This document shows, in pieces, positions 1-64,000 of a DNA stretch of 64,000 nt. The notes under the pieces were generated by a model that ran no database searches, was not told the DNA's origin, and was given only the letters and a program-made list of their open reading frames with translations. This stretch comes from Micromonospora sp. NBC_01699. GTDB lineage: Bacteria > Actinomycetota > Actinomycetes > Mycobacteriales > Micromonosporaceae. The DNA is taken from contig NZ_CP109199.1 of assembly GCF_036250065.1 (NCBI RefSeq), forward strand, positions 7,066,001-7,130,000, read 5' to 3'. The position numbers and the translations under genes were made by a program. Within the stretch, counting starts at the first letter, position 1; every line of letters starts with the position of its first letter.

Positions 1-23
1 ACCCTCGGGCCGACGGGTAACGC

Positions 24-1049
24 TCACGGGCGCAGTGGGCGGACCGCCTGCCAGTTCGGGTCGTAGCGGGAACGCAGCCGTACCCGCCCCTGATCCCAGC
101 CCTGTACGGCCTCCCGTAGCGGCCCGAGCGGCGACACGCCCGCCTCGGCGTACAGGTGGAAGGTCCGGCGGCCGGCGCTGCTCTCATGGGCGACCAGCAC
201 CGCGCTCCCGGCGGCGGCCGTGATCCGCTCCTCCAGCCGCTCCAGCGCGGCCAGCGCCGCCTCGGTCGGCAGCCCGGTCTCCGGCACCGCCCGGTACGGC
301 ACCGCCACTGCCAGGTGGGTGTCGAGGTGCGGCCAGCGGATCGGCTTGAGCGGGTGCCGCACCGCGGCGACCTGTGCCTTGCCGGCGACCGGGGCGCGTT
401 CGAGCAGCAGCCAGCTCGTCTCCCGCAACCGCCGGGCCAACTGGGCGATCACCTCGGTGAGCGCCTCACCCGACTCGGTCCGGGGCGGCAGCGTCGCGCT
501 CACCTCGACCACGCCCACCCACAGCTCGACCGCGACCTCACCGAGCAGCCAGTCCAGGGCCAGGAACGCGACCCGCATCCGGTCCGGTTCACCGAGCTGG
601 GCGAAGGCCGGGTGGTGTACGAGCACGTCCACCTCGTACCGGTCGGGGTCGATCCGGCAGGCGAACCGCAACTCGGGCAGCTTGATCTCCTGCCCGGAGA
701 CGGTCAGCGCGGCCGACAGCGAGTTCGGATCGGGCTGCCGGGTCGAGTGGTACTCCCAGCGCTCGTCGGCGGCCGGCGCCGCCCGGCGCCAACGTTCGGC
801 GACCGCCCGCAGGCGGGGCGCGCCGGCGGCCGAGACGACGAGCGCGTTGCCGGCGCGGGCGCCCTGGGCGAACTCCCACTCCAACTCCCGGTCGATCGCC
901 TTCACCCGTCCACTGACCTCGGCGATGAGATCGTCCGACCAGGTGCCGTCGGCGATGGCCGCCTCCACCCGGGACCGTGCGCCGGGCCACCACCGCCAGA
1001 ATTCCACGATCGCCGGACCGACATTCCTGTGCTGGCGCGAGAACAGCAT
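24..1049 (-). CDS. conserved hypothetical protein, 341 aa
   Basis: I do not recognise a named family with confidence; the overall look resembles DUF695-type actinobacterial proteins of unknown function. The protein is soluble, without signal peptide or membrane segment. The N-terminal third is acidic/amphipathic with Trp-rich patches (FWRWWPG near residue 17) and the centre has alternating hydrophobic strands. An upstream in-frame GTG would add 10 residues, but the ATG opening MLFSRQHRN is preferred because the extension looks non-coding. The gene is followed by an unrelated window edge and preceded, on the same strand, by the initiator tRNA and its terminator, so it is probably transcribed from its own promoter between about 1050 and 1185. 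Confidence 0.6.
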   Translation of the reverse strand: MLFSRQHRNVGPAIVEFWRWWPGARSRVEAAIADGTWSDDLIAEVSGRVKAIDRELEWEFAQGARAGNALVVSAAGAPRLRAVAERWRRAAPAADERWEYHSTRQPDPNSLSAALTVSGQEIKLPELRFACRIDPDRYEVDVLVHHPAFAQLGEPDRMRVAFLALDWLLGEVAVELWVGVVEVSATLPPRTESGEALTEVIAQLARRLRETSWLLLERAPVAGKAQVAAVRHPLKPIRWPHLDTHLAVAVPYRAVPETGLPTEAALAALERLEERITAAAGSAVLVAHESSAGRRTFHLYAEAGVSPLGPLREAVQGWDQGRVRLRSRYDPNWQAVRPLRP

Positions 1050-1185
1050 GGCAACGGAGCGTACGACCGATCGGCACAACTGTTGATCGGCCGATCAGCC
1101 TGACTCGGTGATCTTCACCGATATCTGCCCCGCGCCGAGCCCGGGAACCGGCGCGGGGAACTGGTGTGCGGGGGACAGAAATACG

Positions 1186-1218
1186 AAAAACCCCCGGACG
1201 TATCGTCCGGGGGTTTTT
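1186..1218 (-). terminator. intrinsic terminator after the initiator tRNA
   Basis: This is a perfect hairpin: 15-nt arms (AAAAACCCCCGGACG and its complement) around a 3-nt TAT loop, ending in five T on both strands. It lies 8 nt beyond the 3' end of the minus-strand tRNA, and by its symmetry can act in both directions. Confidence 0.85.
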
Positions 1219-1225
1219 CCATTCG

Positions 1226-1299
1226 TAGCGGGGACAGGATTTGAACCTGCGACCTCTGGGTTATGAGCCCAGCGAGCTACCGAGCTGCTCCACCCCGCG
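1226..1299 (-). tRNA. initiator tRNA-fMet (CAT)
   Basis: The minus strand folds into a 74-nt tRNA without an encoded CCA. The anticodon loop CUCAUAA carries CAU. The anticodon stem ends in three consecutive G-C pairs (CUGGG/CCCAG), the hallmark recognised by the initiation machinery. The acceptor stem has a mismatched first position (C1 against U72), as expected of initiators, so this is the formyl-methionine initiator and not the elongator. The T-arm GCAGG-UUCAAAU-CCUGU and D-arm GGUAGC are intact. A promoter-like pair lies just upstream and a strong terminator just downstream, so it is probably a monocistronic unit. Confidence 0.97.
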
Positions 1300-1310
1300 T
1301 CGGCTCGTTA

Positions 1311-1340
1311 ACACTAGCGCACCAGCACACGAGCCCGCAA
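1311..1340 (-). promoter_or_regulatory. probable tRNA-fMet promoter
   Basis: On the minus strand TTGCGG (1335-1340) and TAGTGT (1311-1316) are separated by 18 nt, a reasonable -35/-10 pair for the housekeeping sigma factor. The predicted start is a few bases before the tRNA 5' end at 1299. Confidence 0.5.
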
Positions 1341-1399
1341 AACGAGCCGCCACAAGGCGCCCGTTTCGGCGCTGACCAGGCCGTTTGCCGCCGGCACAG

Positions 1400-1441
1400 G
1401 GCAATGGCCGGGCCACCGCAGGCAACGGTCCGGCCATTGCC
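1400..1441. repeat. 12-bp-arm inverted repeat
   Basis: GGCAATGGCCGG at 1400-1411 is matched by its exact complement at 1430-1441 across an 18-nt loop. It lies between the UPF0182 gene terminator and the tRNA promoter, and has no T-run. It may be a secondary transcription stop insulating the tRNA. Confidence 0.5.
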
Positions 1442-1460
1442 GGCAAAACCCATACCCCAG

Positions 1461-1508
1461 AAAAGAGCTCGGGGTACGGAAATCAGCGAACTGATTCCGT
1501 ACCCCGAG
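1461..1508 (-). terminator. intrinsic terminator of the UPF0182 gene
   Basis: A stem of 18-19 bp (1468-1508, one bulged A, CGAA tetraloop) starts 28 nt after the UPF0182 stop codon. On the minus strand it is followed by CTTTT (1461-1465), giving the usual stem plus U-run. Confidence 0.8.
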
Positions 1509-1535
1509 CCTGTGCTAAGACCAGCCGTACGCCGC

Positions 1536-4500
1536 TCAGCCGCTCGGCGTACCGGCCGGAGCGTTCGGTGTGGCCGAAGGCGCCGTGGACGAGCCCGCCG
1601 GTGCCGCACCCGGCACCCCGGCCGCCCGCTGGGCCGCCTGGAACTCGGTCAGCGCGGCGTCCAGCGTCTTCAGCGACTTGCCCCACCGCTCGACGTCACC
1701 CGACGCCTGCGCGGCCTGGACCTCGGCGATCGCCTGCTGCACCTTGGCCGCCGCGGCGGCCAGCTCACCGGTGAGCGTCGGCGGTGGCGTCGGCGTCGCG
1801 CCGGGGCTCGGCGTGGCCGGCGGGTTGTCGCTCGGTGGCGGCGACGTGCCGGGTGGTGGCGGGTTCGTGGCGCCGGCCGCCTTGCCCTGCTCGACCAGCT
1901 GCTTGATGCCGTCCTGCAACGTGTTGGCCAGCACCACGTACTCGCCGCCGTCGCCGTAGGAGAGCAGGACCCGCTGGAGCAGTGGGTACGCGTTCTGCTG
2001 GTTGCTCTTCACGTAGACCGGCTCGACGTAGAGCATGCCGTCGCCGAACGGCAGCGAGAGCAGGTTGCCGTACTGCACCTGGGCCTGGTTGGACGAGAGC
2101 AGGTTGAGTTCCTGCCGGATCGCCGCGTTGTTGGTCATCTTCTGGTGCACCTGCACCGGGCCGGAGACCGCTGTCTGGTCCGGTAGCTCCAGCACCTGCA
2201 ACTGCGGCTGCCCGTTCACGTACGACCCGGAGATCAGCGCGGCCAGGTTCTGCCGGCTGGCCGGGGTCACCGCCGAGGTGAGTTGGAACCGTGGGGTGTC
2301 CTGCCCCGGCAACTGGGTGAAGAGGTAGTACGGGGGCTGCCGCTGGTTGGTGTCGGGGGCGTCCGGGACGTTCGGCACCTCCCAGAAGTCCTGCCCGGAG
2401 AAGAACTCCCGCGGGTCGGTGACGTGGAACTTGGCCAGCAGGTTGCGCTGCACCTTGAACAGGTCGGCCGGGTAGCGGAAGTGCGCCGCCAGATCGGCCG
2501 GGATCTCCGACTTCGGTGTGACCAGGTGGCCACCGAACGCCTTGTTCCACGCCTTGAGCACCGGGTCGGCCTCGTCGAACTCGTACAGCTTGACCGTGCC
2601 GTCGTACGCGTCGACGGTGGCCTTGACCGAGTTGCGGATGTAGTTCACGTTTTCCCGGGCGAGCTGGAAGGTGCCCCGCCCGGTCAGCTCGTCGGCCGTC
2701 TCGGTCTGTAGGTTGACCTGCTCGGCGTACGGGTAGGTGGCCGCCGTGGTGTAGCCGTCGATGATCCACTGGATCCGACCGTCGACCAGGGCCGGGTACG
2801 GGTCGCCGTCGAGCGTCAGGAACGGTGCGACCTTCTCCACCCGGTCGCGCGGGTTACGCACGTAGAGCAGCTTCGAGTTCTCGTTCACCGCCGCGGAGAG
2901 CAGGAAGTTGCTCTCCTGCTCCTTGATCGCGTAGAGCAGCTTGCGGGCGAACGAACCGATCTCCACCCCACCGGTGCCGGTGTAGGTGTAGGTCTGCCCG
3001 CTGTTGTTCTCGTTGTCGTTGCCGGTCGGGCGGTCGAACTCGACGTCGCGGCCCTCGTCGGTCTGGCCGACGATCGCGTAGTCGCTGTCGTCCATCTGCT
3101 CGCCGTAGTAGATCCGCGGCTGCTCGGCCGGGATCTGCTCGGCCGAGGCGGAACAGCCGGCCTGGGCCTGGTTGCCGAGGAAGCCGGAGACGAAGAACGG
3201 CTGGCCGCCGCAGACCACCTGGTTCGCGGGGGCGCTGACCAGTCCGTACCCGTGGGTGAAGACGGTGTGCCGGTTGATCCAGTTGCTCTGCTGAGTGGTC
3301 AGCTCGCCGTAGTTGACCTCGCGCATACCGACGACGTAGTCCTGGGTGGCGCCGTTGACGGTGTAGCGGTCGATGTCGAGCTTGGGGCCGAAGTCGTAGA
3401 AGCCCCGGACCTGCTGCAACTGGGTGTAGGTCTCGGAGATCAGTTGCGGGTCGAGCAGCCGGATGTTCGGCACCACGGAGGTATCGGTGGCCAGCGAGGC
3501 CGGCGGCTTCAGGTTCCCCGCGCCGTACGGCGTGGTCTGGGTCGCGGCCAGCCCGAACGACGCCCGGGTCGCCTCGATGCTGCGCTGGATGTACTGCGAT
3601 TCCTTGTCCTGGAGGCTCGGCTTGACCTCGAAGGTCTGCACCGCCCACGGGTAGATGCCGCCGATCGCCACCGCCGAGATACCGAGCAGGGCGAGCGAGA
3701 TGCCCGGCCAGACCAGGTTGCGCATCACCGCGTTGGAGAACACGATGATCGCGATCGCGACCACGATCGAGATGTAGGCCAGGATCTCCTTGGCCGGCAG
3801 CAGCGCGTTGATGTCGGCGTAACCGGCACCGTAGGTGTTGACGCTCTCGTTGAACTCCAGCAGCATCGCCCGCCGGTCCAGCACGTACGCGACGGCCTTG
3901 AGCAGCACGAAGACCGCGACCAGGGTGGTCAGGTGGGCGCGGGCGGCGTTGGTCATCCGGTCGCCGACGCCCTGTAGCCGGACCCCGCCGAAGATGTAGT
4001 GCACGGCCAGCGCGCCGATCACCGTGAGTACGACGGCGGTGAAACCGACCCCGAGCAGGTAACGCCAGAACGGGAACTGGAAGACGTAGAAGCCGATGTC
4101 GATGCCGAACTCCGGGTCCTTGACCCCGAAGTCCTGGCCGTTGCGGAACAGCAGCCACTGGCTCCACCGGCTCTGCGCCGAAAGACCGGCGAACAGGCCG
4201 ACGAGAACCGCTATCGCGCTGATCCAGGCGCCGATCCTGGGTGCCAGCGCCATCCGGTAGCGCTCCAGCGTGGCCTGCTCGGCCGAGTGCGGGCGCAGCA
4301 CCGGACGCAGCCGGTAGGCCAGCCAGAGGTTGCCGCCGATGAGCAGGGCCATCGCCGCACCGACCGAGGCGAACAGCCCGATCCGGGTGACCAGGACATC
4401 GGTGAAGACCTGGGTGTACGAGACCTCGTCGAACCACAGCCAGTCGGTCCAGGCCTGTACCCCCCAGCCCAGCAGGGTGAACAGCAGGAACACCCCGACC

Positions 4501-4565
4501 AGTACGCCGACTGTGACGCGACCGCGCCGGCTCATTCTCGGTAGGGGACTGCTACGCATGACCAC
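1536..4565 (-). CDS. UPF0182 family membrane protein, 1009 aa
   Basis: This large integral membrane protein of unknown function is the counterpart of mycobacterial Rv3193c. The N-terminal 320 residues hold about seven hydrophobic segments (starting at VGVLVGVFLLFTLLGWGV near residue 20) with a tryptophan-rich stretch WTDWLWFDEVSY after the first. The rest is a large, presumably extracytoplasmic domain with conserved elements such as NWINRHTVFTHGYG and YYLFTQLPGQ. The tail after about residue 910 is Pro/Ala/Thr-rich and probably disordered. The GTG at 4565 is chosen because GGAGCGGAG lies 6 nt upstream; an ATG two codons later is the alternative. The gene is co-directional with the PDZ protease 104 nt upstream, an arrangement also found in mycobacteria. 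Confidence 0.9.
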   Translation of the reverse strand: MVMRSSPLPRMSRRGRVTVGVLVGVFLLFTLLGWGVQAWTDWLWFDEVSYTQVFTDVLVTRIGLFASVGAAMALLIGGNLWLAYRLRPVLRPHSAEQATLERYRMALAPRIGAWISAIAVLVGLFAGLSAQSRWSQWLLFRNGQDFGVKDPEFGIDIGFYVFQFPFWRYLLGVGFTAVVLTVIGALAVHYIFGGVRLQGVGDRMTNAARAHLTTLVAVFVLLKAVAYVLDRRAMLLEFNESVNTYGAGYADINALLPAKEILAYISIVVAIAIIVFSNAVMRNLVWPGISLALLGISAVAIGGIYPWAVQTFEVKPSLQDKESQYIQRSIEATRASFGLAATQTTPYGAGNLKPPASLATDTSVVPNIRLLDPQLISETYTQLQQVRGFYDFGPKLDIDRYTVNGATQDYVVGMREVNYGELTTQQSNWINRHTVFTHGYGLVSAPANQVVCGGQPFFVSGFLGNQAQAGCSASAEQIPAEQPRIYYGEQMDDSDYAIVGQTDEGRDVEFDRPTGNDNENNSGQTYTYTGTGGVEIGSFARKLLYAIKEQESNFLLSAAVNENSKLLYVRNPRDRVEKVAPFLTLDGDPYPALVDGRIQWIIDGYTTAATYPYAEQVNLQTETADELTGRGTFQLARENVNYIRNSVKATVDAYDGTVKLYEFDEADPVLKAWNKAFGGHLVTPKSEIPADLAAHFRYPADLFKVQRNLLAKFHVTDPREFFSGQDFWEVPNVPDAPDTNQRQPPYYLFTQLPGQDTPRFQLTSAVTPASRQNLAALISGSYVNGQPQLQVLELPDQTAVSGPVQVHQKMTNNAAIRQELNLLSSNQAQVQYGNLLSLPFGDGMLYVEPVYVKSNQQNAYPLLQRVLLSYGDGGEYVVLANTLQDGIKQLVEQGKAAGATNPPPPGTSPPPSDNPPATPSPGATPTPPPTLTGELAAAAAKVQQAIAEVQAAQASGDVERWGKSLKTLDAALTEFQAAQRAAGVPGAAPAGSSTAPSATPNAPAGTPSG

Positions 4566-4668
4566 TGTTGGCTCCGCTCCACGGTGATCGGCTCCGACCA
4601 GGCACCCAGAGTACGGGGTCCACCTGAGTGGGATGAGCCCAAGGTGAGCCGAAGGTGAGCGCGCCGGT

Positions 4669-5685
4669 TCAACAGCGTGGCGGTTGGCCTCCGGTACGCA
4701 ACAGGTTCAACGCGTTCAGTGCGTCCTTGACGGTGGCGATCCGGTACAGCGGAAGGTCGGGCTGCGGGTTGCGGACCGCCTCGGCGCAGTTGTCCGCCGG
4801 CACCAGGAACGACACCGCGCCGGCCAGCTTGGCGCCGACCAGTTTCTGCGGGATGCCACCGATCGGTCCGACGTTGCCCTCGTCGTCGATGGTGCCGGTG
4901 CCCGCGATGATCTTTCCACCGGTCAGGTCCTCGGGGGTCAGCTTGTCGATGATGCCGAGGGTGAACATGAGTCCGGCACTCGGTCCGCCGATGTCACCCA
5001 GGTCGATCTTCAACTCGAACGGGTGCGGCTGCCGCTGCTCGATCTCCACCCCGATCCGGGGCGGCTGACCGCTGGCCGCGGTGGTGGTGACGGTGGTGGT
5101 GCCGGGCGTACCGGCGCGGGCGAAACCGATGGTGAGGGCGGTGCCGGCCGGTCGGGCCCGGACCAGTTCGGTGAGCCTGGTCGCGGTCGGTACCGGCTGA
5201 CCGTCGACCGAGGTGATCACGTCGTCGGTCCTGAGCCGGTCCACCGACGGGCCGCCGGCCGTGACGGCCTTGACCGTGACCTGCACCGGGAAGCCGAGTT
5301 CCCGCAGGGCGACGGTCTCGGCGCTGGTCTGCGAGGCGGTGAAGTCCTCGGCGTTGCGCTCGTCGACCTGCTGCTGGGTCTGCCCCGGCGGGTAGATCAG
5401 CTCGCGCGGCACCACGGCCTCGGAGCCGGACAGCCAACCGGCGATGGCCGACAGCAGCCGTACGTCGGGTTGCACACCCACCGTGGTCAGCCGCAACTGC
5501 CCGGCCGAGGAGGAGGTCTCCCGGCCGTTCACCTGGATGACCTCCTTGCCGTCCTCGGAACCCAGCGTGTTGACCGTGGGTCCGGGGCCGAGCACCACGT
5601 ACGGGATGGGTGCTCCGATCACACCGAGGCTGAGCAGGGCGGTGAGCAGCGCACCGAGCAGGACTGTGACCCCGCGACGTCTCAT
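4669..5685 (-). CDS. PDZ-domain Lon-like (S16) membrane-anchored protease, 338 aa
   Basis: This is a YlbL-type protein, equivalent to Rv3194c. One N-terminal hydrophobic segment (residues 6-30, LLGALLTALLSLGVIGAPIPYVVL) anchors it, with the rest outside the membrane. A PDZ domain covers roughly residues 130-200. A Lon-like proteolytic domain follows, with catalytic serine in GGPSAGLMFTLGIID (about residue 235) and lysine in GGIPQKLVGAK. The ATPase of true Lon is absent. Substrates are unknown. It starts at ATG 5685, divergent from the DUF2342 gene, and is followed by the UPF0182 gene on the same strand. I am confident of the family; the physiological role is open. Confidence 0.9.
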   Translation of the reverse strand: MRRRGVTVLLGALLTALLSLGVIGAPIPYVVLGPGPTVNTLGSEDGKEVIQVNGRETSSSAGQLRLTTVGVQPDVRLLSAIAGWLSGSEAVVPRELIYPPGQTQQQVDERNAEDFTASQTSAETVALRELGFPVQVTVKAVTAGGPSVDRLRTDDVITSVDGQPVPTATRLTELVRARPAGTALTIGFARAGTPGTTTVTTTAASGQPPRIGVEIEQRQPHPFELKIDLGDIGGPSAGLMFTLGIIDKLTPEDLTGGKIIAGTGTIDDEGNVGPIGGIPQKLVGAKLAGAVSFLVPADNCAEAVRNPQPDLPLYRIATVKDALNALNLLRTGGQPPRC

Positions 5686-5797
5686 ACGCCAGAGCGTACC
5701 GAGGTCCCCCCGGGGTCCCGCTGCTCGAACCCCCAGTTCTCCCTGAGCGCAACGCCCGGACCGGCGTACGGCGCCCTCGCGCGCGTACCGTGGACGG

Positions 5798-7099
5798 GTG
5801 CCTGATATTCCGTTCGGTTTCGCGCTCCCGGGTGGTCAGCCGCCCGACCCCAACGACCCGCAGCAGATGCAGCAGTTCATGGCTCAGCTGCAACAGCTGC
5901 TCGCCGCACCGGGCAGCGGCCCGGTCAACTGGGATCTGGCCCGCCAGGTGGCGGCCAGCCAGCTCGCCTCGACCGGGGACCCGGCGGTCACCCCGTTCGA
6001 GCGACACGCCGTGGAGGAGGCCCTGCGCCTCGCCGACCTGTGGCTGGAGCCCAGCTCGGCGCTGCCCTCGGGCATCCAGACCTCGGTGGCGTGGAACCGG
6101 AACGAGTGGATCTTCCGGACGCTCGACGTGTGGCGCAAGCTCTGTGACCCGGTCGCCGGCCGGATGGTCACGGCAATGGGTGACCTGGTGCCGCCGGAGC
6201 AGCGGGCCCAGCTCGGCCCGATGCAGTCGATGGTCGCCAGTCTCGGCGGCGCCCTCTTCGGCGGCCAGCTCGGTCAGGCGCTCGGCTCGCTCGCCGCCGA
6301 GGTGCTCTCGGCCGGGGACATCGGGCTGCCGCTCGGACCGGCCGGCACGGCCGCGCTGGTCCCGGCCAACATCCGGGCGTACGGCGCCGGCCTGGAGCTG
6401 CCGGAGGACGAGGTACGCCTCTACGTGGCCCTGCGCGAGGCGGCCCACCAGCGACTGTTCGGTCACGTTCCGTGGTTGCGCGGGCACGTGCTCACGGCCG
6501 TGGAGACGTACGCCGCGGGCATCACGGTGAACCGGGAGGCGATCGAGGAGGCGATGGGCCGGGTCGATCCGACCAATCCCGAGTCGTTGCAGGCGTTGGC
6601 CCTGGAGGGGATCTTCACCCCGGAGGACACGCCGTCACAGAAGGCGTCGCTGGCCCGACTGGAGACCGCGTTGGCCCTGGTCGAGGGCTGGGTCTGCCAT
6701 GTGGTGGACGCCGCCGCGGCCGAGCGGCTGCCGAACGTGGTCAAGCTCGGCGAGGCGTTCCGTCGGCGCCGGGCGGCCGGTGGGCCGGCCGAACAGACCT
6801 TCGCCGCCCTGGTCGGGCTGGAACTGCGCCCGCGCCGGTTGCGCGAGGCGGCGGCGCTCTGGTCGGCGCTGACCGAGCACCGGGGCATCGCCGGCCGGGA
6901 CGCCATCTGGGGCCACCCGGACCTGCTGCCCTCGGGCGAGGAGTTCGCCGACCCGGAGGCGTTCGCCCGCGCCCAGCTCGACCTCGACGAGCTGGACAGT
7001 TTCGACTTCACCCAGCCCGGCGGGCCGAAGGGCGGCGAGCCGGACGGGGACGGGACCGACGGCGGCCCGGAACAGCCCGGGGACAAGAACCCCTCCTGA
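5798..7099 (+). CDS. DUF2342 family protein (putative zinc-dependent metalloprotease/hydrolase), 433 aa
   Basis: This is a member of the actinobacterial DUF2342 family, equivalent to Rv3195. Family members are often annotated as zinc-dependent metalloproteases. The recognisable core is the segment LREAAHQRLFGHVPWLRGHV (about residues 210-229) followed by helical stretches with LEGIFTPEDT and ALVEGWVCHVVD. The N-terminal 30 residues are Gln/Pro-rich (NDPQQMQQFMAQLQQLL) and the C-terminus is Gly/Pro/Asp-rich. No signal peptide is seen. The GTG start at 5798 lacks a clear Shine-Dalgarno; a TACCGT hexamer six bases upstream would allow leaderless transcription (inference). It is divergent from the PDZ protease, as in mycobacteria. 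Confidence 0.85.
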   Translation: MPDIPFGFALPGGQPPDPNDPQQMQQFMAQLQQLLAAPGSGPVNWDLARQVAASQLASTGDPAVTPFERHAVEEALRLADLWLEPSSALPSGIQTSVAWNRNEWIFRTLDVWRKLCDPVAGRMVTAMGDLVPPEQRAQLGPMQSMVASLGGALFGGQLGQALGSLAAEVLSAGDIGLPLGPAGTAALVPANIRAYGAGLELPEDEVRLYVALREAAHQRLFGHVPWLRGHVLTAVETYAAGITVNREAIEEAMGRVDPTNPESLQALALEGIFTPEDTPSQKASLARLETALALVEGWVCHVVDAAAAERLPNVVKLGEAFRRRRAAGGPAEQTFAALVGLELRPRRLREAAALWSALTEHRGIAGRDAIWGHPDLLPSGEEFADPEAFARAQLDLDELDSFDFTQPGGPKGGEPDGDGTDGGPEQPGDKNPS

Positions 7100-7112
7100 C
7101 CCCTCGGTGTGC

Positions 7113-7140
7113 CTCTCCGCCCTCGTCAGGGGGCGGAGAG
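7113..7140. terminator. hairpin between convergent genes
   Basis: CTCTCCGCCC (7113-7122) pairs perfectly with 7131-7140 across an 8-nt loop. It sits at the convergent 3' ends of the DUF2342 gene and the 7126-7725 gene, and includes the latter's stop codon. There is no T-run. Confidence 0.55.
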
Positions 7141-7725
7141 CAGCGCCCTGGTGGTGTCCCAGCCCTCGACGGCCGGATCCAGGGTGGCGAGTTCAGCCGG
7201 GCTGCGCAGGCGACGCCAGCCCGGCGTGACCGCCACGTCGGCCGGGTCCGGCGCGGCGGCCCGGAGCGCGGCGGCGTCCGCCGTGTCCAGGTCGATCTCC
7301 GACAGCCAGCCCGGCGCGGGCAGCCGCGCCGCCACCCCGAACAGCCCCGGTCCCGGCACCGCCGGGGCGATCGCGACGCTCCGGCTGCTCAGCGGTCGGA
7401 GCAGCTTGCCGAGGATCAGGCCGGGCAGGTCGGGGGCGTCGGCGACGATCACCGCCGCCTGGTCGTACCCGGCGGCGGTCGCCGCGGCGAGGGCCGCACC
7501 CACCGTACGGGTCGGTAGGTCGTGGATCGGCATGCCCGGCCAGACCACCGCGTCGGCCAGGGCCCGCTGTTCGGCGGCGGCGGCGATCGCCGGCTCCACC
7601 TCACTGAGCGTGGCGATCAGGTCGACCACGTCCTCGGCCAGCGCGGCCTGCCAGCGGTTCGGGTCGGTGCCGGGGGGCGACCAGCGCACCGGCCCCAGCA
7701 GCGTTACGAGCAGACGTCGGGCCAT
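7126..7725 (-). CDS. hypothetical protein with a nucleotidyltransferase-like look, 199 aa
   Basis: This is a soluble 199-residue protein starting ATG. The middle segment VIVADAPDLPGLILGKLLRPLS followed by a glycine-rich GPGLFGVAARLP resembles the GT-A/nucleotidyltransferase fold of CofC- or DUF2064-like proteins, in which an Asp-x-Pro element follows a strand. A clear N-terminal nucleotide-binding signature is not visible, so I make no enzymatic claim. It converges on the DUF2342 gene and is followed upstream, on the same strand with a 29-nt gap, by the YgjP-type peptidase; the two may be co-transcribed. A degenerate nucleotidyltransferase is possible. Confidence 0.6.
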   Translation of the reverse strand: MARRLLVTLLGPVRWSPPGTDPNRWQAALAEDVVDLIATLSEVEPAIAAAAEQRALADAVVWPGMPIHDLPTRTVGAALAAATAAGYDQAAVIVADAPDLPGLILGKLLRPLSSRSVAIAPAVPGPGLFGVAARLPAPGWLSEIDLDTADAAALRAAAPDPADVAVTPGWRRLRSPAELATLDPAVEGWDTTRALLSAP

Positions 7726-7754
7726 CCGGTGACCCTAGCCGGGAGCCGGAGCGC

Positions 7755-8285
7755 TCAGTCGGTGAGGTTGACCCCGGCGGCGGCCGCGACCCCCTCCAGA
7801 TACCCCCGGGCCCGCTCGGCCTTGGGATAGCGCCCGACGAGCGCCCAGAACCGGGCGTTGTGACTCGGTACGACGAGGTGGGCCAACTCGTGCAGCAGCA
7901 CGTAGTCGATCACCCAGTCGGGCATCTCCTGGATCCGGTGCGAGATCCGGATGGTCCGGTCGGCGGGGGTGCACGAACCCCAGCGCCCGTTCTGGTTGGT
8001 GACCCACCGGACGCTCGCCGGGACCGCCATCCGCCCGTGTTCGGCCAGGTAGCGGTCGATCAGCCGCTGGGCCCGGAGCAGCAGGTCGCTGTCGGAGCGG
8101 CCGGTGCGCTCCTCCCTGGCCGCCAGCCGGGCGAGCATCTTGTCGACCCACTCGCTCTCCTCGGCGCGGGAGAACTGGTCGGGGATGAGCACCACGACGC
8201 GTTCGCCGTCCCGATAGGCGGACACCGTCCGGCGCCGGCGCTCACTGCGCCGTACCTCGACGACCGGCTTGCGCGCCACAGCCAT
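7755..8285 (-). CDS. YgjP-type (M48-like, WLM) zinc metallopeptidase, 176 aa
   Basis: The zinc motif HELAHLVVPSHNARFW (about residues 131-146) supplies the HExxH pair plus the third ligand region, and is typical of the YgjP/DUF45 group. The preceding NQNGRWGSCTPADRTIRISHRI segment (about residues 96-117) is also a family hallmark. The protein is cytoplasmic, with no signal peptide. The N-terminus is strongly basic (VRRSERRRRTVSAYRDG). Substrates are not known; in some bacteria relatives lie next to restriction systems, but nothing of that kind is here. It starts at ATG 8285 and is the first gene of a possible two-gene unit with the 7126-7725 gene. Confidence 0.88.
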   Translation of the reverse strand: MAVARKPVVEVRRSERRRRTVSAYRDGERVVVLIPDQFSRAEESEWVDKMLARLAAREERTGRSDSDLLLRAQRLIDRYLAEHGRMAVPASVRWVTNQNGRWGSCTPADRTIRISHRIQEMPDWVIDYVLLHELAHLVVPSHNARFWALVGRYPKAERARGYLEGVAAAAGVNLTD

Positions 8286-8329
8286 TACCGGTTCGCGACA
8301 GCCCGGGTTTCATTCACGAAGGAAAACTA

Positions 8330-8422
8330 ATGCGTAGTGACCAGGGGACCGCAAGGGTCAACCCACCAACACGCGCCAGGAAAATCCCGGTTAGCAGCCT
8401 GCCGTCCGAAAAAATTATTTGA
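8330..8422 (+). CDS. possible 30-aa small ORF
   Basis: ATG at 8330 follows GAAGGA at a spacing of 6 nt, and the reading frame runs 30 codons to a TGA at 8420-8422. The predicted peptide is basic (ends PSSLPSEKII preceded by RARKIPV). Codon choice is not strongly biased and the end of the frame is locally AT-rich, which is unusual here. It could equally be chance sequence in a divergent promoter region. I give it only because the ribosome-binding site is good. Confidence 0.25.
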   Translation: MRSDQGTARVNPPTRARKIPVSSLPSEKII

Positions 8423-8797
8423 CCGGACCCCCGACGGGGCCCCCGCCACCCCATCGACCGGTGCGTACGCGACGGCGACCGGCAGGCGACCCCACGGTAA
8501 ACGATCAACCTGAGTGCTCCTCACGGGCACCCCCGGAATGACGTTCTGGACGCCTTCATCCGGCGTGTCCCTGCGAAACTGACTTATCCGACCTATTCCG
8601 GCATGCACACTCTCGTCGTCGGCTTACTCACAGTGCCGGCGCATTGCTGACATGGAACCGCCCGCACCTGGGTAGGGTCCGCGGACCGGCGGTCACACAG
8701 TGGTGATCGCGGAGAAACCCCAGCGCCAGGGCCTGGAGGCCCGCCGCCGGGCACACGTCGGGTGAGCGAACCGACGGAGAAGACGAGGAGGGGCACC
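8423..8797. other. intergenic region, 375 bp
   Basis: No convincing gene is present. It begins with a short AT-rich patch (about 8408-8421), then ordinary GC-rich sequence. It must hold the promoter of the DUF5679 gene, whose strong ribosome-binding site GAGGAGGGG is at 8785-8793. I could not pick a reliable -35/-10 pair. Confidence 0.5.
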
Positions 8798-8965
8798 GTG
8801 GCCGAAAAGGCCCAGACCTACAACGGGTACTGCGTGAAGTGCAAGGAAAAGCGCGACTTCGAGGGCAACGTCGAGGTGTCCAAGACAGGCATGAACATGG
8901 CCAAGGGCAAGTGTCCCGTCTGCGGCACCACGGTCAACCGAATCCTGGGCAAGGCCAAGGTCTGA
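8798..8965 (+). CDS. DUF5679 small zinc-ribbon-like protein, 55 aa
   Basis: This very small protein has two Cys-x2-Cys pairs (GYCVKCKEKRDF near the N-terminus and KCPVCGTTVNR near the C-terminus), predicting a single zinc ribbon. It is lysine-rich. It belongs to the DUF5679 group of uncharacterised actinobacterial proteins. The GTG at 8798 is chosen over an upstream in-frame GTG (8762) because GAGGAGGGG sits 4-5 nt before it. A nucleic-acid-binding or ribosome-associated role is possible from the fold alone, but is inference. It precedes the DnaA-box cluster and the ThiF-like gene on the same strand. Confidence 0.85.
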   Translation: MAEKAQTYNGYCVKCKEKRDFEGNVEVSKTGMNMAKGKCPVCGTTVNRILGKAKV

Positions 8966-9102
8966 GCGACCGCGGACGAACCCGCTCGCGGGGGTTGGGG
9001 CGGCCGGACGGCCGCCCCTTCCCGTGTCCGCCCGATGCCGGCACTGTCGAGGTGCGGACACCCGTTGTCATGTCCCGAGCGCGACAGAAGTTACCCGCTG
9101 GT

Positions 9103-9164
9103 TGTGGATAACCCACCAAGTCCTGTGGATAGTGCACGGCAGGGCCGACTACGCCTGTGGATAA
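9103..9164 (+). promoter_or_regulatory. cluster of three DnaA-box-like sites
   Basis: TGTGGATAA occurs at 9103-9111 and 9156-9164, and TGTGGATAG at 9124-9132, all in the same orientation. Read on the other strand the first and third are TTATCCACA, the canonical DnaA box. The sites lie 33-94 nt upstream of the start of the ThiF-like gene. No dnaA, dnaN or rpmH gene is near, so this is not the replication origin. Confidence 0.6.
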
Positions 9165-9205
9165 CGATCGACCGACCGTTGGGCAACGATGACAGCGTGT
9201 CACCC

Positions 9206-10279
9206 ATGACACGGACCACCCTTCCCCGCCCCACCCTCCTTCCCGGCCTGGCCCGGCTCTGGCGCGACCGGCACACCCTGCAACTCGGCCTCGATCCCAG
9301 CCGCGCCGTCCTGCTCGAAGTCGCCGATCCCGGCGCCGCCCAACTGCTCGACCTGCTCGACGGCACCCGCAGCGAACGGGCGATCCTGGACCAGGCCGTA
9401 CGGCTGCGGATCACCCGCGACGACGCCCGTACGCTGATCGACACCCTGCGCGCCGCGGGCCTGGTCGTCGGGGCACACACCCTGCTCCCCACCGACCTGC
9501 CCGAACCGGCCCGCCGACGGCTCACCGGCGAGGCCACGGCCATCGCCCTGCGTGGCCCGGACGCCGCCGCCACCCCGGCCCAGCTGCTGCGCCGGCGTCG
9601 CGCCGCCCGGGTGGTGGTGACCGGCCAGGGCCGGCTCGGCGGTCCGGTCGCGGTCGCCCTCGCCCAGGCCGGCGTCGGCCACCTGCACCCCGACCTGGAC
9701 GGGCCGGTCGAGCCCGACGACGTGACCGGCGCCGGACTGGCCGCCGCCGACGTCGGCCGACCACGGGCCGAAGCGGTCGCCGACGCCATCACCCGCGCCG
9801 CCCCGGGCACCGAGACCCGACCGGTCCCCCGCGGCCGGGTCAGCCTCGTGGTGCAGGTCGGTGCCGACCGGCCGGCCAGCCTGCTCGCCGCCGGGTACGC
9901 CCAGCGCCGGCAGGCGCACCTGCTGCTCAGCCTGCACGACGGCGTACCCGTGGTCGGGCCGCTGGTCCGGGCGACCGGCGCCCCGTGCCTGTACTGCCGT
10001 GACCTGCACCGGCGCGACCGCGACCCGCGATGGCCCGAACTCGCCGCGCAACTCGCCGGCGTTCCCCCGCCGCAGGCGTGCAGCACCCCCACCCTGATCG
10101 CCGCGGTCGGCTACGCCGCCGGCGAGGTGCTCACCTTTCTCGACGGCGGCACCCCGGAGACGATCGGCGCGGCGGTGGAGATCCGGACACCGGGGCGGTT
10201 CCGGCGCCGGACCTGGCCCCCGCACCCCGACTGCGGCTGCGCCACCCGCCGACGCGGGTCCCGGTCGCCGACCGGGTGA
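9206..10279 (+). CDS. ThiF/E1-like superfamily protein (TOMM cyclodehydratase-type), 357 aa
   Basis: The centre of the protein (about residues 135-260) has the Rossmann-type glycine motif VVTGQGRLGGPVAVALAQAGVG followed by an Asp-rich strand and ADVGRPRAEAV. This matches the layout of ThiF/MoeB/E1-like adenylyltransferases. A Cys-x2-Cys (CLYC, about residue 258) and a terminal Cys-x-Cys (CGC) could bind zinc as in that superfamily. The N-terminal 130 residues resemble the helical leader-recognition part seen in thiazole/oxazole-modified microcin (TOMM) cyclodehydratases. No precursor peptide or dehydrogenase is nearby, so a peptide-modifying role is not supported here. The start is ATG 9206 or GTG 9197; neither has a clear ribosome-binding site. 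It resembles orphan genes at this locus in other actinobacteria. Confidence 0.65.
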   Translation: MTRTTLPRPTLLPGLARLWRDRHTLQLGLDPSRAVLLEVADPGAAQLLDLLDGTRSERAILDQAVRLRITRDDARTLIDTLRAAGLVVGAHTLLPTDLPEPARRRLTGEATAIALRGPDAAATPAQLLRRRRAARVVVTGQGRLGGPVAVALAQAGVGHLHPDLDGPVEPDDVTGAGLAAADVGRPRAEAVADAITRAAPGTETRPVPRGRVSLVVQVGADRPASLLAAGYAQRRQAHLLLSLHDGVPVVGPLVRATGAPCLYCRDLHRRDRDPRWPELAAQLAGVPPPQACSTPTLIAAVGYAAGEVLTFLDGGTPETIGAAVEIRTPGRFRRRTWPPHPDCGCATRRRGSRSPTG

Positions 10280-10414
10280 CGGCGTGCCCGGCGGCCCTCC
10301 GACCGACGCCGGTCCCGGCCCCGGCGGACCGAATAACGGTCAACCGGGGCCAGCGTGGCCCGAGCCACCCGCCGACGGCGGCCGTGACCACCGAAAGTCG
10401 GTAACAATGATCTG

Positions 10415-11815
10415 GTGACCGACATCCCACGCCGGGCCGTCTCCCGGACCGCCAAGCTAGCCGCCCTGCCGCTCGGCTTCGCCGGTCGGACCGTGCTCGG
10501 CGTCGGGAAGCGGGTCACCGGCCTCGCCTCGGAGGTGATCTCGGCCGAAATCCAGCAGCGTACGGCCGAACAGCTCTTCAGCGTGCTCGGGCAGCTCAAG
10601 GGCGGCGCGATGAAGTTCGGTCAGGCGCTGTCGGTGTTCGAGGCGGCACTGCCGGAGGAGATCGCGGCGCCGTACCGGCAGGCGCTGACCAAGCTCCAGG
10701 AGTCGGCGCCGCCGCTGCCGGTGGCGAGCGTGCACAAGGTCCTGGCCGAACAGCTCGGACCGGACTGGCGGTCGTACTTCCTCGAATTCAATGACAAACC
10801 GGCTGCGGCGGCGAGTATCGGACAGGTGCACCGGGCCATCTGGAACGGTCCCCCGGTCGTGCCCGCCGGCACCCGCAGGCGGGGCGGCAAGGCGGCCGCG
10901 AAGACCGCCGCCACCGGCCGCCCGGTCGCGGTCAAGGTGCAGTACCCCGGTGCCGGTGACGCCCTGCTCTCCGACCTCAAACAGCTCTCCCGGCTCGGCA
11001 CCATGTTCCGGGCCATCCAGCCCGGCCTGGACATCAAGCCGTTGCTCGCCGAGCTGCGCGACCGGATCAGCGAGGAACTCGACTACGAGCTGGAGGCGGA
11101 GTCGCAACGCGCGTTCGCCGCCGCGTACGCCGGTGATTCGGAGATCTTCGTACCGGAGGTGGTCGCGGCGAGCCCCCGGGTGCTGGTCACCGACTGGGTC
11201 GAGGGCATCCCGCTGTCCCAGATCATCGCCTCCGGCACCGAGGAACAGCGCAACCAGGCCGGTCGACACCTGGCCACCCTGCACTTCTCCGCTCCCGGCC
11301 GGGCCGGACTGCTGCACGCCGATCCGCACCCGGGCAACTTCCGGCTGCTGCCGGACGGGCGGCTCGGAGTGATCGACTTCGGCGCGGTGGCCCGGCTGCC
11401 CGGCGGTCACCCCGAGCCGGTCGGCCGACTGGTCCGGCTGGCCCTCGCCGGCGACGCCGAAGCCGTGGTCGAGGGCCTGCGTGGCGAGGGTTTCATCAAG
11501 CCGACCGAGGTGATCGACGCCGAGGCCGTACTCGACTTCATCATGCCGGTGCTCGAACCACTCTCGGTCGACGAGTTCCGGTTCACCCGCGCCTGGCTGC
11601 GGACCGAGGCCGGGCGGCTGACCAATCCGAGATCACCGGCGTACCAGCTGAGCCGGCAGCTCAACCTGCCGCCGTCGTACCTGCTGATCCACCGGGTCAC
11701 ACTCGGCTCGATCGGGATCCTGAGCCAGTTGGAGGCGAAGGCCCCGTACCGGGCCATCGTGCAACGCTGGCTGCCCGGCTTCGCCCCGCCGGGCACCACG
11801 GCGGAGAACGACTAG
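10415..11815 (+). CDS. ABC1/UbiB-family atypical protein kinase-like ATPase, 466 aa
   Basis: The KxGQ signature (KGGAMKFGQ, about residues 60-68) and the alanine-rich nucleotide loop replacing the usual Gly-rich loop (AAAASIGQVHRA, about 128-139) define the ABC1/UbiB/AarF group. Catalytic-loop and metal-binding elements HADPHPGNF and VIDFGAV follow. A basic insert (TRRRGGKAAAKTAATGR) precedes the β-strand with the ATP-site lysine VAVKVQYPG. Relatives support quinone or lipid metabolism; actinobacterial members (Rv3197 type) lie next to whiB7, and the mycobacterial one has been linked to macrolide response. It starts at GTG 10415. It converges on the whiB7 operon, separated by a hairpin. Confidence 0.9.
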   Translation: MTDIPRRAVSRTAKLAALPLGFAGRTVLGVGKRVTGLASEVISAEIQQRTAEQLFSVLGQLKGGAMKFGQALSVFEAALPEEIAAPYRQALTKLQESAPPLPVASVHKVLAEQLGPDWRSYFLEFNDKPAAAASIGQVHRAIWNGPPVVPAGTRRRGGKAAAKTAATGRPVAVKVQYPGAGDALLSDLKQLSRLGTMFRAIQPGLDIKPLLAELRDRISEELDYELEAESQRAFAAAYAGDSEIFVPEVVAASPRVLVTDWVEGIPLSQIIASGTEEQRNQAGRHLATLHFSAPGRAGLLHADPHPGNFRLLPDGRLGVIDFGAVARLPGGHPEPVGRLVRLALAGDAEAVVEGLRGEGFIKPTEVIDAEAVLDFIMPVLEPLSVDEFRFTRAWLRTEAGRLTNPRSPAYQLSRQLNLPPSYLLIHRVTLGSIGILSQLEAKAPYRAIVQRWLPGFAPPGTTAEND

Positions 11816-11826
11816 ACACGAGAACG

Positions 11827-11878
11827 GGCCGAGGGCGGATCCGGGTGCCGGAAAGCACTCGCGGATCCGCCCTCGGCC
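11827..11878. terminator. large hairpin between convergent ABC1 and whiB7-operon genes
   Basis: Perfect 16-bp arms (GGCCGAGGGCGGATCC at 11827-11842 and its complement at 11863-11878) enclose a loop that contains a smaller GTGC/GCAC stem. It starts 11 nt after the ABC1 stop codon. There is no T-run, as is common for hairpin stops in high-GC genomes. Confidence 0.65.
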
Positions 11879-11954
11879 ATTCGGGCCGGTCGGTGTCGAC
11901 CGGCGGAAGGGTCAGCGGGGCCGCCCGCGGGTCAGCGGGCGGCTCGCCGGATGG

Positions 11955-12194
11955 TTAGTAGAGGCCCTGTTCGCGGGCGGCCCGACGGTGGGCCTCTGCT
12001 GCGATGACACGGGCGGATCGGGTTGCCTCAGTGCGCGTGGTGTGACGACCGGCCTGAGGCAGTCGCATTCGAGCACGTGACAACGCTTCTTGGATGAGAT
12101 GCATCTCTTCGACTCCGTTTGGATTCTGGATCGCGGTGTTCGGGAAGACGTTCGGTACCGGCAGGGTGCCGGCGTACGACTGGATCGGGTTCAT
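11955..12194 (-). CDS. hypothetical protein translationally coupled to whiB7, 79 aa
   Basis: I do not recognise the family. The ATG at 12194 lies one base after the whiB7 stop codon (TGACATG), so its translation is very probably coupled to whiB7. The N-terminal 30 residues are Pro/Asn-rich (MNPIQSYAGTLPVPNVFPNT) and the C-terminal half is a basic, alanine/arginine-rich helix (RSARVIAAEAHRRAAREQ). There is no membrane segment and no cysteine. The position suggests a partner or modulator of the WhiB7 response, but this is inference from linkage only. An in-frame start 45 nt upstream would overlap whiB7 and is not preferred. Confidence 0.65.
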   Translation of the reverse strand: MNPIQSYAGTLPVPNVFPNTAIQNPNGVEEMHLIQEALSRARMRLPQAGRHTTRTEATRSARVIAAEAHRRAAREQGLY

Positions 12195-12195
12195 G

Positions 12196-12561
12196 TCAGG
12201 CCGCCAGCCGGACAGCGCCACGCGACTCGGACAGCCCATTGGCTGCCAACCGCGCCTCGGCCTCGACCCGCAACATCACGTCTCGCGCGACGTCCTCCTT
12301 GCGCGGACGGCCACGGGGCCGCTTGCGCGGAACAACCGCGCCACGCTCGAAGATCTCGCCGCCCCAGACGCCCCACGGCTCCGCCCGGTCCACCGCACCG
12401 GCGAGGCACTCGACGCGCAGCGGGCAGTCCCCGCAGAGCGACTTGGCCAGCTCCAGCTCGGTGGGCGAGTCGGCGAACCACAGGTCGGGGTCGAACTTCC
12501 GGCAGGGCAGATTTGCCTCCAGCTCGACACTCAAGTCAAGGGGGGCCAATGCCAGACTCAT
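12196..12561 (-). CDS. whiB7: WhiB7-type redox/antibiotic-response transcription factor, 121 aa
   Basis: The four iron-sulfur cysteines are C20, C43, C46 and C52 (NLPCRK, CGDCPLRVEC). They are followed by the WhiB G[VI]WGG turn (GVWGGE, 64-69) and a C-terminal AT-hook RPRGRPRK (81-88). That AT-hook distinguishes WhiB7/WblC from other WhiB proteins and binds AT-rich DNA upstream of -35 elements. Family members bind the primary sigma factor and switch on intrinsic antibiotic-resistance genes. The gene order uvrD2-leader-whiB7, with an ABC1 kinase convergent, matches the mycobacterial locus. The ATG start has AGAGAGGTGA 7 nt upstream. A long leader with an upstream ORF and an intrinsic-terminator-like hairpin precedes it. 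Confidence 0.95.
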   Translation of the reverse strand: MSLALAPLDLSVELEANLPCRKFDPDLWFADSPTELELAKSLCGDCPLRVECLAGAVDRAEPWGVWGGEIFERGAVVPRKRPRGRPRKEDVARDVMLRVEAEARLAANGLSESRGAVRLAA

Positions 12562-12624
12562 CGCCCGGTCACCTCTCTCTCGCGCTTCGATCTCGTGGAT
12601 CGCTGTTTCCAGTTACTCGTGGCG

Positions 12625-12671
12625 AAACAAAAACTGAGGCCGCGGATCCCGGTAGCGGGTTCCGCGGCCTC
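12625..12671 (-). terminator. whiB7 leader terminator/attenuator
   Basis: On the minus strand an 11-bp perfect stem (GAGGCCGCGGA with its complement, 12636-12671, extended inward by three G-C pairs) is followed by AGTTTTTGTTT (12625-12635). This is a textbook intrinsic terminator. It lies between the upstream ORF stop (12695) and the whiB7 start (12561), so it must be read through for whiB7 to be expressed from the upstream promoter. Confidence 0.75.
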
Positions 12672-12678
12672 AAGGTGA

Positions 12679-12704
12679 GCCGGTGGTCTGTAGATCAGAC
12701 CGGC
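12679..12704 (-). promoter_or_regulatory. leader hairpin at the upstream-ORF stop codon
   Basis: GCCGGTCTG and its complement form a 9-bp stem with a 3-nt bulge. The upstream-ORF stop codon (12695-12697) lies at the base of the loop, so a terminating or stalled ribosome would melt this hairpin. I do not see a clean mutually exclusive pairing with the terminator stem. Confidence 0.4.
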
Positions 12705-12949
12705 CTTCCTCGAGGTGGAACACCGCGAACATCCATCCGCTTCTTGGCCAGCTGGATGCCTTCGCCCGTGAAACCACTCGTGCCATTGATTCCCGCGGAC
12801 GCGGCAACCCGGACCAGCTCGGCCTGAACCGGGGCCTGGTGCGTCTGAGGAACCAACGGCGTGCAGACAGTCAGCAGAGTCCTGGCCGTCGACACCGGTG
12901 CGAGGACAGTCAGCGGCGCCGACGGTCGCTCGTAGCGGTAGATCTCCAT
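12695..12949 (-). CDS. whiB7 upstream ORF (possible leader peptide), 84 aa
   Basis: This ORF begins at an ATG with a strong AGGAGG seven nt upstream and ends 133 nt before the whiB7 start. The peptide is not a recognised family. It has a hydrophobic Thr/Leu/Val stretch (VSTARTLLTVCTPLVP), a Gly/Ser/Thr patch and a basic, proline-containing end (KKRMDVRGVPPRGRPV). Polyproline and arginine near the stop are suited to ribosome slowing. whiB7 genes in other actinobacteria are controlled by a translated upstream ORF plus conditional termination, and this ORF occupies that position. A genuine small protein cannot be excluded. An in-frame ATG at 13006 would lengthen it by 19 residues but lacks a binding site. 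Confidence 0.6.
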   Translation of the reverse strand: MEIYRYERPSAPLTVLAPVSTARTLLTVCTPLVPQTHQAPVQAELVRVAASAGINGTSGFTGEGIQLAKKRMDVRGVPPRGRPV

Positions 12950-13057
12950 GGGGCTCGCCTCCTGTCTCACACTCGTCGCCAACATCTTCGTTCTTGCCAA
13001 AATCATCGCTACCCCGCTTGAGCAGGCGTTTAGCCCCTGCTCGCGAGGTGTGCCTTG

Positions 13058-13087
13058 AGGCTATTCCTCATCCGGGGGCGAGGGCAA
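13058..13087 (-). promoter_or_regulatory. candidate whiB7 promoter
   Basis: On the minus strand TTGCCC (13082-13087) and TAGCCT (13058-13063) are 18 nt apart. Immediately upstream of the -35 is an AT-rich run (GTAAAACCGT, and AAAAAACTT further up), the kind of sequence bound by the WhiB7 AT-hook. The -10 lies inside the imperfect palindrome TGAGGAATAGCCTCA. The predicted leader is about 490 nt. Confidence 0.45.
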
Positions 13088-13093
13088 ACGGTT

Positions 13094-15262
13094 TTACGGC
13101 TCGATTGTCGAAGTTTTTTCCGGGCCCAACTCGTCCACCGTCGCGCCCCCCACGAGGGCGAGCACCGCGTCGCCGTACAGGCCGAGTTTGCGGGGGCCGA
13201 TCCCGGCGATCGCCAACAGCCCGTCGGTGGCACCGGGCCGACGCTCCGCCAGCGCGGTCAGCGTGGCGTCGGTGAACACCACGTACGCAGGGACTTTCTG
13301 TGCGTGGGCGACCCGTGCACGCCAGTCGAGCAGGCGCGCGTACAGCTCGTCGTCGAGGTCCGAGGGACAGTCGGAACAGCGGCCCAACTTGCGGTCCACA
13401 CCGGCCAGCAGGGTCGCGCCGCAGATCCGGCACGAGATGACCCGGTTTCGTCGCGGGTCAGGTTTCCGACCGGCGGTCGCACCGGACGGAGCCGCCGCCC
13501 GCTCACCGCCGGAGCGGTCGAGCTGCGGCAGGAACCGCGACGGCCGCCGGGGCCGACCACCGGGCGAGCGGGCCGAGGCGTACGACAGCCAGAGCCACTC
13601 CCTCGCCCGGGTCACCCCGACGTAGAGCAGCCGCCGCTCCTCCTCCACCTGCTCGGCCGTTTTCGCGTACGTGGTCGGCAGGGTGCCGTCGGAGAGCCCG
13701 ACCAGGAACACCGCGTCCCACTCCAGCCCCTTCGCCGAGTGCAGCGAGGCCAGCGTCACCCCGTCCACCGTCGGTACGTGCTGCTGGGTGGCCCGGTGCT
13801 GCAACTCGGCGCAGAAGTCGGCGAGCGACACCGCCCGCTCCACCACTGCTGCCTCGCCGATCGGCAGGAGATTCGGGGTGCTCGCGTACTCCTCGGCAAG
13901 CTGGACCAGCGCGGCCAGCGCCTCCCAGCGTTCCCGGGCCGCGCCGCCCGGCGGTGGTTGCTCGCGGGCCCAGCCGACCGCGGCCAGCGCGTCGACGACC
14001 GCCTCGACCAGCGGGGTGTCGGTGGCCGTCGAACGGACCGCCGAGCGCAACGCGATCATCGCCTGGCGTACCTCGGTCCGCTCGAAGAACCGTTCGGCGC
14101 CCTGGACGACGTACGGCACCTCCGCCTCGGTCAGCGCCTTCTCGTACGCCTCGGACTGCGCGTTGGTACGGAACAGCACGGCGATCTCGCGGGCCGGCGT
14201 ACCCGAGGCGACCAGGTGCCGGCAGCGGGCCGCCACCGCGGCGGCCTCGGCCGGCTCGTCGGGGAAGATGCGCAGGTCGGGCTCGGGGCCGGGCGGGCGT
14301 TGCCCGACCAGTTCCAGCCGCAGCCGCGCCTCGGTGCCGCGTGCCTGCCGGATCACCGCGTTGGCCAGCCCGACCACCTGCGGGGTCGAGCGGTAGTCCC
14401 GGACCAGCCGGACCACCACCGCGTCCCGGCGCCGACGCGGGAAGTCGACCAGGTACGCCGAGGTGGCGCCGGTGAACGAGTAGATCGTCTGGCTGGCGTC
14501 GCCGACCACCGTCAGGTCGTCCCGACCGCCGAGCCAGGCGTCGAGCAGTCGCTGCTGCAACGGGTTGACGTCCTGGTACTCGTCCACCACGAAGTGCCGG
14601 TACTGGGCGCGTACCTGCTCGCCGACGTCCGGGTGCTCCTCGATCCCCCAGACCGCCGCCCGCAGCATGTCCTCGAAGTCGATCACTCCGTTGGCGCGCT
14701 TGACCTGCTCGTACGCGGCGTACACCTCGGCCACCCGGGTCGGCTCGTGCGGTGTCTCGCGCAGTGCCTTGGCCGCCGCCACCACGTACTCGGCCGGTTC
14801 CACCAGGGATGACTTGGCCCACTCGATCTCACCGGCGAGGTCGCGGGCCGCGAGCCGGTCGGTACGCAGCCCGGACCGGGCGGCGGCCAGGGTGACCAGC
14901 CGCACCTTGCTGTCCAGCAGTTCCGGCATCGGCCGGCCCTCCAGCAGCCGGGGCGCGAAGTAGCGGACCTGCCGCAGCGCCGCCGCGTGGAAGGTGCGGG
15001 CCTGTACGCCGCCGACCCCGAGCGCGGTCAGCCGGGCCCGCATCTCGGCGGCGGCACGGGCGGTGAAGGTGACCGCGAGCACGTGTCGGGCGGCGATCTC
15101 GCCGGAGAGTGCTCGGTGGGCGATCCGGTGGGTGATCGCCCTGGTCTTGCCGGTGCCGGCGCCGGCCAGGATGCAGACCGGGCCGGCGGGTGCCGTGACC
15201 GCGGCGCGCTGCTCGGGATCCAGCCCGGCCAGCACCCGTTCCGCGCTTGAGTCAACCGCCAC
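13094..15262 (-). CDS. uvrD2: UvrD2-type superfamily 1 DNA helicase with HRDC domain, 722 aa
   Basis: The helicase motifs are in order: Walker A GAGTGKTRAITHRIA (about residues 33-47), motif Ia TFTARAAAEMRARL, Walker B VVDEYQDVNPLQ, motif III VGDASQTIYSF, motif IV VRLVRDYRST, motif V LHSAKGLEWDAVF and motif VI LLYVGVTRARE. A four-cysteine zinc-like module (CRICG...GRCSDCP, about 615-640) links to a C-terminal HRDC domain (WRARVAHAQKVPAYVVF to the end). This helicase-tetracysteine-HRDC order is that of UvrD2, an essential 3'-5' helicase in mycobacteria. It starts at GTG 15262, divergent from mycoredoxin. Its stop lies just upstream of the candidate whiB7 promoter. Confidence 0.95.
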   Translation of the reverse strand: MAVDSSAERVLAGLDPEQRAAVTAPAGPVCILAGAGTGKTRAITHRIAHRALSGEIAARHVLAVTFTARAAAEMRARLTALGVGGVQARTFHAAALRQVRYFAPRLLEGRPMPELLDSKVRLVTLAAARSGLRTDRLAARDLAGEIEWAKSSLVEPAEYVVAAAKALRETPHEPTRVAEVYAAYEQVKRANGVIDFEDMLRAAVWGIEEHPDVGEQVRAQYRHFVVDEYQDVNPLQQRLLDAWLGGRDDLTVVGDASQTIYSFTGATSAYLVDFPRRRRDAVVVRLVRDYRSTPQVVGLANAVIRQARGTEARLRLELVGQRPPGPEPDLRIFPDEPAEAAAVAARCRHLVASGTPAREIAVLFRTNAQSEAYEKALTEAEVPYVVQGAERFFERTEVRQAMIALRSAVRSTATDTPLVEAVVDALAAVGWAREQPPPGGAARERWEALAALVQLAEEYASTPNLLPIGEAAVVERAVSLADFCAELQHRATQQHVPTVDGVTLASLHSAKGLEWDAVFLVGLSDGTLPTTYAKTAEQVEEERRLLYVGVTRAREWLWLSYASARSPGGRPRRPSRFLPQLDRSGGERAAAPSGATAGRKPDPRRNRVISCRICGATLLAGVDRKLGRCSDCPSDLDDELYARLLDWRARVAHAQKVPAYVVFTDATLTALAERRPGATDGLLAIAGIGPRKLGLYGDAVLALVGGATVDELGPEKTSTIEP

Positions 15263-15338
15263 AGCTAGGAATCATCGCAGTCGGCTTCGGCGTTACAGCG
15301 ATTAGCCCGTCGATCGACGACTACTGGAGGACCTGATC

Positions 15339-15584
15339 ATGCTGACCATGTACTCGACGTCCTGGTGTGGCTACTGCCACCGGCTCAAGTCGCAGTTCGA
15401 TCGGGAGGGGATCGCCTACCAGGTGATCGACATCGAGCAGGACCCGAAGGCAGCCGAGTACGTGATGAGCGTCAACAACGGCAACGCCACCGTCCCCACG
15501 GTTCTCTTCCCCAACGGCACCGCCCTGACCAACCCCTCAATAACCCAGGTCAAGCAACACCTAACCACCCCCACCCCCGCCTGA
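15339..15584 (+). CDS. mrx1: mycoredoxin (glutaredoxin-like), 81 aa
   Basis: This is a glutaredoxin-fold protein with the redox motif CGYC (C10, C13) after MLTMYSTSW, and a cis-proline in NATVPTVLFPNGT. The family reduces mixed disulfides between proteins and mycothiol in actinobacteria, consistent with mshB being present in this window. It is divergent from uvrD2, the same pairing as Rv3198A/Rv3198c. GGAGG lies 8 nt before the ATG. The last residues (HLTTPTPA) are encoded by the beginning of a C-rich tract that leads into the palindrome at 15606-15666, so the end of the protein looks modified by low-complexity DNA. Confidence 0.93.
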   Translation: MLTMYSTSWCGYCHRLKSQFDREGIAYQVIDIEQDPKAAEYVMSVNNGNATVPTVLFPNGTALTNPSITQVKQHLTTPTPA

Positions 15585-15605
15585 CCCGCACCCCTCCCCG
15601 TCGTC

Positions 15606-15666
15606 GTTGATCATGAAGTTAGCGACACGACACGCCGAGCGGCGGTGCGCTAACTTCATGATCAAC
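15606..15666. repeat. 61-bp palindromic element with 18-bp perfect arms
   Basis: GTTGATCATGAAGTTAGC (15606-15623) is repeated as its exact complement at 15649-15666 around a 25-nt GC-rich loop. It sits between the convergent mycoredoxin and MFS genes; the MFS stop codon (15662-15664) is inside the right arm. The flank on the left is C-rich and on the right G-rich. It could serve as a bidirectional terminator, but its length and AT-rich arms are unlike the other terminators here. Confidence 0.85.
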
Positions 15667-16900
15667 GAGATTGGGCGGGTAGGGCGTCCAGGGGGACAGG
15701 GGGGATGGTGGGGATGGTTTGGGGTGGGGAGAGGTGGCGGCCGGACCAGAGGAAGTGGGCCACGGCGAGCATCGCCGCCGCCATCAGGGCGAAGAGCAGT
15801 CGGTAGTCGACCACGCCGACGAGCACCGCGCCGAGGCCGATGGAGAGCGACTGCGGGCCGCTGATCAGCGCCTCGGACGCCGCCGCGACCCGACCCACCA
15901 ACAACACCGGGGTACGCCGCTGGGTGAGCGTGTTGAGCGAGACGATCACGAGCGGCAGGGCGAAGCCGGCCATCACCATCGCCACGAAGCCGAGCGGCAG
16001 ATTCGGCTGGACCAGCGCGAGCACCGCCGGCGCGAAGATCGCCACCCCGGTGGCCAGCGTACCGACCTCGCCCAACCGCCCGACGATCGTCGCCGACGAC
16101 AGGCCGCCGAGCAGGCCACCGATCCCCTGCACGGTCAGCAGTACGCCGACGAAGGCCGGCGGATGGCCCAGCCCCCGGTCGACGTACGCGAAGATCAACG
16201 ACTCGCTGAAGCCCAGCACCAGCATGGTCAGGGCGGTGCCGAGCACTCCCCGCCGCAGCGCCGGCTCGCCGAACATGTGCCGTACGCCCGCGCCGATCTC
16301 GGCCAGCCAGCCCGGCTGCGCCGGGGGCGGAGCGCTTTCGCGTACCCGCATCCGGCTGACCGCGGCGGCCGCGGTGAGGAACCCCAGCCCGCCGAGCGTG
16401 GCCAGGGCCCAGCCGCCGACGCCCGCGTACAGGGCCGCCCCGGCCAGCGGGCCGACCAGCCGTAGTCCCTGTTTGACCGTTTGCAGCGCCCCGTTCGCCT
16501 CGGCCAGCAGGTCCCCCGGGACGATCTCCTTGATCAGTCCGATCAGGGTCGCGCTGAGCGCGACGTAGGAGAGCCCGTAGAGGGCGCTCACCGCGTAGAT
16601 GATCCACACGTCGCCCCGGTCGTGCACCGCGTACAGGGGCGTGAGCAGCGCCGCGGTGCACAGGTTGACGGCGACGAAGAACTCGCGCCGCCGGAACCGG
16701 TCCACCATCCAACCGACCAGCGGCGCGAGTGCCATCGGCGCGACGATCGCGAAGATGGTCGCCCCGGCCATCCCGTCGGACCCGGTCAGATCCTTGACCC
16801 AGATGGCGAGCGCCAGGAGCAGAATCGACTCGGCGACCATGCTGGCGACGAGCCCTCCGAAGAGGAGCCGGAAGTCGGGGCGGCGGAGGATGGCACGCAT
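15662..16900 (-). CDS. MFS transporter, 412 aa
   Basis: This major facilitator superfamily protein has about 12 hydrophobic segments and the loop 2-3 signature in degenerate form (GWMVDRFRRREFFVAVN, about residue 63). It resembles the enterobactin-exporter/macrolide-efflux (MFS_3-like) group. A cytoplasmic loop at mid-protein (RMRVRESAPPPAQPG) separates the two halves. The likely role is drug or metabolite export; the substrate is not predictable. The gene is 32 nt downstream of an ArsR-like regulator on the same strand, so regulator and pump form an operon. The C-terminal tail (PPQTIPTIPPVPLDALPAQ) is proline-rich and encoded by the tract flanking the palindrome at 15606-15666. Confidence 0.88.
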   Translation of the reverse strand: MRAILRRPDFRLLFGGLVASMVAESILLLALAIWVKDLTGSDGMAGATIFAIVAPMALAPLVGWMVDRFRRREFFVAVNLCTAALLTPLYAVHDRGDVWIIYAVSALYGLSYVALSATLIGLIKEIVPGDLLAEANGALQTVKQGLRLVGPLAGAALYAGVGGWALATLGGLGFLTAAAAVSRMRVRESAPPPAQPGWLAEIGAGVRHMFGEPALRRGVLGTALTMLVLGFSESLIFAYVDRGLGHPPAFVGVLLTVQGIGGLLGGLSSATIVGRLGEVGTLATGVAIFAPAVLALVQPNLPLGFVAMVMAGFALPLVIVSLNTLTQRRTPVLLVGRVAAASEALISGPQSLSIGLGAVLVGVVDYRLLFALMAAAMLAVAHFLWSGRHLSPPQTIPTIPPVPLDALPAQSR

Positions 16901-16932
16901 GGCGAGGGGTCCCTTCGTGCGCGGAAGCGGCG

Positions 16933-17430
16933 CTAACCGTCGTCGGCGGCGTCCCGCTCGGGTGGCCGCGCCGGCACGCCCCAGGCGATGAACCGGACCG
17001 GTCGCGAACCGGGTGATCGGGCATCGGGGCCGGTGAGGCTCGGCAGTGCCGCGCCGACGCGCGGTTCCGGTCCGCGGACACCGTGGGCCGATGCCGGGTC
17101 GACCTCACCGGTACGGAACGCCTCCGGGTCGGCGTTGTCGGTATGGAACGCAGCCGGGGCGGCGGGTCCCCAGCGGTAGCGCTGGAGCACGATCCGCCAC
17201 GGCCGCTGCCGCCCGGTGCCGCCGCCGGCCTCTTCCACGAAGCCGTAGCTAGCCAGCTGACCCAGCTGCCAGGAGCAGTTCGCCGGGCTCTCGCCGACCT
17301 GTTCGGAGATCGCCGTCGCGGTGGCGGGGCCGGAGAACGCGACCGCGTCGAGAACGCGCAGTCGCAGCGGGTGGGCCATGGCACGCAGCGCCCGGGGATT
17401 CCCGATGTCCCGGACGGCCGGTTGCGGCAT
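16933..17430 (-). CDS. ArsR-like winged-helix regulator, 165 aa
   Basis: The N-terminal 70 residues form a winged helix-turn-helix (ALRAMAHPLRLRVLDAVAF then ATAISEQVGESPANCSWQLGQLASYGFVEE), typical of ArsR/HTH_20 regulators that act on an adjacent transporter. The C-terminal half is low-complexity and contains no recognisable ligand domain. A single cysteine (NCSW) is in the recognition helix region. The gene lies upstream of the MFS transporter in the same direction. Two inverted repeats built of CTTTC/GAAAG lie 13-38 nt upstream of the start, and are the obvious autoregulatory operator. No strong Shine-Dalgarno precedes the ATG. Confidence 0.85.
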   Translation of the reverse strand: MPQPAVRDIGNPRALRAMAHPLRLRVLDAVAFSGPATATAISEQVGESPANCSWQLGQLASYGFVEEAGGGTGRQRPWRIVLQRYRWGPAAPAAFHTDNADPEAFRTGEVDPASAHGVRGPEPRVGAALPSLTGPDARSPGSRPVRFIAWGVPARPPERDAADDG

Positions 17431-17442
17431 GGCCGGAAGCGT

Positions 17443-17468
17443 AGCTTTCGAAAGCTTTCTTTGGAAAG
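17443..17468 (-). promoter_or_regulatory. candidate operator of the ArsR-like regulator/MFS operon
   Basis: AGCTTTCGAAAGCT (17443-17456) is a perfect 14-bp palindrome. It is followed by CTTTC-N4-GAAAG (17455-17468). Both use the same CTTTC/GAAAG half-site and lie immediately upstream of the regulator gene in an AT-richer patch. Confidence 0.6.
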
Positions 17469-17630
17469 AGAGCCTTTGTTGGACACGCCGGGACCCGATT
17501 CCACGTCAGAGTGCGACGGCCGGCATACTGACCGTGGGGGGCAGTCTGAAATGGTCATCGCCCGGGGTCGCCGGGCTCGACACGAGGTCTGGCACCCGCC
17601 GGGCTCGAAACGATCGAGAGCGAGGACCAG

Positions 17631-18644
17631 TTGCCTCCAGCTCAGTCCAATTCGGCCGAATCCAAGTCGCCCACACCCAGCCCGCTGATGCGCCGCCGTC
17701 GGCTCGGCGCCGAACTGCGCCGCCTGCGTGAGTCCGCCCGGCTCACCGGCGACCAGGTCATCGAGCAGATCGGCTGGGCGTCGGCGTCGAAGCTGTCCCG
17801 GCTGGAGAACGGACGCAGCCGACCCGACCCGCAGGACGTCGACCTCCTGCTGGAGCTGTACGGGGTCACCGGACCCCTGCGCGAGGATCTCGCCGCCATC
17901 ACCCGGGAAGCCGGGGACGTACGGGGTTGGCTGCGCTCGTACCCGGTGATGACGCCACGGCAGCGCAGTTTCGCGGAATTCGAGGCCGGTTGCGCCGACA
18001 TCCGCGAGTACAGCCCGGTGGTCGTACCCGGTCTGTTGCAGACCAGGGAGTACGCCCGGACCCGGATCATCTCGTTCCGTCCCCTCGGCAATCACTCCAC
18101 CGACGCCGAAAAGTCGGATGTGGAGGATCCGGAGACCGAGGTCGAGGCCCGGATGGCCCGGCAACAGCGGCTCGTCCAGGAGACCCACCCGCCCCGCTAC
18201 TCGGCGGTGATCGAGGAGGCGTCGCTGAGCCGGCGGGCCGGCCCACCGGAGGTCGTACGCGGGCAGCTCAACCAGCTCTGCAAGCTCGCCGCGCTGCCGC
18301 ACGTGACGTTGCAGATCCTGCCGGGCCAGGCCAGGATCGCCAACTGGTACCTGCCGCACACCGGCTTCTCGCTCTACCGGTTCGCCGATCCGCAGGACCC
18401 GGAGACGTTGGCGATCGAGGGGCACTCGACCAACCAGGTGCTCACCGATCGCGACGAACTGGACCGTTACACGGTGGTCTTCGAGTGGCTCCAGTCGGCC
18501 GCGCTCACCGCCGAGGACACCCTGTCCTGGCTGGCCGAAGCGGCCGGGCGCGGGTCCGGCGAGCCGGGCCGGTCCACGCCGACCCGCCTCCCGACCACAC
18601 CACCGACCCAGCGTCGGCGCACCGAACGCCTGACCGAGCAGTGA
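17631..18644 (+). CDS. XRE-family regulator with DUF5753 domain, 337 aa
   Basis: An N-terminal helix-turn-helix of Cro/C1 type (LGAELRRLRESARLTGDQVIEQIGWASASKLSRLENG, about residues 25-62) is followed by the DUF5753 region (about 95-290), with the recognisable VVVPGLLQTREYAR and RQQRLVQETHPPRYSAVIEEASL segments. Such proteins are usually paired with small DUF397 proteins in actinomycetes and influence development or secondary metabolism. A DUF397 gene follows here at 18715. The start is TTG 17631 with GCGAGGACC upstream. The C-terminal tail is Thr/Pro/Arg-rich. Target genes are not evident. Confidence 0.9.
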   Translation: MPPAQSNSAESKSPTPSPLMRRRRLGAELRRLRESARLTGDQVIEQIGWASASKLSRLENGRSRPDPQDVDLLLELYGVTGPLREDLAAITREAGDVRGWLRSYPVMTPRQRSFAEFEAGCADIREYSPVVVPGLLQTREYARTRIISFRPLGNHSTDAEKSDVEDPETEVEARMARQQRLVQETHPPRYSAVIEEASLSRRAGPPEVVRGQLNQLCKLAALPHVTLQILPGQARIANWYLPHTGFSLYRFADPQDPETLAIEGHSTNQVLTDRDELDRYTVVFEWLQSAALTAEDTLSWLAEAAGRGSGEPGRSTPTRLPTTPPTQRRRTERLTEQ

Positions 18645-18714
18645 CCCGTCGGGGCCGGAGACCGTTGGAGGGACGGCCACCCGTCACGATGCGCCTGTCA
18701 GGTAGGAGCCGACC

Positions 18715-18960
18715 ATGAACACAGTCCGTTCGATCCCGGTGCCGGACCGGCTCGGCGAGCACCTGGCCGGCGTCGCCTGGCGGACCAGTTCGCGCAGTCA
18801 GACGTCCAACTGTGTGGAGGTCGCGCCGCTCGGCGACGAGCGGGCACCGGTGGCACTGCGCGACAGCAAGGACCGCGGCGGGCCGGTGCTGGTGTTCGCC
18901 CGTACCCGGTGGTTGGACTTCATCGCCGGGGCCAAGGACGGCGAGTTCGACCTGAACTGA
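18715..18960 (+). CDS. DUF397 protein, 81 aa
   Basis: The conserved signature is WRTSSRSQTSNCVEVAPL, VALRDSKDRGGPVLVF and WLDFIAGAKDGEFD. DUF397 proteins are small acidic partners of XRE/DUF5753 regulators, and the pair often behaves like a toxin-antitoxin-like or anti-repressor module; the biochemical function is not settled. The gene lies 70 nt after the XRE gene in the same direction, with AGGAG upstream of the ATG. It probably shares the upstream transcript. Confidence 0.92.
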   Translation: MNTVRSIPVPDRLGEHLAGVAWRTSSRSQTSNCVEVAPLGDERAPVALRDSKDRGGPVLVFARTRWLDFIAGAKDGEFDLN

Positions 18961-19209
18961 GCGTCCCCTCGCCGAGGGCTGTCCGCTCGCGTACCCGCGC
19001 GCCGGCGGCCCTCGGCGGGTCCGGCCGCGAACCGACGGCCATCGGCTCCCGTGGAACCTCTCGGAGCGCTCGGTCACCCTCCACCGCGACGACTCCGGCC
19101 CCTGCGCGTCCGTCGGGCGGTCCCGATCGGCCGCTGATCCACAGTGGCACCCGCACTGAGCAGGCATCACCCGAATGGATGACCCGCAAAACCAATCAGC
19201 GCGTATCAC

Positions 19210-19265
19210 TTGCCGGCGGCGCTCCCGTGCGTAACATGACGAGTGGAACTACGTGGAAGTTCCAC
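19210..19265 (+). promoter_or_regulatory. promoter with inverted repeat at the start site
   Basis: TTGCCG (19210-19215) and TAACAT (19232-19237) are 16 nt apart. The predicted start falls on the left arm of GTGGAACT-N7-AGTTCCAC (19243-19265), a perfect 8-bp inverted repeat well placed to be an operator for the gene at 19327. The region 18961-19209 before it shows nothing recognisable. Confidence 0.5.
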
Positions 19266-19326
19266 GGATCGACTCCACAGAGTAGTCGTACGATCCCCAT
19301 CCGTCACGGTTCATCCGGAGACGCCC

Positions 19327-19626
19327 ATGCGGTTTCTGATCGTTCGCACCGACATACGTACCGCGGCCGCCGACGACCTGGCCACGATCTGGGCCGGCGG
19401 TGGCCGGCTCCGCGACGAACAGACCTCGCCCGAGCACCGCCGTCAGATCGCCCGCGCGGACGACCTCGACGCCGCCCTGATCCTGGCCCGCGCCCTCTCC
19501 ACCGTCGGGGCCGTGCGCTCCGGGCGACAGCGGGTCAAGGTGGTGCCGCTGCGCGACGTCGAGTGCACGCCCCACACCGAGTGGCTGGAGCGGCCGGCGA
19601 TCGGCCGGCCACCCCGCCCCACCTGA
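19327..19626 (+). CDS. hypothetical protein, 99 aa
   Basis: This small soluble protein is of no recognised family. It starts MRFLIVRTDIRTAAADDLATIW, continues with a charged central helix (SPEHRRQIARADDLDAALILARALSTVG) and ends with KVVPLRDVECTPHTEWLERPA. The ATG at 19327 has GGAG about 7 nt upstream. An in-frame ATG-free extension to 19243 would cover the promoter repeat and is not preferred. It stands alone between the XRE/DUF397 pair and nudC, and converges on nudC across a 15-bp-arm palindrome. Confidence 0.65.
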   Translation: MRFLIVRTDIRTAAADDLATIWAGGGRLRDEQTSPEHRRQIARADDLDAALILARALSTVGAVRSGRQRVKVVPLRDVECTPHTEWLERPAIGRPPRPT

Positions 19627-19696
19627 TGGACGACCGTCGTACGCCGGCCCGGCTCCCCCGCCGCGCACCACGCCACAGCCGGCCACGACGGCTCAT

Positions 19697-19744
19697 GATC
19701 TTGGCCCGTGATCGCCGCGGCAACGACGGTCACGGGCCAAGATC
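19697..19744. repeat. 48-bp palindrome with 15-bp perfect arms
   Basis: GATCTTGGCCCGTGA (19697-19711) is mirrored exactly at 19730-19744 across an 18-nt loop. It lies between two convergent genes, 70 nt after one and 30 nt before the end of nudC. Like the other palindromes in this window it begins with GATC, and it probably acts as a bidirectional stop. Confidence 0.8.
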
Positions 19745-19774
19745 GCCCCAGATGAAACCGCTGCGGAACGAGCC

Positions 19775-20725
19775 TCAGTCGTCGTTCAGCCAGCGGTGGA
19801 TCAGATACAGCGCGATCGACGACGCCGGGGGCAGGCCCACCCGGAGGTCGGCGTCCGCGGGGACCGACGTACCGGCGATCACGTCGGTGATCTCCCGTCG
19901 GCTGAACCAGCGGGCCTGCGCGATCTCGGTCGGGTCCACCCGCACCGGCTGCGCCGGATCGGCCCGAGCCAGGAAACCCAGCATCAGCGAGCCGGGAAAC
20001 GGCCACGCCTGGCTGCCCGCGTACGCGAGGTGGTCCAGGCCGATGCCGACCTCCTCGGTCACCTCACGGTGCACCGCCGCCTCGGCCGACTCCCCCGGCT
20101 CGACATAACCCGCCAGGCAGGAGAACCGGCGGACCCCGTCCCGGGGACGCCAGGCGGCGTTGTTGCCGAGCAGGCACAGCCCCTCCGGACCGGGCTTGCC
20201 GTCGTGCACCAGCACGATCATCGCCGGATCCGTACGCGGCCAGACATGGGTGCCGCCGTCGTCGACCCGGGACCAGCCCGCCTCGATCACCGCCGTCGCC
20301 AGCCCGGTGGTCGACGAGTACGCGTGCCGCGCGTGCCAGTTGCCCAGGGCGACCGCCGTGGTGAACAGCCCCGCGTCGGAGTCGTCGAGCAGGTGCCCCA
20401 CGTCGCGCAGGGACACCGCGCGGGTCTCCGGCAGCACCGGCAGCGACGCGTCGACCGCGAAGACCGGGGTCCCGTCCGGCTCCACCCCGAGGAAGAGTCG
20501 ACCGGTCGCCTCCGCCGGCACGTCCGGCGCGGCCAACAGCACCAGCGCCGGCCGGCCGGCACCCGCGCCGACCAGCGCCCGACCACCACCGGCGATGTCC
20601 ACCACCAGCACCCGGGCCTGCTGCCACGCGGAAGCCAACCACTCCGGGTCGGCCCGCCGGTGCGCCGCCCGGTCCAGCGTGGTGCGGGCCAGCGGCGGCC
20701 CGTCGGCCATCTCCATCCAGGTCAC
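19775..20725 (-). CDS. nudC: NudC-type NAD(+) diphosphatase (Nudix), 316 aa
   Basis: The Nudix box is complete: G-YVEPG-E-SAEAAVH-REVTEEVGI (about residues 213-235). It is followed by the NudC signature SQAWPFPGSLMLGF, which deviates from the usual SQPWPFP by one residue. Family enzymes hydrolyse NADH/NAD(+) to NMN(H) and AMP and can remove NAD caps from RNA. The zinc ribbon normally found before the Nudix domain is missing: the corresponding stretch YSSTTGLATAVIEAG has no Cys-x2-Cys pair. The GTG start overlaps the stop of the upstream M16 gene (GTGA). nudC is the usual neighbour of the uvrD2/adnAB region in actinobacteria. Confidence 0.9.
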   Translation of the reverse strand: MTWMEMADGPPLARTTLDRAAHRRADPEWLASAWQQARVLVVDIAGGGRALVGAGAGRPALVLLAAPDVPAEATGRLFLGVEPDGTPVFAVDASLPVLPETRAVSLRDVGHLLDDSDAGLFTTAVALGNWHARHAYSSTTGLATAVIEAGWSRVDDGGTHVWPRTDPAMIVLVHDGKPGPEGLCLLGNNAAWRPRDGVRRFSCLAGYVEPGESAEAAVHREVTEEVGIGLDHLAYAGSQAWPFPGSLMLGFLARADPAQPVRVDPTEIAQARWFSRREITDVIAGTSVPADADLRVGLPPASSIALYLIHRWLNDD

Positions 20726-22077
20726 GACGGCAGGGCCGCCGGCTCGACCGGGATCAGCGCGGCGAGCGGCCCGGCGATCCGCGCCGCGTCACCGAGTACG
20801 ACGGTGACGGCCCCCGACGGAGCCAGGTACTTCGCCGCCGCGGCGGCAACCTCGTCCCGGGTGGCCCGCGCCAACCTCGCCGAGTGCTCCGCCAGGAAGT
20901 CCAGCCGCAGCCCGTACCCGGCGTAGACACTCGCCACCGCGGCCAGCCCGGCCTGCGTCGACACGCCCAGTTGGAGGGTGCCCAGGGCGTACTGGCGGGC
21001 CTGCTCCAGCTCGTCCTCCTTCGGTGGCAACGAGGCCAGCCGGCCCAACTCGTAGAGCGTCTCCAGCAGCGCCGGACCGGTCACCTCGGTCGCCACGTCC
21101 GCCGCCACGACCAGCGCCGAGCCGGCGACACCGTGCTCGATCACCGAGTGCGGCCCGTACGTGTAGCCCTTGTCCTCCCGGATGTTCTCCACCCAGCGCG
21201 AGGAGAAATACCCGCCGAAGATCAGGTTCGCCAGGTGCAACGCGGCATGGTCCGGATGGGTACGCGGCACCGCCGGCAGCGCCATCCGCAGCGACGACTG
21301 CACCGAGTCCGGCCGGTCGACCAGCACCAGCGGCCCCGACGTCAGCGCCGGCGCGGGCGGCAGTTCGAGTGCCCGCCCCGCACCCTTCCACCGGCCGAGG
21401 GTGGCCTCGGCGGCATCCAGCGCCCGCTCCGGGCGTACGTCACCGACGATCACCAGGACCGCGCCGTTGGGGTGCACCCGGTCGGCGTGCAGCGTACGGA
21501 GTTGGCCCGGCCGAACCGCCCGCACCTGCTCCGGCTCCGGGGTCTGCACCGCGTACGGGTGCTTGCCGTACATCCGGTGCAGCAGCGCCTCCCGGGCCAG
21601 GTGCGACGGCTGGCTCTTGGCGACCTGGATGTGATCGATCATCCGGTCCCGCTCGTTGGTCACCTCGCCGGACGGGTAGGCCGCGTCGGTGAGCACCTCG
21701 GCGAGCAGTTCCAGGATCCGGTCCAGGCCGGTGACCAGCCCGTTCCCGGAGATCATCAGCCGGTCCGGGTCAGCACCGGCGGCCAGCCCGCCGCCCACCT
21801 TCTGCAACTCGGCGGCAATGTCCAGGTTGGACATCGTGCCGGTGCCGGAGAGCAGGGTCTGCGAGAGCAGCACCGCTCGGGCCAGCGGCGCCCGGCCGAA
21901 CGGGACCCAGAGGCGCACCTCGACCAGCGGGACCGACGGCCGCCGTACGGCGATCACGGTCAGCCCGTTCGGCAGCGTCCGCTCCGCCTGGGTCGGCACC
22001 TTGAGCTTGCGGTTCGGGCCCAGCGCGGGCAGGGTGAGCTTCGCTTCGCTGCTGGCGGAGCTGACGGTGCCGTTCAC
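20722..22077 (-). CDS. M16-family peptidase-like protein, catalytically inactive type, 451 aa
   Basis: This protein has the M16 two-domain fold (NGLTVIAVRRPSVPLVEVRLWVPFGRAP at the start; YTYGPHSVIEHGVAGSALVVAADV in the second half). The zinc-binding HxxEH is replaced by ARAVLLSQTLLSGT, so it is the non-catalytic partner. Many bacterial M16B enzymes are heterodimers of one active and one inactive chain; the active chain is encoded immediately upstream. Start GTG 22077 overlaps the upstream stop by 4 nt (GTGA), and its own stop overlaps the nudC start. This gives a tightly coupled three-gene unit. Confidence 0.9.
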   Translation of the reverse strand: MNGTVSSASSEAKLTLPALGPNRKLKVPTQAERTLPNGLTVIAVRRPSVPLVEVRLWVPFGRAPLARAVLLSQTLLSGTGTMSNLDIAAELQKVGGGLAAGADPDRLMISGNGLVTGLDRILELLAEVLTDAAYPSGEVTNERDRMIDHIQVAKSQPSHLAREALLHRMYGKHPYAVQTPEPEQVRAVRPGQLRTLHADRVHPNGAVLVIVGDVRPERALDAAEATLGRWKGAGRALELPPAPALTSGPLVLVDRPDSVQSSLRMALPAVPRTHPDHAALHLANLIFGGYFSSRWVENIREDKGYTYGPHSVIEHGVAGSALVVAADVATEVTGPALLETLYELGRLASLPPKEDELEQARQYALGTLQLGVSTQAGLAAVASVYAGYGLRLDFLAEHSARLARATRDEVAAAAAKYLAPSGAVTVVLGDAARIAGPLAALIPVEPAALPS

Positions 22078-23384
22078 TTCGCTCCTCCGGGGACGACCTC
22101 GACGGCCGCTCGGCGCTCGGGACGCAGGGTGGCGGCGGCCGCGCGTACCTGTTCCTCGGTGACCTCGCCGATCAGCCGGGGCAGGTCGTTGATCAGGTCG
22201 GGCGCGCCGCGCTGCTGTTCGAGTACGGCCATCTGCAACGCCCGGCCGAGCACCGCGTCGGTGCCCCGCAGCAGGTGGGTGGCCATCCGAGCCTGGGTCC
22301 GGGCCAACTCGCCGTCGACCAGCCCGTCGACCGCGACCCGGGACGTCTCCTCGTCGATCGTGCGCAGCACCTTCTCCACGTCACCGCCGGGCGGCAGGTG
22401 CGCCTCCACCAGCAGCGCCGTGGGGTCCCGTACGCCGAACGGCTCACCCATGAAGCCGAGGTAGCCGCCGATGCTGGTCACCGTACGGTCGCGCAGCGCC
22501 AGCCGCTCGACCAGCCGGGAGGCGTCGCCGTCGGTCAGCACCTCGGCCAGCACCACGTACGGCAGGTAGCCGGCCAGGTCGGCGACCGGGTCCGGCACCC
22601 GCCAGGCCGCCGCGACCGCGGGCAGCGGCGCCAACCGATCGGCGTACGACTGCCGCCGCTCCGCCGTCAGGTCCGGCTCGGCGAAACTCGGCCGGGCCGG
22701 CGCCGGCCGGGCCGGTACGGAGTCGAAGTGCCGGCCCACCAGTTCCCTGGTCTGCGCCACGTCCAGGTCCCCGCCGATCGCGAGCACGGCGTTGCCGCAG
22801 GCGTAGTAGCGGTCGAAGAAGTCGGCCGCCTCCTCGACGGTGGCGCTCTCCAGGTCGTCGAACGAACCGTAGCCGTCGTGCGCGTTCGCGAACGTGTCGA
22901 ACATGATCGGTGGCAGCCGCAGCCAGGGGAAACCGCCGTACGGACGGTTGAGCACGTTGACCCGGATCTCCTCCTTGACCACGTCGACCTGGTTGCGCAG
23001 GTTCTCCTCGGTCAGCCGGGGACCGCGCATCCGGTCGGCCTCCAGGAAGAGGGCGCGTTCGAGGGCGTTGCTGGGCAGCGTCTCGAAGTAGTCGGTGTAG
23101 TCGAGGTGGGTGGAGCCGTTGAAAGTCCCGCCGGCACCCTGCACGTACCTGAAGTGGGCCAGCTTCTCCAGGTTCGCCGAGCCCTGGAACATCAGGTGCT
23201 CGAAGAGGTGGGCGAAGCCGGTCCGGCCCTCCGGTTCGGAACGGATGCCGACGTCGTAGACGACCGCCACACCGACCACCGGGGCGCTGCGGTCCTGCGT
23301 CAGCACCACCCGCAGACCGTTGTCGAGGGTGAACCGCTCCACCGGATACTTCGTTGCTGGAATCTTTGATCTCCGCGCCGCCAC
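22074..23384 (-). CDS. M16-family zinc peptidase, active subunit, 436 aa
   Basis: The inverted zinc motif HLFEHLMFQGSANL (HxxEH, about residues 63-67) is intact. The downstream glutamate region (RNQVDVVKEEIRVNVLNRPYGG) and NGSTHLDYTDYFETLP are typical of processing-peptidase-like M16B enzymes. No signal peptide is seen, so it is probably cytoplasmic. It pairs with the inactive homologue that overlaps its 3' end. The start is ATG 23384, nine nt after the SsuD-like gene stop, so the SsuD-like gene, both peptidases and nudC may be one transcript. Confidence 0.92.
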   Translation of the reverse strand: MAARRSKIPATKYPVERFTLDNGLRVVLTQDRSAPVVGVAVVYDVGIRSEPEGRTGFAHLFEHLMFQGSANLEKLAHFRYVQGAGGTFNGSTHLDYTDYFETLPSNALERALFLEADRMRGPRLTEENLRNQVDVVKEEIRVNVLNRPYGGFPWLRLPPIMFDTFANAHDGYGSFDDLESATVEEAADFFDRYYACGNAVLAIGGDLDVAQTRELVGRHFDSVPARPAPARPSFAEPDLTAERRQSYADRLAPLPAVAAAWRVPDPVADLAGYLPYVVLAEVLTDGDASRLVERLALRDRTVTSIGGYLGFMGEPFGVRDPTALLVEAHLPPGGDVEKVLRTIDEETSRVAVDGLVDGELARTQARMATHLLRGTDAVLGRALQMAVLEQQRGAPDLINDLPRLIGEVTEEQVRAAAATLRPERRAAVEVVPGGAK

Positions 23385-23393
23385 GCCCCGACC

Positions 23394-24524
23394 CTAGCGC
23401 GTCCCCACGCCCGCGTGCGGCGCCGTTGGCCCGACCGGGGACCCCGGATCGGCCGCCGCGCCGAGGCGGGTGAGCGGAAGCACCTCCCGCCCGACCCGGT
23501 ACGCCTCCTCCAGGTGCGGCCAGGCGGAGAACACGAACTCGTCGACGCCGAGCTCGGCGTACTCGTCGATCCGAGCCGCGACCTCGGCGTAGCTGCCGAC
23601 GAGCGCGGTCCCGGCGCCCTCGCGGACCAGGCCGACACCGGCCCAGAGGTTCGGCGCGATGGTGAGTCCGCCGGTGTTCCCGCCGTTGAGGGCCGCCATC
23701 CGGGCCTGACCGACCGAGTCCATCCGGGCGAACCGGGCGTGCGCGGCGGCGATCCGGTCCGGAGCCATCCCGGCCAGCAGCCTGTCCGCCTCGGCCCACG
23801 CCTGCTCGGCGGTCTCCCGGGCGATGACGTGCAACCGCAGACCGGTACGCAGCACCCGGCCGTGCCCGGCGGCGAGCGCGCGGATCCGGGCAACCCGTTC
23901 GGCGATGGCGGTCGGCGGCTCACCCCACATCAGGTACACGTCGGCGTGTCGGGCGGCCACCGCCTCGGCCGCCGGGGAGGCACCCCCGAAGTAGATCGGT
24001 GGCGGCTCGGCCAGCGGGGTGAGCAGACCGCCGCGCTCGATCCGGTAGTGCTCGCCTGAATAGTCGAACGGCTCGCCCCGCCAGGCCAGCCGCAGCACCT
24101 CCAGGCACTCGGCGGTCCGGGCATAGCGCGCGTCGTGGTCGAGAAAATCACCGTACGCCCGCTGCTCGGCCGGGTCGCCGCCGGTGACGATGTTGATCGC
24201 GAGCCGGCCGTCGGAGATCGCCTGGAACGCCTCGGCCTGCTGGGCCAACAGGGTCGGCAGGGCAAACCCGGCCCGCACCGCGACCAGCAGTCGCAGCCGG
24301 GTGGTGTGCCGGGCAACCGCCGCGCACACGATCCAGGGGTCGGGGCAGCCGGAGCCGACCGGCGTCAACGCCGCGGTGAAGCCGGACTCCTCCGCCGCTG
24401 CGGCCACCCGACCCAGGTAGTCGATGGTCGCGACCCGGTCGTGCCGGGCCGCCCCCGCGCGTACGGTCGCGGCGCCGACCTGGTGGCCGTCGCCGGAGGT
24501 GGGAAGGAACCAGTGGAAGGTCAC
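23394..24524 (-). CDS. ssuD: SsuD-like FMNH2-dependent alkanesulfonate monooxygenase, 376 aa
   Basis: This is a luciferase-like monooxygenase (LLM). The segments MTFHWFLPTSGDG, RLRLLVAVRAGFALPTLLAQQAEAFQAISDGRLAINIVTGG and PIYFGGASPAAEAVAARHADVYLMWGE match the SsuD subgroup, which releases sulfite from alkanesulfonates for sulfur nutrition. No ssuABC transporter or flavin reductase gene is adjacent, so the exact substrate is uncertain. The GTG start has GGGAGG upstream at a slightly long spacing. The promoter region carries a 10-bp-arm palindrome and a CCTA-N9-TAGG motif shared with the FAD/NAD(P)-binding gene upstream, suggesting a common regulator, perhaps sulfur-responsive. Confidence 0.85.
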   Translation of the reverse strand: MTFHWFLPTSGDGHQVGAATVRAGAARHDRVATIDYLGRVAAAAEESGFTAALTPVGSGCPDPWIVCAAVARHTTRLRLLVAVRAGFALPTLLAQQAEAFQAISDGRLAINIVTGGDPAEQRAYGDFLDHDARYARTAECLEVLRLAWRGEPFDYSGEHYRIERGGLLTPLAEPPPIYFGGASPAAEAVAARHADVYLMWGEPPTAIAERVARIRALAAGHGRVLRTGLRLHVIARETAEQAWAEADRLLAGMAPDRIAAAHARFARMDSVGQARMAALNGGNTGGLTIAPNLWAGVGLVREGAGTALVGSYAEVAARIDEYAELGVDEFVFSAWPHLEEAYRVGREVLPLTRLGAAADPGSPVGPTAPHAGVGTR

Positions 24525-24564
24525 GGTCTGCTCGCCTCCCGCGCCGGGGCGCGCTCGATGCTCG

Positions 24565-24604
24565 GATCCCTATCCCGGTAAGTCCTACTAGTCAGATAGG
24601 GATC
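24565..24604 (-). promoter_or_regulatory. promoter/operator region of the ssuD-like gene
   Basis: GATCCCTATC (24565-24574) and its complement (24595-24604) form 10-bp arms 20 nt apart. Inside lies CCTACTAGTCAGATAGG (24584-24600), a CCTA-N9-TAGG motif. On the minus strand its end doubles as the -10-like TAGGAC, with TGGACA 18 nt upstream as a possible -35. Confidence 0.55.
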
Positions 24605-24640
24605 TTGTCCAGCATCCGGCGCTCCCCGACCGACCATTCC

Positions 24641-24706
24641 GACTGGTTCGAGCCGGAGGTCAGACTGGTTCGAGCCGGAGGTCAGACTGGTTCGAGCCGG
24701 AGGTCA
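24641..24706. repeat. three perfect 22-bp tandem repeats
   Basis: Identical 22-bp units occupy 24641-24662, 24663-24684 and 24685-24706 (starting GACTGGTTCG, ending GGAGGTCA). The final TCA of the third copy is the TGA stop codon of the FAD/NAD(P)-binding gene, so the array expanded outward from, or into, that gene's end. Confidence 0.9.
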
Positions 24707-26230
24707 GGCGGTGGCGACGTACGAGCCGGTCTCGCTGTCGAGCGCGGCGAACCGGGCGGCGATACCCCTGGCCTGGCCACGGATCTCCGGTACGGCGGTG
24801 GTTTCCCAGAGCCGGCCCCGGCGCGCCGACCCGAGGGTCCAGAGCGGTGCGGTGGGCGTACCGTCCCGGCCCCGGACGGCACCGGTGTCGTCCACGTCCA
24901 ACCCGAGCCCGTACGGTCCGGTACGGGCGAGCCCGTCGGTCAGCAGCTGTCCCACCAGGGCATCAGCCGACGCGGGCAGCCGCCCGGGACCGGTGCAGTT
25001 GACCACCGCGCCGTACCCGTCGAGGCGGGTGTCCTCGGCCACCGGGGACCGGTGCCCCAGCCGGACGTACAGCCCGCCCCCCGGCCTCGGTTCGACGGCC
25101 TCGACCACGCCCGCCCGTACCGCCAGCCGGCCGGCCGCCCGCAGCCGCCCGATCTCGTCGGCGATCTCCGGAGCCATCCGGTGCCGGTGCACCTCCCAGT
25201 GCCGGGCCAGGTGCCGCAGGAAGCGGTCCCGGTCCGCCGGAGAAAACCCCGACCAGTAGGTGTCCAGCCGAGGGCGCAGACCGTCGACCACGGCCCGCCA
25301 GTCGGCACCCGCCTCGACCAGCGCGCGTACCTGCCGGACCAGCCGGCGCAACGACTCCGCCGACTGCGGCAGCGCGGTGGGCACCGCCACCGGCCGGCCC
25401 GGCCGATGCTGGGCGTTCGGCAGTAGACCGTGTCGGGAGACGGCGACCATCGGACCGCGCTGTCCGGCGGCGGCCAGGCTCAACGCCACGTCGACCGCGG
25501 TGAGACCGGTCCCCACCAGCAGCACCGGCTGGTCGACCGGGACCTCGTCCAGCGCGCCGGGCAGCCACGGGTCGCGAACGTACCCGGAGTTCGGCTCGGC
25601 CGCGGCGGGCCAGCGGGCCGCCGGGTCCGTCGAGGCGGGCGGACCGATCGCGAGTACGACCCGGTCCGCCGGCAGCCACTCGCCGGACCCGAGCCGAACC
25701 CGGACCCGCCCACGAGATCCGAGTTCGGCGGCGTCTCGTCCGACGGATCCGAATTCGGTAGCGCCTCGTCCGCCGGGTCCGAGATCGGTAGCGCCTCGTC
25801 CGACGGATCCGAGTCCTGCGGCGACCGGCCCGGCGGCATCGAACTCGGGGGCGGCGGTGTCGACAATCCGGGTCACCCGGTCGCGGACGATTCGCAACCG
25901 TCCCGGCGCGGCCCGCTCGGTCGCTTCGAGGACGTCCCGCAGGTAGTCGCCGTACCAGCTCCGGGGCATGAAGTCACCGGCGGTGGTGGTGGGGCGGCGG
26001 ACCCGACACCAGTCGAGGAAGTCGCCGGGCGCGTCCGGGTCGGCGCTCATCGTGCCCGCCGGGGAGTTGAGCAGGTGCCATGGTCGGGCCGCGGGTCCGT
26101 ACGCCACTCCCGTGCCGGGGGACGCGGACGGGTCGACCAGCGTCACCGACGTGGCGGTGTGCCGCAGTAGTTCCCGGCTGACCAGCACGCCGCCACAGCC
26201 ACCACCCACCACCAGCACCGTCCGGCTCAT
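24704..26230 (-). CDS. FAD/NAD(P)-binding protein (COG4529-like), 508 aa
   Basis: The N-terminus has a dinucleotide-binding motif VLVVGGGCGGVLVSRELLRH (about residues 5-24). It is followed by GVAYGPAARPWHLLNSPAGTMSADPDAPGDFLDW, typical of the FAD-NAD(P)-binding family related to HI0933/COG4529 proteins, and LLVGTGLTAVDVALSLA (second Rossmann motif). The reaction is unknown. An insert between about residues 134 and 174 consists of four 10-residue near-repeats (for example GLGSVGRGAT) encoded by 30-bp DNA repeats. The start codon lies 31 nt from a CCTA-N9-TAGG motif shared with the SsuD-like gene, hinting at a joint role in sulfur metabolism. The stop codon lies in a 22-bp tandem array. Confidence 0.78.
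   Translation of the reverse strand: MSRTVLVVGGGCGGVLVSRELLRHTATSVTLVDPSASPGTGVAYGPAARPWHLLNSPAGTMSADPDAPGDFLDWCRVRRPTTTAGDFMPRSWYGDYLRDVLEATERAAPGRLRIVRDRVTRIVDTAAPEFDAAGPVAAGLGSVGRGATDLGPGGRGATEFGSVGRDAAELGSRGRVRVRLGSGEWLPADRVVLAIGPPASTDPAARWPAAAEPNSGYVRDPWLPGALDEVPVDQPVLLVGTGLTAVDVALSLAAAGQRGPMVAVSRHGLLPNAQHRPGRPVAVPTALPQSAESLRRLVRQVRALVEAGADWRAVVDGLRPRLDTYWSGFSPADRDRFLRHLARHWEVHRHRMAPEIADEIGRLRAAGRLAVRAGVVEAVEPRPGGGLYVRLGHRSPVAEDTRLDGYGAVVNCTGPGRLPASADALVGQLLTDGLARTGPYGLGLDVDDTGAVRGRDGTPTAPLWTLGSARRGRLWETTAVPEIRGQARGIAARFAALDSETGSYVATA
25711..25830. repeat. four 30-bp in-frame coding repeats
   Basis: Four successive 30-bp units (25711, 25741, 25771, 25801) share the core CGGATCCGA/GCGCCTCGTC with substitutions. 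They encode 10-residue repeats rich in Gly/Arg within the FAD/NAD(P)-binding protein, between its two Rossmann motifs. Confidence 0.8.
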
Positions 26231-26261
26231 GCCGCCGCCCCTCGCCGTTGATCCGCAAAAT

Positions 26262-26278
26262 CCTATGTTGAAAGTAGG
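26262..26278 (-). promoter_or_regulatory. CCTA-N9-TAGG operator of the FAD/NAD(P)-binding gene
   Basis: CCTATGTTGAAAGTAGG (26262-26278) has the same half-sites and spacing as the site upstream of the SsuD-like gene (24584-24600). On the minus strand it ends in TAGGAT, a good -10 hexamer 32 nt from the ATG. Confidence 0.55.
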
Positions 26279-26404
26279 AGATGATCTACCTCGGCCGCTA
26301 GCGAGCGTGACATATTCGGCCGGATCCGAAGACGAATGCCGGACACTCCGGACGGCGACGACAGATCTGGGACGGCAGGGCGGCAGGTCCGCGACGGCGG
26401 CAGG

Positions 26405-27328
26405 TCAGATCGGGCGGACCGAGGCGAGCGCGTCGTCGACCACCCAGTCGAGCTGGCGGTGGGTGCCCGGGATGGAGACGTAGAAGATCGCGGCGGTGGC
26501 ACGGCCGACGTCGATGCAGGCGACCGCTGCCAACTCGTCGGTCGCCTTCAGCCCCGGCCGGTTGAAGTGCAGCCGGAACACGGTGACCCAGGCGGGCCGA
26601 CCGCCCAACATGGCCCGTTCGTCGCGGAGCAGCTCCATCCGGCTCGGCTGCGGGTAGTACTCGGCCCGTACGTCGGCCGCCACCTGCCGCCCGACGCACT
26701 CCAGGTCGAAGGTGAGAGCGTCGTTCTCGGCAGCCGGTACGGCGGCGGAAAGGATCGACGCATGGTAGTCACTGAACCCGTCGTACGCCGTCTCGGTGAC
26801 AAAATGCTGCCCCGTCTTGTACGGCACCTCAAGCATGCCGGCGTTCCACACCGTTTCCCACGGCAGCCAGGGCGCCCCGTACGCGGTGTAGGAAATGCCG
26901 GCCTCCTCGTCCACCGTGCGGGGCCCGACCGACGGTGACCCGGTCGGCGGTGGCGGGGTGTTCGAGGGCGCCGGGGTGGGCGCCGTCGGTACGCCGGTTG
27001 ACGGCGGGCACATCCTGGCGAGCGGCGGCCGGGTGTCGGCCGGGGCGGAGAAGTCGTCACCGAACAGGTGCGGGTCCGAGCCGAGGGTCATCGTGAGTAC
27101 CACGACCAGGCCGGTGACCAGCACCGCTCCGGCGGCGCCACCGAACCACCAGAGCCGCTGCCGCTCGCGTCGCTCGCGCATCCCCGGTGCCGGAAGCGCC
27201 ACCGGGGACGGCCCGCCAACGGGCGAGCCACCAACGGGCAGGCCGCCGAGCCGGGTTACCGGGCCGGCCGCCCATGCCGTGCCCGGTGTGGGCCGGGACG
27301 GCGGCTCGGGTGGCATCGCAGCAGGCAT
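26405..27328 (-). CDS. membrane-anchored hypothetical protein, 307 aa
   Basis: This is a single-pass protein of unrecognised family. The N-terminal 50 residues are Pro/Gly-rich and presumably cytoplasmic. A basic stop (RERRERQR) then leads into one membrane helix (LWWFGGAAGAVLVTGLVVVLTMTL, about residues 58-81). A Pro/Thr-rich linker (about 95-130) precedes an extracytoplasmic α/β domain with AGISYTAYGAPWLPWETVWNAGM and ending DWVVDDALASVRPI. Two cysteines in the outer domain (LECVGR, AVACIDV) could pair. The start is ATG 27328, with a second ATG four codons later that is better spaced from GAGGGG. The intergenic stretch to the FAD gene promoter (26279-26404) holds nothing recognisable. Confidence 0.75.
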   Translation of the reverse strand: MPAAMPPEPPSRPTPGTAWAAGPVTRLGGLPVGGSPVGGPSPVALPAPGMRERRERQRLWWFGGAAGAVLVTGLVVVLTMTLGSDPHLFGDDFSAPADTRPPLARMCPPSTGVPTAPTPAPSNTPPPPTGSPSVGPRTVDEEAGISYTAYGAPWLPWETVWNAGMLEVPYKTGQHFVTETAYDGFSDYHASILSAAVPAAENDALTFDLECVGRQVAADVRAEYYPQPSRMELLRDERAMLGGRPAWVTVFRLHFNRPGLKATDELAAVACIDVGRATAAIFYVSIPGTHRQLDWVVDDALASVRPI

Positions 27329-27398
27329 CCCCTCTAGTCAACACCAGCAACGGCCAAGTTGCCGACCAGCCCTGCCCCAGCCTTCGGCCCGCCGCCCG

Positions 27399-27466
27399 CC
27401 AGCTCCCGGCACGCCAGCCCTACGCCAGCTCCCGGCACGCCAGCCCTACGCCAGCTCCCGGCGCGG
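27399..27466. repeat. 26-bp tandem repeats (two full copies plus a partial)
   Basis: Units at 27399-27424 and 27425-27450 are identical (starting CCAGCTCCCGGC), and a third is partial (27451-27466). They lie between two minus-strand membrane-protein genes in non-coding sequence. Confidence 0.85.
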
Positions 27467-27493
27467 GGACGGGCTGCGGTGTCCCTCGACCCC

Positions 27494-27703
27494 TCAGCCG
27501 GAGCCGACGAGGTCCGGCTCGACGCTGCCGGCCGCGCGGGGCGGCGGAGCCTGCAACTCGACCACGTGTGGACGGCCGGGGTCGGTCAAGGTGTCGTACC
27601 AGGGCGTGAAGGCGGCAAGCAGGGCGAGGAGCAGTCCACTGAGGGCGACCGCGAGCACGACGAGGAATTCCCGTACGGCCCCCGGACCGGCAGTCAAGAT
27701 CAT
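27494..27703 (-). CDS. small single-pass membrane protein, 69 aa
   Basis: ATG at 27703 has GGGGAGG five nt upstream. The first 40 residues hold one long hydrophobic helix (FLVVLAVALSGLLLALLAAF) followed by TPWYDTLTDPG and a Pro/Ala tail. No family is recognised. It lies 165 nt upstream of the 26405-27328 gene on the same strand, with the 26-bp tandem repeats between them. An in-frame extension to 27790 exists but has no binding site. Confidence 0.65.
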   Translation of the reverse strand: MILTAGPGAVREFLVVLAVALSGLLLALLAAFTPWYDTLTDPGRPHVVELQAPPPRAAGSVEPDLVGSG

Positions 27704-28003
27704 GACGACCTCCCCATCGGGGAACCCGTCGACCAACCCGCCAGCTCCCCAGGAAACAGGATCACCCATGACCGGACACAACACAGTCATCCATCAGACG
27801 CAATCCCAACCCCAACCAGCCCCCACCCCCACCCCCACCCACCGCGCCCCCACCACCCCCACACGCGTCGATCTAGGGCATATACGTGCTTGTTGATCTC
27901 CGATCACCACCATTCGCCCTAGATCGCGGGCGAAAGGGGTGGCGGGGGGAGGGGGACGCGCGGAGGGGGGAGGGGGGAGGGGGGAAGGGGGGAGGGGTGG
28001 AGG
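27704..28003. other. intergenic region with C-rich/G-rich tracts around a 56-bp element
   Basis: No gene is present. The left part (about 27790-27862) is C-rich with runs such as CCCCCACCCCC. The 56-bp palindrome-ended element is at 27870-27925. The right part (about 27935-28020) is almost pure G with A interruptions and runs into the 3' end of the DEAD-box helicase gene. Confidence 0.75.
27870..27925 (+). repeat. 56-bp dispersed element, copy 1
   Basis: Terminal inverted repeats GATCTAGGGC (27870-27879 and complement 27916-27925) enclose a 36-nt core containing GTGCTTGTTGATCTCC and CACCACCATTC. The reverse complement of 44871-44926 matches it at 52 of 56 positions. Confidence 0.9.
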
Positions 28004-29314
28004 TTAGGCGGGGCGGGGGGTGGTGGGGCGGCGGGGGCGGCGGGTGCGGCCGGAGCTGCGGTGCTGGGCTCGGGGGGAGGCGCCGCCGGGCTGGGCGGGG
28101 GCGGGCTGGGCCGGCTTCGGGGCGGCGACGGTCACCGGTACGCCGGACGGGACGCGGGCACCGGTCACCCGGACCAGTTCCGCATCGCCCGGTCGGACCT
28201 GTGCCGACTCCGGCCGGATCCCGGCGGTTGCCATCAGCCGGGCCATGTCCCGGCGCTGGTCGGGCGTGACCAGCGTGACGACCGCGCCGGACTCGCCGGC
28301 CCTGGCCGTACGACCGCCACGGTGCAGGTAGTCCTTCGCCTCCGTCGGCGGGTCCACGTTCACCACCAGGTCCAGCCCGTCCACGTGGATACCACGGGCC
28401 GCCACGTCGGTGGCGACCAGCGCGGTGACCTGGCCGTTGCGGAACTGCTCCAGCACCCGGGTCCGCTGCGGCTGCGACTTGCCACCGTGCAGGGCGGCGG
28501 CGCGTACGCCACTGGCCAGGAGTTGCCGGGCCAGCCGGTCGGCGCGGTGCTTCGTACCCGTGAACAGGATCGTCCGGCCCTCGCGGGCGGCGATCTGGGT
28601 GGTGGTGGCGGCCTTGTCGGCGGCGTCGAGGTGCAGTACGTGGTGCGTCATCGCGGTGACCGTGGCGGTGCCCGGGTCCACCGAGTGCGACACGGGGTCG
28701 GTCAGGAAGCGACGTACCAGCCGGTCGACGCCACGGTCCAGGGTGGCGGAGAAGAGCATCCGCTGCCCGTTCGGCGCGACCTGCTCCAGCAGCCGGGTGA
28801 CCTGGGGCAGGAAGCCCATGTCGGCCATCTGGTCGGCCTCGTCGAGCACGGTGATGGTGACCTGGTCGAGCCGGCAGTCACCCCGGTTGGTCAGGTCGGC
28901 GAGCCGACCCGGCGTGGCGATGACAACCTCGGCACCGGCGCGCAGGGCGTCCGCCTGGCGTTGCAGGGAGAGGCCGCCGACGACGGTGACACAGCGCAGG
29001 TTGACCGCGCGGGCGTACGGGGCGAGCGCGGTGGTCACCTGCTGGGCCAGTTCGCGGGTCGGGACCAGCACCAGGGCCAGCGGCTGACCGGGGCGGGCCC
29101 GGCGGCCGGCGGTACGGGAGAGCAGCGGGAGCCCGAAGGCGAGCGTCTTGCCGGATCCGGTGCGGCCCCGGCCGAGCACGTCCCGCCCGGCGAGCGAGTC
29201 GGGCAGGGTGGCGGACTGGATCGGGAACGGCTCGGTGATGCCATTCGCCACCAGCGCGGTACGCAGCGCGGGGGCGAGCGGGGCGTCGGTGAACGACGCG
29301 ATGGCATGGGTCAT
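28004..29314 (-). CDS. DEAD-box ATP-dependent RNA helicase, 436 aa
   Basis: All helicase motifs are visible: Q motif region ITEPFPIQSATLPD, Walker A GRTGSGKTLAF, PTRELA, GG, TPGRL, DEAD box VLDEADQMADMGF, SAT, and C-terminal ATDVAARGIHVDG and YLHRGGRTARAG. The tail after about residue 395 is Pro/Arg-rich (PAQPAPAQPGG...RRPRRPTTPRPA), and its last residues are encoded by the G-rich tract. The ATG at 29314 (MTHAIASFTDAPL) with AAGGTG upstream is used; longer in-frame starts lack homology. A cold-shock protein gene lies 192 nt upstream in the same direction, consistent with a cold-induced RNA-unwinding unit. Confidence 0.93.
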   Translation of the reverse strand: MTHAIASFTDAPLAPALRTALVANGITEPFPIQSATLPDSLAGRDVLGRGRTGSGKTLAFGLPLLSRTAGRRARPGQPLALVLVPTRELAQQVTTALAPYARAVNLRCVTVVGGLSLQRQADALRAGAEVVIATPGRLADLTNRGDCRLDQVTITVLDEADQMADMGFLPQVTRLLEQVAPNGQRMLFSATLDRGVDRLVRRFLTDPVSHSVDPGTATVTAMTHHVLHLDAADKAATTTQIAAREGRTILFTGTKHRADRLARQLLASGVRAAALHGGKSQPQRTRVLEQFRNGQVTALVATDVAARGIHVDGLDLVVNVDPPTEAKDYLHRGGRTARAGESGAVVTLVTPDQRRDMARLMATAGIRPESAQVRPGDAELVRVTGARVPSGVPVTVAAPKPAQPAPAQPGGASPRAQHRSSGRTRRPRRPTTPRPA

Positions 29315-29432
29315 GGATAGCACCTTCCTCAAGGCGGCACGTGTCGAGGAAGGTGCCCGTGGGGCACTGGCCGCCGGGAGCCGTGAATGGCTCCACCAGC
29401 GATCGCAAGCACGAACCGATGGGAATACGCGG

Positions 29433-29465
29433 GGCCGGCCCGCGCCAGCATGGCGCGGGCCGGTC
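29433..29465 (-). terminator. hairpin after cspA
   Basis: GGCCGGCCCGCGCC (29433-29446) pairs with 29452-29465 (one G-T wobble) across a 5-nt loop, 42 nt beyond the cold-shock gene. There is no T-run, so it may only partly stop transcription into the helicase gene. Confidence 0.5.
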
Positions 29466-29506
29466 ACGTCACCGCGCCCGGCGGGCGCAGTGGGGTGTAA
29501 CTGGGT

Positions 29507-29710
29507 TCAGATCAGCCGGATGTTCTCGGCCTGCGGGCCCTTCTGGCCCTGGGTCACCTCGAACTCGACCCGCTGGTTCTCGTCCAGGCTCCGGTAGCCG
29601 GAGGACTGGATCGCCGAGAAGTGGGCGAAGACGTCGGCGCCGCCGCCGTCCGGGGTGATGAAGCCGAAGCCCTTGTCAGCGTTGAACCACTTGACGGTGC
29701 CAATTGCCAT
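29507..29710 (-). CDS. cspA: CspA-type cold-shock protein, 67 aa
   Basis: This is a complete cold-shock domain with both RNA-binding motifs: [15 protein letters not shown] (RNP1, KGFGFI) and DVFAHFSAI (RNP2). It ends [14 protein letters not shown]. Its 67-residue length is normal for the family. It is an RNA/single-strand DNA chaperone. The ATG has GGAG eight nt upstream, and the upstream region contains a CCCGCA-CTTT-TGCGGG hairpin (29741-29756), which may be part of a structured 5' leader as in other cold-shock genes. A DEAD-box helicase follows in the same direction. Confidence 0.97.
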
Positions 29711-29842
29711 TTGTTTCGTCTCCTTGACGGAACGATCGGTCCCGCACTTTTGCGGGCCGAAGAGAATCGCCCGCGCCCGGCAGGCGCGGATCGGTGTCGC
29801 CCCCTGGTCGCCCCGCCCGGAGAACTCCGGACATAACAAAGA

Positions 29843-29869
29843 GCGCCTGGGTTACAATCCCGCAGGCGC
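29843..29869 (-). terminator. possible adnB terminator / cspA leader hairpin
   Basis: GCGCCTG (29843-29849) pairs with CAGGCGC (29863-29869); on the minus strand it is followed by TCTTTGTT. It lies 67 nt beyond the adnB stop and upstream of cspA, so it could end the adnAB transcript. Confidence 0.4.
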
Positions 29870-29935
29870 ACACAGAGTCTCTGGGAACCAAAACTGCAAC
29901 TTGGTCAGCCTAGCACGTACCGGCCGGAACATCTA

Positions 29936-32900
29936 TCAAGCCACCGGCAGTTCGGTGATCAGCGCCGCCAGACCGTCGGCGTCGAGCAGGTCGACCGGGC
30001 GCACGGTGACCCCCTCGCGTACGTAGTGGAAGGCGGCCCGGACCTGCTCCAACGGCACGCCGGCCAACTCCGCCCAGGCCAGCCGGTACGCGGCCAGCTG
30101 CACCGCCGCCGCATCCGCCGCCGGCCCCTCGGGGACCCGCCCGGTCTTCCAGTCGATCACGTCGAACCGGCTGCCGGGCCCGCTGAACACCGCGTCCATC
30201 CGCCCCCGGACCACCACCCCGGCGACCACTGTGGCAAATGGCACCTCCACCTCGGTCGGCACCCGGTCGGCCCACTCGCTGGCCAGGAACCGCTGCTGCA
30301 ACTCGACCAGCGCCTCGTCCGGGGCGGCGTCCTCGTCGGCCGCTCCGGGCAGCTCGTCGATGTCGAGCAGCCGGCCGGCCCCGAACCGCTGCTCCAGCCA
30401 GGCGTGGAAGGCGGTCCCCCGGCGGGCGTACGGGTCCGGCCGGGCCGGCATCGGCCGGCGCAGCGTACGGGCCAGCGTGTGCGGATCGCGACGCAACGCC
30501 ACCAGTTGCGATACGGAGAGGTGACCGGGGAGCGTTACCTCGATCGGCCCGACCCGCTGGGCCAGTTCGGCCCGCTCGGCGAGCAGCAGGTCCGCCTCCC
30601 GCCGCCACCGGTCGGGATCCGGATCGGCAACGGGATCACCATCCGGATCGGCGCCAACGTCGGCAGCCGGCTCGGCGGCCGGGCTGGCCGGCGACAGTGG
30701 AGCGGTGTCGGCGGCCATCTGCTGGCGGACCAGGGCCGCCGCGTCGGCCATCGCCGGCCGTCGACCGCCCAGCGGGTCGGCCGGCCACTCGGCCTTCAGC
30801 ACCACCTCGGTGGTCGGGTTGACCGCGTCACCGGCCGGCTCGGGCGCCCAGGCGTCGATCACGTAACCGTCGCCGGCCAGGCAGCGGTCGTACACCTCGC
30901 GCAGGAAGACCGACGGACCGCGAGCGAGCTTCGCCCCGTCTCCCCACCAGTAGCCGGAGCAGAGCAGCAGCCGCCGGGGTCGGGTGACCGCCACGTACGC
31001 GAGCCGGCGCTCCTCGCGTTCGTCGTGTGCCCGCCACCGTTCGGTGAAGGTGGTCAGCGCCTTCATCACGCCCTTCTGGTCGGCCACCTCGTCAAGGTCC
31101 AGCACCGGCAGCCCGTCGGCGTCACCGCGCAGCGGGAACGGCAGCACCCCCAGGCCGAGCAGGTAGTGGTCGGAGTTGCGGACCGGTCCGGGCCAGACGC
31201 CACGGGTCAGCCCGGCGACCGCGACCACGTCCCATTCGAGGCCCTTCGCGGCGTGCGCGGTGACGATCTGCACCGCGCCCTCCATCACCTCCAGCTCGCC
31301 CGGTGCCAGTCCCCGCTCCTCCTCCTCGGCGGCGGCGAGGAAGGCCAGGAAGCCGGAGAGGGAGGCGTTGGTCGAGTCACCGGAGAACCGGGCGGCGACG
31401 TCGCCGAGGGCGTCCAGGTGGCCGCGGGCCAGGCCGGCGTCGCCGCCCCGGCCGTCCGTACCGGCCCGGACGGCGACCTCCACCTCCAGGCCGATGGTCC
31501 GCTCCACGTCCGCGACCAGGTCGGGCAGCGACTGGTCGAGGCGGTGCCGGAGCAGGCCGAGTTCCAGGCCGTACGCGCGCAGCCGGGCATAGCCCTCGGC
31601 CGAGTACAACTGCGGCGGCCCGAGATCGGCCAGCGCCTCGACCAGGGTGGCGTCGTCCAGCCGGTCGGTGCTGATCTCGGGCTCGGCGTCGCCGTCGGCG
31701 CGCGGCAGTTCCCGCCGGGCGGTGGCGATGGCCCGGGAGCGTTTGTGCAACGCCACCAGGTCACGCGGGCCGATCCGCCACCGGGCGCCGGTGAGCAGCC
31801 GGAGCAGGGCGGCACCGTCGGTCGGGTCGGCGAGCACCCGCAGGGTGCAGACCACGTCGCGTACCTCGGGGGTGTCCAGCAGGCCGCCGAGGCCGACCAC
31901 CTCGACCGGCAGTCCCCGCTCGCGCAGGGCCGCCTCGATGGCCGGGATCTGGCTGCGTACCCGGACCAGCACGGCGCTGGTCGGCCGCCGGTCGACCGGG
32001 ATGTGCTCGGGCAGCGCCGACGGCATCCGGGCCGCCCCCCGCCAGGCGGCGAGCAGGCTGTCCGCGATCCAGTCGGCCTCTTCCTCGTACGTGGACAGCA
32101 GCGCGCAGTGCACGGTCCCGCCGGCGGCCCCGCGTGCCGTCCGGCCGGGGATCGGGTCCTTCACCCGCATCGCCGCGGCCAGCTCGCTCACCCGGGCACC
32201 GGCGGCCCGCAGTGGAACCGCGAGCCCGTTGGCCACGCCGAGGATCTCCGGCCGGTTCCGCCAACTCGTGGTGAGCGTCAGGGTACGGGCGGGGCGGCCA
32301 CCGGTGTGGTTGAACTCGGTCGGGAACCGGTCCAGGGTGCCGGCGCTCGCCCCGCGCCAGCCGTAGATGGACTGGCACGGGTCGCCGACGGCGGTGACCG
32401 GGTGCCCGCCGCCGTAGAGCGCCCGCAGCAGCACCACCTGGGCGTGGCTGGTGTCCTGGTACTCGTCGAGCAGCACCACCCGGAAACGCTCGCGTTCGAT
32501 CGCGCCGACCTCCGGGTGGTCCCGGGCCACCCGGGCCGCTCGGGCCATCTGGTCGCCGAAGTCCATCGCCTCGAAGTCGTCCTTGCGCTGGTCGTACGCG
32601 CGGACCAGGGGCATCAGCTTGAGCCGGATCTGCTGGATGGTGAGCGCCTTGCGGACGTCGGCGTAGATCCTGCCCGGCTGGGCGCTGACCTCGGCGTAGA
32701 ACCTGCCCGTCCAGGCGGCGAGCTCGTCCGGGGTGACCAGGTGCTCGGCCAGTTCACCGGCGAGGGCGAGCACCGCGTCGGTGATGGTGCTCGGCATCCG
32801 GTCGACGTCGGACATGTCGCCGTCGTAGGTGCGGACCAGCAGGTCGGCGAGCTGCCACCGGGAGGCTTCGGTGAGCAGCCGGGTGGACGGCTCGTACCCG

Positions 32901-33349
32901 GCCCGCAGCCCGTGCTCGGTGACGATCCGGGCCGCGTACGAGTGGTACGTGGCCACCGTCGGCTCGCCACCGAGCGGGTCGCCGTCGGGGTCCCGACCGT
33001 CCCGCCCGAGCCTGCGCACCAACTGGTCGAGCCGGGTACGGATCCGGTGCGCGAGTTCACCGGCCGCCTTACGGGTGAAGGTGAGCCCGAGCACCTGCTC
33101 GGGTCGGGCGTACCCGTTGGCCACCAGCCAGACCACCCGGGCGGCCATCGTCTCGGTCTTGCCCGAGCCGGCCCCGGCGACGACCAGCAACGGTTCGACG
33201 GGCGCGGCGATGATCGCCGCCTGTTCCCGGGTCGGTGCGTGCTCCATCCGGAGCAGCTTGGCCAGCTCGAACGGGGTGTAGCGCGGGCCGGCGTCGGCTG
33301 CCCGCGTCGGCGGCGGTGCCGGCGCGGCGAACAGCGACGACTGGCTCAA
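29936..33349 (-). CDS. adnB: AdnB subunit of the AdnAB helicase-nuclease, 1137 aa
   Basis: This is a UvrD-type helicase fused to a RecB-like nuclease, equivalent to Rv3201c. Helicase motifs: GAGSGKTETMAARVVWL (about residues 60-76), TFTRKAAGELAHRI, VVLLDEYQDTSHAQ, VGDPCQSIYGWRGA, VTAHAAKGLEWDVVAVAG and RRLAYVAVTRPRR. The C-terminal nuclease carries RFDVIDWKTGRVPEG and VQLAAYRLAWAEL. An acidic Pro/Asp linker (about 925-950) separates the two. AdnAB resects double-strand breaks in actinobacteria. The TTG start at 33349 overlaps the adnA stop (TTGA), with GGAGAGCAGGA upstream, so the two are translationally coupled. The open frame runs further upstream, but that part is an adnA shadow. Confidence 0.93.
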   Translation of the reverse strand: MSQSSLFAAPAPPPTRAADAGPRYTPFELAKLLRMEHAPTREQAAIIAAPVEPLLVVAGAGSGKTETMAARVVWLVANGYARPEQVLGLTFTRKAAGELAHRIRTRLDQLVRRLGRDGRDPDGDPLGGEPTVATYHSYAARIVTEHGLRAGYEPSTRLLTEASRWQLADLLVRTYDGDMSDVDRMPSTITDAVLALAGELAEHLVTPDELAAWTGRFYAEVSAQPGRIYADVRKALTIQQIRLKLMPLVRAYDQRKDDFEAMDFGDQMARAARVARDHPEVGAIERERFRVVLLDEYQDTSHAQVVLLRALYGGGHPVTAVGDPCQSIYGWRGASAGTLDRFPTEFNHTGGRPARTLTLTTSWRNRPEILGVANGLAVPLRAAGARVSELAAAMRVKDPIPGRTARGAAGGTVHCALLSTYEEEADWIADSLLAAWRGAARMPSALPEHIPVDRRPTSAVLVRVRSQIPAIEAALRERGLPVEVVGLGGLLDTPEVRDVVCTLRVLADPTDGAALLRLLTGARWRIGPRDLVALHKRSRAIATARRELPRADGDAEPEISTDRLDDATLVEALADLGPPQLYSAEGYARLRAYGLELGLLRHRLDQSLPDLVADVERTIGLEVEVAVRAGTDGRGGDAGLARGHLDALGDVAARFSGDSTNASLSGFLAFLAAAEEEERGLAPGELEVMEGAVQIVTAHAAKGLEWDVVAVAGLTRGVWPGPVRNSDHYLLGLGVLPFPLRGDADGLPVLDLDEVADQKGVMKALTTFTERWRAHDEREERRLAYVAVTRPRRLLLCSGYWWGDGAKLARGPSVFLREVYDRCLAGDGYVIDAWAPEPAGDAVNPTTEVVLKAEWPADPLGGRRPAMADAAALVRQQMAADTAPLSPASPAAEPAADVGADPDGDPVADPDPDRWRREADLLLAERAELAQRVGPIEVTLPGHLSVSQLVALRRDPHTLARTLRRPMPARPDPYARRGTAFHAWLEQRFGAGRLLDIDELPGAADEDAAPDEALVELQQRFLASEWADRVPTEVEVPFATVVAGVVVRGRMDAVFSGPGSRFDVIDWKTGRVPEGPAADAAAVQLAAYRLAWAELAGVPLEQVRAAFHYVREGVTVRPVDLLDADGLAALITELPVA

Positions 33350-36300
33350 TCCTGCTCTCCACGCTGGGTCGGCGGCGTCATCCCCGGCCGCCGGGCGGGC
33401 GGTTCGACCACCTGGCGGCCCTTGCCGGAGACCGGGCAGCTGGTCCGGACCGGGCAGACCCGGCACTTGCTGTTGGCGACCGCGGCGAAGGTCGAAGCGG
33501 CCATCGTATCGGCGGTGCGTCGGACCATCGCCCGCGCCCAGCCGGCCTCGTCGGCCGACCCGACCGGAGCCTGGCCCTGTTCCTTGGCGTCCTTGGTGCC
33601 GGTGCCGAGCTGCACCAGGGCCGCTCCGCCGGAGGAGTCGCCGAACTCGGCGAACGCGCCCGCCTCGACCGCCGCCTGGTACGCGCCGAGCTGCGGGTGT
33701 TCGGCCAGCTCGGTGCCGGTGACCGCGGTGGACTTGCCGGTCTTGAGGTCGATCACCACCAGCCGGCCGTCGGCGTCGACCTCCAGCCGGTCCACCCGCC
33801 CGGTCAGCTCGATCGGCCGGACGGGGTCGTCCAGCCGGACCGCGAACTCGTGCTCGATGGCGAGCAGCCGACGCGGGTTGCTGGCCAGCCAGCGGAGCAG
33901 CTTGTCGACCATCGCCTCGGCCCGCTGCTGCTCCGGACCGGCCATCCACTGCGCGGCCAGGTCGATCACGTCGAACCGGGCGGTGACGTACTCGATGAGT
34001 TGGGAGCGGTCGGCGCTGGCGTCCTCGGCCAGCATGGCGGCGGCGTGCACCAGGTTGCCCACGCCCTGCGCACCGCTGGCCGGGGCCGCGCCGCCGTGCC
34101 GTTCCAGCAGCCAGCGCAGGCTGCACCGGAGCGCACTTTCCATGGTGGACGGGGTGACCCGGACCGGTTCGCCCTCGTCGACCAGCGGCCGGTCGTCGGA
34201 GAGCGCCCGCAGGCCCCACCAGTCGTCCGGGTGGGCGCCGGGCACACCGGCTACGGCGAGCCGGGCGAGCTGGGCCGCAGCCGCCTGCCGCCGCTGGTCG
34301 GACGCGGCCGGGTCGACCACCACCGTACGCAGCTCCGCCACGAGCGCCGGCAGCGTGAGCGCCCTCGGTGCCCGCTCCACCGGCAACTCCCCCGGCTCCT
34401 CCCCCGCCTGCGATGCCTCCGCCTGCGATGCCTCCGCTGCCTTTGCTACCGCCGCCGGTTGCGGCACCACCGGTTGCGGCACTGCCGTCGCCTGCGGAGC
34501 GGGGCCGTTCGAGCCCTGCGGAACCGGGCCGTTCGAGCCCTGCGGAACCGGGCCGTTCGAGCCCTGCGGAACCGGGCCGTTCGAGCCCTGCGGAGCGGGG
34601 CCCGGCGGGCCGTCCGGGGCGGGCGACGGGGAAGGATCCGGGGCGGACGAACCGACCGGGCGGGAGCCGGGGTCGGCCGGAGGGGCCAGCTCGTAGAGGA
34701 ACCGACTCGGCTGCTCCTCGTGGTCCATCCCGCCGACCGCCGCCGAGGCGACCGCGCTGACCAGCAGCCGGCGCCGGGCCCGGGTGACCGCCACGTAGAA
34801 CAGTCGGCGCTCCTCGTCCAGCAACGCCGAGGTCTGCCCGACCAGGCTGGCCGCCAGCCCGGTGCCGTCGGACCGGCCGGCGAGCACCTCGACCAGCCGC
34901 TCCGAGCCGAGCAGGCTGCCGCGCAGCCGCAGGTCCGGCCAGGTCCCCTCCTGTACGCCGGCCACCGCGACCAGGTCCCATTCGAGTCCCTTGGCCGCGT
35001 GTGCGGTCAGCAGCCGGACCGCCTCGCCGGGATCGGCGCTCGGCGCCAGGGTGTCGGCCGGCAACTGCTGACCCAGCACGTGGTCGAGGAACACCTCGGT
35101 ACGGGCACCCGGCAGCCGGTCGACAAACCGGGCGGCGGCGTCGAAGAGCACCACTATCGCGTCCAGGTCCCGGTCGGCGGCGGCAGCCCGCCAGCGGGGC
35201 GCGTTCTCGCCCTCGCCGGTGGCGGTCCGGCCCCGGCCGATCGCGCCCGACCAGCGTTCCGCCAGCCCGCTGTCCTGCCAGATCGCCCAGAGCACCTGTT
35301 CGGCGGTGGCGCCGGGGGCGGCCGCGGCCGTTCGAGCGGTGGCGAGCAGCCCGGCGACCGTCTGGGCCGGTGCCGCCCAGCGTCGTTCGATCGCGGCCAG
35401 TTCGGCCGGGTCGCGCAGCGCCTCGACCAGCAGTTCCCCCGAGGGTCGGCGGTCACCGGCGGCCAGCGCGAGTGCGCGCAGGCCCTGCCGCAGCCGCCGT
35501 TGCGCCAGCGGGTCGGCCCCGCCGAGCGGCGAGTGCAGCAGCGCGACCGCCGCCTCCTCGTCCAGCCGGCTCGGCTCCAGCGCGCAGCGCAGCAGCAGCA
35601 ACAGCGGCGCCACCGCCGGTTGCAGGTGCAGCGGCAGATCCTCGGCGTGTACGACGGTCGGCACCCCGGCGGCCTGGAGCGCCCGCTGGAGCGAGGGCAG
35701 TTGCCGGGGCGCCGAGCGGACCAGCACCGCCATCCGGGACCAGGGCATCCCGTCGATCAGGTGGGCGGCGCGCAGCGCGTGTGCCAGGTACGCCGCCTCG
35801 CCGGTTGCGGAACGGAACGTACGGACCTCGACGGTGCCGGGGTCGGTGTCCGGTAGTGGTGCCAGTTGCCGGTGCGCGATCGGTCCGCGCAGCCGGCGGG
35901 ACACCCGGGCGGCGGCACCGAGCAGACCGGCACCGCCCCGGTAACCGGTGCCCAGCAGGACGGTTCGGGCCGGCGCGCCGGAGGCGGTACGGAACCGGTG
36001 TGGGAAGGCGGCGACGCCGGCCGGGTCGGCACCCCGGAACGCGTACGTGGAGGAGTCCGGGTCGGCGAACGCAACCAGTGGCTTGCCACCTCCCGCCACC
36101 AGGTTCAGCAGTTCGAGCTGGGCCGGGTCGGTGTCGGCGAGTTCGTCGACGTAGACGTACGTCAACCGGCGGCGCTCGGCGGCCAGCAGTTCGGGGTCGT
36201 CGGCGAGCAGTCCGCTGGCGGCTCGGACCAGTTCCGCCGGGTCGTACGCGATCGAGCCCCGGCCGGTCGCGTCGCGCAGCGCCAGTACGGCCACGTACTC

Positions 36301-36948
36301 GCGCAGGAAGCGGGCGGCGGCGGGCCAGTCGGCCCGGCCCAGGCGCTCGCCGAGCCGGGCCAACTCGACCGGTCCGACCCCGCGTTCGGCGGCGCGTTGC
36401 ATCAGGTCACGGAGCTGGCCGGCGAAGGCCCTGGTGCGCAGCGCCGGCCGGAGCTGTTCGGGCCAGCCGATCCGGTCGGCCGGTGCGTCCGGGTCGGCCG
36501 GGCTCTGCTCGCCGACCACGTCGAGCAGCTCACGGATGATCAGGTCCTGCTCGGGTCCGGTGAGCAGTCGGGGTGACGGCTCGCCGCGTTCGGCCGCGGC
36601 CCGGCGCAGCAGGCCGAAGGCGTAACCGGGGAAGGTGCGTACCAGGGGTTCGTGCATGACGCGGGCGCCGATGCCGGTGACCCGGGCCTCGATCCGGTGG
36701 CGCAGCGCGGTGGCGGCCCGCCGGCCGAAGGTCAGCACCAGGATCCGTTCCGGGTCGACCCCCTCGGCCACCCGCGCGGCCACCGCCTCGACCACGGTGC
36801 CGGTCTTACCGGTGCCCGGCCCGCCGAGTACGAGCAGCGGCCCGTCGACGTGCTCGACCACCTGCTGTTGCCGGGGGTCGGCAATCCGCGCCGGCACGGC
36901 CTCGGCCGGCCGGCGAACCAGCTGGTACGCCTGCACGCCGCCCATCAC
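33346..36948 (-). CDS. adnA: AdnA subunit of the AdnAB helicase-nuclease, 1200 aa
   Basis: Equivalent to Rv3202c. The N-terminal Walker A is LVLGGPGTGKTGTVVEAV (about residues 40-57), followed by TFGRRAATALRHRI, YVYVDELADTDPAQ, TAHAAKGLEWDLVAVAG and LFYVAVTRARR. The C-terminal RecB-like nuclease has VVIDLKTGKST and LGAYQAAVEAG. Four cysteines (LRCSLRWL and CRVCPVRTSC near the end) form the Fe-S clamp typical of AddB/AdnA nucleases. Between the helicase and nuclease parts lies a Pro/Gly/Ala linker with four 8-residue repeats (PQGSNGPV) encoded by 24-bp DNA repeats. The start is GTG 36948 or the next ATG. It is the first gene of the adnAB operon. Confidence 0.93.
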   Translation of the reverse strand: MMGGVQAYQLVRRPAEAVPARIADPRQQQVVEHVDGPLLVLGGPGTGKTGTVVEAVAARVAEGVDPERILVLTFGRRAATALRHRIEARVTGIGARVMHEPLVRTFPGYAFGLLRRAAAERGEPSPRLLTGPEQDLIIRELLDVVGEQSPADPDAPADRIGWPEQLRPALRTRAFAGQLRDLMQRAAERGVGPVELARLGERLGRADWPAAARFLREYVAVLALRDATGRGSIAYDPAELVRAASGLLADDPELLAAERRRLTYVYVDELADTDPAQLELLNLVAGGGKPLVAFADPDSSTYAFRGADPAGVAAFPHRFRTASGAPARTVLLGTGYRGGAGLLGAAARVSRRLRGPIAHRQLAPLPDTDPGTVEVRTFRSATGEAAYLAHALRAAHLIDGMPWSRMAVLVRSAPRQLPSLQRALQAAGVPTVVHAEDLPLHLQPAVAPLLLLLRCALEPSRLDEEAAVALLHSPLGGADPLAQRRLRQGLRALALAAGDRRPSGELLVEALRDPAELAAIERRWAAPAQTVAGLLATARTAAAAPGATAEQVLWAIWQDSGLAERWSGAIGRGRTATGEGENAPRWRAAAADRDLDAIVVLFDAAARFVDRLPGARTEVFLDHVLGQQLPADTLAPSADPGEAVRLLTAHAAKGLEWDLVAVAGVQEGTWPDLRLRGSLLGSERLVEVLAGRSDGTGLAASLVGQTSALLDEERRLFYVAVTRARRRLLVSAVASAAVGGMDHEEQPSRFLYELAPPADPGSRPVGSSAPDPSPSPAPDGPPGPAPQGSNGPVPQGSNGPVPQGSNGPVPQGSNGPAPQATAVPQPVVPQPAAVAKAAEASQAEASQAGEEPGELPVERAPRALTLPALVAELRTVVVDPAASDQRRQAAAAQLARLAVAGVPGAHPDDWWGLRALSDDRPLVDEGEPVRVTPSTMESALRCSLRWLLERHGGAAPASGAQGVGNLVHAAAMLAEDASADRSQLIEYVTARFDVIDLAAQWMAGPEQQRAEAMVDKLLRWLASNPRRLLAIEHEFAVRLDDPVRPIELTGRVDRLEVDADGRLVVIDLKTGKSTAVTGTELAEHPQLGAYQAAVEAGAFAEFGDSSGGAALVQLGTGTKDAKEQGQAPVGSADEAGWARAMVRRTADTMAASTFAAVANSKCRVCPVRTSCPVSGKGRQVVEPPARRPGMTPPTQRGEQD
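34503..34598. repeat. 24-bp in-frame tandem repeats in adnA
   Basis: Three perfect units (34503, 34527, 34551; GGCCGTTCGAGCCC...) and a fourth slightly diverged one (34575-34598) encode PQGSNGPV repeats in the AdnA interdomain linker. The number of copies is likely to vary between strains. Confidence 0.9.
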
Positions 36949-37032
36949 ACCATGCCGCCCCGACGCTCGTGGGTAGGCAGGGGCTGCCTGTTGCCGTCGG
37001 CCGACCCGATCGGGTCACCGGGCGGTTGCGCC

Positions 37033-37578
37033 TCAGTTGAGGCGGGCTTCGATGGCGTCCAGCGCGGCGCCCACCGAGTCGACCACTACCAGCAGGTTCA
37101 TCGCCCGCTGGTGGGCGAAGCGGCTGGGGGCGAGTCCGTACAGCCAGTCGAGCAGGCCGGTGTAGAAGCCGTCCTGGTCGAGCAGCACCACCGGCTTGTG
37201 GTGCATGGCCAGCGTGGCCATGGTCCAGACCTCGAAGAGTTCGTCGAGGGTGCCGAGCCCGCCGGGCAGGGTGAGAAACGCGTCCGACTTGTCGATCATC
37301 GCGATCTTGCGGCTGGCCATGCCGTCGGTGATCACCAACTCGTCGGCGTTGCGGTCGGCGACCTCCAGGTCGACCAGCGCCTGCGGGATGATGCCGAGGG
37401 TGTGCCCACCGGCGGCGCGGGCGCCGTCGGCGAGCGCCCCCATCATGCCGACGCAGCCGCCGCCGGAGACCAGGGTGTGGCCACGTCGGGCGAGTTCAAC
37501 ACCGGTCTCGGTGGCGAGGTCGAGCCAGCGCTGGTCGAGCGTACGGGAGGAGGCGCAGAAAACGCAGATGGCGGCCAT
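37033..37578 (-). CDS. LOG-family protein (TIGR00730 type), 181 aa
   Basis: The LOG/lysine-decarboxylase-like signature PGGLGTLDELFEVWTMATLAMHHKPVVLL (about residues 95-123) is complete, with the partner motif GGGCVGMMGALADGA. Characterised members release cytokinin-type bases from nucleoside 5'-monophosphates; bacterial members may do the same with AMP or other nucleotides, despite frequent annotation as lysine decarboxylases. ATG 37578 with GAAGGGTGAG upstream is preferred over a GTG five codons earlier that overlaps the upstream gene. It follows a second LOG gene with a 4-nt gap. Confidence 0.88.
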   Translation of the reverse strand: MAAICVFCASSRTLDQRWLDLATETGVELARRGHTLVSGGGCVGMMGALADGARAAGGHTLGIIPQALVDLEVADRNADELVITDGMASRKIAMIDKSDAFLTLPGGLGTLDELFEVWTMATLAMHHKPVVLLDQDGFYTGLLDWLYGLAPSRFAHQRAMNLLVVVDSVGAALDAIEARLN

Positions 37579-37582
37579 CGAC

Positions 37583-38428
37583 TCACCCTTCACGAGTGGT
37601 GGAAGCGGCCTGCTGGTCGGCCCCCGCCTGGGCGATGGCCGTCTCCTGGAGCGCTTCCTGTTCCGCGGCGAGCGCGGCGTCTGCGTCGATGATATGCCCG
37701 ACGGCGGTGGTCACATCATCGGTGACCAGTATCAATTCGAGATCGGCCGCACCGATCTTGCCGGTCGCGGCGAGGGTGTCCCGCAGCCAGGCGAGCAGCC
37801 CACTCCAGTACGCCTCGCCCATCAGTACGACCGGGAAGCGGGTGACCTTGCCGGTCTGGACCAGGGTCAGCGCCTCGAACAGTTCGTCCATGGTGCCGAA
37901 CCCGCCGGGCAGTACGACGAACGCCTGGGCGTACTTGACGAACATGGTCTTGCGGGCGAAGAAGTAGCGGAAGTCGATCGCCATGTCGACCCAGTCGTTG
38001 ATGCCCTGCTCGAACGGCAGTTCGATGCCGAGCCCGACGGAGAGACCACCGGCGTCGGTGGCGCCCCGGTTCGCCGCCTCCATCACGCCGGGGCCACCGC
38101 CGGTGATGACCGCGTACCCGGCGCGGGCCAGGGCGGCACCGAGTTCCTCGGCGAGCCGGCACTCGTCGCTGTCGGGCAGGCTGCGGGCCGAGCCGAAGAC
38201 GCTCACCGCGGGCGGCAGGTCGGCCAGGGTGTCGAAGCCCTCGACGAACTCGGAGAGGATCCGCAGCGCCCGCCAGGCGTCCTTGGTCTTCCAGTCGCCC
38301 CGGCTGCGCGAGTCGAGTAGGCGCTGGTCGGCCGTACTGAACGGGATGGCGTCGCGGCGCAGGGTGACCCCGCCGCCGTGCCGTTCCGGCCCCCGGACCC
38401 TGCCGGTGCGTCCCTTGCTGTGGCTCAT
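37583..38428 (-). CDS. LOG-family protein (TIGR00730 type), longer paralogue, 281 aa
   Basis: This is a second member of the LOG family, with PGGFGTMDELFEALTLVQTGKVTRFPVVLMG (about residues 170-200), GGGPGVMEAANRGA and a 70-residue N-terminal extension (RTGRVRGPERHGGGVTLRRDAIPF...). It is more similar to the COG1611 subgroup with long N-termini than to its neighbour, so the pair is probably not a recent duplication. Same catalytic expectation: phosphoribohydrolase acting on nucleoside monophosphates. The C-terminus is Ala/Gln-rich. It begins the two-gene unit; the start is ATG 38428. Confidence 0.88.
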   Translation of the reverse strand: MSHSKGRTGRVRGPERHGGGVTLRRDAIPFSTADQRLLDSRSRGDWKTKDAWRALRILSEFVEGFDTLADLPPAVSVFGSARSLPDSDECRLAEELGAALARAGYAVITGGGPGVMEAANRGATDAGGLSVGLGIELPFEQGINDWVDMAIDFRYFFARKTMFVKYAQAFVVLPGGFGTMDELFEALTLVQTGKVTRFPVVLMGEAYWSGLLAWLRDTLAATGKIGAADLELILVTDDVTTAVGHIIDADAALAAEQEALQETAIAQAGADQQAASTTREG

Positions 38429-38538
38429 GCGTCCACGGTAGTGGGACGGCCCGGCCGCGTCGGCAACTCACCCCGGCTGTCGGAAAAGTGCGCGCGCCGG
38501 GTGCAACCCGGCGGAGTCCGGATGCGTCTTACTATTCA

Positions 38539-38551
38539 CATACCGGGTATG
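38539..38551 (+). promoter_or_regulatory. CATACCGGGTATG palindrome
   Basis: CATACC-G-GGTATG lies 48 nt before the GTG of the small gene at 38599 and just downstream of TACTAT (38530-38535), a possible -10. The same 13-mer occurs upstream of the subtilase gene at 44478-44490. Confidence 0.55.
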
Positions 38552-38598
38552 CACGGGGTCCGGCAGCGCCGCCGGACACCTTTGGGGGGAGGCGCACC

Positions 38599-38781
38599 GT
38601 GATCAACAACAACGAGATCATCCGGCTCCGGCGACAGATGCACCAGCGAATCCGTGCCGTGGTGGCCGAACGCCGCGTGGCCCGCCAGCAGGATCCGGCC
38701 GACGACACGGGGTTCGACCATTCGACCGTGGCGGCGGAAACACCCGGCGGTGCCGGCGACGGTTCGCTGATCGGCGGTTAG
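38599..38781 (+). CDS. hypothetical small protein, 60 aa
   Basis: GTG at 38599 follows GGGGGGAGG by 6 nt, a very strong binding site. The N-terminal half is a charged helix with basic repeats (IIRLRRQMHQRIRAVVAERRVARQQ); the C-terminal half is Asp/Gly/Ala-rich and probably unstructured. No membrane segment or cysteine is seen, and no family is recognised. It is monocistronic, ends at a GC-rich hairpin and converges on dapE. Its promoter carries a 13-bp palindrome also found before the secreted subtilase gene, so the two may belong to one regulon. Confidence 0.7.
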   Translation: MINNNEIIRLRRQMHQRIRAVVAERRVARQQDPADDTGFDHSTVAAETPGGAGDGSLIGG

Positions 38782-38784
38782 GCC

Positions 38785-38808
38785 GGCCGGGCCCGGACCG
38801 GCCCGGCC
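38785..38808. terminator. hairpin after the 60-aa gene
   Basis: GGCCGGGCC (38785-38793) pairs with 38800-38808 across a 6-nt loop, four bases after the stop codon and between convergent genes. There is no T-run. Confidence 0.5.
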
Positions 38809-38827
38809 AGCCCGCCGATCCGCCCGA

Positions 38828-39901
38828 TCAGGCCGGCGCGAGCCAACGGTGCAGGGTGGCCGCCCCGTCGCGGATCTTCCCGATCTCCACGTGCTCGTCC
38901 GGCGCGTGCGCCAGGTTCGGGTCGCCCGGTCCGAAGTTCAGCGCCGGGATGCCGAGCGCGGCGAACCGGGCCACGTCGGTCCAGCCCAGCTTCGCCACCG
39001 GCTCCTCACCGACCGCCGTCAGGAACTCCCGGGCCGGCGCCGCGCCCAGACCGGGCAGCGCCCCGGCGGCCACGTCCACCAGATTCAGCTCCAGACCCGC
39101 AAACACCTCGCGTACGTGTGCCTCCGCCTCGGCCGGCGACCGGTCCGGCGCGAACCGGTAGTTGACCTCGATCTCGCACCGGTCGGGCACCACGTTCCCG
39201 GCGACTCCGCCGTGGATGCCGACCGCGTTCAGCCCCTCCCGGTAGACGCAGCCGTCGATGGTGACCGTCCGCGCCTGATAGGCCGCCAACCGGTCGAGCG
39301 CCTCGCCGGCCGCATGGATGGCGTTCACCCCGCGCCAGGATCGGGCCGAGTGGGCCCGCCGGCCGGTGGTCGTCACGACCGCCCGCAGGGTGCCCTGGCA
39401 GCCGGCCTCGACCACGCCGTACGTCGGTTCGAGCAGCACCGCGAAGTCGGCCCTGAGCCACTCCGGATGCTCCCGCGCGACCAGGGTCAGCCCGTTGTAG
39501 CGGCTGTCGATCTCCTCCGCCTCGTAGAACAGGTACGTCACGTCGTACCGGGGATCGGCCAGGCTCACGGCCAGGTGCAGGGCGTACGCGACGCCGGACT
39601 TCATGTCCGAGGTGCCGCAGCCGTAGATCAGATCCCCCTCCCGGGTCGACGGGAAGTTGTTGTTCAACGGCACCGTGTCCAGGTGCCCGGCCAGCACCAC
39701 CCGCTGCGAACGACCCAGGTCGGTACGGGCCATCACCGTGTTCTGGTGCCGCCGCACGTCCAGGTGGGGTACCGAGCGCAGCACCTCCTCGACGTGGTGC
39801 GCGATCTCCTTCTCGTTGAGCGAGACGGACTCGATGTCGACCAGGGCACGGGTCAACGCGACCGGATCGGCCAACACCTCGGGGGTCAGCGGGTTCTCCA
39901 T
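38828..39901 (-). CDS. dapE: succinyl-diaminopimelate desuccinylase, 357 aa
   Basis: This is an M20-family metallohydrolase that releases succinate from N-succinyl-LL-diaminopimelate in lysine and cell-wall precursor synthesis. Metal-binding elements: [14 protein letters not shown] (His/Asp), [13 protein letters not shown] (bridging Asp), [13 protein letters not shown] (catalytic Glu pair) and [17 protein letters not shown] (terminal His). The length is normal for the actinobacterial type. ATG 39901 ([16 protein letters not shown]) is chosen; longer in-frame starts run into dapD territory. It is divergent from dapD, the enzyme two steps earlier, with a 127-nt shared promoter region in which I see no clear operator. 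Confidence 0.95.
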
Positions 39902-40028
39902 GTCCGGCACGGTACCGTCAGGAATGTGCGGGCGCGGACCGAGCGGGCGACCTGTGCCGTCCACGACTCGCGAGCCGCGTTTCACCATTACGGCCGAGCC
40001 CGCGTTCCCGAACGAAGAGGATGACCAA

Positions 40029-40988
40029 GTGACGACCGCGCAGCCCGCCTGGGGTATCGGACTGGCCACCATCACCGCCGACGACCAGGTGCTCGACACC
40101 TGGTACCCGACCGGCAAGCTGGGCCTGGGCGCCCTGCCGCTGGTCCCCGGCGAGGAGCAGGCGGACGTACTCGACCTGCCGCCGGGAGCGGTCGGCGAAC
40201 GGGCACTGCCCGGTCTGCGTACGGTGGTGTTGATCACGGAAATCGGCTCGCTGGCCGACCCGATCAAGGACGCCCCCGACGCGTACCTCCGGTTGCACCT
40301 GCTCTCCCACCGCCTGGTGCGGCCCAACGAGCTCAACCTCGACGGCATCTTCGGGCAGTTGGCGAACGTGGCCTGGACCTCGGCCGGGCCGTGCCCGCCG
40401 GACCGGGTGGACGAGCTGCGGGTGATCGAACGGGCCGCCGGCCGCCACCTCGCCGTGTACGGGGTGGACAAGTTCCCCCGGATGACCGACTACGTGGTGC
40501 CGTCCGGGGTCCGGATCGCCGACGCCGACCGGGTCCGGCTCGGCGCCCACCTGGCGCCCGGCACCACCGTCATGCACGAGGGCTTCTGCAACTTCAACGC
40601 CGGCACCCTGGGCACCTCGATGGTGGAGGGCCGGATCGTGGCCGGGGTGGTGGTCGGCGACGGCTCCGACGTCGGTGCCGGTGCCTCGATCATGGGTACG
40701 CTCTCCGGCGGCGGCACCGAGAAGGTGCGCATCGGCGAGCGCAGCCTGCTCGGCGCGAACGCCGGGATCGGCATCTCGCTCGGCGACGACTGCGTGGTCG
40801 AGGCGGGTTGTTACATCACCGCCGGCTCCAAGATCAGCCTGCCGGACGGGACGGTGGTCAAGGCCCGCGAACTCTCCGGCGTGGCCGGGCTGCTGTTCTG
40901 GCGCAACTCGGTGACCGGCGCCCTGGAGGCCCGGCCCCGCACCGGGCACGGCATCGAACTCAACGCCGCCCTGCACGCGAACGACTGA
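40029..40988 (+). CDS. dapD: tetrahydrodipicolinate N-succinyltransferase, actinobacterial type, 319 aa
   Basis: This is a left-handed β-helix acyltransferase. The hexapeptide-repeat region spans about residues 155-285 ([86 protein letters not shown]). It transfers succinyl from succinyl-CoA to tetrahydrodipicolinate. The long N-terminal domain identifies the actinobacterial DapD type. The GTG start has GAGGATGACC upstream. It is divergent from dapE and followed by a strong convergent hairpin. Confidence 0.95.
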
Positions 40989-40998
40989 CCCCGGACGC

Positions 40999-41044
40999 GG
41001 TACCGCCGGTGCCGACTCGTCCTGAGCCGGCACCGGCGGGTACC
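40999..41044. terminator. hairpin between dapD and subtilase gene ends
   Basis: The stem of about 16 bp with a one-base bulge (GGTACCGCCGGTGCCG at 40999-41014, complement at 41027-41044) has a 12-nt loop, between two convergent genes. It probably acts in both directions. Confidence 0.65.
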
Positions 41045-41048
41045 CGTG

Positions 41049-44000
41049 CTACTTCAGCTTGTAGGCGCGGATCACCTGCTGGGTGACGGTGTTACCGGCC
41101 GAGTCGGTCGCCTTCGCCCGCAGCGACACGTACTTCGCCCCGGCGGGGTGCCGTACGCCGGCCACCCAACCGGACCTCGTCGACCGGACGTCCGCGTCCC
41201 GCCAGGTACGCCCGTCGTCGTACGACACCTCGACGGTCAGCCGCCGCACCTGCGCGCCCGGCGCACCGGGCTGCCGCTGCACGGTCACCGGGATGTCGAA
41301 CTGCCGACCGGCCGGGGCCGCGTTGGTCACGTCGAGCTTCGGCGCGTACCGGATCGCCATCGCCGGCAGCTTGACGTACTCGTCGCCCGGCACCTCCCCG
41401 GAGCGGAACGTCCACGCCACCTCGGTCGAGGTGGCCAGCTCCGCGACGGTCCGGGTCGCCGACACGGCCAACCGGTAGTCGGCCCGGCCGGCCGGCACCT
41501 CGAACCCACCGAAGCCCGGATCCGGGGCCTCGCCGACCAGCTCGCCGTTGCGGTAGAGCGCGGTCCGGGCGGTGGTGGTGAGCGAACCGCCACCGTGCCC
41601 GGCGGCGTCGCCGTAGACCGGCAGACTGACCCCGATGAAGTTGCCCCACCGCACGAGACCCTCGTCCGGCCAACGCGAATCGGGGAACAACGGCCCGTAC
41701 GGCGCCTCGTTCCACACCTGCTGGTAGTCCCGCCCGGCCCGGTACGCCGTCGGCGGCGACGCCAACACCGCCTGGGTCAGCGGCCAGCCCTCGTCGTCGG
41801 GGACGCTGAACTCCAACGTCGATTCCCAGCGCACACCGGCGTCGGTGCCGAGGTACTCGACCCGCTGCCCCGGTACGTCCACCGGCAGGACGATCGCCCA
41901 ACCGCCGGTGTTCTCCACGAAGGCTGGGAACAGCACGCGGTACGCGTCCTGCCCGTTCAGGCTGCCCCGGAGGTCGTTGCGCACCGTGGCCAGGTCCCGG
42001 TCCCGGTAGTGGCGGACGTACCCGTTCGGGAACCGACCGGGGAAGAGGTCGGCGACCGCGTACAGGTAGGGGCTGGCGGCGAAGTCGTTCTCCGGACCCG
42101 GCTCCGCCCACTGGCTGCCGATCTGGGAGCTGAAGCCCGCCGTCGCCGTCCCGCTGCCGATCGGACCGGCGGTGAGCCCCTCGAACGAGTCGGCCAGCAG
42201 GGTGGTACCGAAGCTGCCGTCGTCGGTCACCCAGTTGGCCGAGAGGTCGATCAGCGCCGGTGCGGCGGACCGCTTCGGCACCGTCACCTGGACCGGTCGG
42301 GCCCGACGGGCGTCGAGCGTGAGAGTCGTGTTCCGGTCGACGGTCAGCTCCGGCTGCACCAGGATGGTGGCGTCGTACTCCTCCTCGGCCCGCTCACGGA
42401 AGATGTTGGTGTTGAGCCCGTACCGCCCCTTCGGCAGGCGGGTGGTCAGGGTGCCGTCCTCCTCGTACACGCCGGCGAAGAGGAAGTAGTCGAGCCCGAC
42501 CAGCAGACTGTTGTACTCCACGGCCGGGTTGCCGGCCTGGTCGATGTGGGTGAGCGTCAGGTCGTAGCTCTCGACCTCCTTGTGCACGCCGACCGGCGTG
42601 GTCACCACGGTCGCCCCGGCGGTGGCGGTGAGCCGACCGGACCAGTAGCCGTCCGCGCTGGCCACGCTGGTGTTCGCGGTCACGGTGACCGCCGCCTGGC
42701 CGCCGGCCGGCACGGTCACCCGGTCCGCGCTGGTGCGGAACAGGCCGGCCGGTGCCGTAACCCCGTCCGGGCCGCTCGCCTGGAGAGCCAGCTCCAGGGT
42801 CAGCTCGGCGGTGCCGGGGTTGTGGTAGGTGACGGTCCGGGTGACCGCCGTGTCGTCCGTGTGCGGCCAGCTGGTGCGACCGAACGAGACACTGGCCGGG
42901 TCGGTGGTCACCGGCTGGGTGATGGCGCGGGCCACGTCGACCCGGCCGGCTCCCTGCTGGTACGCGGTGAGCGTCGGGTCGGGCTTGGCCGAGGCCATCA
43001 GCGTCGCCTTGAACTGTGCCGCACTCCAGTCCGGGTGCTGCTGGCCGAGCAGTGCGACCGCTCCGACCACGTGCGGGGTTGCCATCGAGGTGCCGGAGGC
43101 GCTCACGTAGTGCTCGCCCACCGGCGTGCCGAGTTCGGTGCCGGCGCCCTTGGCGGCGACGATCTCGACACCGGGCGCGGTGATGTCCGGCTTCACGGCG
43201 TCGTCACCGACTCGCGGGCCCCGGCTGGAGAAGTCGGCGAGCTTGTCGTCGCGGTCCACCGCGCCGACGGTCAGGGCGGCGTCGGCGCTGCCCGGCGAGC
43301 CGACCGAGGCGTCCGTGTAGTCGTTGCCGGCGGCAATGACGAAGAGCGTGCCGGTCTGCGCGGTGAGGGTGTTGACGGCCTCTTCGAGCGGGTCGATCTC
43401 GGGTGTGTCGTAGCCGCCGAGGCTGATGTTGACCACGTCCGCCTGCTTGTCGACGGCCGCCCACTGGAGTCCGGCCAGGATCGCCGACTCGGTGCAGCCG
43501 TAGAGCTCGCAGACCTTGCCGGAGACCAGGGTGGCGTCGGGCGCGACGCCCCGGTACTTGCCGCCGGAGGCGGCGCCACTACCGGCGATGATCGAGGCGA
43601 CGTGGGTGCCGTGTCCGACGATGTCGCCGGGCTCGGCCTCCTCGCTGAAGTTCCGCGCCTCGGCGACCCGGCCCACCAGGTCGGGGTGGTTCACGTCGAC
43701 CCCGGTGTCGAGCACCGCGACGGTGACCCCCCGACCGGTGAAACCGGCCTGGTACGCGGCCGGGGCGCCGATCTGCGCCACGCTGTGGTCGAGGTTCAGC
43801 TGCCGCTTGCCGTCCAGCCAGATCTTCTCGATGCCACCGGCGGTGTCGGCGCGGGCGGCGCCGCCCTCACCGGTGGTGACGCCGGCCCAGAAGGCGCCGG
43901 CCCCGGCCTTGGTGGCCGCCACCGCGGCACCGCCGATCGCCGGCAGTTCCCGGGTGACCCGGGCGCCGACACCGCGTAGCGTGCCGGCGGCGGAGGCGAC

Positions 44001-44414
44001 GGCCCCGGCACGGTAGGTCACGATCAGCGGCAGGTTGTCCCGCGCGGCGTCGTGGTAGCCGGCCTGCACCAGCCCGGTGACGTTGAACAGGCGCCGGTCG
44101 AGTTGTCCCGACCGGATCAGCCGCTGGGCGTCCCGGGGAACCACGTACAGCCCGTCCGGCTCGTGGTTGGCGACGAACTGCATCTGCTCGCGCCCCTTGC
44201 CCGGCTGCACCGACCCGGTACGGGCCTCGGGCGACGCGAGCGTGATCCGGTCACCGGTCAACAGGGTCACGGTGACCGGCTTGGCCTGCGCCCGCGCGGT
44301 CGGTGCGGCCGGCTGCGGCTTCGCCGCCGTTGGTGCGGCCAGTCCGGCCGAGCCGGTGCCGAGCACCAACCCGATCCCCAGTGCGACCGCGGTCAATCTC
44401 CTCGGTACGTGCAA
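41049..44414 (-). CDS. secreted subtilisin-like (S8) serine protease, 1121 aa
   Basis: The catalytic triad is D236 (VAVLDTGVDVNHPDL), H268 (VGHGTHVASI) and S443 (SASGTSMATPHVVGA), with the oxyanion Asn in FVIAAGNDY. The signal peptide is residues 1-27 (basic start, ALGIGLVLGTGSAGLAAP). A propeptide covers about 45-190. After the protease domain (to about 500) come some 600 residues of β-rich domains with no membrane anchor, ending GNTVTQQVIRAYKLK. It is probably an extracellular degradative enzyme. The TTG at 44414 is preferred because GGGGAGG lies 6 nt upstream; GTG 44417 and ATG 44441 are alternatives. A 17-bp palindrome lies 62 nt upstream. Confidence 0.9.
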   Translation of the reverse strand: MHVPRRLTAVALGIGLVLGTGSAGLAAPTAAKPQPAAPTARAQAKPVTVTLLTGDRITLASPEARTGSVQPGKGREQMQFVANHEPDGLYVVPRDAQRLIRSGQLDRRLFNVTGLVQAGYHDAARDNLPLIVTYRAGAVASAAGTLRGVGARVTRELPAIGGAAVAATKAGAGAFWAGVTTGEGGAARADTAGGIEKIWLDGKRQLNLDHSVAQIGAPAAYQAGFTGRGVTVAVLDTGVDVNHPDLVGRVAEARNFSEEAEPGDIVGHGTHVASIIAGSGAASGGKYRGVAPDATLVSGKVCELYGCTESAILAGLQWAAVDKQADVVNISLGGYDTPEIDPLEEAVNTLTAQTGTLFVIAAGNDYTDASVGSPGSADAALTVGAVDRDDKLADFSSRGPRVGDDAVKPDITAPGVEIVAAKGAGTELGTPVGEHYVSASGTSMATPHVVGAVALLGQQHPDWSAAQFKATLMASAKPDPTLTAYQQGAGRVDVARAITQPVTTDPASVSFGRTSWPHTDDTAVTRTVTYHNPGTAELTLELALQASGPDGVTAPAGLFRTSADRVTVPAGGQAAVTVTANTSVASADGYWSGRLTATAGATVVTTPVGVHKEVESYDLTLTHIDQAGNPAVEYNSLLVGLDYFLFAGVYEEDGTLTTRLPKGRYGLNTNIFRERAEEEYDATILVQPELTVDRNTTLTLDARRARPVQVTVPKRSAAPALIDLSANWVTDDGSFGTTLLADSFEGLTAGPIGSGTATAGFSSQIGSQWAEPGPENDFAASPYLYAVADLFPGRFPNGYVRHYRDRDLATVRNDLRGSLNGQDAYRVLFPAFVENTGGWAIVLPVDVPGQRVEYLGTDAGVRWESTLEFSVPDDEGWPLTQAVLASPPTAYRAGRDYQQVWNEAPYGPLFPDSRWPDEGLVRWGNFIGVSLPVYGDAAGHGGGSLTTTARTALYRNGELVGEAPDPGFGGFEVPAGRADYRLAVSATRTVAELATSTEVAWTFRSGEVPGDEYVKLPAMAIRYAPKLDVTNAAPAGRQFDIPVTVQRQPGAPGAQVRRLTVEVSYDDGRTWRDADVRSTRSGWVAGVRHPAGAKYVSLRAKATDSAGNTVTQQVIRAYKLK

Positions 44415-44475
44415 CACAAACCTCCCCGTTCGACATCTCATGGATGCCAGGTCCTGCATGGACACGGGTCAGCAT

Positions 44476-44492
44476 TGCATACCGGGTATGCA
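44476..44492 (-). promoter_or_regulatory. 17-bp palindrome upstream of the subtilase gene
   Basis: TGCATACC-G-GGTATGCA is a perfect palindrome around a central G. Its 13-bp core is identical to the site at 38539-38551. It lies 62-78 nt before the preferred start and is a likely regulator-binding site. Confidence 0.6.
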
Positions 44493-44976
44493 TCTGATAC
44501 CCCTGAGACTATCTAGAATTCGACCAATCAATCGCTTGTGATCATTCCCGACGCTCCACCCACATTCGACAGGGTCGATCATCTGGCGGGCCAATCGGCG
44601 CCGGTCGCCCCCTCGGAAGAGGGACCATGACCTCACCCAAGCATGGACGCTCGCGGGTGACCCCTACCTCGCCGACGATCCAGATTCCGTCACGAACACA
44701 CAGCGGCCAACACTCCCGCCAAAGCACCTACCACCGGAGCACATCAACACAAGCAGCCCCACAAAAGGGACCGCCCCGACAACTACCGACCAAGCCACTC
44801 GACTCGATCCACAACAGCAACACCCACCCCCCTCCCCACACCCCCTCCCCCCAGGCCCCCCTCCCCCGCCGATCTAGGGCGAATGGTGGTGGCTGGAGAT
44901 CAACAAGCACGTATTTGCCCTAGATCCACGAGCAGGGGGCCCTGGGGGGAGGAGGGAGGGGGCGGGGGGCGGGGGG
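44493..44976. other. intergenic region with 56-bp element and C/G tracts
   Basis: I see no convincing gene; an open frame at 44627-44923 has ordinary codon use for non-coding DNA and ends in the repeat. The region is less GC-rich than its neighbours up to about 44815, then C-rich (44820-44870), then holds the 56-bp element (44871-44926), then G-rich (44935-45015), running into the GGDEF/EAL gene end. Confidence 0.6.
44871..44926 (-). repeat. 56-bp dispersed element, copy 2
   Basis: GATCTAGGGC ends (44871-44880, complement 44917-44926) bound a core that is the reverse complement of copy 1 (27870-27925), with 52 of 56 positions identical. One difference is a single A/T change near one end; the other three are adjacent in the centre. 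Confidence 0.9.
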
Positions 44977-47900
44977 TTAGGCGCGTTGGGTGGGGGTGGG
45001 GGTGGGGGTGCGGGGGTGGGGGGACCAGCGGGTGGCGTCGTCTTCGGCGAGGGGGCGGGAGAAGAGGTAGCCCTGGCCGGAGGCGCAGCCGAGGTTCATC
45101 AGCAGTGTGCGTACCTCCTCGGTTTCCACCCCCTCGGCGACGACGTCCAGGCTCAGCGTTCCGGCCAGCCGGACGATGCCCTCCAGCAACAGGAGTTGCC
45201 GGCGGGAGGACGCGACGGTGGCGGTGAACGAGCGATCGATCTTGAGTACGTCGGCCGGCACCTGCTGTAGGTAGCTCAGTGAGGAGAACCCGGTGCCGAA
45301 GTCGTCGATCGCCACCCGTACGCCGAGGGTCCGCAGCTCGGTCAGCTCCGCCCACACCCGGTCGTCGTCCCGGAGCAGCAGGCTTTCGGTGATCTCCAAC
45401 ATGAGCAGGGTCGGCGGTACGTCGGCCGCCGACAACGCGTCGCGTACCCGGTCGACGAAACCGCCGGCGCGCAGTTGCCGGGCCGAGACGTTGACGCTGA
45501 CGTACGGCGTGGTGGCCGGCGTACGGTCCTGACCCCAGCGGCCGACGGCGGCGACCGCCTGGCGGAGCACCCAGTCGCCGATCTGCTCGATCAGGCCGGT
45601 CTCCTCGGCCAGTGCGATGAACTGGTCCGGCGGGACGATTCCCCGGCCGGGATGGTGCCAGCGGACCAGCGCCTCGAATCCGGTGGCGGCACCGCTGTAG
45701 AGGTCGACGATCGGCTGGTACTCGACCACGAAGCTGCGCCGCTCGACCGCCTCCGCCAGCGCCGTACGCAGTTCGAGTCGCTGCACGATCGCGGTGTGCA
45801 GCTCCGACTGGTAGCGGCACCAGCGGCCCTTGCCCGCGCCCTTCGCCACGTACAGTGCCAGGTCGCCGTGTTTGAGCAGTTCACCGGCGTCGGTGGCGTC
45901 GGCGCTGGTGGCCACGCCGACGCTGACCGACCCGTTGACCGGGATGTCGCCGACGGCGAGCGGCTCGGCGAGCGCCCGGATGATCTCGTCGGCGACCTGC
46001 TCGGCCCGCTCCGGGCTCTCCGCGTCCGGCACCAGGACGGCGAACTCGTCGCCGCCGAGCCGGGCCACCAGCCCGGTGGCGCCCACCAGGTCCCGCAGCC
46101 GTTGACCGACCGCTATCAGCAGCCCGTCGCCGACGGCGTGTCCGTGCGCGTCGTTGACCGAGCTGAACTCGTCCAGGTCGACGCAGAGCACCCCGACCGT
46201 ACGGCCGCTGCGCCGGGCGTGGCCGACGGCGGCGTACACCTGGTCCTGGAACGACGCCCGGTTGGCCAGCCCGGTCAGTACGTCGTGCATCGACCGGTGG
46301 GTCAGTTCGCGTTCGAGCCGCCGCCGTTCGGTGATGTCCCGCATCGTCACCACGACTCCCCGGACGGTCCGGTCCCGGCGCAGGTCCCGGCAGCTCACCT
46401 CCAGGTGGATCCGCTCGCCGTCGGGGCGCCGTACGGTCCAGTCGGCCCACTCCCCCGCCGCCAACCGGCTCGGTTCGAGTAGGTCCACGAGCAGGTCGTG
46501 GTCGTCGGGATGCACCACCGAGGTCAGCTCGGCGCAGTCGGTCGGCTCGATGCCGATCACGGTCCGGACCGACGGGCTCGCGTACCGGATCGACCGGTCG
46601 TCGTCGACGACGAGGATGACGTCGGTGGCGTTGTGGACCACGCTGCGGAAGTACGCCTCGCTGTCCCGTCGGCTGATCTCCTGACTCAGCCCGATCCGTT
46701 CCAGCGCCAGCGCCACCTGCGCGGCCAGCACCTCCAGCGAGTCGCGCAGCCCGGCGAGCACCTCGGAGTCGGCGGCGACCAGCAGGGCGCCGACCCGGGG
46801 CAGGCCGGTGGCCCGTTCGTCGAGCACGAGCGGGCAGAGCACGGCGGTCTTGAACTGTCCCAACTGTTCGGCGAGTGCCGGTTGGAGCGCGCCGATCCGC
46901 AGCACCCGGGTCCGGCGGGCGGTCGCCGCGCTCGGTGCCGGGTAGTACGCGGACGGTTCGGTGACGGCGGGGCCCCAGATACTCGTCGCCACCGCCGGTA
47001 CGCCGTCGGCCCGGTTGACGGTGAACACCACCCGGTGTGCGGCGTGTTTCGGCACCAGCCGGGCGACGGCGGCGCGTACGGCCCGGTCGACCTCGCGTGC
47101 GGCGGTCGCCGAGACCAGGTCGGCGGCGGCCTTGCGGAGGCTGCGTTCCCGGGCGACGACCAGCCGGTGGGCGTCGGCGGCGTCGGCGAGCCGGCTGAGC
47201 ACGAGCACGAACATCACCCCGGAGACCACCGCGATCACCGTGCCGTCGCGTACGTCGCCGGTCACGGCCTGCAACAGCAGCACCGCCGGGGCGAGTACGG
47301 CGGCCAGGCCGAGCAGCACCAGTCGCAGCCGTCCGACCTCGATCTGCCGTGGCTGCGCCGGTTCGGTGAGCTGCGCCATGTCCGGGTGCAGGGCGGCGGC
47401 GCCCCAGCAGGCGGAGAAGGTGAACCAGCCCAGTTCGACCGGCCCACCCGGCTGCCAGCCGTCGCCGAGCAGGGCGATGCCGTAGCCCACGTCGGCGACG
47501 AGCAGTCCGGTCGCACCGATCATCAGCAGTACGGCGGCCGGGTTGATCCGGGTGGCGGTCAGCAGCCGGACGGTGGTGGCCAGCACCAGCAGGTCGGCCA
47601 GGGCGAATGCGGCCACCGTCGAGCTGCTGAACGTACTCACGCCGGGTTCGGTCAGGTGGGGAGCGAGGGCGAAGATCCATAGCAGGAAGCCGGCGGCGGT
47701 GCTGAAGATCAGAAAGTCGAGGAACTGGGAGCGGTCACGGGCGACAATATTCGACCTGGTGAGTCCGAGCAGTCCCGCGCCGATCAAGGGGAACATCAAC
47801 AGATAGGAAACATCTGCCGCCGAGGCCGGCGCGTCGCTCGGCAAACCGGCGTCCACACTGTAAAGAGCATCGCCGACGGCCAGCAGCGCCATGCCGGCGG

Positions 47901-48084
47901 AAAGCAGCCACCAGGTGTATCCACGACGCGGGCGGTGCCACCGTACGCCGACCACGACGGCTACCACTCCACCCAGGCCCACCAGCCCGGACAGGACGGT
48001 ACGCAGCACCGGCACGACGAAGAAACAGCCGACCAGCACGCCCATTACGGCGACGTACCAGGCCAATACCTTCCGTGCTGACAC
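44977..48084 (-). CDS. membrane GGDEF/EAL cyclic-di-GMP protein with GAF and PAS domains, 1035 aa
   Basis: About ten hydrophobic segments (residues 5-310, MHYT-free type) are followed by a GAF-like domain (about 325-470), a PAS domain (about 480-595, YFRSVVHNATDVILVVDDDRSIRYASPS), a GGDEF domain (about 600-760) and an EAL domain (about 775-1020). The cyclase motif RLGGDEFAVLV is intact and so is the phosphodiesterase motif GFEALVRWHHPGRG, with DDFGTGFSSLSYL. Either or both activities are therefore possible. Such proteins adjust c-di-GMP, which in actinomycetes controls development through BldD. The GTG start follows AGGAGG. The C-terminal tail (HPRTPTPTPTQRA) is encoded by a G-rich tract next to the 56-bp element. 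Confidence 0.93.
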   Translation of the reverse strand: MSARKVLAWYVAVMGVLVGCFFVVPVLRTVLSGLVGLGGVVAVVVGVRWHRPRRGYTWWLLSAGMALLAVGDALYSVDAGLPSDAPASAADVSYLLMFPLIGAGLLGLTRSNIVARDRSQFLDFLIFSTAAGFLLWIFALAPHLTEPGVSTFSSSTVAAFALADLLVLATTVRLLTATRINPAAVLLMIGATGLLVADVGYGIALLGDGWQPGGPVELGWFTFSACWGAAALHPDMAQLTEPAQPRQIEVGRLRLVLLGLAAVLAPAVLLLQAVTGDVRDGTVIAVVSGVMFVLVLSRLADAADAHRLVVARERSLRKAAADLVSATAAREVDRAVRAAVARLVPKHAAHRVVFTVNRADGVPAVATSIWGPAVTEPSAYYPAPSAATARRTRVLRIGALQPALAEQLGQFKTAVLCPLVLDERATGLPRVGALLVAADSEVLAGLRDSLEVLAAQVALALERIGLSQEISRRDSEAYFRSVVHNATDVILVVDDDRSIRYASPSVRTVIGIEPTDCAELTSVVHPDDHDLLVDLLEPSRLAAGEWADWTVRRPDGERIHLEVSCRDLRRDRTVRGVVVTMRDITERRRLERELTHRSMHDVLTGLANRASFQDQVYAAVGHARRSGRTVGVLCVDLDEFSSVNDAHGHAVGDGLLIAVGQRLRDLVGATGLVARLGGDEFAVLVPDAESPERAEQVADEIIRALAEPLAVGDIPVNGSVSVGVATSADATDAGELLKHGDLALYVAKGAGKGRWCRYQSELHTAIVQRLELRTALAEAVERRSFVVEYQPIVDLYSGAATGFEALVRWHHPGRGIVPPDQFIALAEETGLIEQIGDWVLRQAVAAVGRWGQDRTPATTPYVSVNVSARQLRAGGFVDRVRDALSAADVPPTLLMLEITESLLLRDDDRVWAELTELRTLGVRVAIDDFGTGFSSLSYLQQVPADVLKIDRSFTATVASSRRQLLLLEGIVRLAGTLSLDVVAEGVETEEVRTLLMNLGCASGQGYLFSRPLAEDDATRWSPHPRTPTPTPTQRA

Positions 48085-48285
48085 GAGCCTCCTGTCGATG
48101 AGGGAGTCAACTCCCCGAACCCGTCGAAACGACGTTGTCCGCCCGGTTTACCAGTCCTCGATCCGCTTCGCTATCGCCCCGCCGGGTAGTGGTTCACGAC
48201 GATGGGTGCCGGCGTCGGGTACCCGACTCTCCACGAGGATTTTCACCCGGTGGGCACGTGTCACCGACTGATCCGCCCGACCGTG

Positions 48286-48924
48286 TCATTCCGAGAGTCG
48301 TACGACCAGATCGGAACGGAGCGCGGTGGTCTCGATCAGGTCGGCGTTGACCTGGTCGGTGCCCCGCGCCCGAGCGGCCGCCTCGGTCGCCGCGCGACCG
48401 AACCCGACGTGCCGTTCGGTGAGCCGGCGCAACCGCTCGCGCGCGTCGAGATCGAGGAACCACACCTCGTCGAGCAACCCGCGCAGCTCACCCCAGGGCG
48501 CGGTCGGCACCAGCAGATAGTTGCCCTCGGTGACCACGAGCCGTACCTCCGGCGGCACCCCGATCGCCCCGGCGATCGACTCCTCCAGGTCGCGACGGAA
48601 CTCCGGCGCGTACACGGTGGTGTCGACGACCGTACGCAACCGGTGCGCCAGGGCCACGAAGCCGGCCCCGTCGAAGGTGTCGATCGCACCCTTGCGGGCG
48701 TGCCGGCCGAGGCGGTGCAGTTCGGCCTCGGCGAGGTGGAAGCCGTCCATCGGCACCAGCGCGGCCGTCGGACCGAGCGCGGCCACCAACCGACCGGCCA
48801 GGGTGGACTTGCCGGCGCCGGGTGCGCCGGTAATACCGAGCAGCCGCCGGGGACCGGCGACGACGAGGGCGCGGGCCCGCGCCACGAGCTGGTCGAAGGT
48901 GTACGGCTGCGCCGGTACCGCCAC
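48286..48924 (-). CDS. P-loop nucleoside/nucleotide kinase-family protein, 212 aa
   Basis: Walker A is GITGAPGAGKSTLAGRLV (about residues 30-47). The substrate-site segment VPMDGFHLAEAELHRLGRHARKGAIDTFD and VVTEGNYLLV match the uridine-kinase/phosphoribulokinase-like group (COG1072, YggC/FrcK-like). It probably phosphorylates a small sugar or nucleoside; the substrate cannot be read from the sequence. It lies 11 nt downstream of the SIMPL gene on the same strand, and a 201-nt gap separates it from the GGDEF/EAL gene. Confidence 0.85.
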   Translation of the reverse strand: MAVPAQPYTFDQLVARARALVVAGPRRLLGITGAPGAGKSTLAGRLVAALGPTAALVPMDGFHLAEAELHRLGRHARKGAIDTFDGAGFVALAHRLRTVVDTTVYAPEFRRDLEESIAGAIGVPPEVRLVVTEGNYLLVPTAPWGELRGLLDEVWFLDLDARERLRRLTERHVGFGRAATEAAARARGTDQVNADLIETTALRSDLVVRLSE

Positions 48925-48935
48925 GGCTCGCCCGC

Positions 48936-49607
48936 TCAGTCGCGCGGTTGCGCGAGCACCGTCGGCTCGCTGATGGTGAACCGCGCCTCGACGCTGGCCT
49001 GGATGCTCTGCATCTGCGGATCGAGGTCGAGTTCGGGGACGCCGTCCATCGCGCCCTTGGCCCGGAAGTTCTGCGTCGAGCCGACCATCATCATCGGCCG
49101 GGGCTGGTCGGAGCTCGCGTCGGCGAGCTGGACCAGGGCGGTCACCCGGGCACCGAGCGCATCGGCGTACTCCCGGGCCCGGTCAACGGCCTCGCCGATC
49201 GCGGCCCGGCGCGCCTCCCGGTAGACCGGGCTGCCCGGCCGCAGTTCCCACCACGGCCCGGCGACCTGCGTCTGGTCCCGGTCGGCCAGCCGCAGCATCA
49301 GTTCGCCGAGCACCGTGAAGTCGGTGACGGTCACCGTCGTGCTCACGCTGCCGTGGTACGCCACCACCCGCTCACCGGAGCGTTTGACCTCGGGGTACAC
49401 CTGCAACTGACCGCTCTCCCGGCGCTCGATCGCGGCCCCGTACGAGTCGATCAGGGCGCGTACGCCCTCGGCCCGTTCGGCGAGCCGGGTCAGGGTGGCC
49501 TGCCGGTCCTTGTCCCGCGCGGTCGCGGTCACCTGGAAGCGCGCCAGTTCCGGCGGCACCTCACGAAACGCCTCGCCGCGTACCGCCACCACCGGACCAT
49601 CGACCAT
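48936..49607 (-). CDS. SIMPL (DUF541) domain protein, 223 aa
   Basis: The protein consists almost entirely of a SIMPL domain: VVAVRGEAFREVPPELARFQVTATARDKDRQATLTRLAERAEGVRALI, SVSTTVTVTDF and AIGEAVDRAREYADALGARV. It has no signal peptide, unlike many relatives (for example the periplasmic YggE/BP26 type), so it is predicted to be cytoplasmic. Function of the family is poorly defined; some members affect oxidative stress. ATG 49607 is chosen as the first start consistent with the domain. It lies between the flavoprotein gene and the kinase gene in one direction. Confidence 0.85.
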   Translation of the reverse strand: MVDGPVVAVRGEAFREVPPELARFQVTATARDKDRQATLTRLAERAEGVRALIDSYGAAIERRESGQLQVYPEVKRSGERVVAYHGSVSTTVTVTDFTVLGELMLRLADRDQTQVAGPWWELRPGSPVYREARRAAIGEAVDRAREYADALGARVTALVQLADASSDQPRPMMMVGSTQNFRAKGAMDGVPELDLDPQMQSIQASVEARFTISEPTVLAQPRD

Positions 49608-49660
49608 GGCCCCAACCCTAGGCGCCGCCGCTCGATCGGGCGAGCGATCGGCCCGGCGGA

Positions 49661-50824
49661 TCACAGCCGTACGGTGGGGACCGGTTGGTCGAGCAGCACC
49701 CCGCCGACCGTCTCGAACAGGTCGGGGCCGACCATGGCGTGCTGGGTCGCCACGTGCACGTCCCGGAAGCAGCGTTGCAGCGGGCTCGCCAGCCGGACCG
49801 AGGCTCCGCCACCGGCGTGGTAGACCAGATCGACGGCCTGGGCCGCGCTCCTGGTCGCCTGGGCGACGGCCAGTCGCAGCCGGGCCCGCCGGCCCACCGA
49901 CACCGCCTCGCCGGCCGACACCAGCCGCCAGCACTCGGCGATCTCGCCGACCAGGTACGCCCGCCCGCCGCCGAGAATCGCCTCCGCCTCGGCCAGCACT
50001 GTCCGGCTCATCGGCTTTGCGGCCAGCGGCTGCCCGGTCAACGGGTCGCGCTTGTCCCCCGCCAACCGGGCGAACTCGTCGAGTGCGGCGCGGGCGATGC
50101 CGAGCGCCACCGCGCCGATGCCGAACGCGAGCAGCCCGAACACCGGGAACCGGTAGAGCGGCCGGTCGAGCCGCGCCGGCCCGAAGATCGAGAACGCGTA
50201 CGCCTCCGGCACGAAGAGGTCCACCGCCTCGATGTCGTGGCTGCCGGTGCCGGCCAGCCCGACGACGTCCCAGTTGTCGTGCACGGTCACCTCGGCGGCG
50301 GGCATGATCACGTGCCGTACCTGCGGCATTCCGCCCGGTCCGGGGACCGGTCCCGCCTCGTTGACCACCACGCAGCCGCCGACCAGGTGGGTGGAGTGCC
50401 GGCTGCCGCTGGCGAACGACCAGCGGCCGCGTACGCGGTATCCGCCGGGCACGATGGTGGCCCGGCCGGAGGGGGCGGCGACCCCGGCGATCAGGAACCG
50501 TGGGTCGGCGAGCAGTTCCGCCGCCGTGGGCTCGTCCAGGTAGCCGAGGGTGATTCCGGTGGCGGCGGCGATCATCGTGCACCAGCCGACCGAGCCGTCG
50601 GCCCGGCCCAGTTCCTCGAAGATCTCGAACATGGCGAGCGGGTCGGTCTCGCCGCCGCCGATCCCCTGCGGCGCGGCGAGCCGGAACAGGCCCAGCCCGA
50701 CCAGCTCGGAGACCAGCTCCTCCGGCAGCGCCCGGTCGTGTTCGATCTGCGGCGCGAGCGCCCGGATCCGAGTGGAGAGAGCACGAACCTCGTCGATCAG
50801 TACCGGCGACATGACAGCCAGCAT
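49661..50824 (-). CDS. acyl-CoA dehydrogenase-fold flavoprotein (HsaA/HpaB-like), 387 aa
   Basis: This is an acyl-CoA-dehydrogenase-fold protein: N-terminal helices with LFRLAAPQGIGGGETDPLAMFEIFEELGRADGSVGW, a middle β-domain GRWSFASGSRHSTHLVGGCVV, and C-terminal helices AVDLVYHAGGGASVRLASPLQRCFRDVHVATQH. The C-terminal layout is that of the group D flavin monooxygenases (HsaA, NcnH, DszC-like), not of true β-oxidation dehydrogenases. It may therefore hydroxylate a small substrate with reduced flavin from a separate reductase. No reductase is adjacent. The start is ATG 50824 or the ATG four codons later. Confidence 0.83.
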   Translation of the reverse strand: MLAVMSPVLIDEVRALSTRIRALAPQIEHDRALPEELVSELVGLGLFRLAAPQGIGGGETDPLAMFEIFEELGRADGSVGWCTMIAAATGITLGYLDEPTAAELLADPRFLIAGVAAPSGRATIVPGGYRVRGRWSFASGSRHSTHLVGGCVVVNEAGPVPGPGGMPQVRHVIMPAAEVTVHDNWDVVGLAGTGSHDIEAVDLFVPEAYAFSIFGPARLDRPLYRFPVFGLLAFGIGAVALGIARAALDEFARLAGDKRDPLTGQPLAAKPMSRTVLAEAEAILGGGRAYLVGEIAECWRLVSAGEAVSVGRRARLRLAVAQATRSAAQAVDLVYHAGGGASVRLASPLQRCFRDVHVATQHAMVGPDLFETVGGVLLDQPVPTVRL

Positions 50825-50862
50825 AGGTGCGGGTCTCCCCCCGGACGAGGCCGGCGCCGACG

Positions 50863-52002
50863 TCAGCTCTCGGAGCTGCTGGCGGTGTCCGGGTACGGCT
50901 CGGGGTCGGTCACCCAGCCGGCGACGAGCACCAGTCCGGTGGGCCGGTGTACGGCGAGGAAGCCGAACGGGCGGTCGAAGTCGACGCGTACGAGTTGTTT
51001 CCGCTTCGTCGTCACCGGCCTGGCGGAACCGGCCATCATGGACATCGCGGTGACCGCGGCGGCCTTGAACCCGGTGGCGCCGAACGTGGCCGTCGCGCTC
51101 TGCCGCGCCTGCGACACGAACAGCGGCACCGGGCTGATTCCGGGAAAGTGTCCGTCGCTCGCGTCCATGGCGCTGCGCAGCCCGAACAGCGTGGCGTGTG
51201 CCGACAGGTCGTGGTCACCGCTGACGGTGAAGCCGACGGTCGAGACGACCAGCTCGGGTCGGTCGTCCGCCGCCGCCACGATCTCCGTCCGGACACCGGG
51301 CCCGGCCTCGATCGCCAGCGCCGAGCGTCCGGCGAGTGCGCCGATCGCGGCGGGCAGCACCTCCGGGGCGGGACGTGCCGGCTCGCCGAGGACGAGCACC
51401 ACGTCGACGTCGTCGCGTCCGACGACGGTCAGCAGGGTCACCGGTCCGGCCGGGGTTCGGGCGACCCGGAGCACGCTCAGATCGCGTGTCCTGCGGTGCA
51501 GGCCGACCAGGTCCCGCCCCCGCCACGGGCCCGCCTGTGGTCTGCGCGAGTCCTCCTCGAACCGTTCGACCCAGTCGGTCAGCACCAGCAGTGCGCTGGC
51601 CAGCAGCATGACCGTGTCGGCGTCCACGGCGACCGGCATGGCCGGGATCAGACCCCCGGTCCGCTCCGCCGCCCACCGGTCGAGCACCGGCTGGTCCACC
51701 TCGGAATCACCGGTGAGCTCCCCGCGCAGCGACTCCGGTACGGCGCGCAGCCACTGTTCGGTCAACGGCAGCTCCGCCCTCGACCAGAAGCCCAGGGCGA
51801 GGCGGGTGGTCGGCGAGTTGTCGAGGCCGAAGTCGGCGGGGCTGGCGGCGACGGCGAGCAGTTCCGTACGGGCGGGACCGGCCGCGTACGGGGCCAGCAG
51901 TGCCAGCAGCGGGTAGACACCGGCGCCGGAGAGCACCGTCTGCCGCCCGTCGAGCAGGGACGTCCATCGGGCGGTCAGGGTGTTGGCGGCTCGGACACTC
52001 AC
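50863..52002 (-). CDS. serpin-family protein, 379 aa
   Basis: The C-terminal serpin signature VDFDRPFGFLAVHRPTGLVLVAGWVTDP is clear. Upstream is the hinge-like GFKAAAVTAM that would become strand 4A on cleavage, followed by the exposed loop SMMAGSARPVTTKRKQ. Earlier parts (SLLDGRQTVLSGAGVYPLLALLAPYAAGPARTELLA; LLASALLVLTDWVERF) fit the serpin fold, with long truncations relative to animal serpins. The position equivalent to P14 is Phe where inhibitory serpins carry a small residue, so inhibition is uncertain. No signal peptide is seen. The GTG start at 52002 has GGGAGA upstream; the longer in-frame ATG (52104) overlaps a hairpin. Confidence 0.82.
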   Translation of the reverse strand: MSVRAANTLTARWTSLLDGRQTVLSGAGVYPLLALLAPYAAGPARTELLAVAASPADFGLDNSPTTRLALGFWSRAELPLTEQWLRAVPESLRGELTGDSEVDQPVLDRWAAERTGGLIPAMPVAVDADTVMLLASALLVLTDWVERFEEDSRRPQAGPWRGRDLVGLHRRTRDLSVLRVARTPAGPVTLLTVVGRDDVDVVLVLGEPARPAPEVLPAAIGALAGRSALAIEAGPGVRTEIVAAADDRPELVVSTVGFTVSGDHDLSAHATLFGLRSAMDASDGHFPGISPVPLFVSQARQSATATFGATGFKAAAVTAMSMMAGSARPVTTKRKQLVRVDFDRPFGFLAVHRPTGLVLVAGWVTDPEPYPDTASSSES

Positions 52003-52071
52003 AGCGGGTCTCCCGATCGTCGGTCGATGCTGCCGCACGGTACCCGTCCGGCGCCACCGGACCCGAACCGA

Positions 52072-52106
52072 ATGTGGCCGGTACGGGGAACCCGTACCGG
52101 CCACAT
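52072..52106 (-). terminator. strong hairpin after the ThuA/sugar-dehydrogenase gene
   Basis: ATGTGGCCGGTACGGG (52072-52087) and its exact complement (52091-52106) form a 16-bp stem with a 3-nt loop, 16 nt after the stop codon of the large secreted protein. There is no T-run. Confidence 0.7.
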
Positions 52107-52122
52107 CCCTGGTGGTGGTGAG

Positions 52123-55100
52123 CTAGCTGGCGTACGCCTCGAACTCCCAGAGGGAGTGGCCGTAGCCGGTGCCTCTCGCGGTGCCGTTGACCCGGATGTA
52201 GCGGCCGTTGGCGCCGAGGCCGGTCAGTTCGTCCACTCCGCCGTCGGCACCGGTCACCGAGCGAACGGTGGTCCAGGTGGTGCCGTCGTTCGAGGTCTGG
52301 ATCTGGTACGCGCTGCTGTAAGCCGCTTCCCAGCTCAGCTTGACCCGGCCGATCGCGGTGGGCGTGCCGAGGTCGACCCGGAGCGACTGCGGGTCGGCGA
52401 ACAGCGACGACCAGCGGGTGGTGAGACTGCCGTCCACCGCCTGAGCGCCGGACATGCCGGCCCCCTCACTGCTGGAGACGAGGGTCGGCTTGTTCAGCAG
52501 CAGGTTGGCTCCGGGCTGCGGGCCCGGACCGCCGCCGCCGCCGGTGCCGCCGTACACCTCGAACTCGAACAGCGAGTAGCCCCAGCCGGTGGCCCGGGTG
52601 GTGCCGTTGAGCCGCACGTACCGGCCGGTGCCGGTCAGGCCGGTGAGGTCGTCGACCCCGCCGTCACCGCCGGTGACGCTCCGGATGGTGGTCCAGGTGG
52701 CCCCGTCCGGCGAGGTCTGGATCTGGTACGCGCTGCCGTACGCCGCCTCCCAGGTCAACTTGACCCGGTTGATGTTGTACGAGGCGCCGAGGTCGACGTC
52801 GATCCACTGCGGGTCGGTGAACGCGCTGGCCCAGCGGGTGCCGGCCACCCCGTCGAAGGCGCCCCCGGCGACGAAGGCGTCCTGGACGCTGGACGACCGG
52901 GCCGGCTTGTTCAGCGCCAGGTTGGCACTCGGCTCCGGGTCGGGATCCGGGTCCGGTCCGGGTCCGCCGCCGGGCTGGGTGGAGAGGGTGAACTCGTCCA
53001 CGTCGAAGTAGGGGCCGGTGCCCTTGAACACCAGGTAGAGCGTGCGGGTGCCGCTCGGGGCGGTGACGCCGCCGGTGACCGAGGCCCACGTGTTGTATCC
53101 GCCGGTCGGCACCACCGTGGCCGAACCGACCAGCGGTCCGGTGGGTGAGTCGACCCGCAGTTCGAGGGTGCCACCACCGCCGGCCGGGGCGCCGACCCGG
53201 GCGCTGAACGACTGGATGCCGGTCAGGTTGTACGGGGTGTACGAGATCCAGTCGTTGTTGTCGACGTACCCGATCGCGCCGCCGCCCTGCGCGTTGCCCG
53301 GGGCGGTGACCTGGATGCCGCTGGAGTCACCGAAGTGCTCCGCCTGGCGGGTACGGGGTTGCAGCACCGCCTGGGTGTGCGTGGTCAGCGGTGCCTGGCC
53401 GCCGCCACCGAGGTCGGTGTACTCGGCGTCGATGATGCCGAAGATGTTCGCCGCGGTGTCGTGCTCGCCGTCGGCCGAGGTCTGGATGACCCCGGTGCAG
53501 CCCTGCACGCTGCCGAGCTGGTGACCGTGCGAGTCGTGGCCGAGTACGTAGTTCACCTTGACCCGGGCACAGTTGATCGCGCCGTCCTGGGCGTCGGTGA
53601 CGGTCACGTTGAACGGCACCGCGTCGCCGAAGTTGAACGTCGAGCCGTTGAGCGGGGTGTTCACGGTGACGACCGGGGCGCTGTTGCCGACGGTCACCAC
53701 CACGCTCGCGGTGCCGGTCTTGCCGGTGGTGTCCCGCACCGTCAGCGTCGGGCTCCGTACGCCGTTGGTGGTGTACGTGAAGGTCGGGTTCGCCGCCGTG
53801 GAGTCGGTGGTGCCGTTGTTGTCGAAGTCCCAGGCGTACGTGAACGGGTCGCCGTCCGGGTCGAGGGTGCCGGCCGAGGAGAACGCCACGGTCAGCGGTG
53901 CCGTTCCACTGGTCGGGGTCGCGGTGACCTTCGGGATGGGTGCCCGGCCCTCGCGGGCGTACTCGATCCGGTAGAGCGCCGAGTTCGCGTCGCCGTTGAA
54001 CCAGCCGGTGCCGTAGTCGAGCACGTAGAGGGCGCCGTCGGGGCCGAACTCCATGTCCATGATCTGGGTGCCGGTCCACGGGAACGGGTTGATCTTCAGC
54101 GGCTCGCCGGCCGCGTCGAGCTTGATGTTCTTGATCCAGCGACGGCCGAACTCACCCGCGAAGTAGGTGCCGTCGTAGTACTGCGGGAACGCCACGTCCG
54201 AGGTGGAGGCGGGGTTGTACCGGTAGACCGGGCCACCCATCGGGGACAGGCCGCCACCGGTGAACTCCGGCGGGCTGCCCGAGCCACCGTACGGCAGCCA
54301 GGCCGGGATGGCCGGCGGCAGCTGGGTGAGACCGGTGTTGTTCGGCGAGTTGTTGATCGGACCGCCGGCACAGTTGTACTTCGCGCCCGACGGCCCGCTC
54401 GGGAACGTGTACTCGTTGTACGCGTCGTTGCGCGCCGTGCAGTACGGCCAGCCGTAGAAGCCGGGCTGGGTGATCCGGGCGAACTCCACGTTGCCCGCCG
54501 GTCCCCGGTTCGGGTCGGCGGTGCCCGCGTCCGGTCCGTAGTCGCCGAGGTAGACCACGCCGGTGGCCTTGTCGACGCTCATCCGGAACGGGTTGCGGAA
54601 GCCCATCGCGTAGATCTCGGGACGGGTCCGGGCGGTGCCCGGCGCGAACATGTTGCCGGCCGGGACGGTGTAACCGCCGGCCGCGCTCGGCTTGATCCGC
54701 AGCACCTTGCCGCGCAGGTCGTTCGTGTTGCCCGAGGTGCGCTGGGCGTCGAACGCCGGGTTGCGGTCGGCCCGCTCGTCGATCGGGCTGAACCCGGCCG
54801 AGTCGAACGGGTTGGTGTCGTCGCCGGTGGACAGGTAGAGGTTGCCGGCGGCGTCGAAGTCCATGTCACCGCCGACGTGGCAGCACATGCCCCGACTGGT
54901 CGGCACCTCCAGGATCAGCGTCTCGCTGGCCAGGTTCAGGGTGTTGTCGGCGTTGAGGGTGACCCGGGTGAGCCGGTTGACGCCGTTCCAGGGGGCGAAC
55001 TGCGCCGGGGTGCCGGTGGCCGGCGCGCCACCGCCGGGGGTGCTCAGCGGCGGGGCGTAGTAGAGGTACACCCAGCGGTTGGTGGCGAAGTTGGGGTCGG

Positions 55101-56079
55101 CCTTGATGCCCTGTAGACCCTCTTCGTCGCCGGTGTAGACCGGCAGCGTACCGGCGATCTTGGTGTTGCCGGCGACGTCGGTGTGCCGGACCACGCCGTT
55201 GCGGGAGGTGTGCAGCACGCCCCGGTCGGGCAGCACGCTGAGGGTCATCGGCTCGCCGGTCTCGGCCAGCCCCTTGGCCAGTTCGACCCGCTGGAAGTTG
55301 CTGGTGACGGTGCCGCCGCAGTCGGTGGCCACCGTGCCGGAGGCGCCGAGGATGCCGCCGAGCAGGTGCTTGCGGAAGTTCGCGTCGGCGTACGAGGCGT
55401 CGGTGTGTCCCATCCCGGTGTACCAGGAGCGGCCGCCGCCGTAGTTCTGGCACCAGCTGATCGGGTGGTCCGACCCGTTGCTGCCACCGGTGTACGTGGT
55501 CTCGTCCAGCGTGGCCAGCACGTGCACGGTCCCGCGCGGGTTGGTCCGGTAGTTGTACCACTCGTCGAACCGGGACCAGCGCTGCGGCAGGCCGGCGGTG
55601 GACGTGTGCACCTGGTCGGCCACCTTGACCGTCGCGGTCTGCTCGGCCGGGTGCGAGGCGAAGTAGGCGCCGACCAGCCCGCCGTACCAGGGCCAGTCGT
55701 ACTCGGTGTCGGAGGCGGCGTGTACGCCGACGTAGCCGCCGCCGGCGGTGATGTAGCGCTCGAACGCGGCCTGCTGCGCCGCGTTCAGTACGTCGCCGGT
55801 GGTGGAGAGCCAGATGACCGCCCGGAACCGGGCCAGGTTGGCGTCGGTGAACTGGGCCCCGTCCTCGGTCGCCTCGACGGTGAAGTCGTTGGCCGCGCCG
55901 AGCGCCTGGATGGCGGCGATGCCGGGGGTGATCGAGCCATGCCGGAAGCCGGCGGTCTTGGAGAAGACGAGGACGCTGAACGCGGCTGCGCTGGCCGCCG
56001 GTGGTATGGCGACAATGCCGCCCACCACGAGGACCGCACTCAGCACAGCGCCGAGCCACGATCGCAGTGATCTACGCAC
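52123..56079 (-). CDS. secreted ThuA / sorbosone-type dehydrogenase / PKD / CBM6 / discoidin protein, 1318 aa
   Basis: Signal peptide residues 1-32 (RSLRSWLGAVLSAVLVVGGIVAIPPAASAA). Domains in order: ThuA-like (about 35-245, FSVLVFSKTAGFRHGSITPGI); glucose/sorbosone dehydrogenase β-propeller (about 255-690, GDEEGLQGIKADPNFATNRWVYLYY, CCHVGGDMDFDAAGNLYLSTGDD, RNPFRMSVDKATGVVYLGDYG); PKD (about 710-790, AWDFDNNGTTDST); a second β-domain; CBM6 (about 905-1025); two F5/8-type C discoidin domains (about 1040-1175 and 1185-1318). It probably acts on polysaccharide-derived sugars outside the cell. The start is GTG 56079 with a weak binding site. Two LacI-type boxes and a good promoter lie upstream, so it is likely carbohydrate-induced. 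Confidence 0.9.
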   Translation of the reverse strand: MRRSLRSWLGAVLSAVLVVGGIVAIPPAASAAAFSVLVFSKTAGFRHGSITPGIAAIQALGAANDFTVEATEDGAQFTDANLARFRAVIWLSTTGDVLNAAQQAAFERYITAGGGYVGVHAASDTEYDWPWYGGLVGAYFASHPAEQTATVKVADQVHTSTAGLPQRWSRFDEWYNYRTNPRGTVHVLATLDETTYTGGSNGSDHPISWCQNYGGGRSWYTGMGHTDASYADANFRKHLLGGILGASGTVATDCGGTVTSNFQRVELAKGLAETGEPMTLSVLPDRGVLHTSRNGVVRHTDVAGNTKIAGTLPVYTGDEEGLQGIKADPNFATNRWVYLYYAPPLSTPGGGAPATGTPAQFAPWNGVNRLTRVTLNADNTLNLASETLILEVPTSRGMCCHVGGDMDFDAAGNLYLSTGDDTNPFDSAGFSPIDERADRNPAFDAQRTSGNTNDLRGKVLRIKPSAAGGYTVPAGNMFAPGTARTRPEIYAMGFRNPFRMSVDKATGVVYLGDYGPDAGTADPNRGPAGNVEFARITQPGFYGWPYCTARNDAYNEYTFPSGPSGAKYNCAGGPINNSPNNTGLTQLPPAIPAWLPYGGSGSPPEFTGGGLSPMGGPVYRYNPASTSDVAFPQYYDGTYFAGEFGRRWIKNIKLDAAGEPLKINPFPWTGTQIMDMEFGPDGALYVLDYGTGWFNGDANSALYRIEYAREGRAPIPKVTATPTSGTAPLTVAFSSAGTLDPDGDPFTYAWDFDNNGTTDSTAANPTFTYTTNGVRSPTLTVRDTTGKTGTASVVVTVGNSAPVVTVNTPLNGSTFNFGDAVPFNVTVTDAQDGAINCARVKVNYVLGHDSHGHQLGSVQGCTGVIQTSADGEHDTAANIFGIIDAEYTDLGGGGQAPLTTHTQAVLQPRTRQAEHFGDSSGIQVTAPGNAQGGGAIGYVDNNDWISYTPYNLTGIQSFSARVGAPAGGGGTLELRVDSPTGPLVGSATVVPTGGYNTWASVTGGVTAPSGTRTLYLVFKGTGPYFDVDEFTLSTQPGGGPGPDPDPDPEPSANLALNKPARSSSVQDAFVAGGAFDGVAGTRWASAFTDPQWIDVDLGASYNINRVKLTWEAAYGSAYQIQTSPDGATWTTIRSVTGGDGGVDDLTGLTGTGRYVRLNGTTRATGWGYSLFEFEVYGGTGGGGGPGPQPGANLLLNKPTLVSSSEGAGMSGAQAVDGSLTTRWSSLFADPQSLRVDLGTPTAIGRVKLSWEAAYSSAYQIQTSNDGTTWTTVRSVTGADGGVDELTGLGANGRYIRVNGTARGTGYGHSLWEFEAYAS

Positions 56080-56151
56080 GGAAAGTCCCTTCCTGGTGCG
56101 ATGAGGACGGCGTGCGCCGATCACGCCCTTGCCGGGGGGGGTGGTGCCGTC

Positions 56152-56163
56152 GAGAGCGCTCTC
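56152..56163 (-). promoter_or_regulatory. LacI-family operator, proximal
   Basis: GAGAGCGCTCTC is a perfect 12-bp palindrome with the central CG step typical of LacI-family sugar repressors of actinomycetes. It lies between the promoter and the start codon of the large secreted protein. Confidence 0.75.
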
Positions 56164-56204
56164 CCGCCCGAGACCGACACGCCGACGGTCGGTGGCTGAG
56201 CGAG

Positions 56205-56246
56205 GTATGCGCATACATCGTTACGGTTGGATTGCGGGCTCGTCAA
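56205..56246 (-). promoter_or_regulatory. promoter with start-site palindrome
   Basis: On the minus strand TTGACG (56241-56246) and TAACGA (56218-56223) are 17 nt apart, the best -35/-10 pair in the window. The predicted start overlaps GTATGCGCATAC (56205-56216), a perfect palindrome that could bind a second regulator. Confidence 0.65.
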
Positions 56247-56265
56247 GGATTGTTTCGGCAATCCT

Positions 56266-56277
56266 GAGAGCGCTCTC
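56266..56277 (-). promoter_or_regulatory. LacI-family operator, distal
   Basis: This is a second GAGAGCGCTCTC, 114 bp from the first and 20 bp upstream of the -35 hexamer. Two boxes flanking a promoter suggest looping repression. The remaining sequence to dapC (56278-56405) holds nothing recognisable. Confidence 0.75.
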
Positions 56278-56405
56278 CCAGCGGGGCGAAATGGACCGGA
56301 GGACCCGTACCCGATTACAGATTTTCCGGGCCTGAATTGACGAAGGCCGAAGTTCGGACCGGGCGTGCGGACGCGCCGCCACCGCCGAGCCCCGTCGGCG
56401 GCCGG

Positions 56406-57572
56406 TCAGCCGGCGAGGCGCTCCGCGGCGGCGGCGATCCGCTCGTCGGTCGCGGTGACGGCGAACCGGACGTGACGCTCGCCCGCCGGCCCGTAGAAGG
56501 CGCCCGGAGCGGCCAGGATGCCGCGTTCGGCCAGCCAGTCGACGGTGGTCCAGCAGTCCTCGTCCCGGCTGGCCCAGAAGTAGAGCCCGGCCACCGAGTG
56601 GCCGATGGTGAAACCCGCCTTCAGCAGCGCCGGCCGCAGCACCTCGCGCCGGGCCGCGTAGCGGTCGCGCTGCGCCGCCACGTGTGTCTCGTCGCCCAGC
56701 GCGGCGACCATGGCCGCCTGGACCGGCCCCGGCACGATCATGCCGGCGTGCTTGCGTACCGCCAGCAGTCCGCTCACCAGCGCGGGGTCACCGGCCACGA
56801 ACCCGGCCCGGTAGCCGGCGAGGTTGGACCGCTTGGACAGCGAGTGCACCGCCAGCAAGCCGTCGTACGACCCGCCGGAGACCTCCGGCGAGAGCACCGA
56901 GAGCGGCTCCGACTCCCAGCCCAGGGTCAGGTAACACTCGTCGCTGGCCACCACCGCACCGCGCTCCCTGGCCCAGTCGACCACCTTGCGCAGGTGCGCC
57001 TGCGGCAGCACCTGGCCGGTCGGGTTGGACGGGGAGTTGACCCAGACCAGGCGTACCCGGGAGGTCGGACCGACCGCGGTCATCGAGTCGGCCCGGACCA
57101 CGGTGGCCCCGGCGAGCCGGGCGCCGACCTCGTAGGTCGGGTAACACACCTGGGGGATCACCACCACGTCGCCCGGCCCGAGGCCGAGCAGGGTGGGCAG
57201 CCAGGCGACCAGCTCCTTCGAGCCGAGGGTGGGCAGCACGCCGATCCCGGCCGCGTCGGCCCCGCAGTTACGCCCGACCCAGGCGGCGATAGCCGCCCGC
57301 AGCGCGGGGGTACCCGCGGTCAGCGGGTAACCCGGCGCGTCCGAGCCACCCGCCAGCGCCGCCCGGATCAGCTCCGGCACCGGGTCGACCGGCGTACCGA
57401 TGGAGAGGTCGACTATCCCGTCGGGGTGCCCGCCGGCGACCACCTTGGCGGGTGCGAGCAGGTCCCAGGGAAAGTCGGGCAGACCGTCGATCCGGTTCCT
57501 CGCCGAACCCGACGGCCCACCTCCGCTCCCACCACCGGGGGCCGCGCCCCCACCGGTCGGTACGCCGCTCAG
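56406..57572 (-). CDS. dapC: succinyldiaminopimelate transaminase, 388 aa, probable CTG start
   Basis: This is a class I/II PLP aminotransferase of the DapC type. [36 protein letters not shown] is the conserved start, followed by [15 protein letters not shown], the PLP lysine in [22 protein letters not shown], and [17 protein letters not shown]. It converts N-succinyl-2-amino-6-ketopimelate to N-succinyl-diaminopimelate, one step before DapE. Between the fdxA stop and the conserved start there is no in-frame ATG, GTG or TTG. A CTG at 57572 overlaps the fdxA stop (CTGA) and has GGAGAGG five nt upstream, so I take it as the start. dapC-fdxA linkage is common in actinobacteria. Confidence 0.88.
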
Positions 57573-57895
57573 TGTCCCTCTCCGCGCCGCTCCTGCGCCG
57601 CGACGAACGTCGCGTCCTTCTCCACCTTGCCGATCTTGGAAGCGCCGCCGGGCGAACCAAGATCCTCGAAGAACTCGTAGTTCGCCGAGGTGTAGTCCTT
57701 CCACTGCTCCGGCACGTCATCCTCGTAGAAGATGGCCTCCACCGGGCAGACCGGCTCACAGGCGCCACAGTCGACACACTCGTCGGGGTGGATGTAGAGC
57801 ATCCGGTTGCCCTCGTAGATGCAGTCGACGGGGCATTCCTCGATACATGCCTTGTCGAGCACATCGACGCACGGCTCGGCGATGATGTAGGTCAC
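57569..57895 (-). CDS. fdxA: seven-iron ferredoxin, 108 aa
   Basis: The N-terminal part carries the FdxA cluster pattern ([22 protein letters not shown], then [25 protein letters not shown]). It supports one 3Fe-4S and one 4Fe-4S cluster, as in mycobacterial FdxA/FdxC. The C-terminal extension [28 protein letters not shown] is typical of the longer actinobacterial type. It is an electron carrier, probably to cytochromes P450 or other oxidoreductases not encoded here. GTG 57895 has GGAGGAGA upstream; the earlier in-frame start at 57913 is not preferred. It is upstream of and overlaps dapC. Confidence 0.95.
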
Positions 57896-57975
57896 CGAAT
57901 CTCTCCTCCGCAAGCTACGCCGCGATCAACCGCGACGGGTTAGAGCCTAGTATCTCGCCGAGGAGGGGGGCGATC

Positions 57976-58992
57976 GTGCTCCGACGGCAGGATGTGGGAC
58001 ACCGGGTGGTAGTCCGTCGAATTGTAGGGGTTCGTGGGGACCGGCAGCTCTTCACGGATGCTCTGGGTGAGTTGGTCGACCTGACCGAGACCCATCTCAC
58101 CCTCGCCACCGACCGGGGGAAGCTGCACGTGCCACTGGCCGAGGTGCACCGGGCCAAGCGGGTGCCGCCGGCCCGACGCCCCAACGCGGCGGCCGTCGTC
58201 GCCCTCGAACTCGCCGCCAACGAGGCCTGGCCGGCGCCGGTGCAGGACCGGCTCGGCGGCTGGCTGCTGCGCTCCGCCGACGGGTGGACCGGGCGCGGCA
58301 ACTCCGCCCTGCCGATCGGCGATCCGGACCGGCCCCTGGAGGCCGCGATCGACGCCGTCCAACGCTGGTACGCCGACCTCGGCCGGCCCGCGATCGTCAA
58401 CACGCCGCTGCCGCTCGCCGCACCGGTCGGCGTGGCGCTCGACGAACGCGGCTGGAGCACCCGACCGCCGACCCTGATGCAGACGGCGCCGCTGGCCACG
58501 GTCCTGGGCCGAACCCCGGACCGGGCCGACCTGCCCGAGGTCGAGCTGGCCGCCGCGCCGTCCGACGATTGGCTCGCCCTGGCCGCCGCCCGCAAGGCCG
58601 TCCACGCCGGCACCGATCCCGGCCCGAACCCGCTGGAGCGCCTCCCGGCCGCCGCCCGGCACCTGCTCACCGCCGTGGACCGGGTCCGCTTCGCCCACCT
58701 GTACGGGCCGGCCGGCGACACCGGCCGGACACTGCTCGCCGCCGGCCGGGGCACGGTCACCGGCAACGGCCGCTGGCTGGGCCTGACCAGCGTCGAGGTG
58801 GTACCCGACGCCCGCCGCAGCGGGCTCGCCCAGCACGTGGTCCGGGCACTGGCGCGGTGGGCCGACGGGCTCGCCGCCACCGACGTCTTCCTCCAGGTCG
58901 AGGAGCGCAACACGGCCGCGGTGGCGCTCTACCGGCGGCTCGGCTTCACCACCCACCACACCTACCTGACCCGGGTGGAACCCGGCGGGTGA
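57976..58992 (+). CDS. GNAT-family N-acetyltransferase with N-terminal SH3-like domain, 338 aa
   Basis: The C-terminal 90 residues form a GNAT domain with the acetyl-CoA loop VVPDARRSGLAQHVVRALARWADG and VEERNTAAVALYRRLGFTTHHTYL. The N-terminal 60 residues (GHRVVVRRIVGVRGDRQLFTDALGELVDLTETHLTLATDRGKLHVPLAEVHRAKRVP) form a small β-barrel-like module seen in the mycobacterial Rv0428c family. The acceptor is unknown. The GTG start follows GAGGAGGGGG. It is divergent from fdxA with an 80-nt gap. Confidence 0.88.
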   Translation: MLRRQDVGHRVVVRRIVGVRGDRQLFTDALGELVDLTETHLTLATDRGKLHVPLAEVHRAKRVPPARRPNAAAVVALELAANEAWPAPVQDRLGGWLLRSADGWTGRGNSALPIGDPDRPLEAAIDAVQRWYADLGRPAIVNTPLPLAAPVGVALDERGWSTRPPTLMQTAPLATVLGRTPDRADLPEVELAAAPSDDWLALAAARKAVHAGTDPGPNPLERLPAAARHLLTAVDRVRFAHLYGPAGDTGRTLLAAGRGTVTGNGRWLGLTSVEVVPDARRSGLAQHVVRALARWADGLAATDVFLQVEERNTAAVALYRRLGFTTHHTYLTRVEPGG

Positions 58993-59005
58993 GCGGGTGT
59001 GCCGT

Positions 59006-59470
59006 TCAGCGGCGGACCACCCGGCGCGGCTTGGCGAGCTTGGTCTCGGCGTACCGCTTGAGGGACTGGGAGCGGTGGTCCAGGCCGAACGCGGTCAGCA
59101 GCAGGAAACCGAGCAGGGTGCCGGCACCGGCGAACCCGGCATAGAGCCAGATCTGGGAGAAGAACTCCCCCGCGCCGTTGGCGAACGGGTAGCTCCCGCT
59201 CACGAACGGCCCGACGATCACGGTCAGCGCCATCGCGCTCAGCACCGCGACCGAGACGTCCCCACCCCAGCGGGCGACCGGCTCCCGGCGGCCCCGGACG
59301 AACGCGATCGTCGCCAGGATCAGCCCGATCAGCGCGAACATGCCCAGCGAGAGCCGATCGGAGGCTTCCACGTCATCGTCGAACCCGAACCGGATCACCA
59401 GTCGGGCCACCACGTTGATCAGGAAGAGCACCGCCGCGAGGATCCCGACCGGCAGCCAACGGTCCTTCAT
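59006..59470 (-). CDS. hypothetical four-helix membrane protein, 154 aa
   Basis: There are four hydrophobic segments: WLPVGILAAVLFLINVVARLVI, LGMFALIGLILATIAFV, VAVLSAMALTVIVGPFV and IWLYAGFAGAGTLLGFLLLTAFG. A basic cytoplasmic C-terminus follows (RSQSLKRYAETKLAKPRRVVRR). No family is recognised with confidence. It lies downstream of mshB and another membrane protein on the same strand and converges on the GNAT gene. ATG 59470 is the only start that covers the first helix. Confidence 0.75.
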   Translation of the reverse strand: MKDRWLPVGILAAVLFLINVVARLVIRFGFDDDVEASDRLSLGMFALIGLILATIAFVRGRREPVARWGGDVSVAVLSAMALTVIVGPFVSGSYPFANGAGEFFSQIWLYAGFAGAGTLLGFLLLTAFGLDHRSQSLKRYAETKLAKPRRVVRR

Positions 59471-59541
59471 CGCACGCCTCCAGAGAACAGCCGAACCCGT
59501 ACCGCTGACAGATATTTACCATCCCGACCTGGGAGGTTCCA

Positions 59542-60048
59542 TCAGCCGGCCGGGCGACTCGGCGGTGGGAGTGGGCCGGGGCGGCGCGGGTACGTGCCGG
59601 GGCGGGGGGCGAGCATGAGCCGGAACGCCATCACGGCGAAGGCCATCGACCCGGCGAAGATCATGACGATGCCGACCCAGTTGTCCCCGGCGAGCAGGAT
59701 GTCACCCTCACTGGTCTTGCCGGAGGCGACCACCATCAGCCCAAACCACGGCACGGCGGGCAGCGCCACCGCCCACCGCCGGCCCACAGTCCGGTACGCG
59801 AACCAGCTCAGGAACAGATTGGCCAGCACCGCGACCAGCACCGACACGCCGATCAGGTGCCCGCCGACGCGGAGCATGGACAGCAGCAGCTCCAGCGTGG
59901 CGGTCACCACCGCGGCGACGACCGCCACCGCGCCACCGGCGATCCGGAGCAGCCGGTCGAGGATCCCGTCGAGCGCCGCCCGGCGCGGTGACTGCGGCTC
60001 GGGCGACAACTGCGGGGACTCGGGCACCGGCGGACTGGACAGTGTCAC
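59542..60048 (-). CDS. hypothetical membrane protein overlapping mshB, 168 aa
   Basis: The first 35 residues are hydrophilic and Pro/Ser-rich. Hydrophobic segments follow at about 36-58, 64-82, 92-108 and 120-142. The Pro/Arg-rich C-terminus ([22 protein letters not shown]) is probably cytoplasmic. The GTG start overlaps the mshB stop by four bases (GTGA), so translation is coupled to mshB. The repeated linkage suggests a role near mycothiol synthesis, but that is inference; the family is not recognised. Confidence 0.75.
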
Positions 60049-60983
60049 CGCGCTCCGCTCTCCGCCAGCGCGTCGGTGTCCGTACCGGCGGGTGCGGTCG
60101 GGTCGACGGGGTCGGGGGCCAGGCCGGCGAAGAGGTCGTCCTCCCAGCCGTACGGGCCGCTGCCGGGGCCGCGCTCGCCGACCGCCAGGCTGTAGCACTC
60201 CACGCCCATGAACTCGCTGCCGAAGTTACGGGCGATCGAGTACAGCCACGAGTCCTCCGGGATCTGGGTGGCGTGCGCCCGCATCGCCGCTTCCTTCTCG
60301 GCGTGCATGTCGGTGGCGTCGATCCGGGCGGCGACCTCCTCGTCCGGGGTGCCGAAGGGCAGTTCGTCGAAGTGCTCGATGCCGGCGAACGGGTTGTCGG
60401 CCGCCTCCCCGAAAGCGGACATGCCCGCCTGTAGCACACTCTTCGGGATCGCCGTCCAGTAGATCTTGGCTGGTCCGAAGCCCTGCTCGGTGGCCAGCTC
60501 GGCGGCGCGCATGGCCACCCGGTGTGCCTGGATGTGGTCCGGATGCCCGTAGAAGCCGTTCGGGTCGTACGTGACGACCACCTGCGGCCGTACCTCTCGC
60601 ATGATTTCGACCAGGTAGCCGGCGGCCTGGTCCAGGTCCGCCTGCCAGAACGCCCGCGGGTGGTCGTTGGTGGCCAGCCCCATCATCCCGGAGTCGCGGT
60701 AGCGGCCGGCGCCACCGAGGAAACGGTGGTCGGTCACGCCGAGCGCGGCGCAGGCGGCGGCGAGCTCGGCGACCCGGTACCCGCCGAGCTGGTCAGCGGC
60801 GTCCGCGGCCAGTCCGGCCAGCGCCGGTACGTGTATCTCGCCCTCTTCGCCGAGCGTGCAGGTCACCAGGGTCACGTGTGCCCCGACGGCGGCGTAGCGT
60901 GCCATCGTCGCGCCGGTCCCGATCGCCTCGTCGTCGGGGTGTGCGTGGACCAGGAGAAGCCGCCGTGCGGCCGGGTTCGTCAC
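60045..60983 (-). CDS. mshB: mycothiol biosynthesis deacetylase MshB, 312 aa
   Basis: This is a zinc-dependent deacetylase of the PIG-L/LmbE superfamily. The signature is [13 protein letters not shown] (HPDDE, residues 15-19, giving two zinc ligands and the general base), with the third ligand in [20 protein letters not shown] and the C-terminal [12 protein letters not shown] fit MshB, not the related amidase Mca. It deacetylates GlcNAc-inositol in the second committed step of mycothiol synthesis, matching the mycoredoxin at 15339. Start GTG 60983; a GTG nine bases earlier is an alternative. It is divergent from the S9 peptidase. Confidence 0.92.
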
Positions 60984-61088
60984 GCCAGTCACTCTACGCG
61001 TGCGTCCGAGCGGGCCCAGCGAGTCGAGGAGCGGACACGATAAGCAGCTCAGCCCCATCATCGATCGCGCCACTCTACGATCGGCCAT

Positions 61089-63266
61089 GTGGAGTATCCG
61101 GAACTGGCCGCCCGTACCCGCCGGTTCAGCCACGGCGCGCCACGGGCGGTGACGGTCGCCGGTGACGGCTCCCGGGTGGTCTTCCTCCGGTCCGCCGGCC
61201 CGGAGGACCCGGCCGACGCGCTGTGGCTGTTCGATGTCGCCACGGCGACGGAACGGCTGGTCGCCGACCCGGCGATGCTGTTGGAGACCGATCCGGCGAC
61301 CCCGGTCGGGACGGTGCCGCTGCCGGCCGCCGAACGGGCGCTGCGCGAGCGGCAGCGCCTCCAGGCCGGCGGCATCGGCGGGTACGCGACCGACCCGGCC
61401 GCCCGGGTGGCGGTCTTCGCCCTGGCCGGTCGACTCTTCCGGGCCGACCTGCTGCACGGCGACGTGGTGGAGGTGGCGGTCAGCGGTCCGGTGATCGACC
61501 CCCGCCCCGACCCGACCGGGGAACGGCTGGCGTACGTCACCGAGGGCCCCACCGGCCGCGACCGCCCCGGCCGGATCGCCGGCACCGGCAGTCAACTGCG
61601 GGTGATCGAGGCGGACGGCACCGACAACCTGCTCGCCGGCGAGGAGGCCGGGGTGAGCTGGGGGCTGGCCGAGTTCATCGCGGCCGAGGAGTTCTCCCGC
61701 TACCGCGGCTACTGGTGGGCCCCGGACGGGCGGTCGATCCTCGCCGCCCGGGTCGACGAGTCCCGGCTGCCCCGATGGCACCTGCACGATCCCGCCGACC
61801 CGGCCAGCCTGCCGCGCAGTGTCGCGTACCCACGGGCGGGCGGGCCGAACGCCGAGGTCAGCCTGCACCTGCTGGACCTCGACGGCGGTTGGGTGGACGT
61901 GCACTGGGACCGGGAGACCTATCCGTACCTGGTCTCGGTGCGCTGGGCCGAGACCGGGCCGCTGATCACGGTGTTGCGCCGGCTGCAACAGCACGGCCTG
62001 GTGCTGGCCGTCGACCCGCGTACCGGGGAGACGCAGGTGCACGCCGAGCTGGCCGATCCGCGCTGGGTGGAGCCGGTCGCCGGTACGCCCAGGCACCTGC
62101 CCGACGGCCGGGTGCTGGTCGGCGGCGAGCTGGCCCACGACGGTTACGACGCGCGCTGCCTGTTCGCCGACGGCACCCTGCTCACCCCGCCGTCGCTCTA
62201 CGTCCGCCGGGTGGTCGGCCCGCTGCCGGCCGGACCGGGCGTAACCGACCTGCTGGTCGAGGCGAGCGACGGCGAGCCCAGCCAGCAGCACCTGTTCCGG
62301 GTCCGGACGGCGATCGGCGGCGGGGTCGAGTCGCGCCGGCTGACCGCCGATCCGGGCTGGCACACCGGCGTCGTCGGCGGCGACGTGCTGGTGGTCGGTA
62401 CCGCCTCCCTGGACCACGCCGGGACCCGGTGGGCCGTCTGGCAGGGCGACCGCGAGCTGGGCACGCTGGTCTCGCTGGCGGCTAACCCGCCGTACGCGCC
62501 TCGGCCGGTGCTGGAGCGGGTCACCGACCGCCGGCTGCCGACGGCCGTGCTGTACCCGCGCAGCCACGTCGCCGGCCGCCGGCTGCCGGTGCTGGTGGAC
62601 GTCTACGGCGGGCCGGGGCACCAGGAGGTGCTGGCCGCCCGGTCCAGGTGGCTGGAGCGGCAGTGGTGGGCCGACGCCGGGTTCGCCGTGGTCACGATCG
62701 ACAACCGGGGTACGCCGGGCGTGGCGCCCTCGTTCGAGAAGGTGATCCACCGGCGGCTCGCCGACGTGATCCTGCTCGACCAGGTGGACGCGTTGACCGC
62801 GCTCGCCGGCAAGCACCCGGACCTGGACCTCGGCCGGGTGGCGATCCGTGGCTGGTCGTTCGGGGGCTGGCTGGCGGCGTTGGCCGCGCTCTGCCGCCCC
62901 GACCTGTTCCGCTGTGCCATCGCCGGGGCGCCGGTGACCGACTGGTCCCTCTACGACACCGCGTACGTCGAGCGGTATCTCGGCCTGCCGGACGACAGCC
63001 CGGAGGTGTACGCCCACCACTGCCTGTTGGACGTCGCCGGTGAGCCGCCGGTGACGCCGGACGACGCCCGGCCGATGCTGCTGGTGCACGGGATGGTCGA
63101 CGACAACGTGGTGGCCGCGCACACGCTGCGCCTGTCGGCGGCGATGCTGGCGACCGGCCGCCCGCACGCGGTGATCCCGTTGACCGGTGCCACCCACATG
63201 GCGGCGGACGGGGCGGCCGAGCGGCTGCTCCGGCTGGAACTCGACTTCCTCCGCCGGCACCTGTGA
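61089..63266 (+). CDS. S9-family prolyl oligopeptidase/DPP4-like serine peptidase, 725 aa
   Basis: An N-terminal β-propeller (about 20-470) is followed by an α/β-hydrolase domain (about 480-725). Catalytic serine is in [12 protein letters not shown] (about residue 597), aspartate in [12 protein letters not shown] and histidine in GATHMA. The double glutamate [19 protein letters not shown] (about 197-215) is the DPP4-type anchor for the substrate N-terminus, so a dipeptidyl peptidase activity is likely. No signal peptide is visible. The GTG start is at 61089. Divergent from mshB; the gap of 105 bp holds both promoters. Confidence 0.9.
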
Positions 63267-63268
63267 GC

Positions 63269-63303
63269 GGTCGGGGAGGAGCCCGGGTGGCCCCTCCCCG
63301 ACC
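63269..63303. terminator. hairpin between S9 peptidase and ABC solute-binding protein gene ends
   Basis: GGTCGGGGAGG (63269-63279) pairs with 63293-63303 across a 13-nt loop, just after the S9 stop codon and before the convergent gene end. There is no T-run. Confidence 0.6.
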
Positions 63304-63311
63304 GGGTACGC

Positions 63312-64000
63312 CTACTTGGCGTGGGCGTTGTAGAGCACGTGGGTGCCGATGACCTCGGAGAAGAAGACCCCACCGACCTTCGAGCCGACCACACCGGTGA
63401 AGTACGCCCGGAACAGCGGCACCACCGGCACGTACTTCTCATTGATCAGCTGGTCGATCTCGGCCCATTTCGGTCCGGCCGTACCGTCCGGCAGCAGGCT
63501 CGCCTCGTCGATGCGCTGGTTGACCTCGTCGGAGTTGAAGTACGACACGTTCGAGTTGCCCTTCGGGCCGAGGGTGCGGCCGTCCCAGAGGACCGGGATG
63601 GTGGAGGCCGCGCTGGGCCAGTCGGCGCCCCAGTTGGAGATGTAGATGTCGTACTCGTTGCCCCGGGTGCGGGCGGTCGGGTTGTGCTGGGTTGTATCGA
63701 CGGTCTTCACCACGACCTCGAAGCCGGCCTTCTCCAGGCTCTCCTTCACGACCGGGGCGGTGACCTGGCCGAAGGCATTGCTGCGGGCCATGAAGACAAG
63801 CTTGATCTTCTGTCCGCCGAGCAGTTCCCTCGCCTTCTCCGGGTTGCCGTTCGGGCCGCCGTCCCACGGGTTGGGGTAGTTCTTCCAGCCGATCGTGTTG
63901 TCGGCGAGCAGGGTGTTGGTGACCCGGCCACCGGCGTCACCGCCCTGGGTGAGCACGATGCCCTGCTTGTCGATCGCGTACGCGATGGCCTTGCGGATGT
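63312..64000 (-). CDS. ABC transporter solute-binding protein, family 5 (oligopeptide type), C-terminal part
   Basis: Only the C-terminal 229 codons lie in the window; the frame continues open past position 64000. The visible part has the family 5 elements IRKAIAYAIDKQGIV at the window edge, NPWDGGPNGNPEKARELLGGQ, YDIYISNWGADWPSA, YFNSDEVNQRIDEA and VPVVPLFRAYFTG. These proteins deliver oligopeptides, dipeptides or nickel to an ABC importer; the ligand is not predictable. No permease gene is in the window, so the rest of the transporter, if linked, lies beyond the right edge. Confidence 0.9.
   Translation of the reverse strand, partial: IRKAIAYAIDKQGIVLTQGGDAGGRVTNTLLADNTIGWKNYPNPWDGGPNGNPEKARELLGGQKIKLVFMARSNAFGQVTAPVVKESLEKAGFEVVVKTVDTTQHNPTARTRGNEYDIYISNWGADWPSAASTIPVLWDGRTLGPKGNSNVSYFNSDEVNQRIDEASLLPDGTAGPKWAEIDQLINEKYVPVVPLFRAYFTGVVGSKVGGVFFSEVIGTHVLYNAHAK

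What the first reader, a model, noticed from the sequence alone, without database searches (positions are those of the whole stretch)
27870..44926. Near-identical 56-bp palindrome-ended element present twice, in opposite orientation
27870-27925 and the reverse complement of 44871-44926 agree at 52 of 56 positions, including the GATCTAGGGC terminal inverted repeats and the asymmetric core (GTGCTTGTTGATCTCC...CACCACCATTC). Conservation of a non-coding, non-symmetric core between intergenic regions 17 kb apart suggests a dispersed element with a function or a means of spreading, not just a terminator. Three of the four differences are adjacent, as if replaced together.
Basis: seen in the sequence. 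Interest (0 to 1): 0.72.

Follow-up and report, generated by a model that had tools for sequence, protein, structure and literature searches.

The report
Palindromes ringed by one-sided mutation
The repeated 56-base palindrome is one of about 92 copies placed just after genes in this soil actinobacterium's genome, and the DNA on both sides of nearly every copy, including the ends of neighbouring genes, has been rewritten in a strand-specific way that looks like a local mutation hotspot.

Summary
The two 56-mers match at 52/56 positions and are 2 of about 92 copies in the genome. Exact matches in a named collection are all Micromonosporaceae. Copies lie 3' of genes, at a median of 60 bp past facing stop codons; no called gene spans one.

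The surprise is the flanks. Around the 91 copies examined, the strand reading toward the element is C-rich and G-poor for about 250 bp on both sides. Fourfold sites go from C .46/G .45 to C .81/G .07. The noncoding gradient barely depends on gene direction. It is absent at 61 non-family hairpins and present at three other palindrome families, with few copies each.

Polarised against two relatives, fourfold G>C is 7/8, 18/50 and 16/73 in the first three 100-bp bins, against about 8% far away. G002 shows the reciprocal at its own elements. Facing stops are TAA in 62/103, against 12/330 elsewhere. Family f34 shows a weaker skew, without the TAA shift.

Best reading: mobile REP-like palindromes that are centres of strand-biased hypermutation, enzyme unknown. 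Selection on composition is the main rival.

The parts
27870..27925 (+). FAM1 palindromic element, copy 1 (GATCTAGGGC ... GCCCTAGATC)
44871..44926 (-). FAM1 palindromic element, copy 2, opposite orientation
27800..27869 (.). C-rich, G-poor left flank of copy 1
   Evidence: family-wide gradient
27926..28003 (.). G-rich right flank of copy 1, running to the stop codon of the minus-strand gene 28004-29467
44805..44870 (.). C-rich left flank of copy 2
44927..44976 (.). G-rich right flank of copy 2, running to the stop codon of the minus-strand gene 44977-48084
28004..29467 (-). gene (DEAD-box helicase-like by eye; no family search run) whose 3' end faces copy 1; tail ...RRPRRPTTPRPA
   Evidence: label recalled
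44977..48084 (-). gene (GGDEF/EAL-like by eye; no family search run) whose 3' end faces copy 2; tail ...PHPRTPTPTPTQRA
   Evidence: label recalled
15607..15665 (+). FAM2 palindrome (TTGATCATGAAGTTAGCG...CGCTAACTTCATGATCAA) with the same kind of C|G flanks

Best explanation
The 56-mer (FAM1) belongs to a set of dispersed, non-coding, REP-like palindrome families whose termini carry GATC (CGTYGATC... in several). Shown: the copies lie just 3' of genes, copy number differs between relatives, and the copies sit in a zone of about +-250 bp where the strand reading toward the element has lost G (to C and A) and gained C. Inferred: this is a local, strand-asymmetric hypermutation. Proposed mechanism, untested: a sequence-specific event at the palindrome ends (a nick or processed hairpin) starts error-prone DNA synthesis running outward on both sides for roughly 100-250 nt. 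That strand would gain G and T in place of C and A, and repeated patches would saturate fourfold sites. As hairpins the elements may also act as bidirectional terminators. They spread by an unidentified route; no Y1 transposase or reverse transcriptase was detected in this genome.
For: About 92 copies. Gradient at 91 fetched copies; skew >0.1 over 200 bp in 179 of 182 flanks. The noncoding gradient is alike on toward- and away-gene sides and in divergent settings, and similar on both sides relative to an assumed fork direction. Skew at most .08 at 61, 52 and 46 non-family intergenic hairpins of three genomes, but clear at FAM1-4. Polarised fourfold G>C 7/8, 18/50, 16/73, 12/136, 28/431, 104/1309 with distance, versus C>G 0/14, 1/60, 6/75, 9/146, 27/395, 76/1265. 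Control hairpins flat: G>C 13/176, 19/311, 17/315; C>G 18/226, 14/286, 34/381. Reciprocal result at six G002 FAM2-4 sites: G>C 6/13, 9/26, 4/51, far 44/672. Codon positions 1+2 change at .31 per codon (100 codons) within 100 bp of FAM1.056 (1135 codons) at control hairpins. TAA in 62 of 103 facing stops, 12 of 330 elsewhere. G>A far exceeds G>T (31 v 2 at 0-150 bp). At five of ten sites both relatives lack element and tract. Weaker version in family f34.
Against: No enzyme or intermediate was identified. On the inward strand C>T and C>G are somewhat below background near the element, which added mutation alone does not give; it needs strong back-mutation, biased repair or selection. Fourfold skew at 100-140 bp is stronger in genes reading toward the element (.79, n=870) than away (.43, n=83). 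Polarised data come from only 10 FAM1 sites and 3 genomes, with 8 ancestral G sites in the nearest bin. G002-branch C>G is also raised near the sites (3/14, 9/60, 11/75 v 96/1265) and A>G too (16); I take this as wrong polarity where G001 is not ancestral, unproven. G002 keeps a decayed FAM1 at one site and a skewed scar at another, so gain versus loss is unsure there. G001's two FAM1 sites gave no usable polarity. In several other species the skew is weak beyond 60 bp. In f34 only 20 of 36 flanks exceed 0.1 and facing stops are TGA 26, TAG 1, so no TAA shift.
Confidence: 0.6

Rival explanations
1. Selection, not mutation: C-rich, G-poor transcripts running into the hairpin are favoured, for example as Rho-loading (rut-like) 3' regions of a bidirectional terminator.
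For: Copies sit 3' of genes, 40 of 91 between convergent genes; the C-tract often starts right after the stop codon (by eye); fourfold skew is stronger in genes reading toward the element; C loss is below background near the element; the hairpins are stable (z -3.5 to -4.3).
Against: The noncoding gradient is as strong on the side where the next gene reads away and in 15 divergent settings; non-family hairpins lack it; amino-acid-position changes rise about five-fold; the rates would need strong selection on dozens of sites at each of about 92 loci (inference).
Confidence: 0.22
2. Homeologous gene conversion: copies recombine with one another and overwrite flanks with donor C/G-rich sequence.
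For: The window copies with their flanks match other copies over roughly 95-280 bp at 71-87%; 3 of 10 sites carry a different palindrome family in G002, as if cassettes were exchanged; inner arms assort independently.
Against: Converted sites should mirror donor composition, where A and T are similar, yet G>A far exceeds G>T (31 v 2); the changes counted in genes are point differences in aligned codons; left and right skew of a copy do not correlate (r=0.01).
Confidence: 0.1
3. Outward promoters or R-loops: transcription starts in the palindrome and runs outward, so transcription-linked damage makes the outward strand G/T-rich.
For: The net outward gain of G and T resembles transcription-linked strand asymmetry as recalled from other systems.
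Against: No promoter-like motif common to the families was seen by eye (no promoter scan was run); such asymmetries are usually weak in bacteria (recalled).
Confidence: 0.1
4. Insertion preference: the elements land in places already skewed C|G.
For: A different family occupies the same gap in G002 at 3 of 10 sites.
Against: At sites 71, 72, 76, 77 and 79 neither relative has an element and flip scores are 6-20 against 22-35 in G000; substitutions inside genes are placed on the G000 branch.
Confidence: 0.05

Closest known systems
REP/BIME repeats and RAYT (TnpA-REP)
   Same: Tens of short intergenic palindromes, imperfect inside, near gene 3' ends, copy number varying between relatives.
   Different: No Y1 transposase detected in G000-G002; foot is CGTY/GATC rather than the GTAG/GTGG type (recalled); several distinct families; wide substitution halo.
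MITEs and other short palindromic repeats (ERIC, Correia; recalled)
   Same: Near-invariant inverted termini with a variable interior, presence/absence between relatives.
   Different: No parent transposase identified (only Y1 and RVT_1 were searched); no target duplication could be defined; none recalled with a strand-asymmetric halo.
Bidirectional transcription terminators
   Same: Stable hairpin past stop codons, often between convergent genes.
   Different: No U-tract; other intergenic hairpins of the same genome lack the skew, and at two sites a classical terminator lies between gene and element.
Targeted hypermutation: DGRs, AID/APOBEC clusters, fungal RIP (recalled)
   Same: Local, directional, strand-biased substitutions spreading from a defined sequence.
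   Different: No reverse transcriptase found in G000; raised in every neighbour class; two-sided with fixed polarity about a palindrome; not adenine-specific.

Membership tests
REP/RAYT | many short intergenic palindromic copies | tested here: met
REP/RAYT | cognate Y1 (TnpA-REP) transposase in the genome | tested here: not met
   PF01797 0 matches in G000, G001, G002; found in 6 of 41 genomes searched and in 5 of 14 control genomes
REP/RAYT | conserved GTAG/GTGG-type tetranucleotide at the hairpin foot (recalled) | tested here: not met
   foot is GATC, often preceded by CGTY
MITE | terminal inverted repeats | tested here: met
   positions 1-8 and 48-56 invariant in 91 copies collected with up to 3 substitutions allowed
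MITE | target-site duplication and parent transposase | tested here: inconclusive
   gaps at matching sites not alignable across the element; only Y1 and RVT_1 were searched
Intrinsic terminator | stable hairpin 3' of genes | tested here: met
Intrinsic terminator | U-tract after the hairpin | tested here: not met
   G-rich sequence follows in both window copies and family-wide
Rho-dependent terminator | C-rich tract tied to the side of inward transcription | tested here: not met
   same noncoding tract on away-gene sides; fourfold skew is however stronger in toward genes
Rho-dependent terminator | termination depends on Rho | not testable with these tools
   needs RNA data
Diversity-generating or other RT-driven mutagenesis | reverse transcriptase | tested here: not met
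   PF00078 0 matches in G000, G002, G005 (2 in G001, 3 in G003, 7 in G028); found in 3 of 14 control genomes
Known Rfam family | match at gathering score | tested here: not met
   only a tRNA at 1226-1299 in the whole window

The most novel reading that the evidence does not exclude
A widespread class of actinobacterial palindromic repeats are sequence-addressed mutators. Each copy repeatedly directs outward, strand-biased error-prone DNA synthesis over about 250 bp, rewriting 3' ends of genes (TGA to TAA, Pro/Thr/His-rich protein tails) at dozens of loci, so the repeats act as a distributed local-hypermutation system unlike DGRs, AID or RIP.
Probability: 0.45. Interest if true: 0.95.

Novelty: new variant of a known kind. 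Interest (0 to 1): 0.85.

Why it matters
If mutational, this would be a bacterial process that makes specific short repeats into strand-biased mutation hotspots, changing neighbouring proteins and stop codons at dozens of sites per genome, and would give a new handle on error-prone repair in actinobacteria. Even if selective, a two-sided composition rule around one class of palindrome, hardly dependent on gene direction in noncoding DNA, is unexplained. It is directly testable in culturable soil bacteria.

Tried and rejected
Tried without result: paper searches for the sequences and for palindromic repeats in Micromonosporaceae/Salinispora and for related phenomena. Only listings and abstract starts were seen and no paper was opened. 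None of the listed titles describes these repeats; one search listed 15 of 39 papers and one search listed 10 of 25. Plasmid and phage collections: no match to the 72-base query. Rfam: no match. Neighbour-context test for a deaminase-like motif: G>C and G>A are raised roughly 2.5- to 10-fold in every neighbour class. Arm matching does not predict skew (.474 v .449).

Rejected: RAYT mobilisation (no Y1_Tnp detected); RT-driven mutagenesis (no RVT_1 in G000); a single duplication (about 92 copies); a general property of gene 3' ends (328 gene ends over 500 bp from any element: C .48/G .41) or of hairpins; a strong fork-direction effect (similar on both sides, slightly stronger downstream; origin near coordinate 0 was assumed); inner-arm pairing as a constraint in this genome (28 of 91 matched, 25.7 expected), although the arms do pair in one MAG (.96 v .67 shuffled, 0 of 500). 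Specific pairing between left and right flanks: small excess in the first 5 bases only (.716 v .637).

Caveats: genes were called with a self-made codon-usage caller, not an annotation. Polarised counts used 10 of 10 FAM1, 7 of 11 FAM2-4 and 41 of 59 control points with aligned codons. G002-branch counts have no denominators of their own. One of 92 own copies (8273943) was not fetched. One search printed 80 of its 88 stretches; all 88 are listed and entered. An earlier count said 11 of 19 junctions hold FAM1; the count is 10. With wider windows and lower thresholds the mirror control is not empty (33 v 6 at threshold 20, 20 v 2 at 25, 17 v 0 at 30 in G000).
Full report
OBSERVATION. The window is bases 7,066,001-7,130,000 of an 8,280,328-bp single contig. 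GATCTAGGGC-N-GCCCTAGATC occurs 87 times there, with no match to the reversed pattern. With an off-centre GATC as orientation mark, 92 places have 0 or 1 mismatch; 91 were fetched with about 3 kb on each side.

FAMILY (FAM1). Across 91 copies, positions 1-8 and 48-56 are invariant, the core GATCTC is nearly so, and the arms (15-19 with 38-42) come from a small vocabulary (ACGTG, GGTGG, GGGGG, ACAGG and a few rare words) used on either side. In this genome left and right arms assort independently: 28 of 91 matched, 25.7 expected. In the MAG CR_Sed_300A_bin.20 (24 copies; apparently G028, another genus) the arms differ in sequence but pair (.96 v .67 in shuffles, 0 of 500). An exact scan of a named genome collection gave 88 stretches, all titled Micromonospora or Micromonosporaceae bacterium (the window's own genome may be left out there). 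Among 61 genomes examined, 5 carry exact FAM1: G000 87, G001 18, G002 12, G028 26, G032 2.

PLACEMENT. A self-made gene caller puts 40 of 91 copies between convergent genes, 36 between co-directional genes, 14 between divergent genes and 1 unresolved; no called gene spans a copy. Of 116 gene ends facing a copy, 84 lie 30-110 bp away (median 60.5); 14 called frames run into the element, 9 of them ending on its own TAG. The window copies lie 78 and 50 bp past the stop codon of a minus-strand gene.

THE FLANKS. Nearly every copy has, by eye, a C-rich tract on its left and a G-rich tract on its right (L113 is a weak case). On the strand that has the element to its right, C/G is about .63/.17 next to the element.64/.10 at 40-60 bp, and reaches baseline by about 300 bp; the other side mirrors this. 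At fourfold-degenerate sites of genes reading toward the element, C/G is .81/.07 (0-100 bp).72/.18.53/.37.47/.43 and then about .46/.45. Skew exceeds 0.1 on both sides in 88 of 91 copies. In 464 kb of contiguous sequence, 19 C-left/G-right junctions were found against 0 in mirror image; 10 hold FAM1, 4 FAM2, and 4 of the other 5 hold FAM3 or FAM4 palindromes, one of them decayed. A second statistic with wider windows gives 33 v 6, 20 v 2 and 17 v 0 at rising thresholds.

NOT EXPLAINED BY TRANSCRIPTION OR BY HAIRPINS IN GENERAL. The noncoding profile is nearly the same on the side where a gene reads inward, on the side where the next gene reads away (34 co-directional sites), and at 15 divergent sites. 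In coding DNA at 100-140 bp the skew is weaker in genes reading away (.43, n=83) than toward (.79, n=870), which is against a purely direction-blind process. Non-family intergenic hairpins (61 in G000, 52 in G001, 46 in G002) have skew of at most .08 in every bin; FAM2 (5 copies), FAM3 (3) and FAM4 (3) of G000 have the same kind of skew as FAM1. Gene ends more than 500 bp from any element are C .48/G .41 in their last 100 bp (328 genes); those within 200 bp are .82/.11 (26 genes).

SUBSTITUTIONS. Ten of the 91 FAM1 sites could be compared with matching gaps in fetched parts of G002 and nine in G001. With G001=G002 taken as ancestral, G000-branch G>C at fourfold sites is 7/8, 18/50, 16/73, 12/136, 28/431 and 104/1309 with distance, and C>G is 0/14, 1/60, 6/75, 9/146, 27/395 and 76/1265. 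G002-branch G>C is roughly flat (2, 5, 6, 10, 38, 89 on the same denominators), but G002-branch C>G is raised near the sites (3, 9, 11, 15, 40, 96), which I take as wrong polarity where G001 is not ancestral. At 59 control hairpins (41 with aligned codons) both directions are at background; at 11 FAM2-4 points (7 aligned) G>C is 2/6, 9/34, 11/53. Changes at codon positions 1+2 on the G000 branch are .31 per codon at 0-100 bp for FAM1.104 for FAM2-4 and .056 for controls. At all sites within 150 bp G>C, G>A, T>C and A>C rise and C>T and C>G fall; G>A is 31 against G>T 2. G>C and G>A are raised in every neighbour class. The reciprocal test at six FAM2-4 sites of G002 gives G002-branch G>C 6/13, 9/26 and 4/51, against 44/672 far away, and C>G 0/36, 2/67 and 2/52. 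G001's two FAM1 sites were uninformative because both relatives have elements there. Stop codons facing FAM1 are TAA 62, TAG 24, TGA 17; elsewhere TGA 259, TAG 59, TAA 12; some of the TAG are the element's own. The last 25 residues of facing genes are enriched in His, Thr and Pro and poor in Val, Gly, Glu and Asp.

TURNOVER. At the ten sites FAM1 is intact in G001 at 2 of 9 (sites 75, 78) and in G002 at 0 of 10. In G002 one site (70, the window's copy 1) holds a decayed FAM1, one (73) a skewed scar without palindrome, and three (74, 75, 78) hold FAM4-like, FAM2 and FAM3. Sites 71, 72, 76, 77 and 79 have no family motif in either relative, and their C|G flip scores are 6-20 against 22-35 in G000. 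Of eight G002 skew flips without a perfect stem, three are decayed FAM1, FAM3 and FAM4 elements by eye. Exact FAM2 is present 20 times in G000, 34 in G002, 0 in G001 and in 58 other genomes.

WIDER DISTRIBUTION. Other species' FAM1 loci show the skew more weakly: to about 60 bp in several, to 150-200 bp in M. endophytica (9 copies) and strain U21 (16). In 200 kb of G005 there are 4 flips against 0 mirror at threshold 30, 3 of them at a further family (TTGATCAAGAGGTTT-like); G003 has 5 v 0 only at threshold 20, two of them with CGTTGATCAAGG; G024 and G048 show no excess over their mirrors. By eye the termini of FAM2, FAM3 and these two resemble one another (GATC WWG NRGTT). A palindrome pattern built on that is found in 18 of 296 class-wide genomes, with many copies in some genomes of families f34 and f46 as well as the window's family. 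At 18 f34 copies the same placement and a weaker skew appear: fourfold C/G .61/.32 at 0-100 bp, baseline by 300 bp, 20 of 36 flanks above 0.1, and no TAA shift (facing stops TGA 26, TAG 1). Distant gene ends in those loci are .47/.45. Two f46 copies are too few to judge.

MECHANISM. Shown: family-specific, two-sided, strand-asymmetric substitution centred on the palindrome and tied to the lineage that carries it. Inferred: mutational origin, because it hardly depends on gene direction in noncoding DNA, raises amino-acid-position change, turns G to A far more than to T, and would need implausibly strong selection at dozens of sites per locus. Proposed and untested: nicking or hairpin processing at the termini with error-prone outward synthesis. 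Against: C loss is below background near elements, toward-genes are more skewed than away-genes, no enzyme was found (Y1_Tnp not detected; RVT_1 not detected), and the polarised data set is small. Selection for C-rich inward transcripts remains the main rival.

Noticed in passing
window 15607-15665: A FAM2 palindrome (59 bp; with short flanks, predicted RNA fold -48.5 kcal/mol, z -8.3) with the same kind of C|G flanks between convergent genes; 20 exact copies in the genome.
   Followed up: yes
G000:C1:7190310 (L187), 7502076 (L202), 7528298 (L203): Two further palindrome families, FAM3 (GATCTTGCA[C/G]TT...) and FAM4 (GAGAAAGAGTG.CTATCC-like), also with skewed flanks.
   Followed up: partly
G000:C1:6466131-6466188 and 3618980-3619037: Some FAM2 copies carry an inner core (TTTGATCTCTATTT, TTCGATCTCTGTTT) like the FAM1 core GATCTCTA, suggesting exchange or common origin of interiors.
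   Followed up: no
fourfold sites more than 1 kb from elements, G000/G002: Background G<->C transversions (about .06-.08) are several times commoner than G>A and C>T transitions (about .02-.03) in this genus, an unusual spectrum that may reflect its mismatch repair.
   Followed up: no
G191, G201, G249, G133 (family f34); G132 (f46): Genomes of other actinobacterial families hold 17-50 copies of GATCTTGGAGTT.../GATCATGCAGTT... palindromes of 56-66 bp.
   Followed up: partly
G000:C1:4226788-5286602: No FAM1 copy with 0 or 1 mismatch lies in this 1.06 Mb stretch, roughly opposite coordinate 0.
   Followed up: no
L166 and L171 (G000:C1:7143239, 7396214): A classical GC-hairpin-plus-T terminator lies between the gene's stop codon and the FAM1 copy (by eye).
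   Followed up: no
window 1226-1299: tRNA gene on the minus strand.
   Followed up: no
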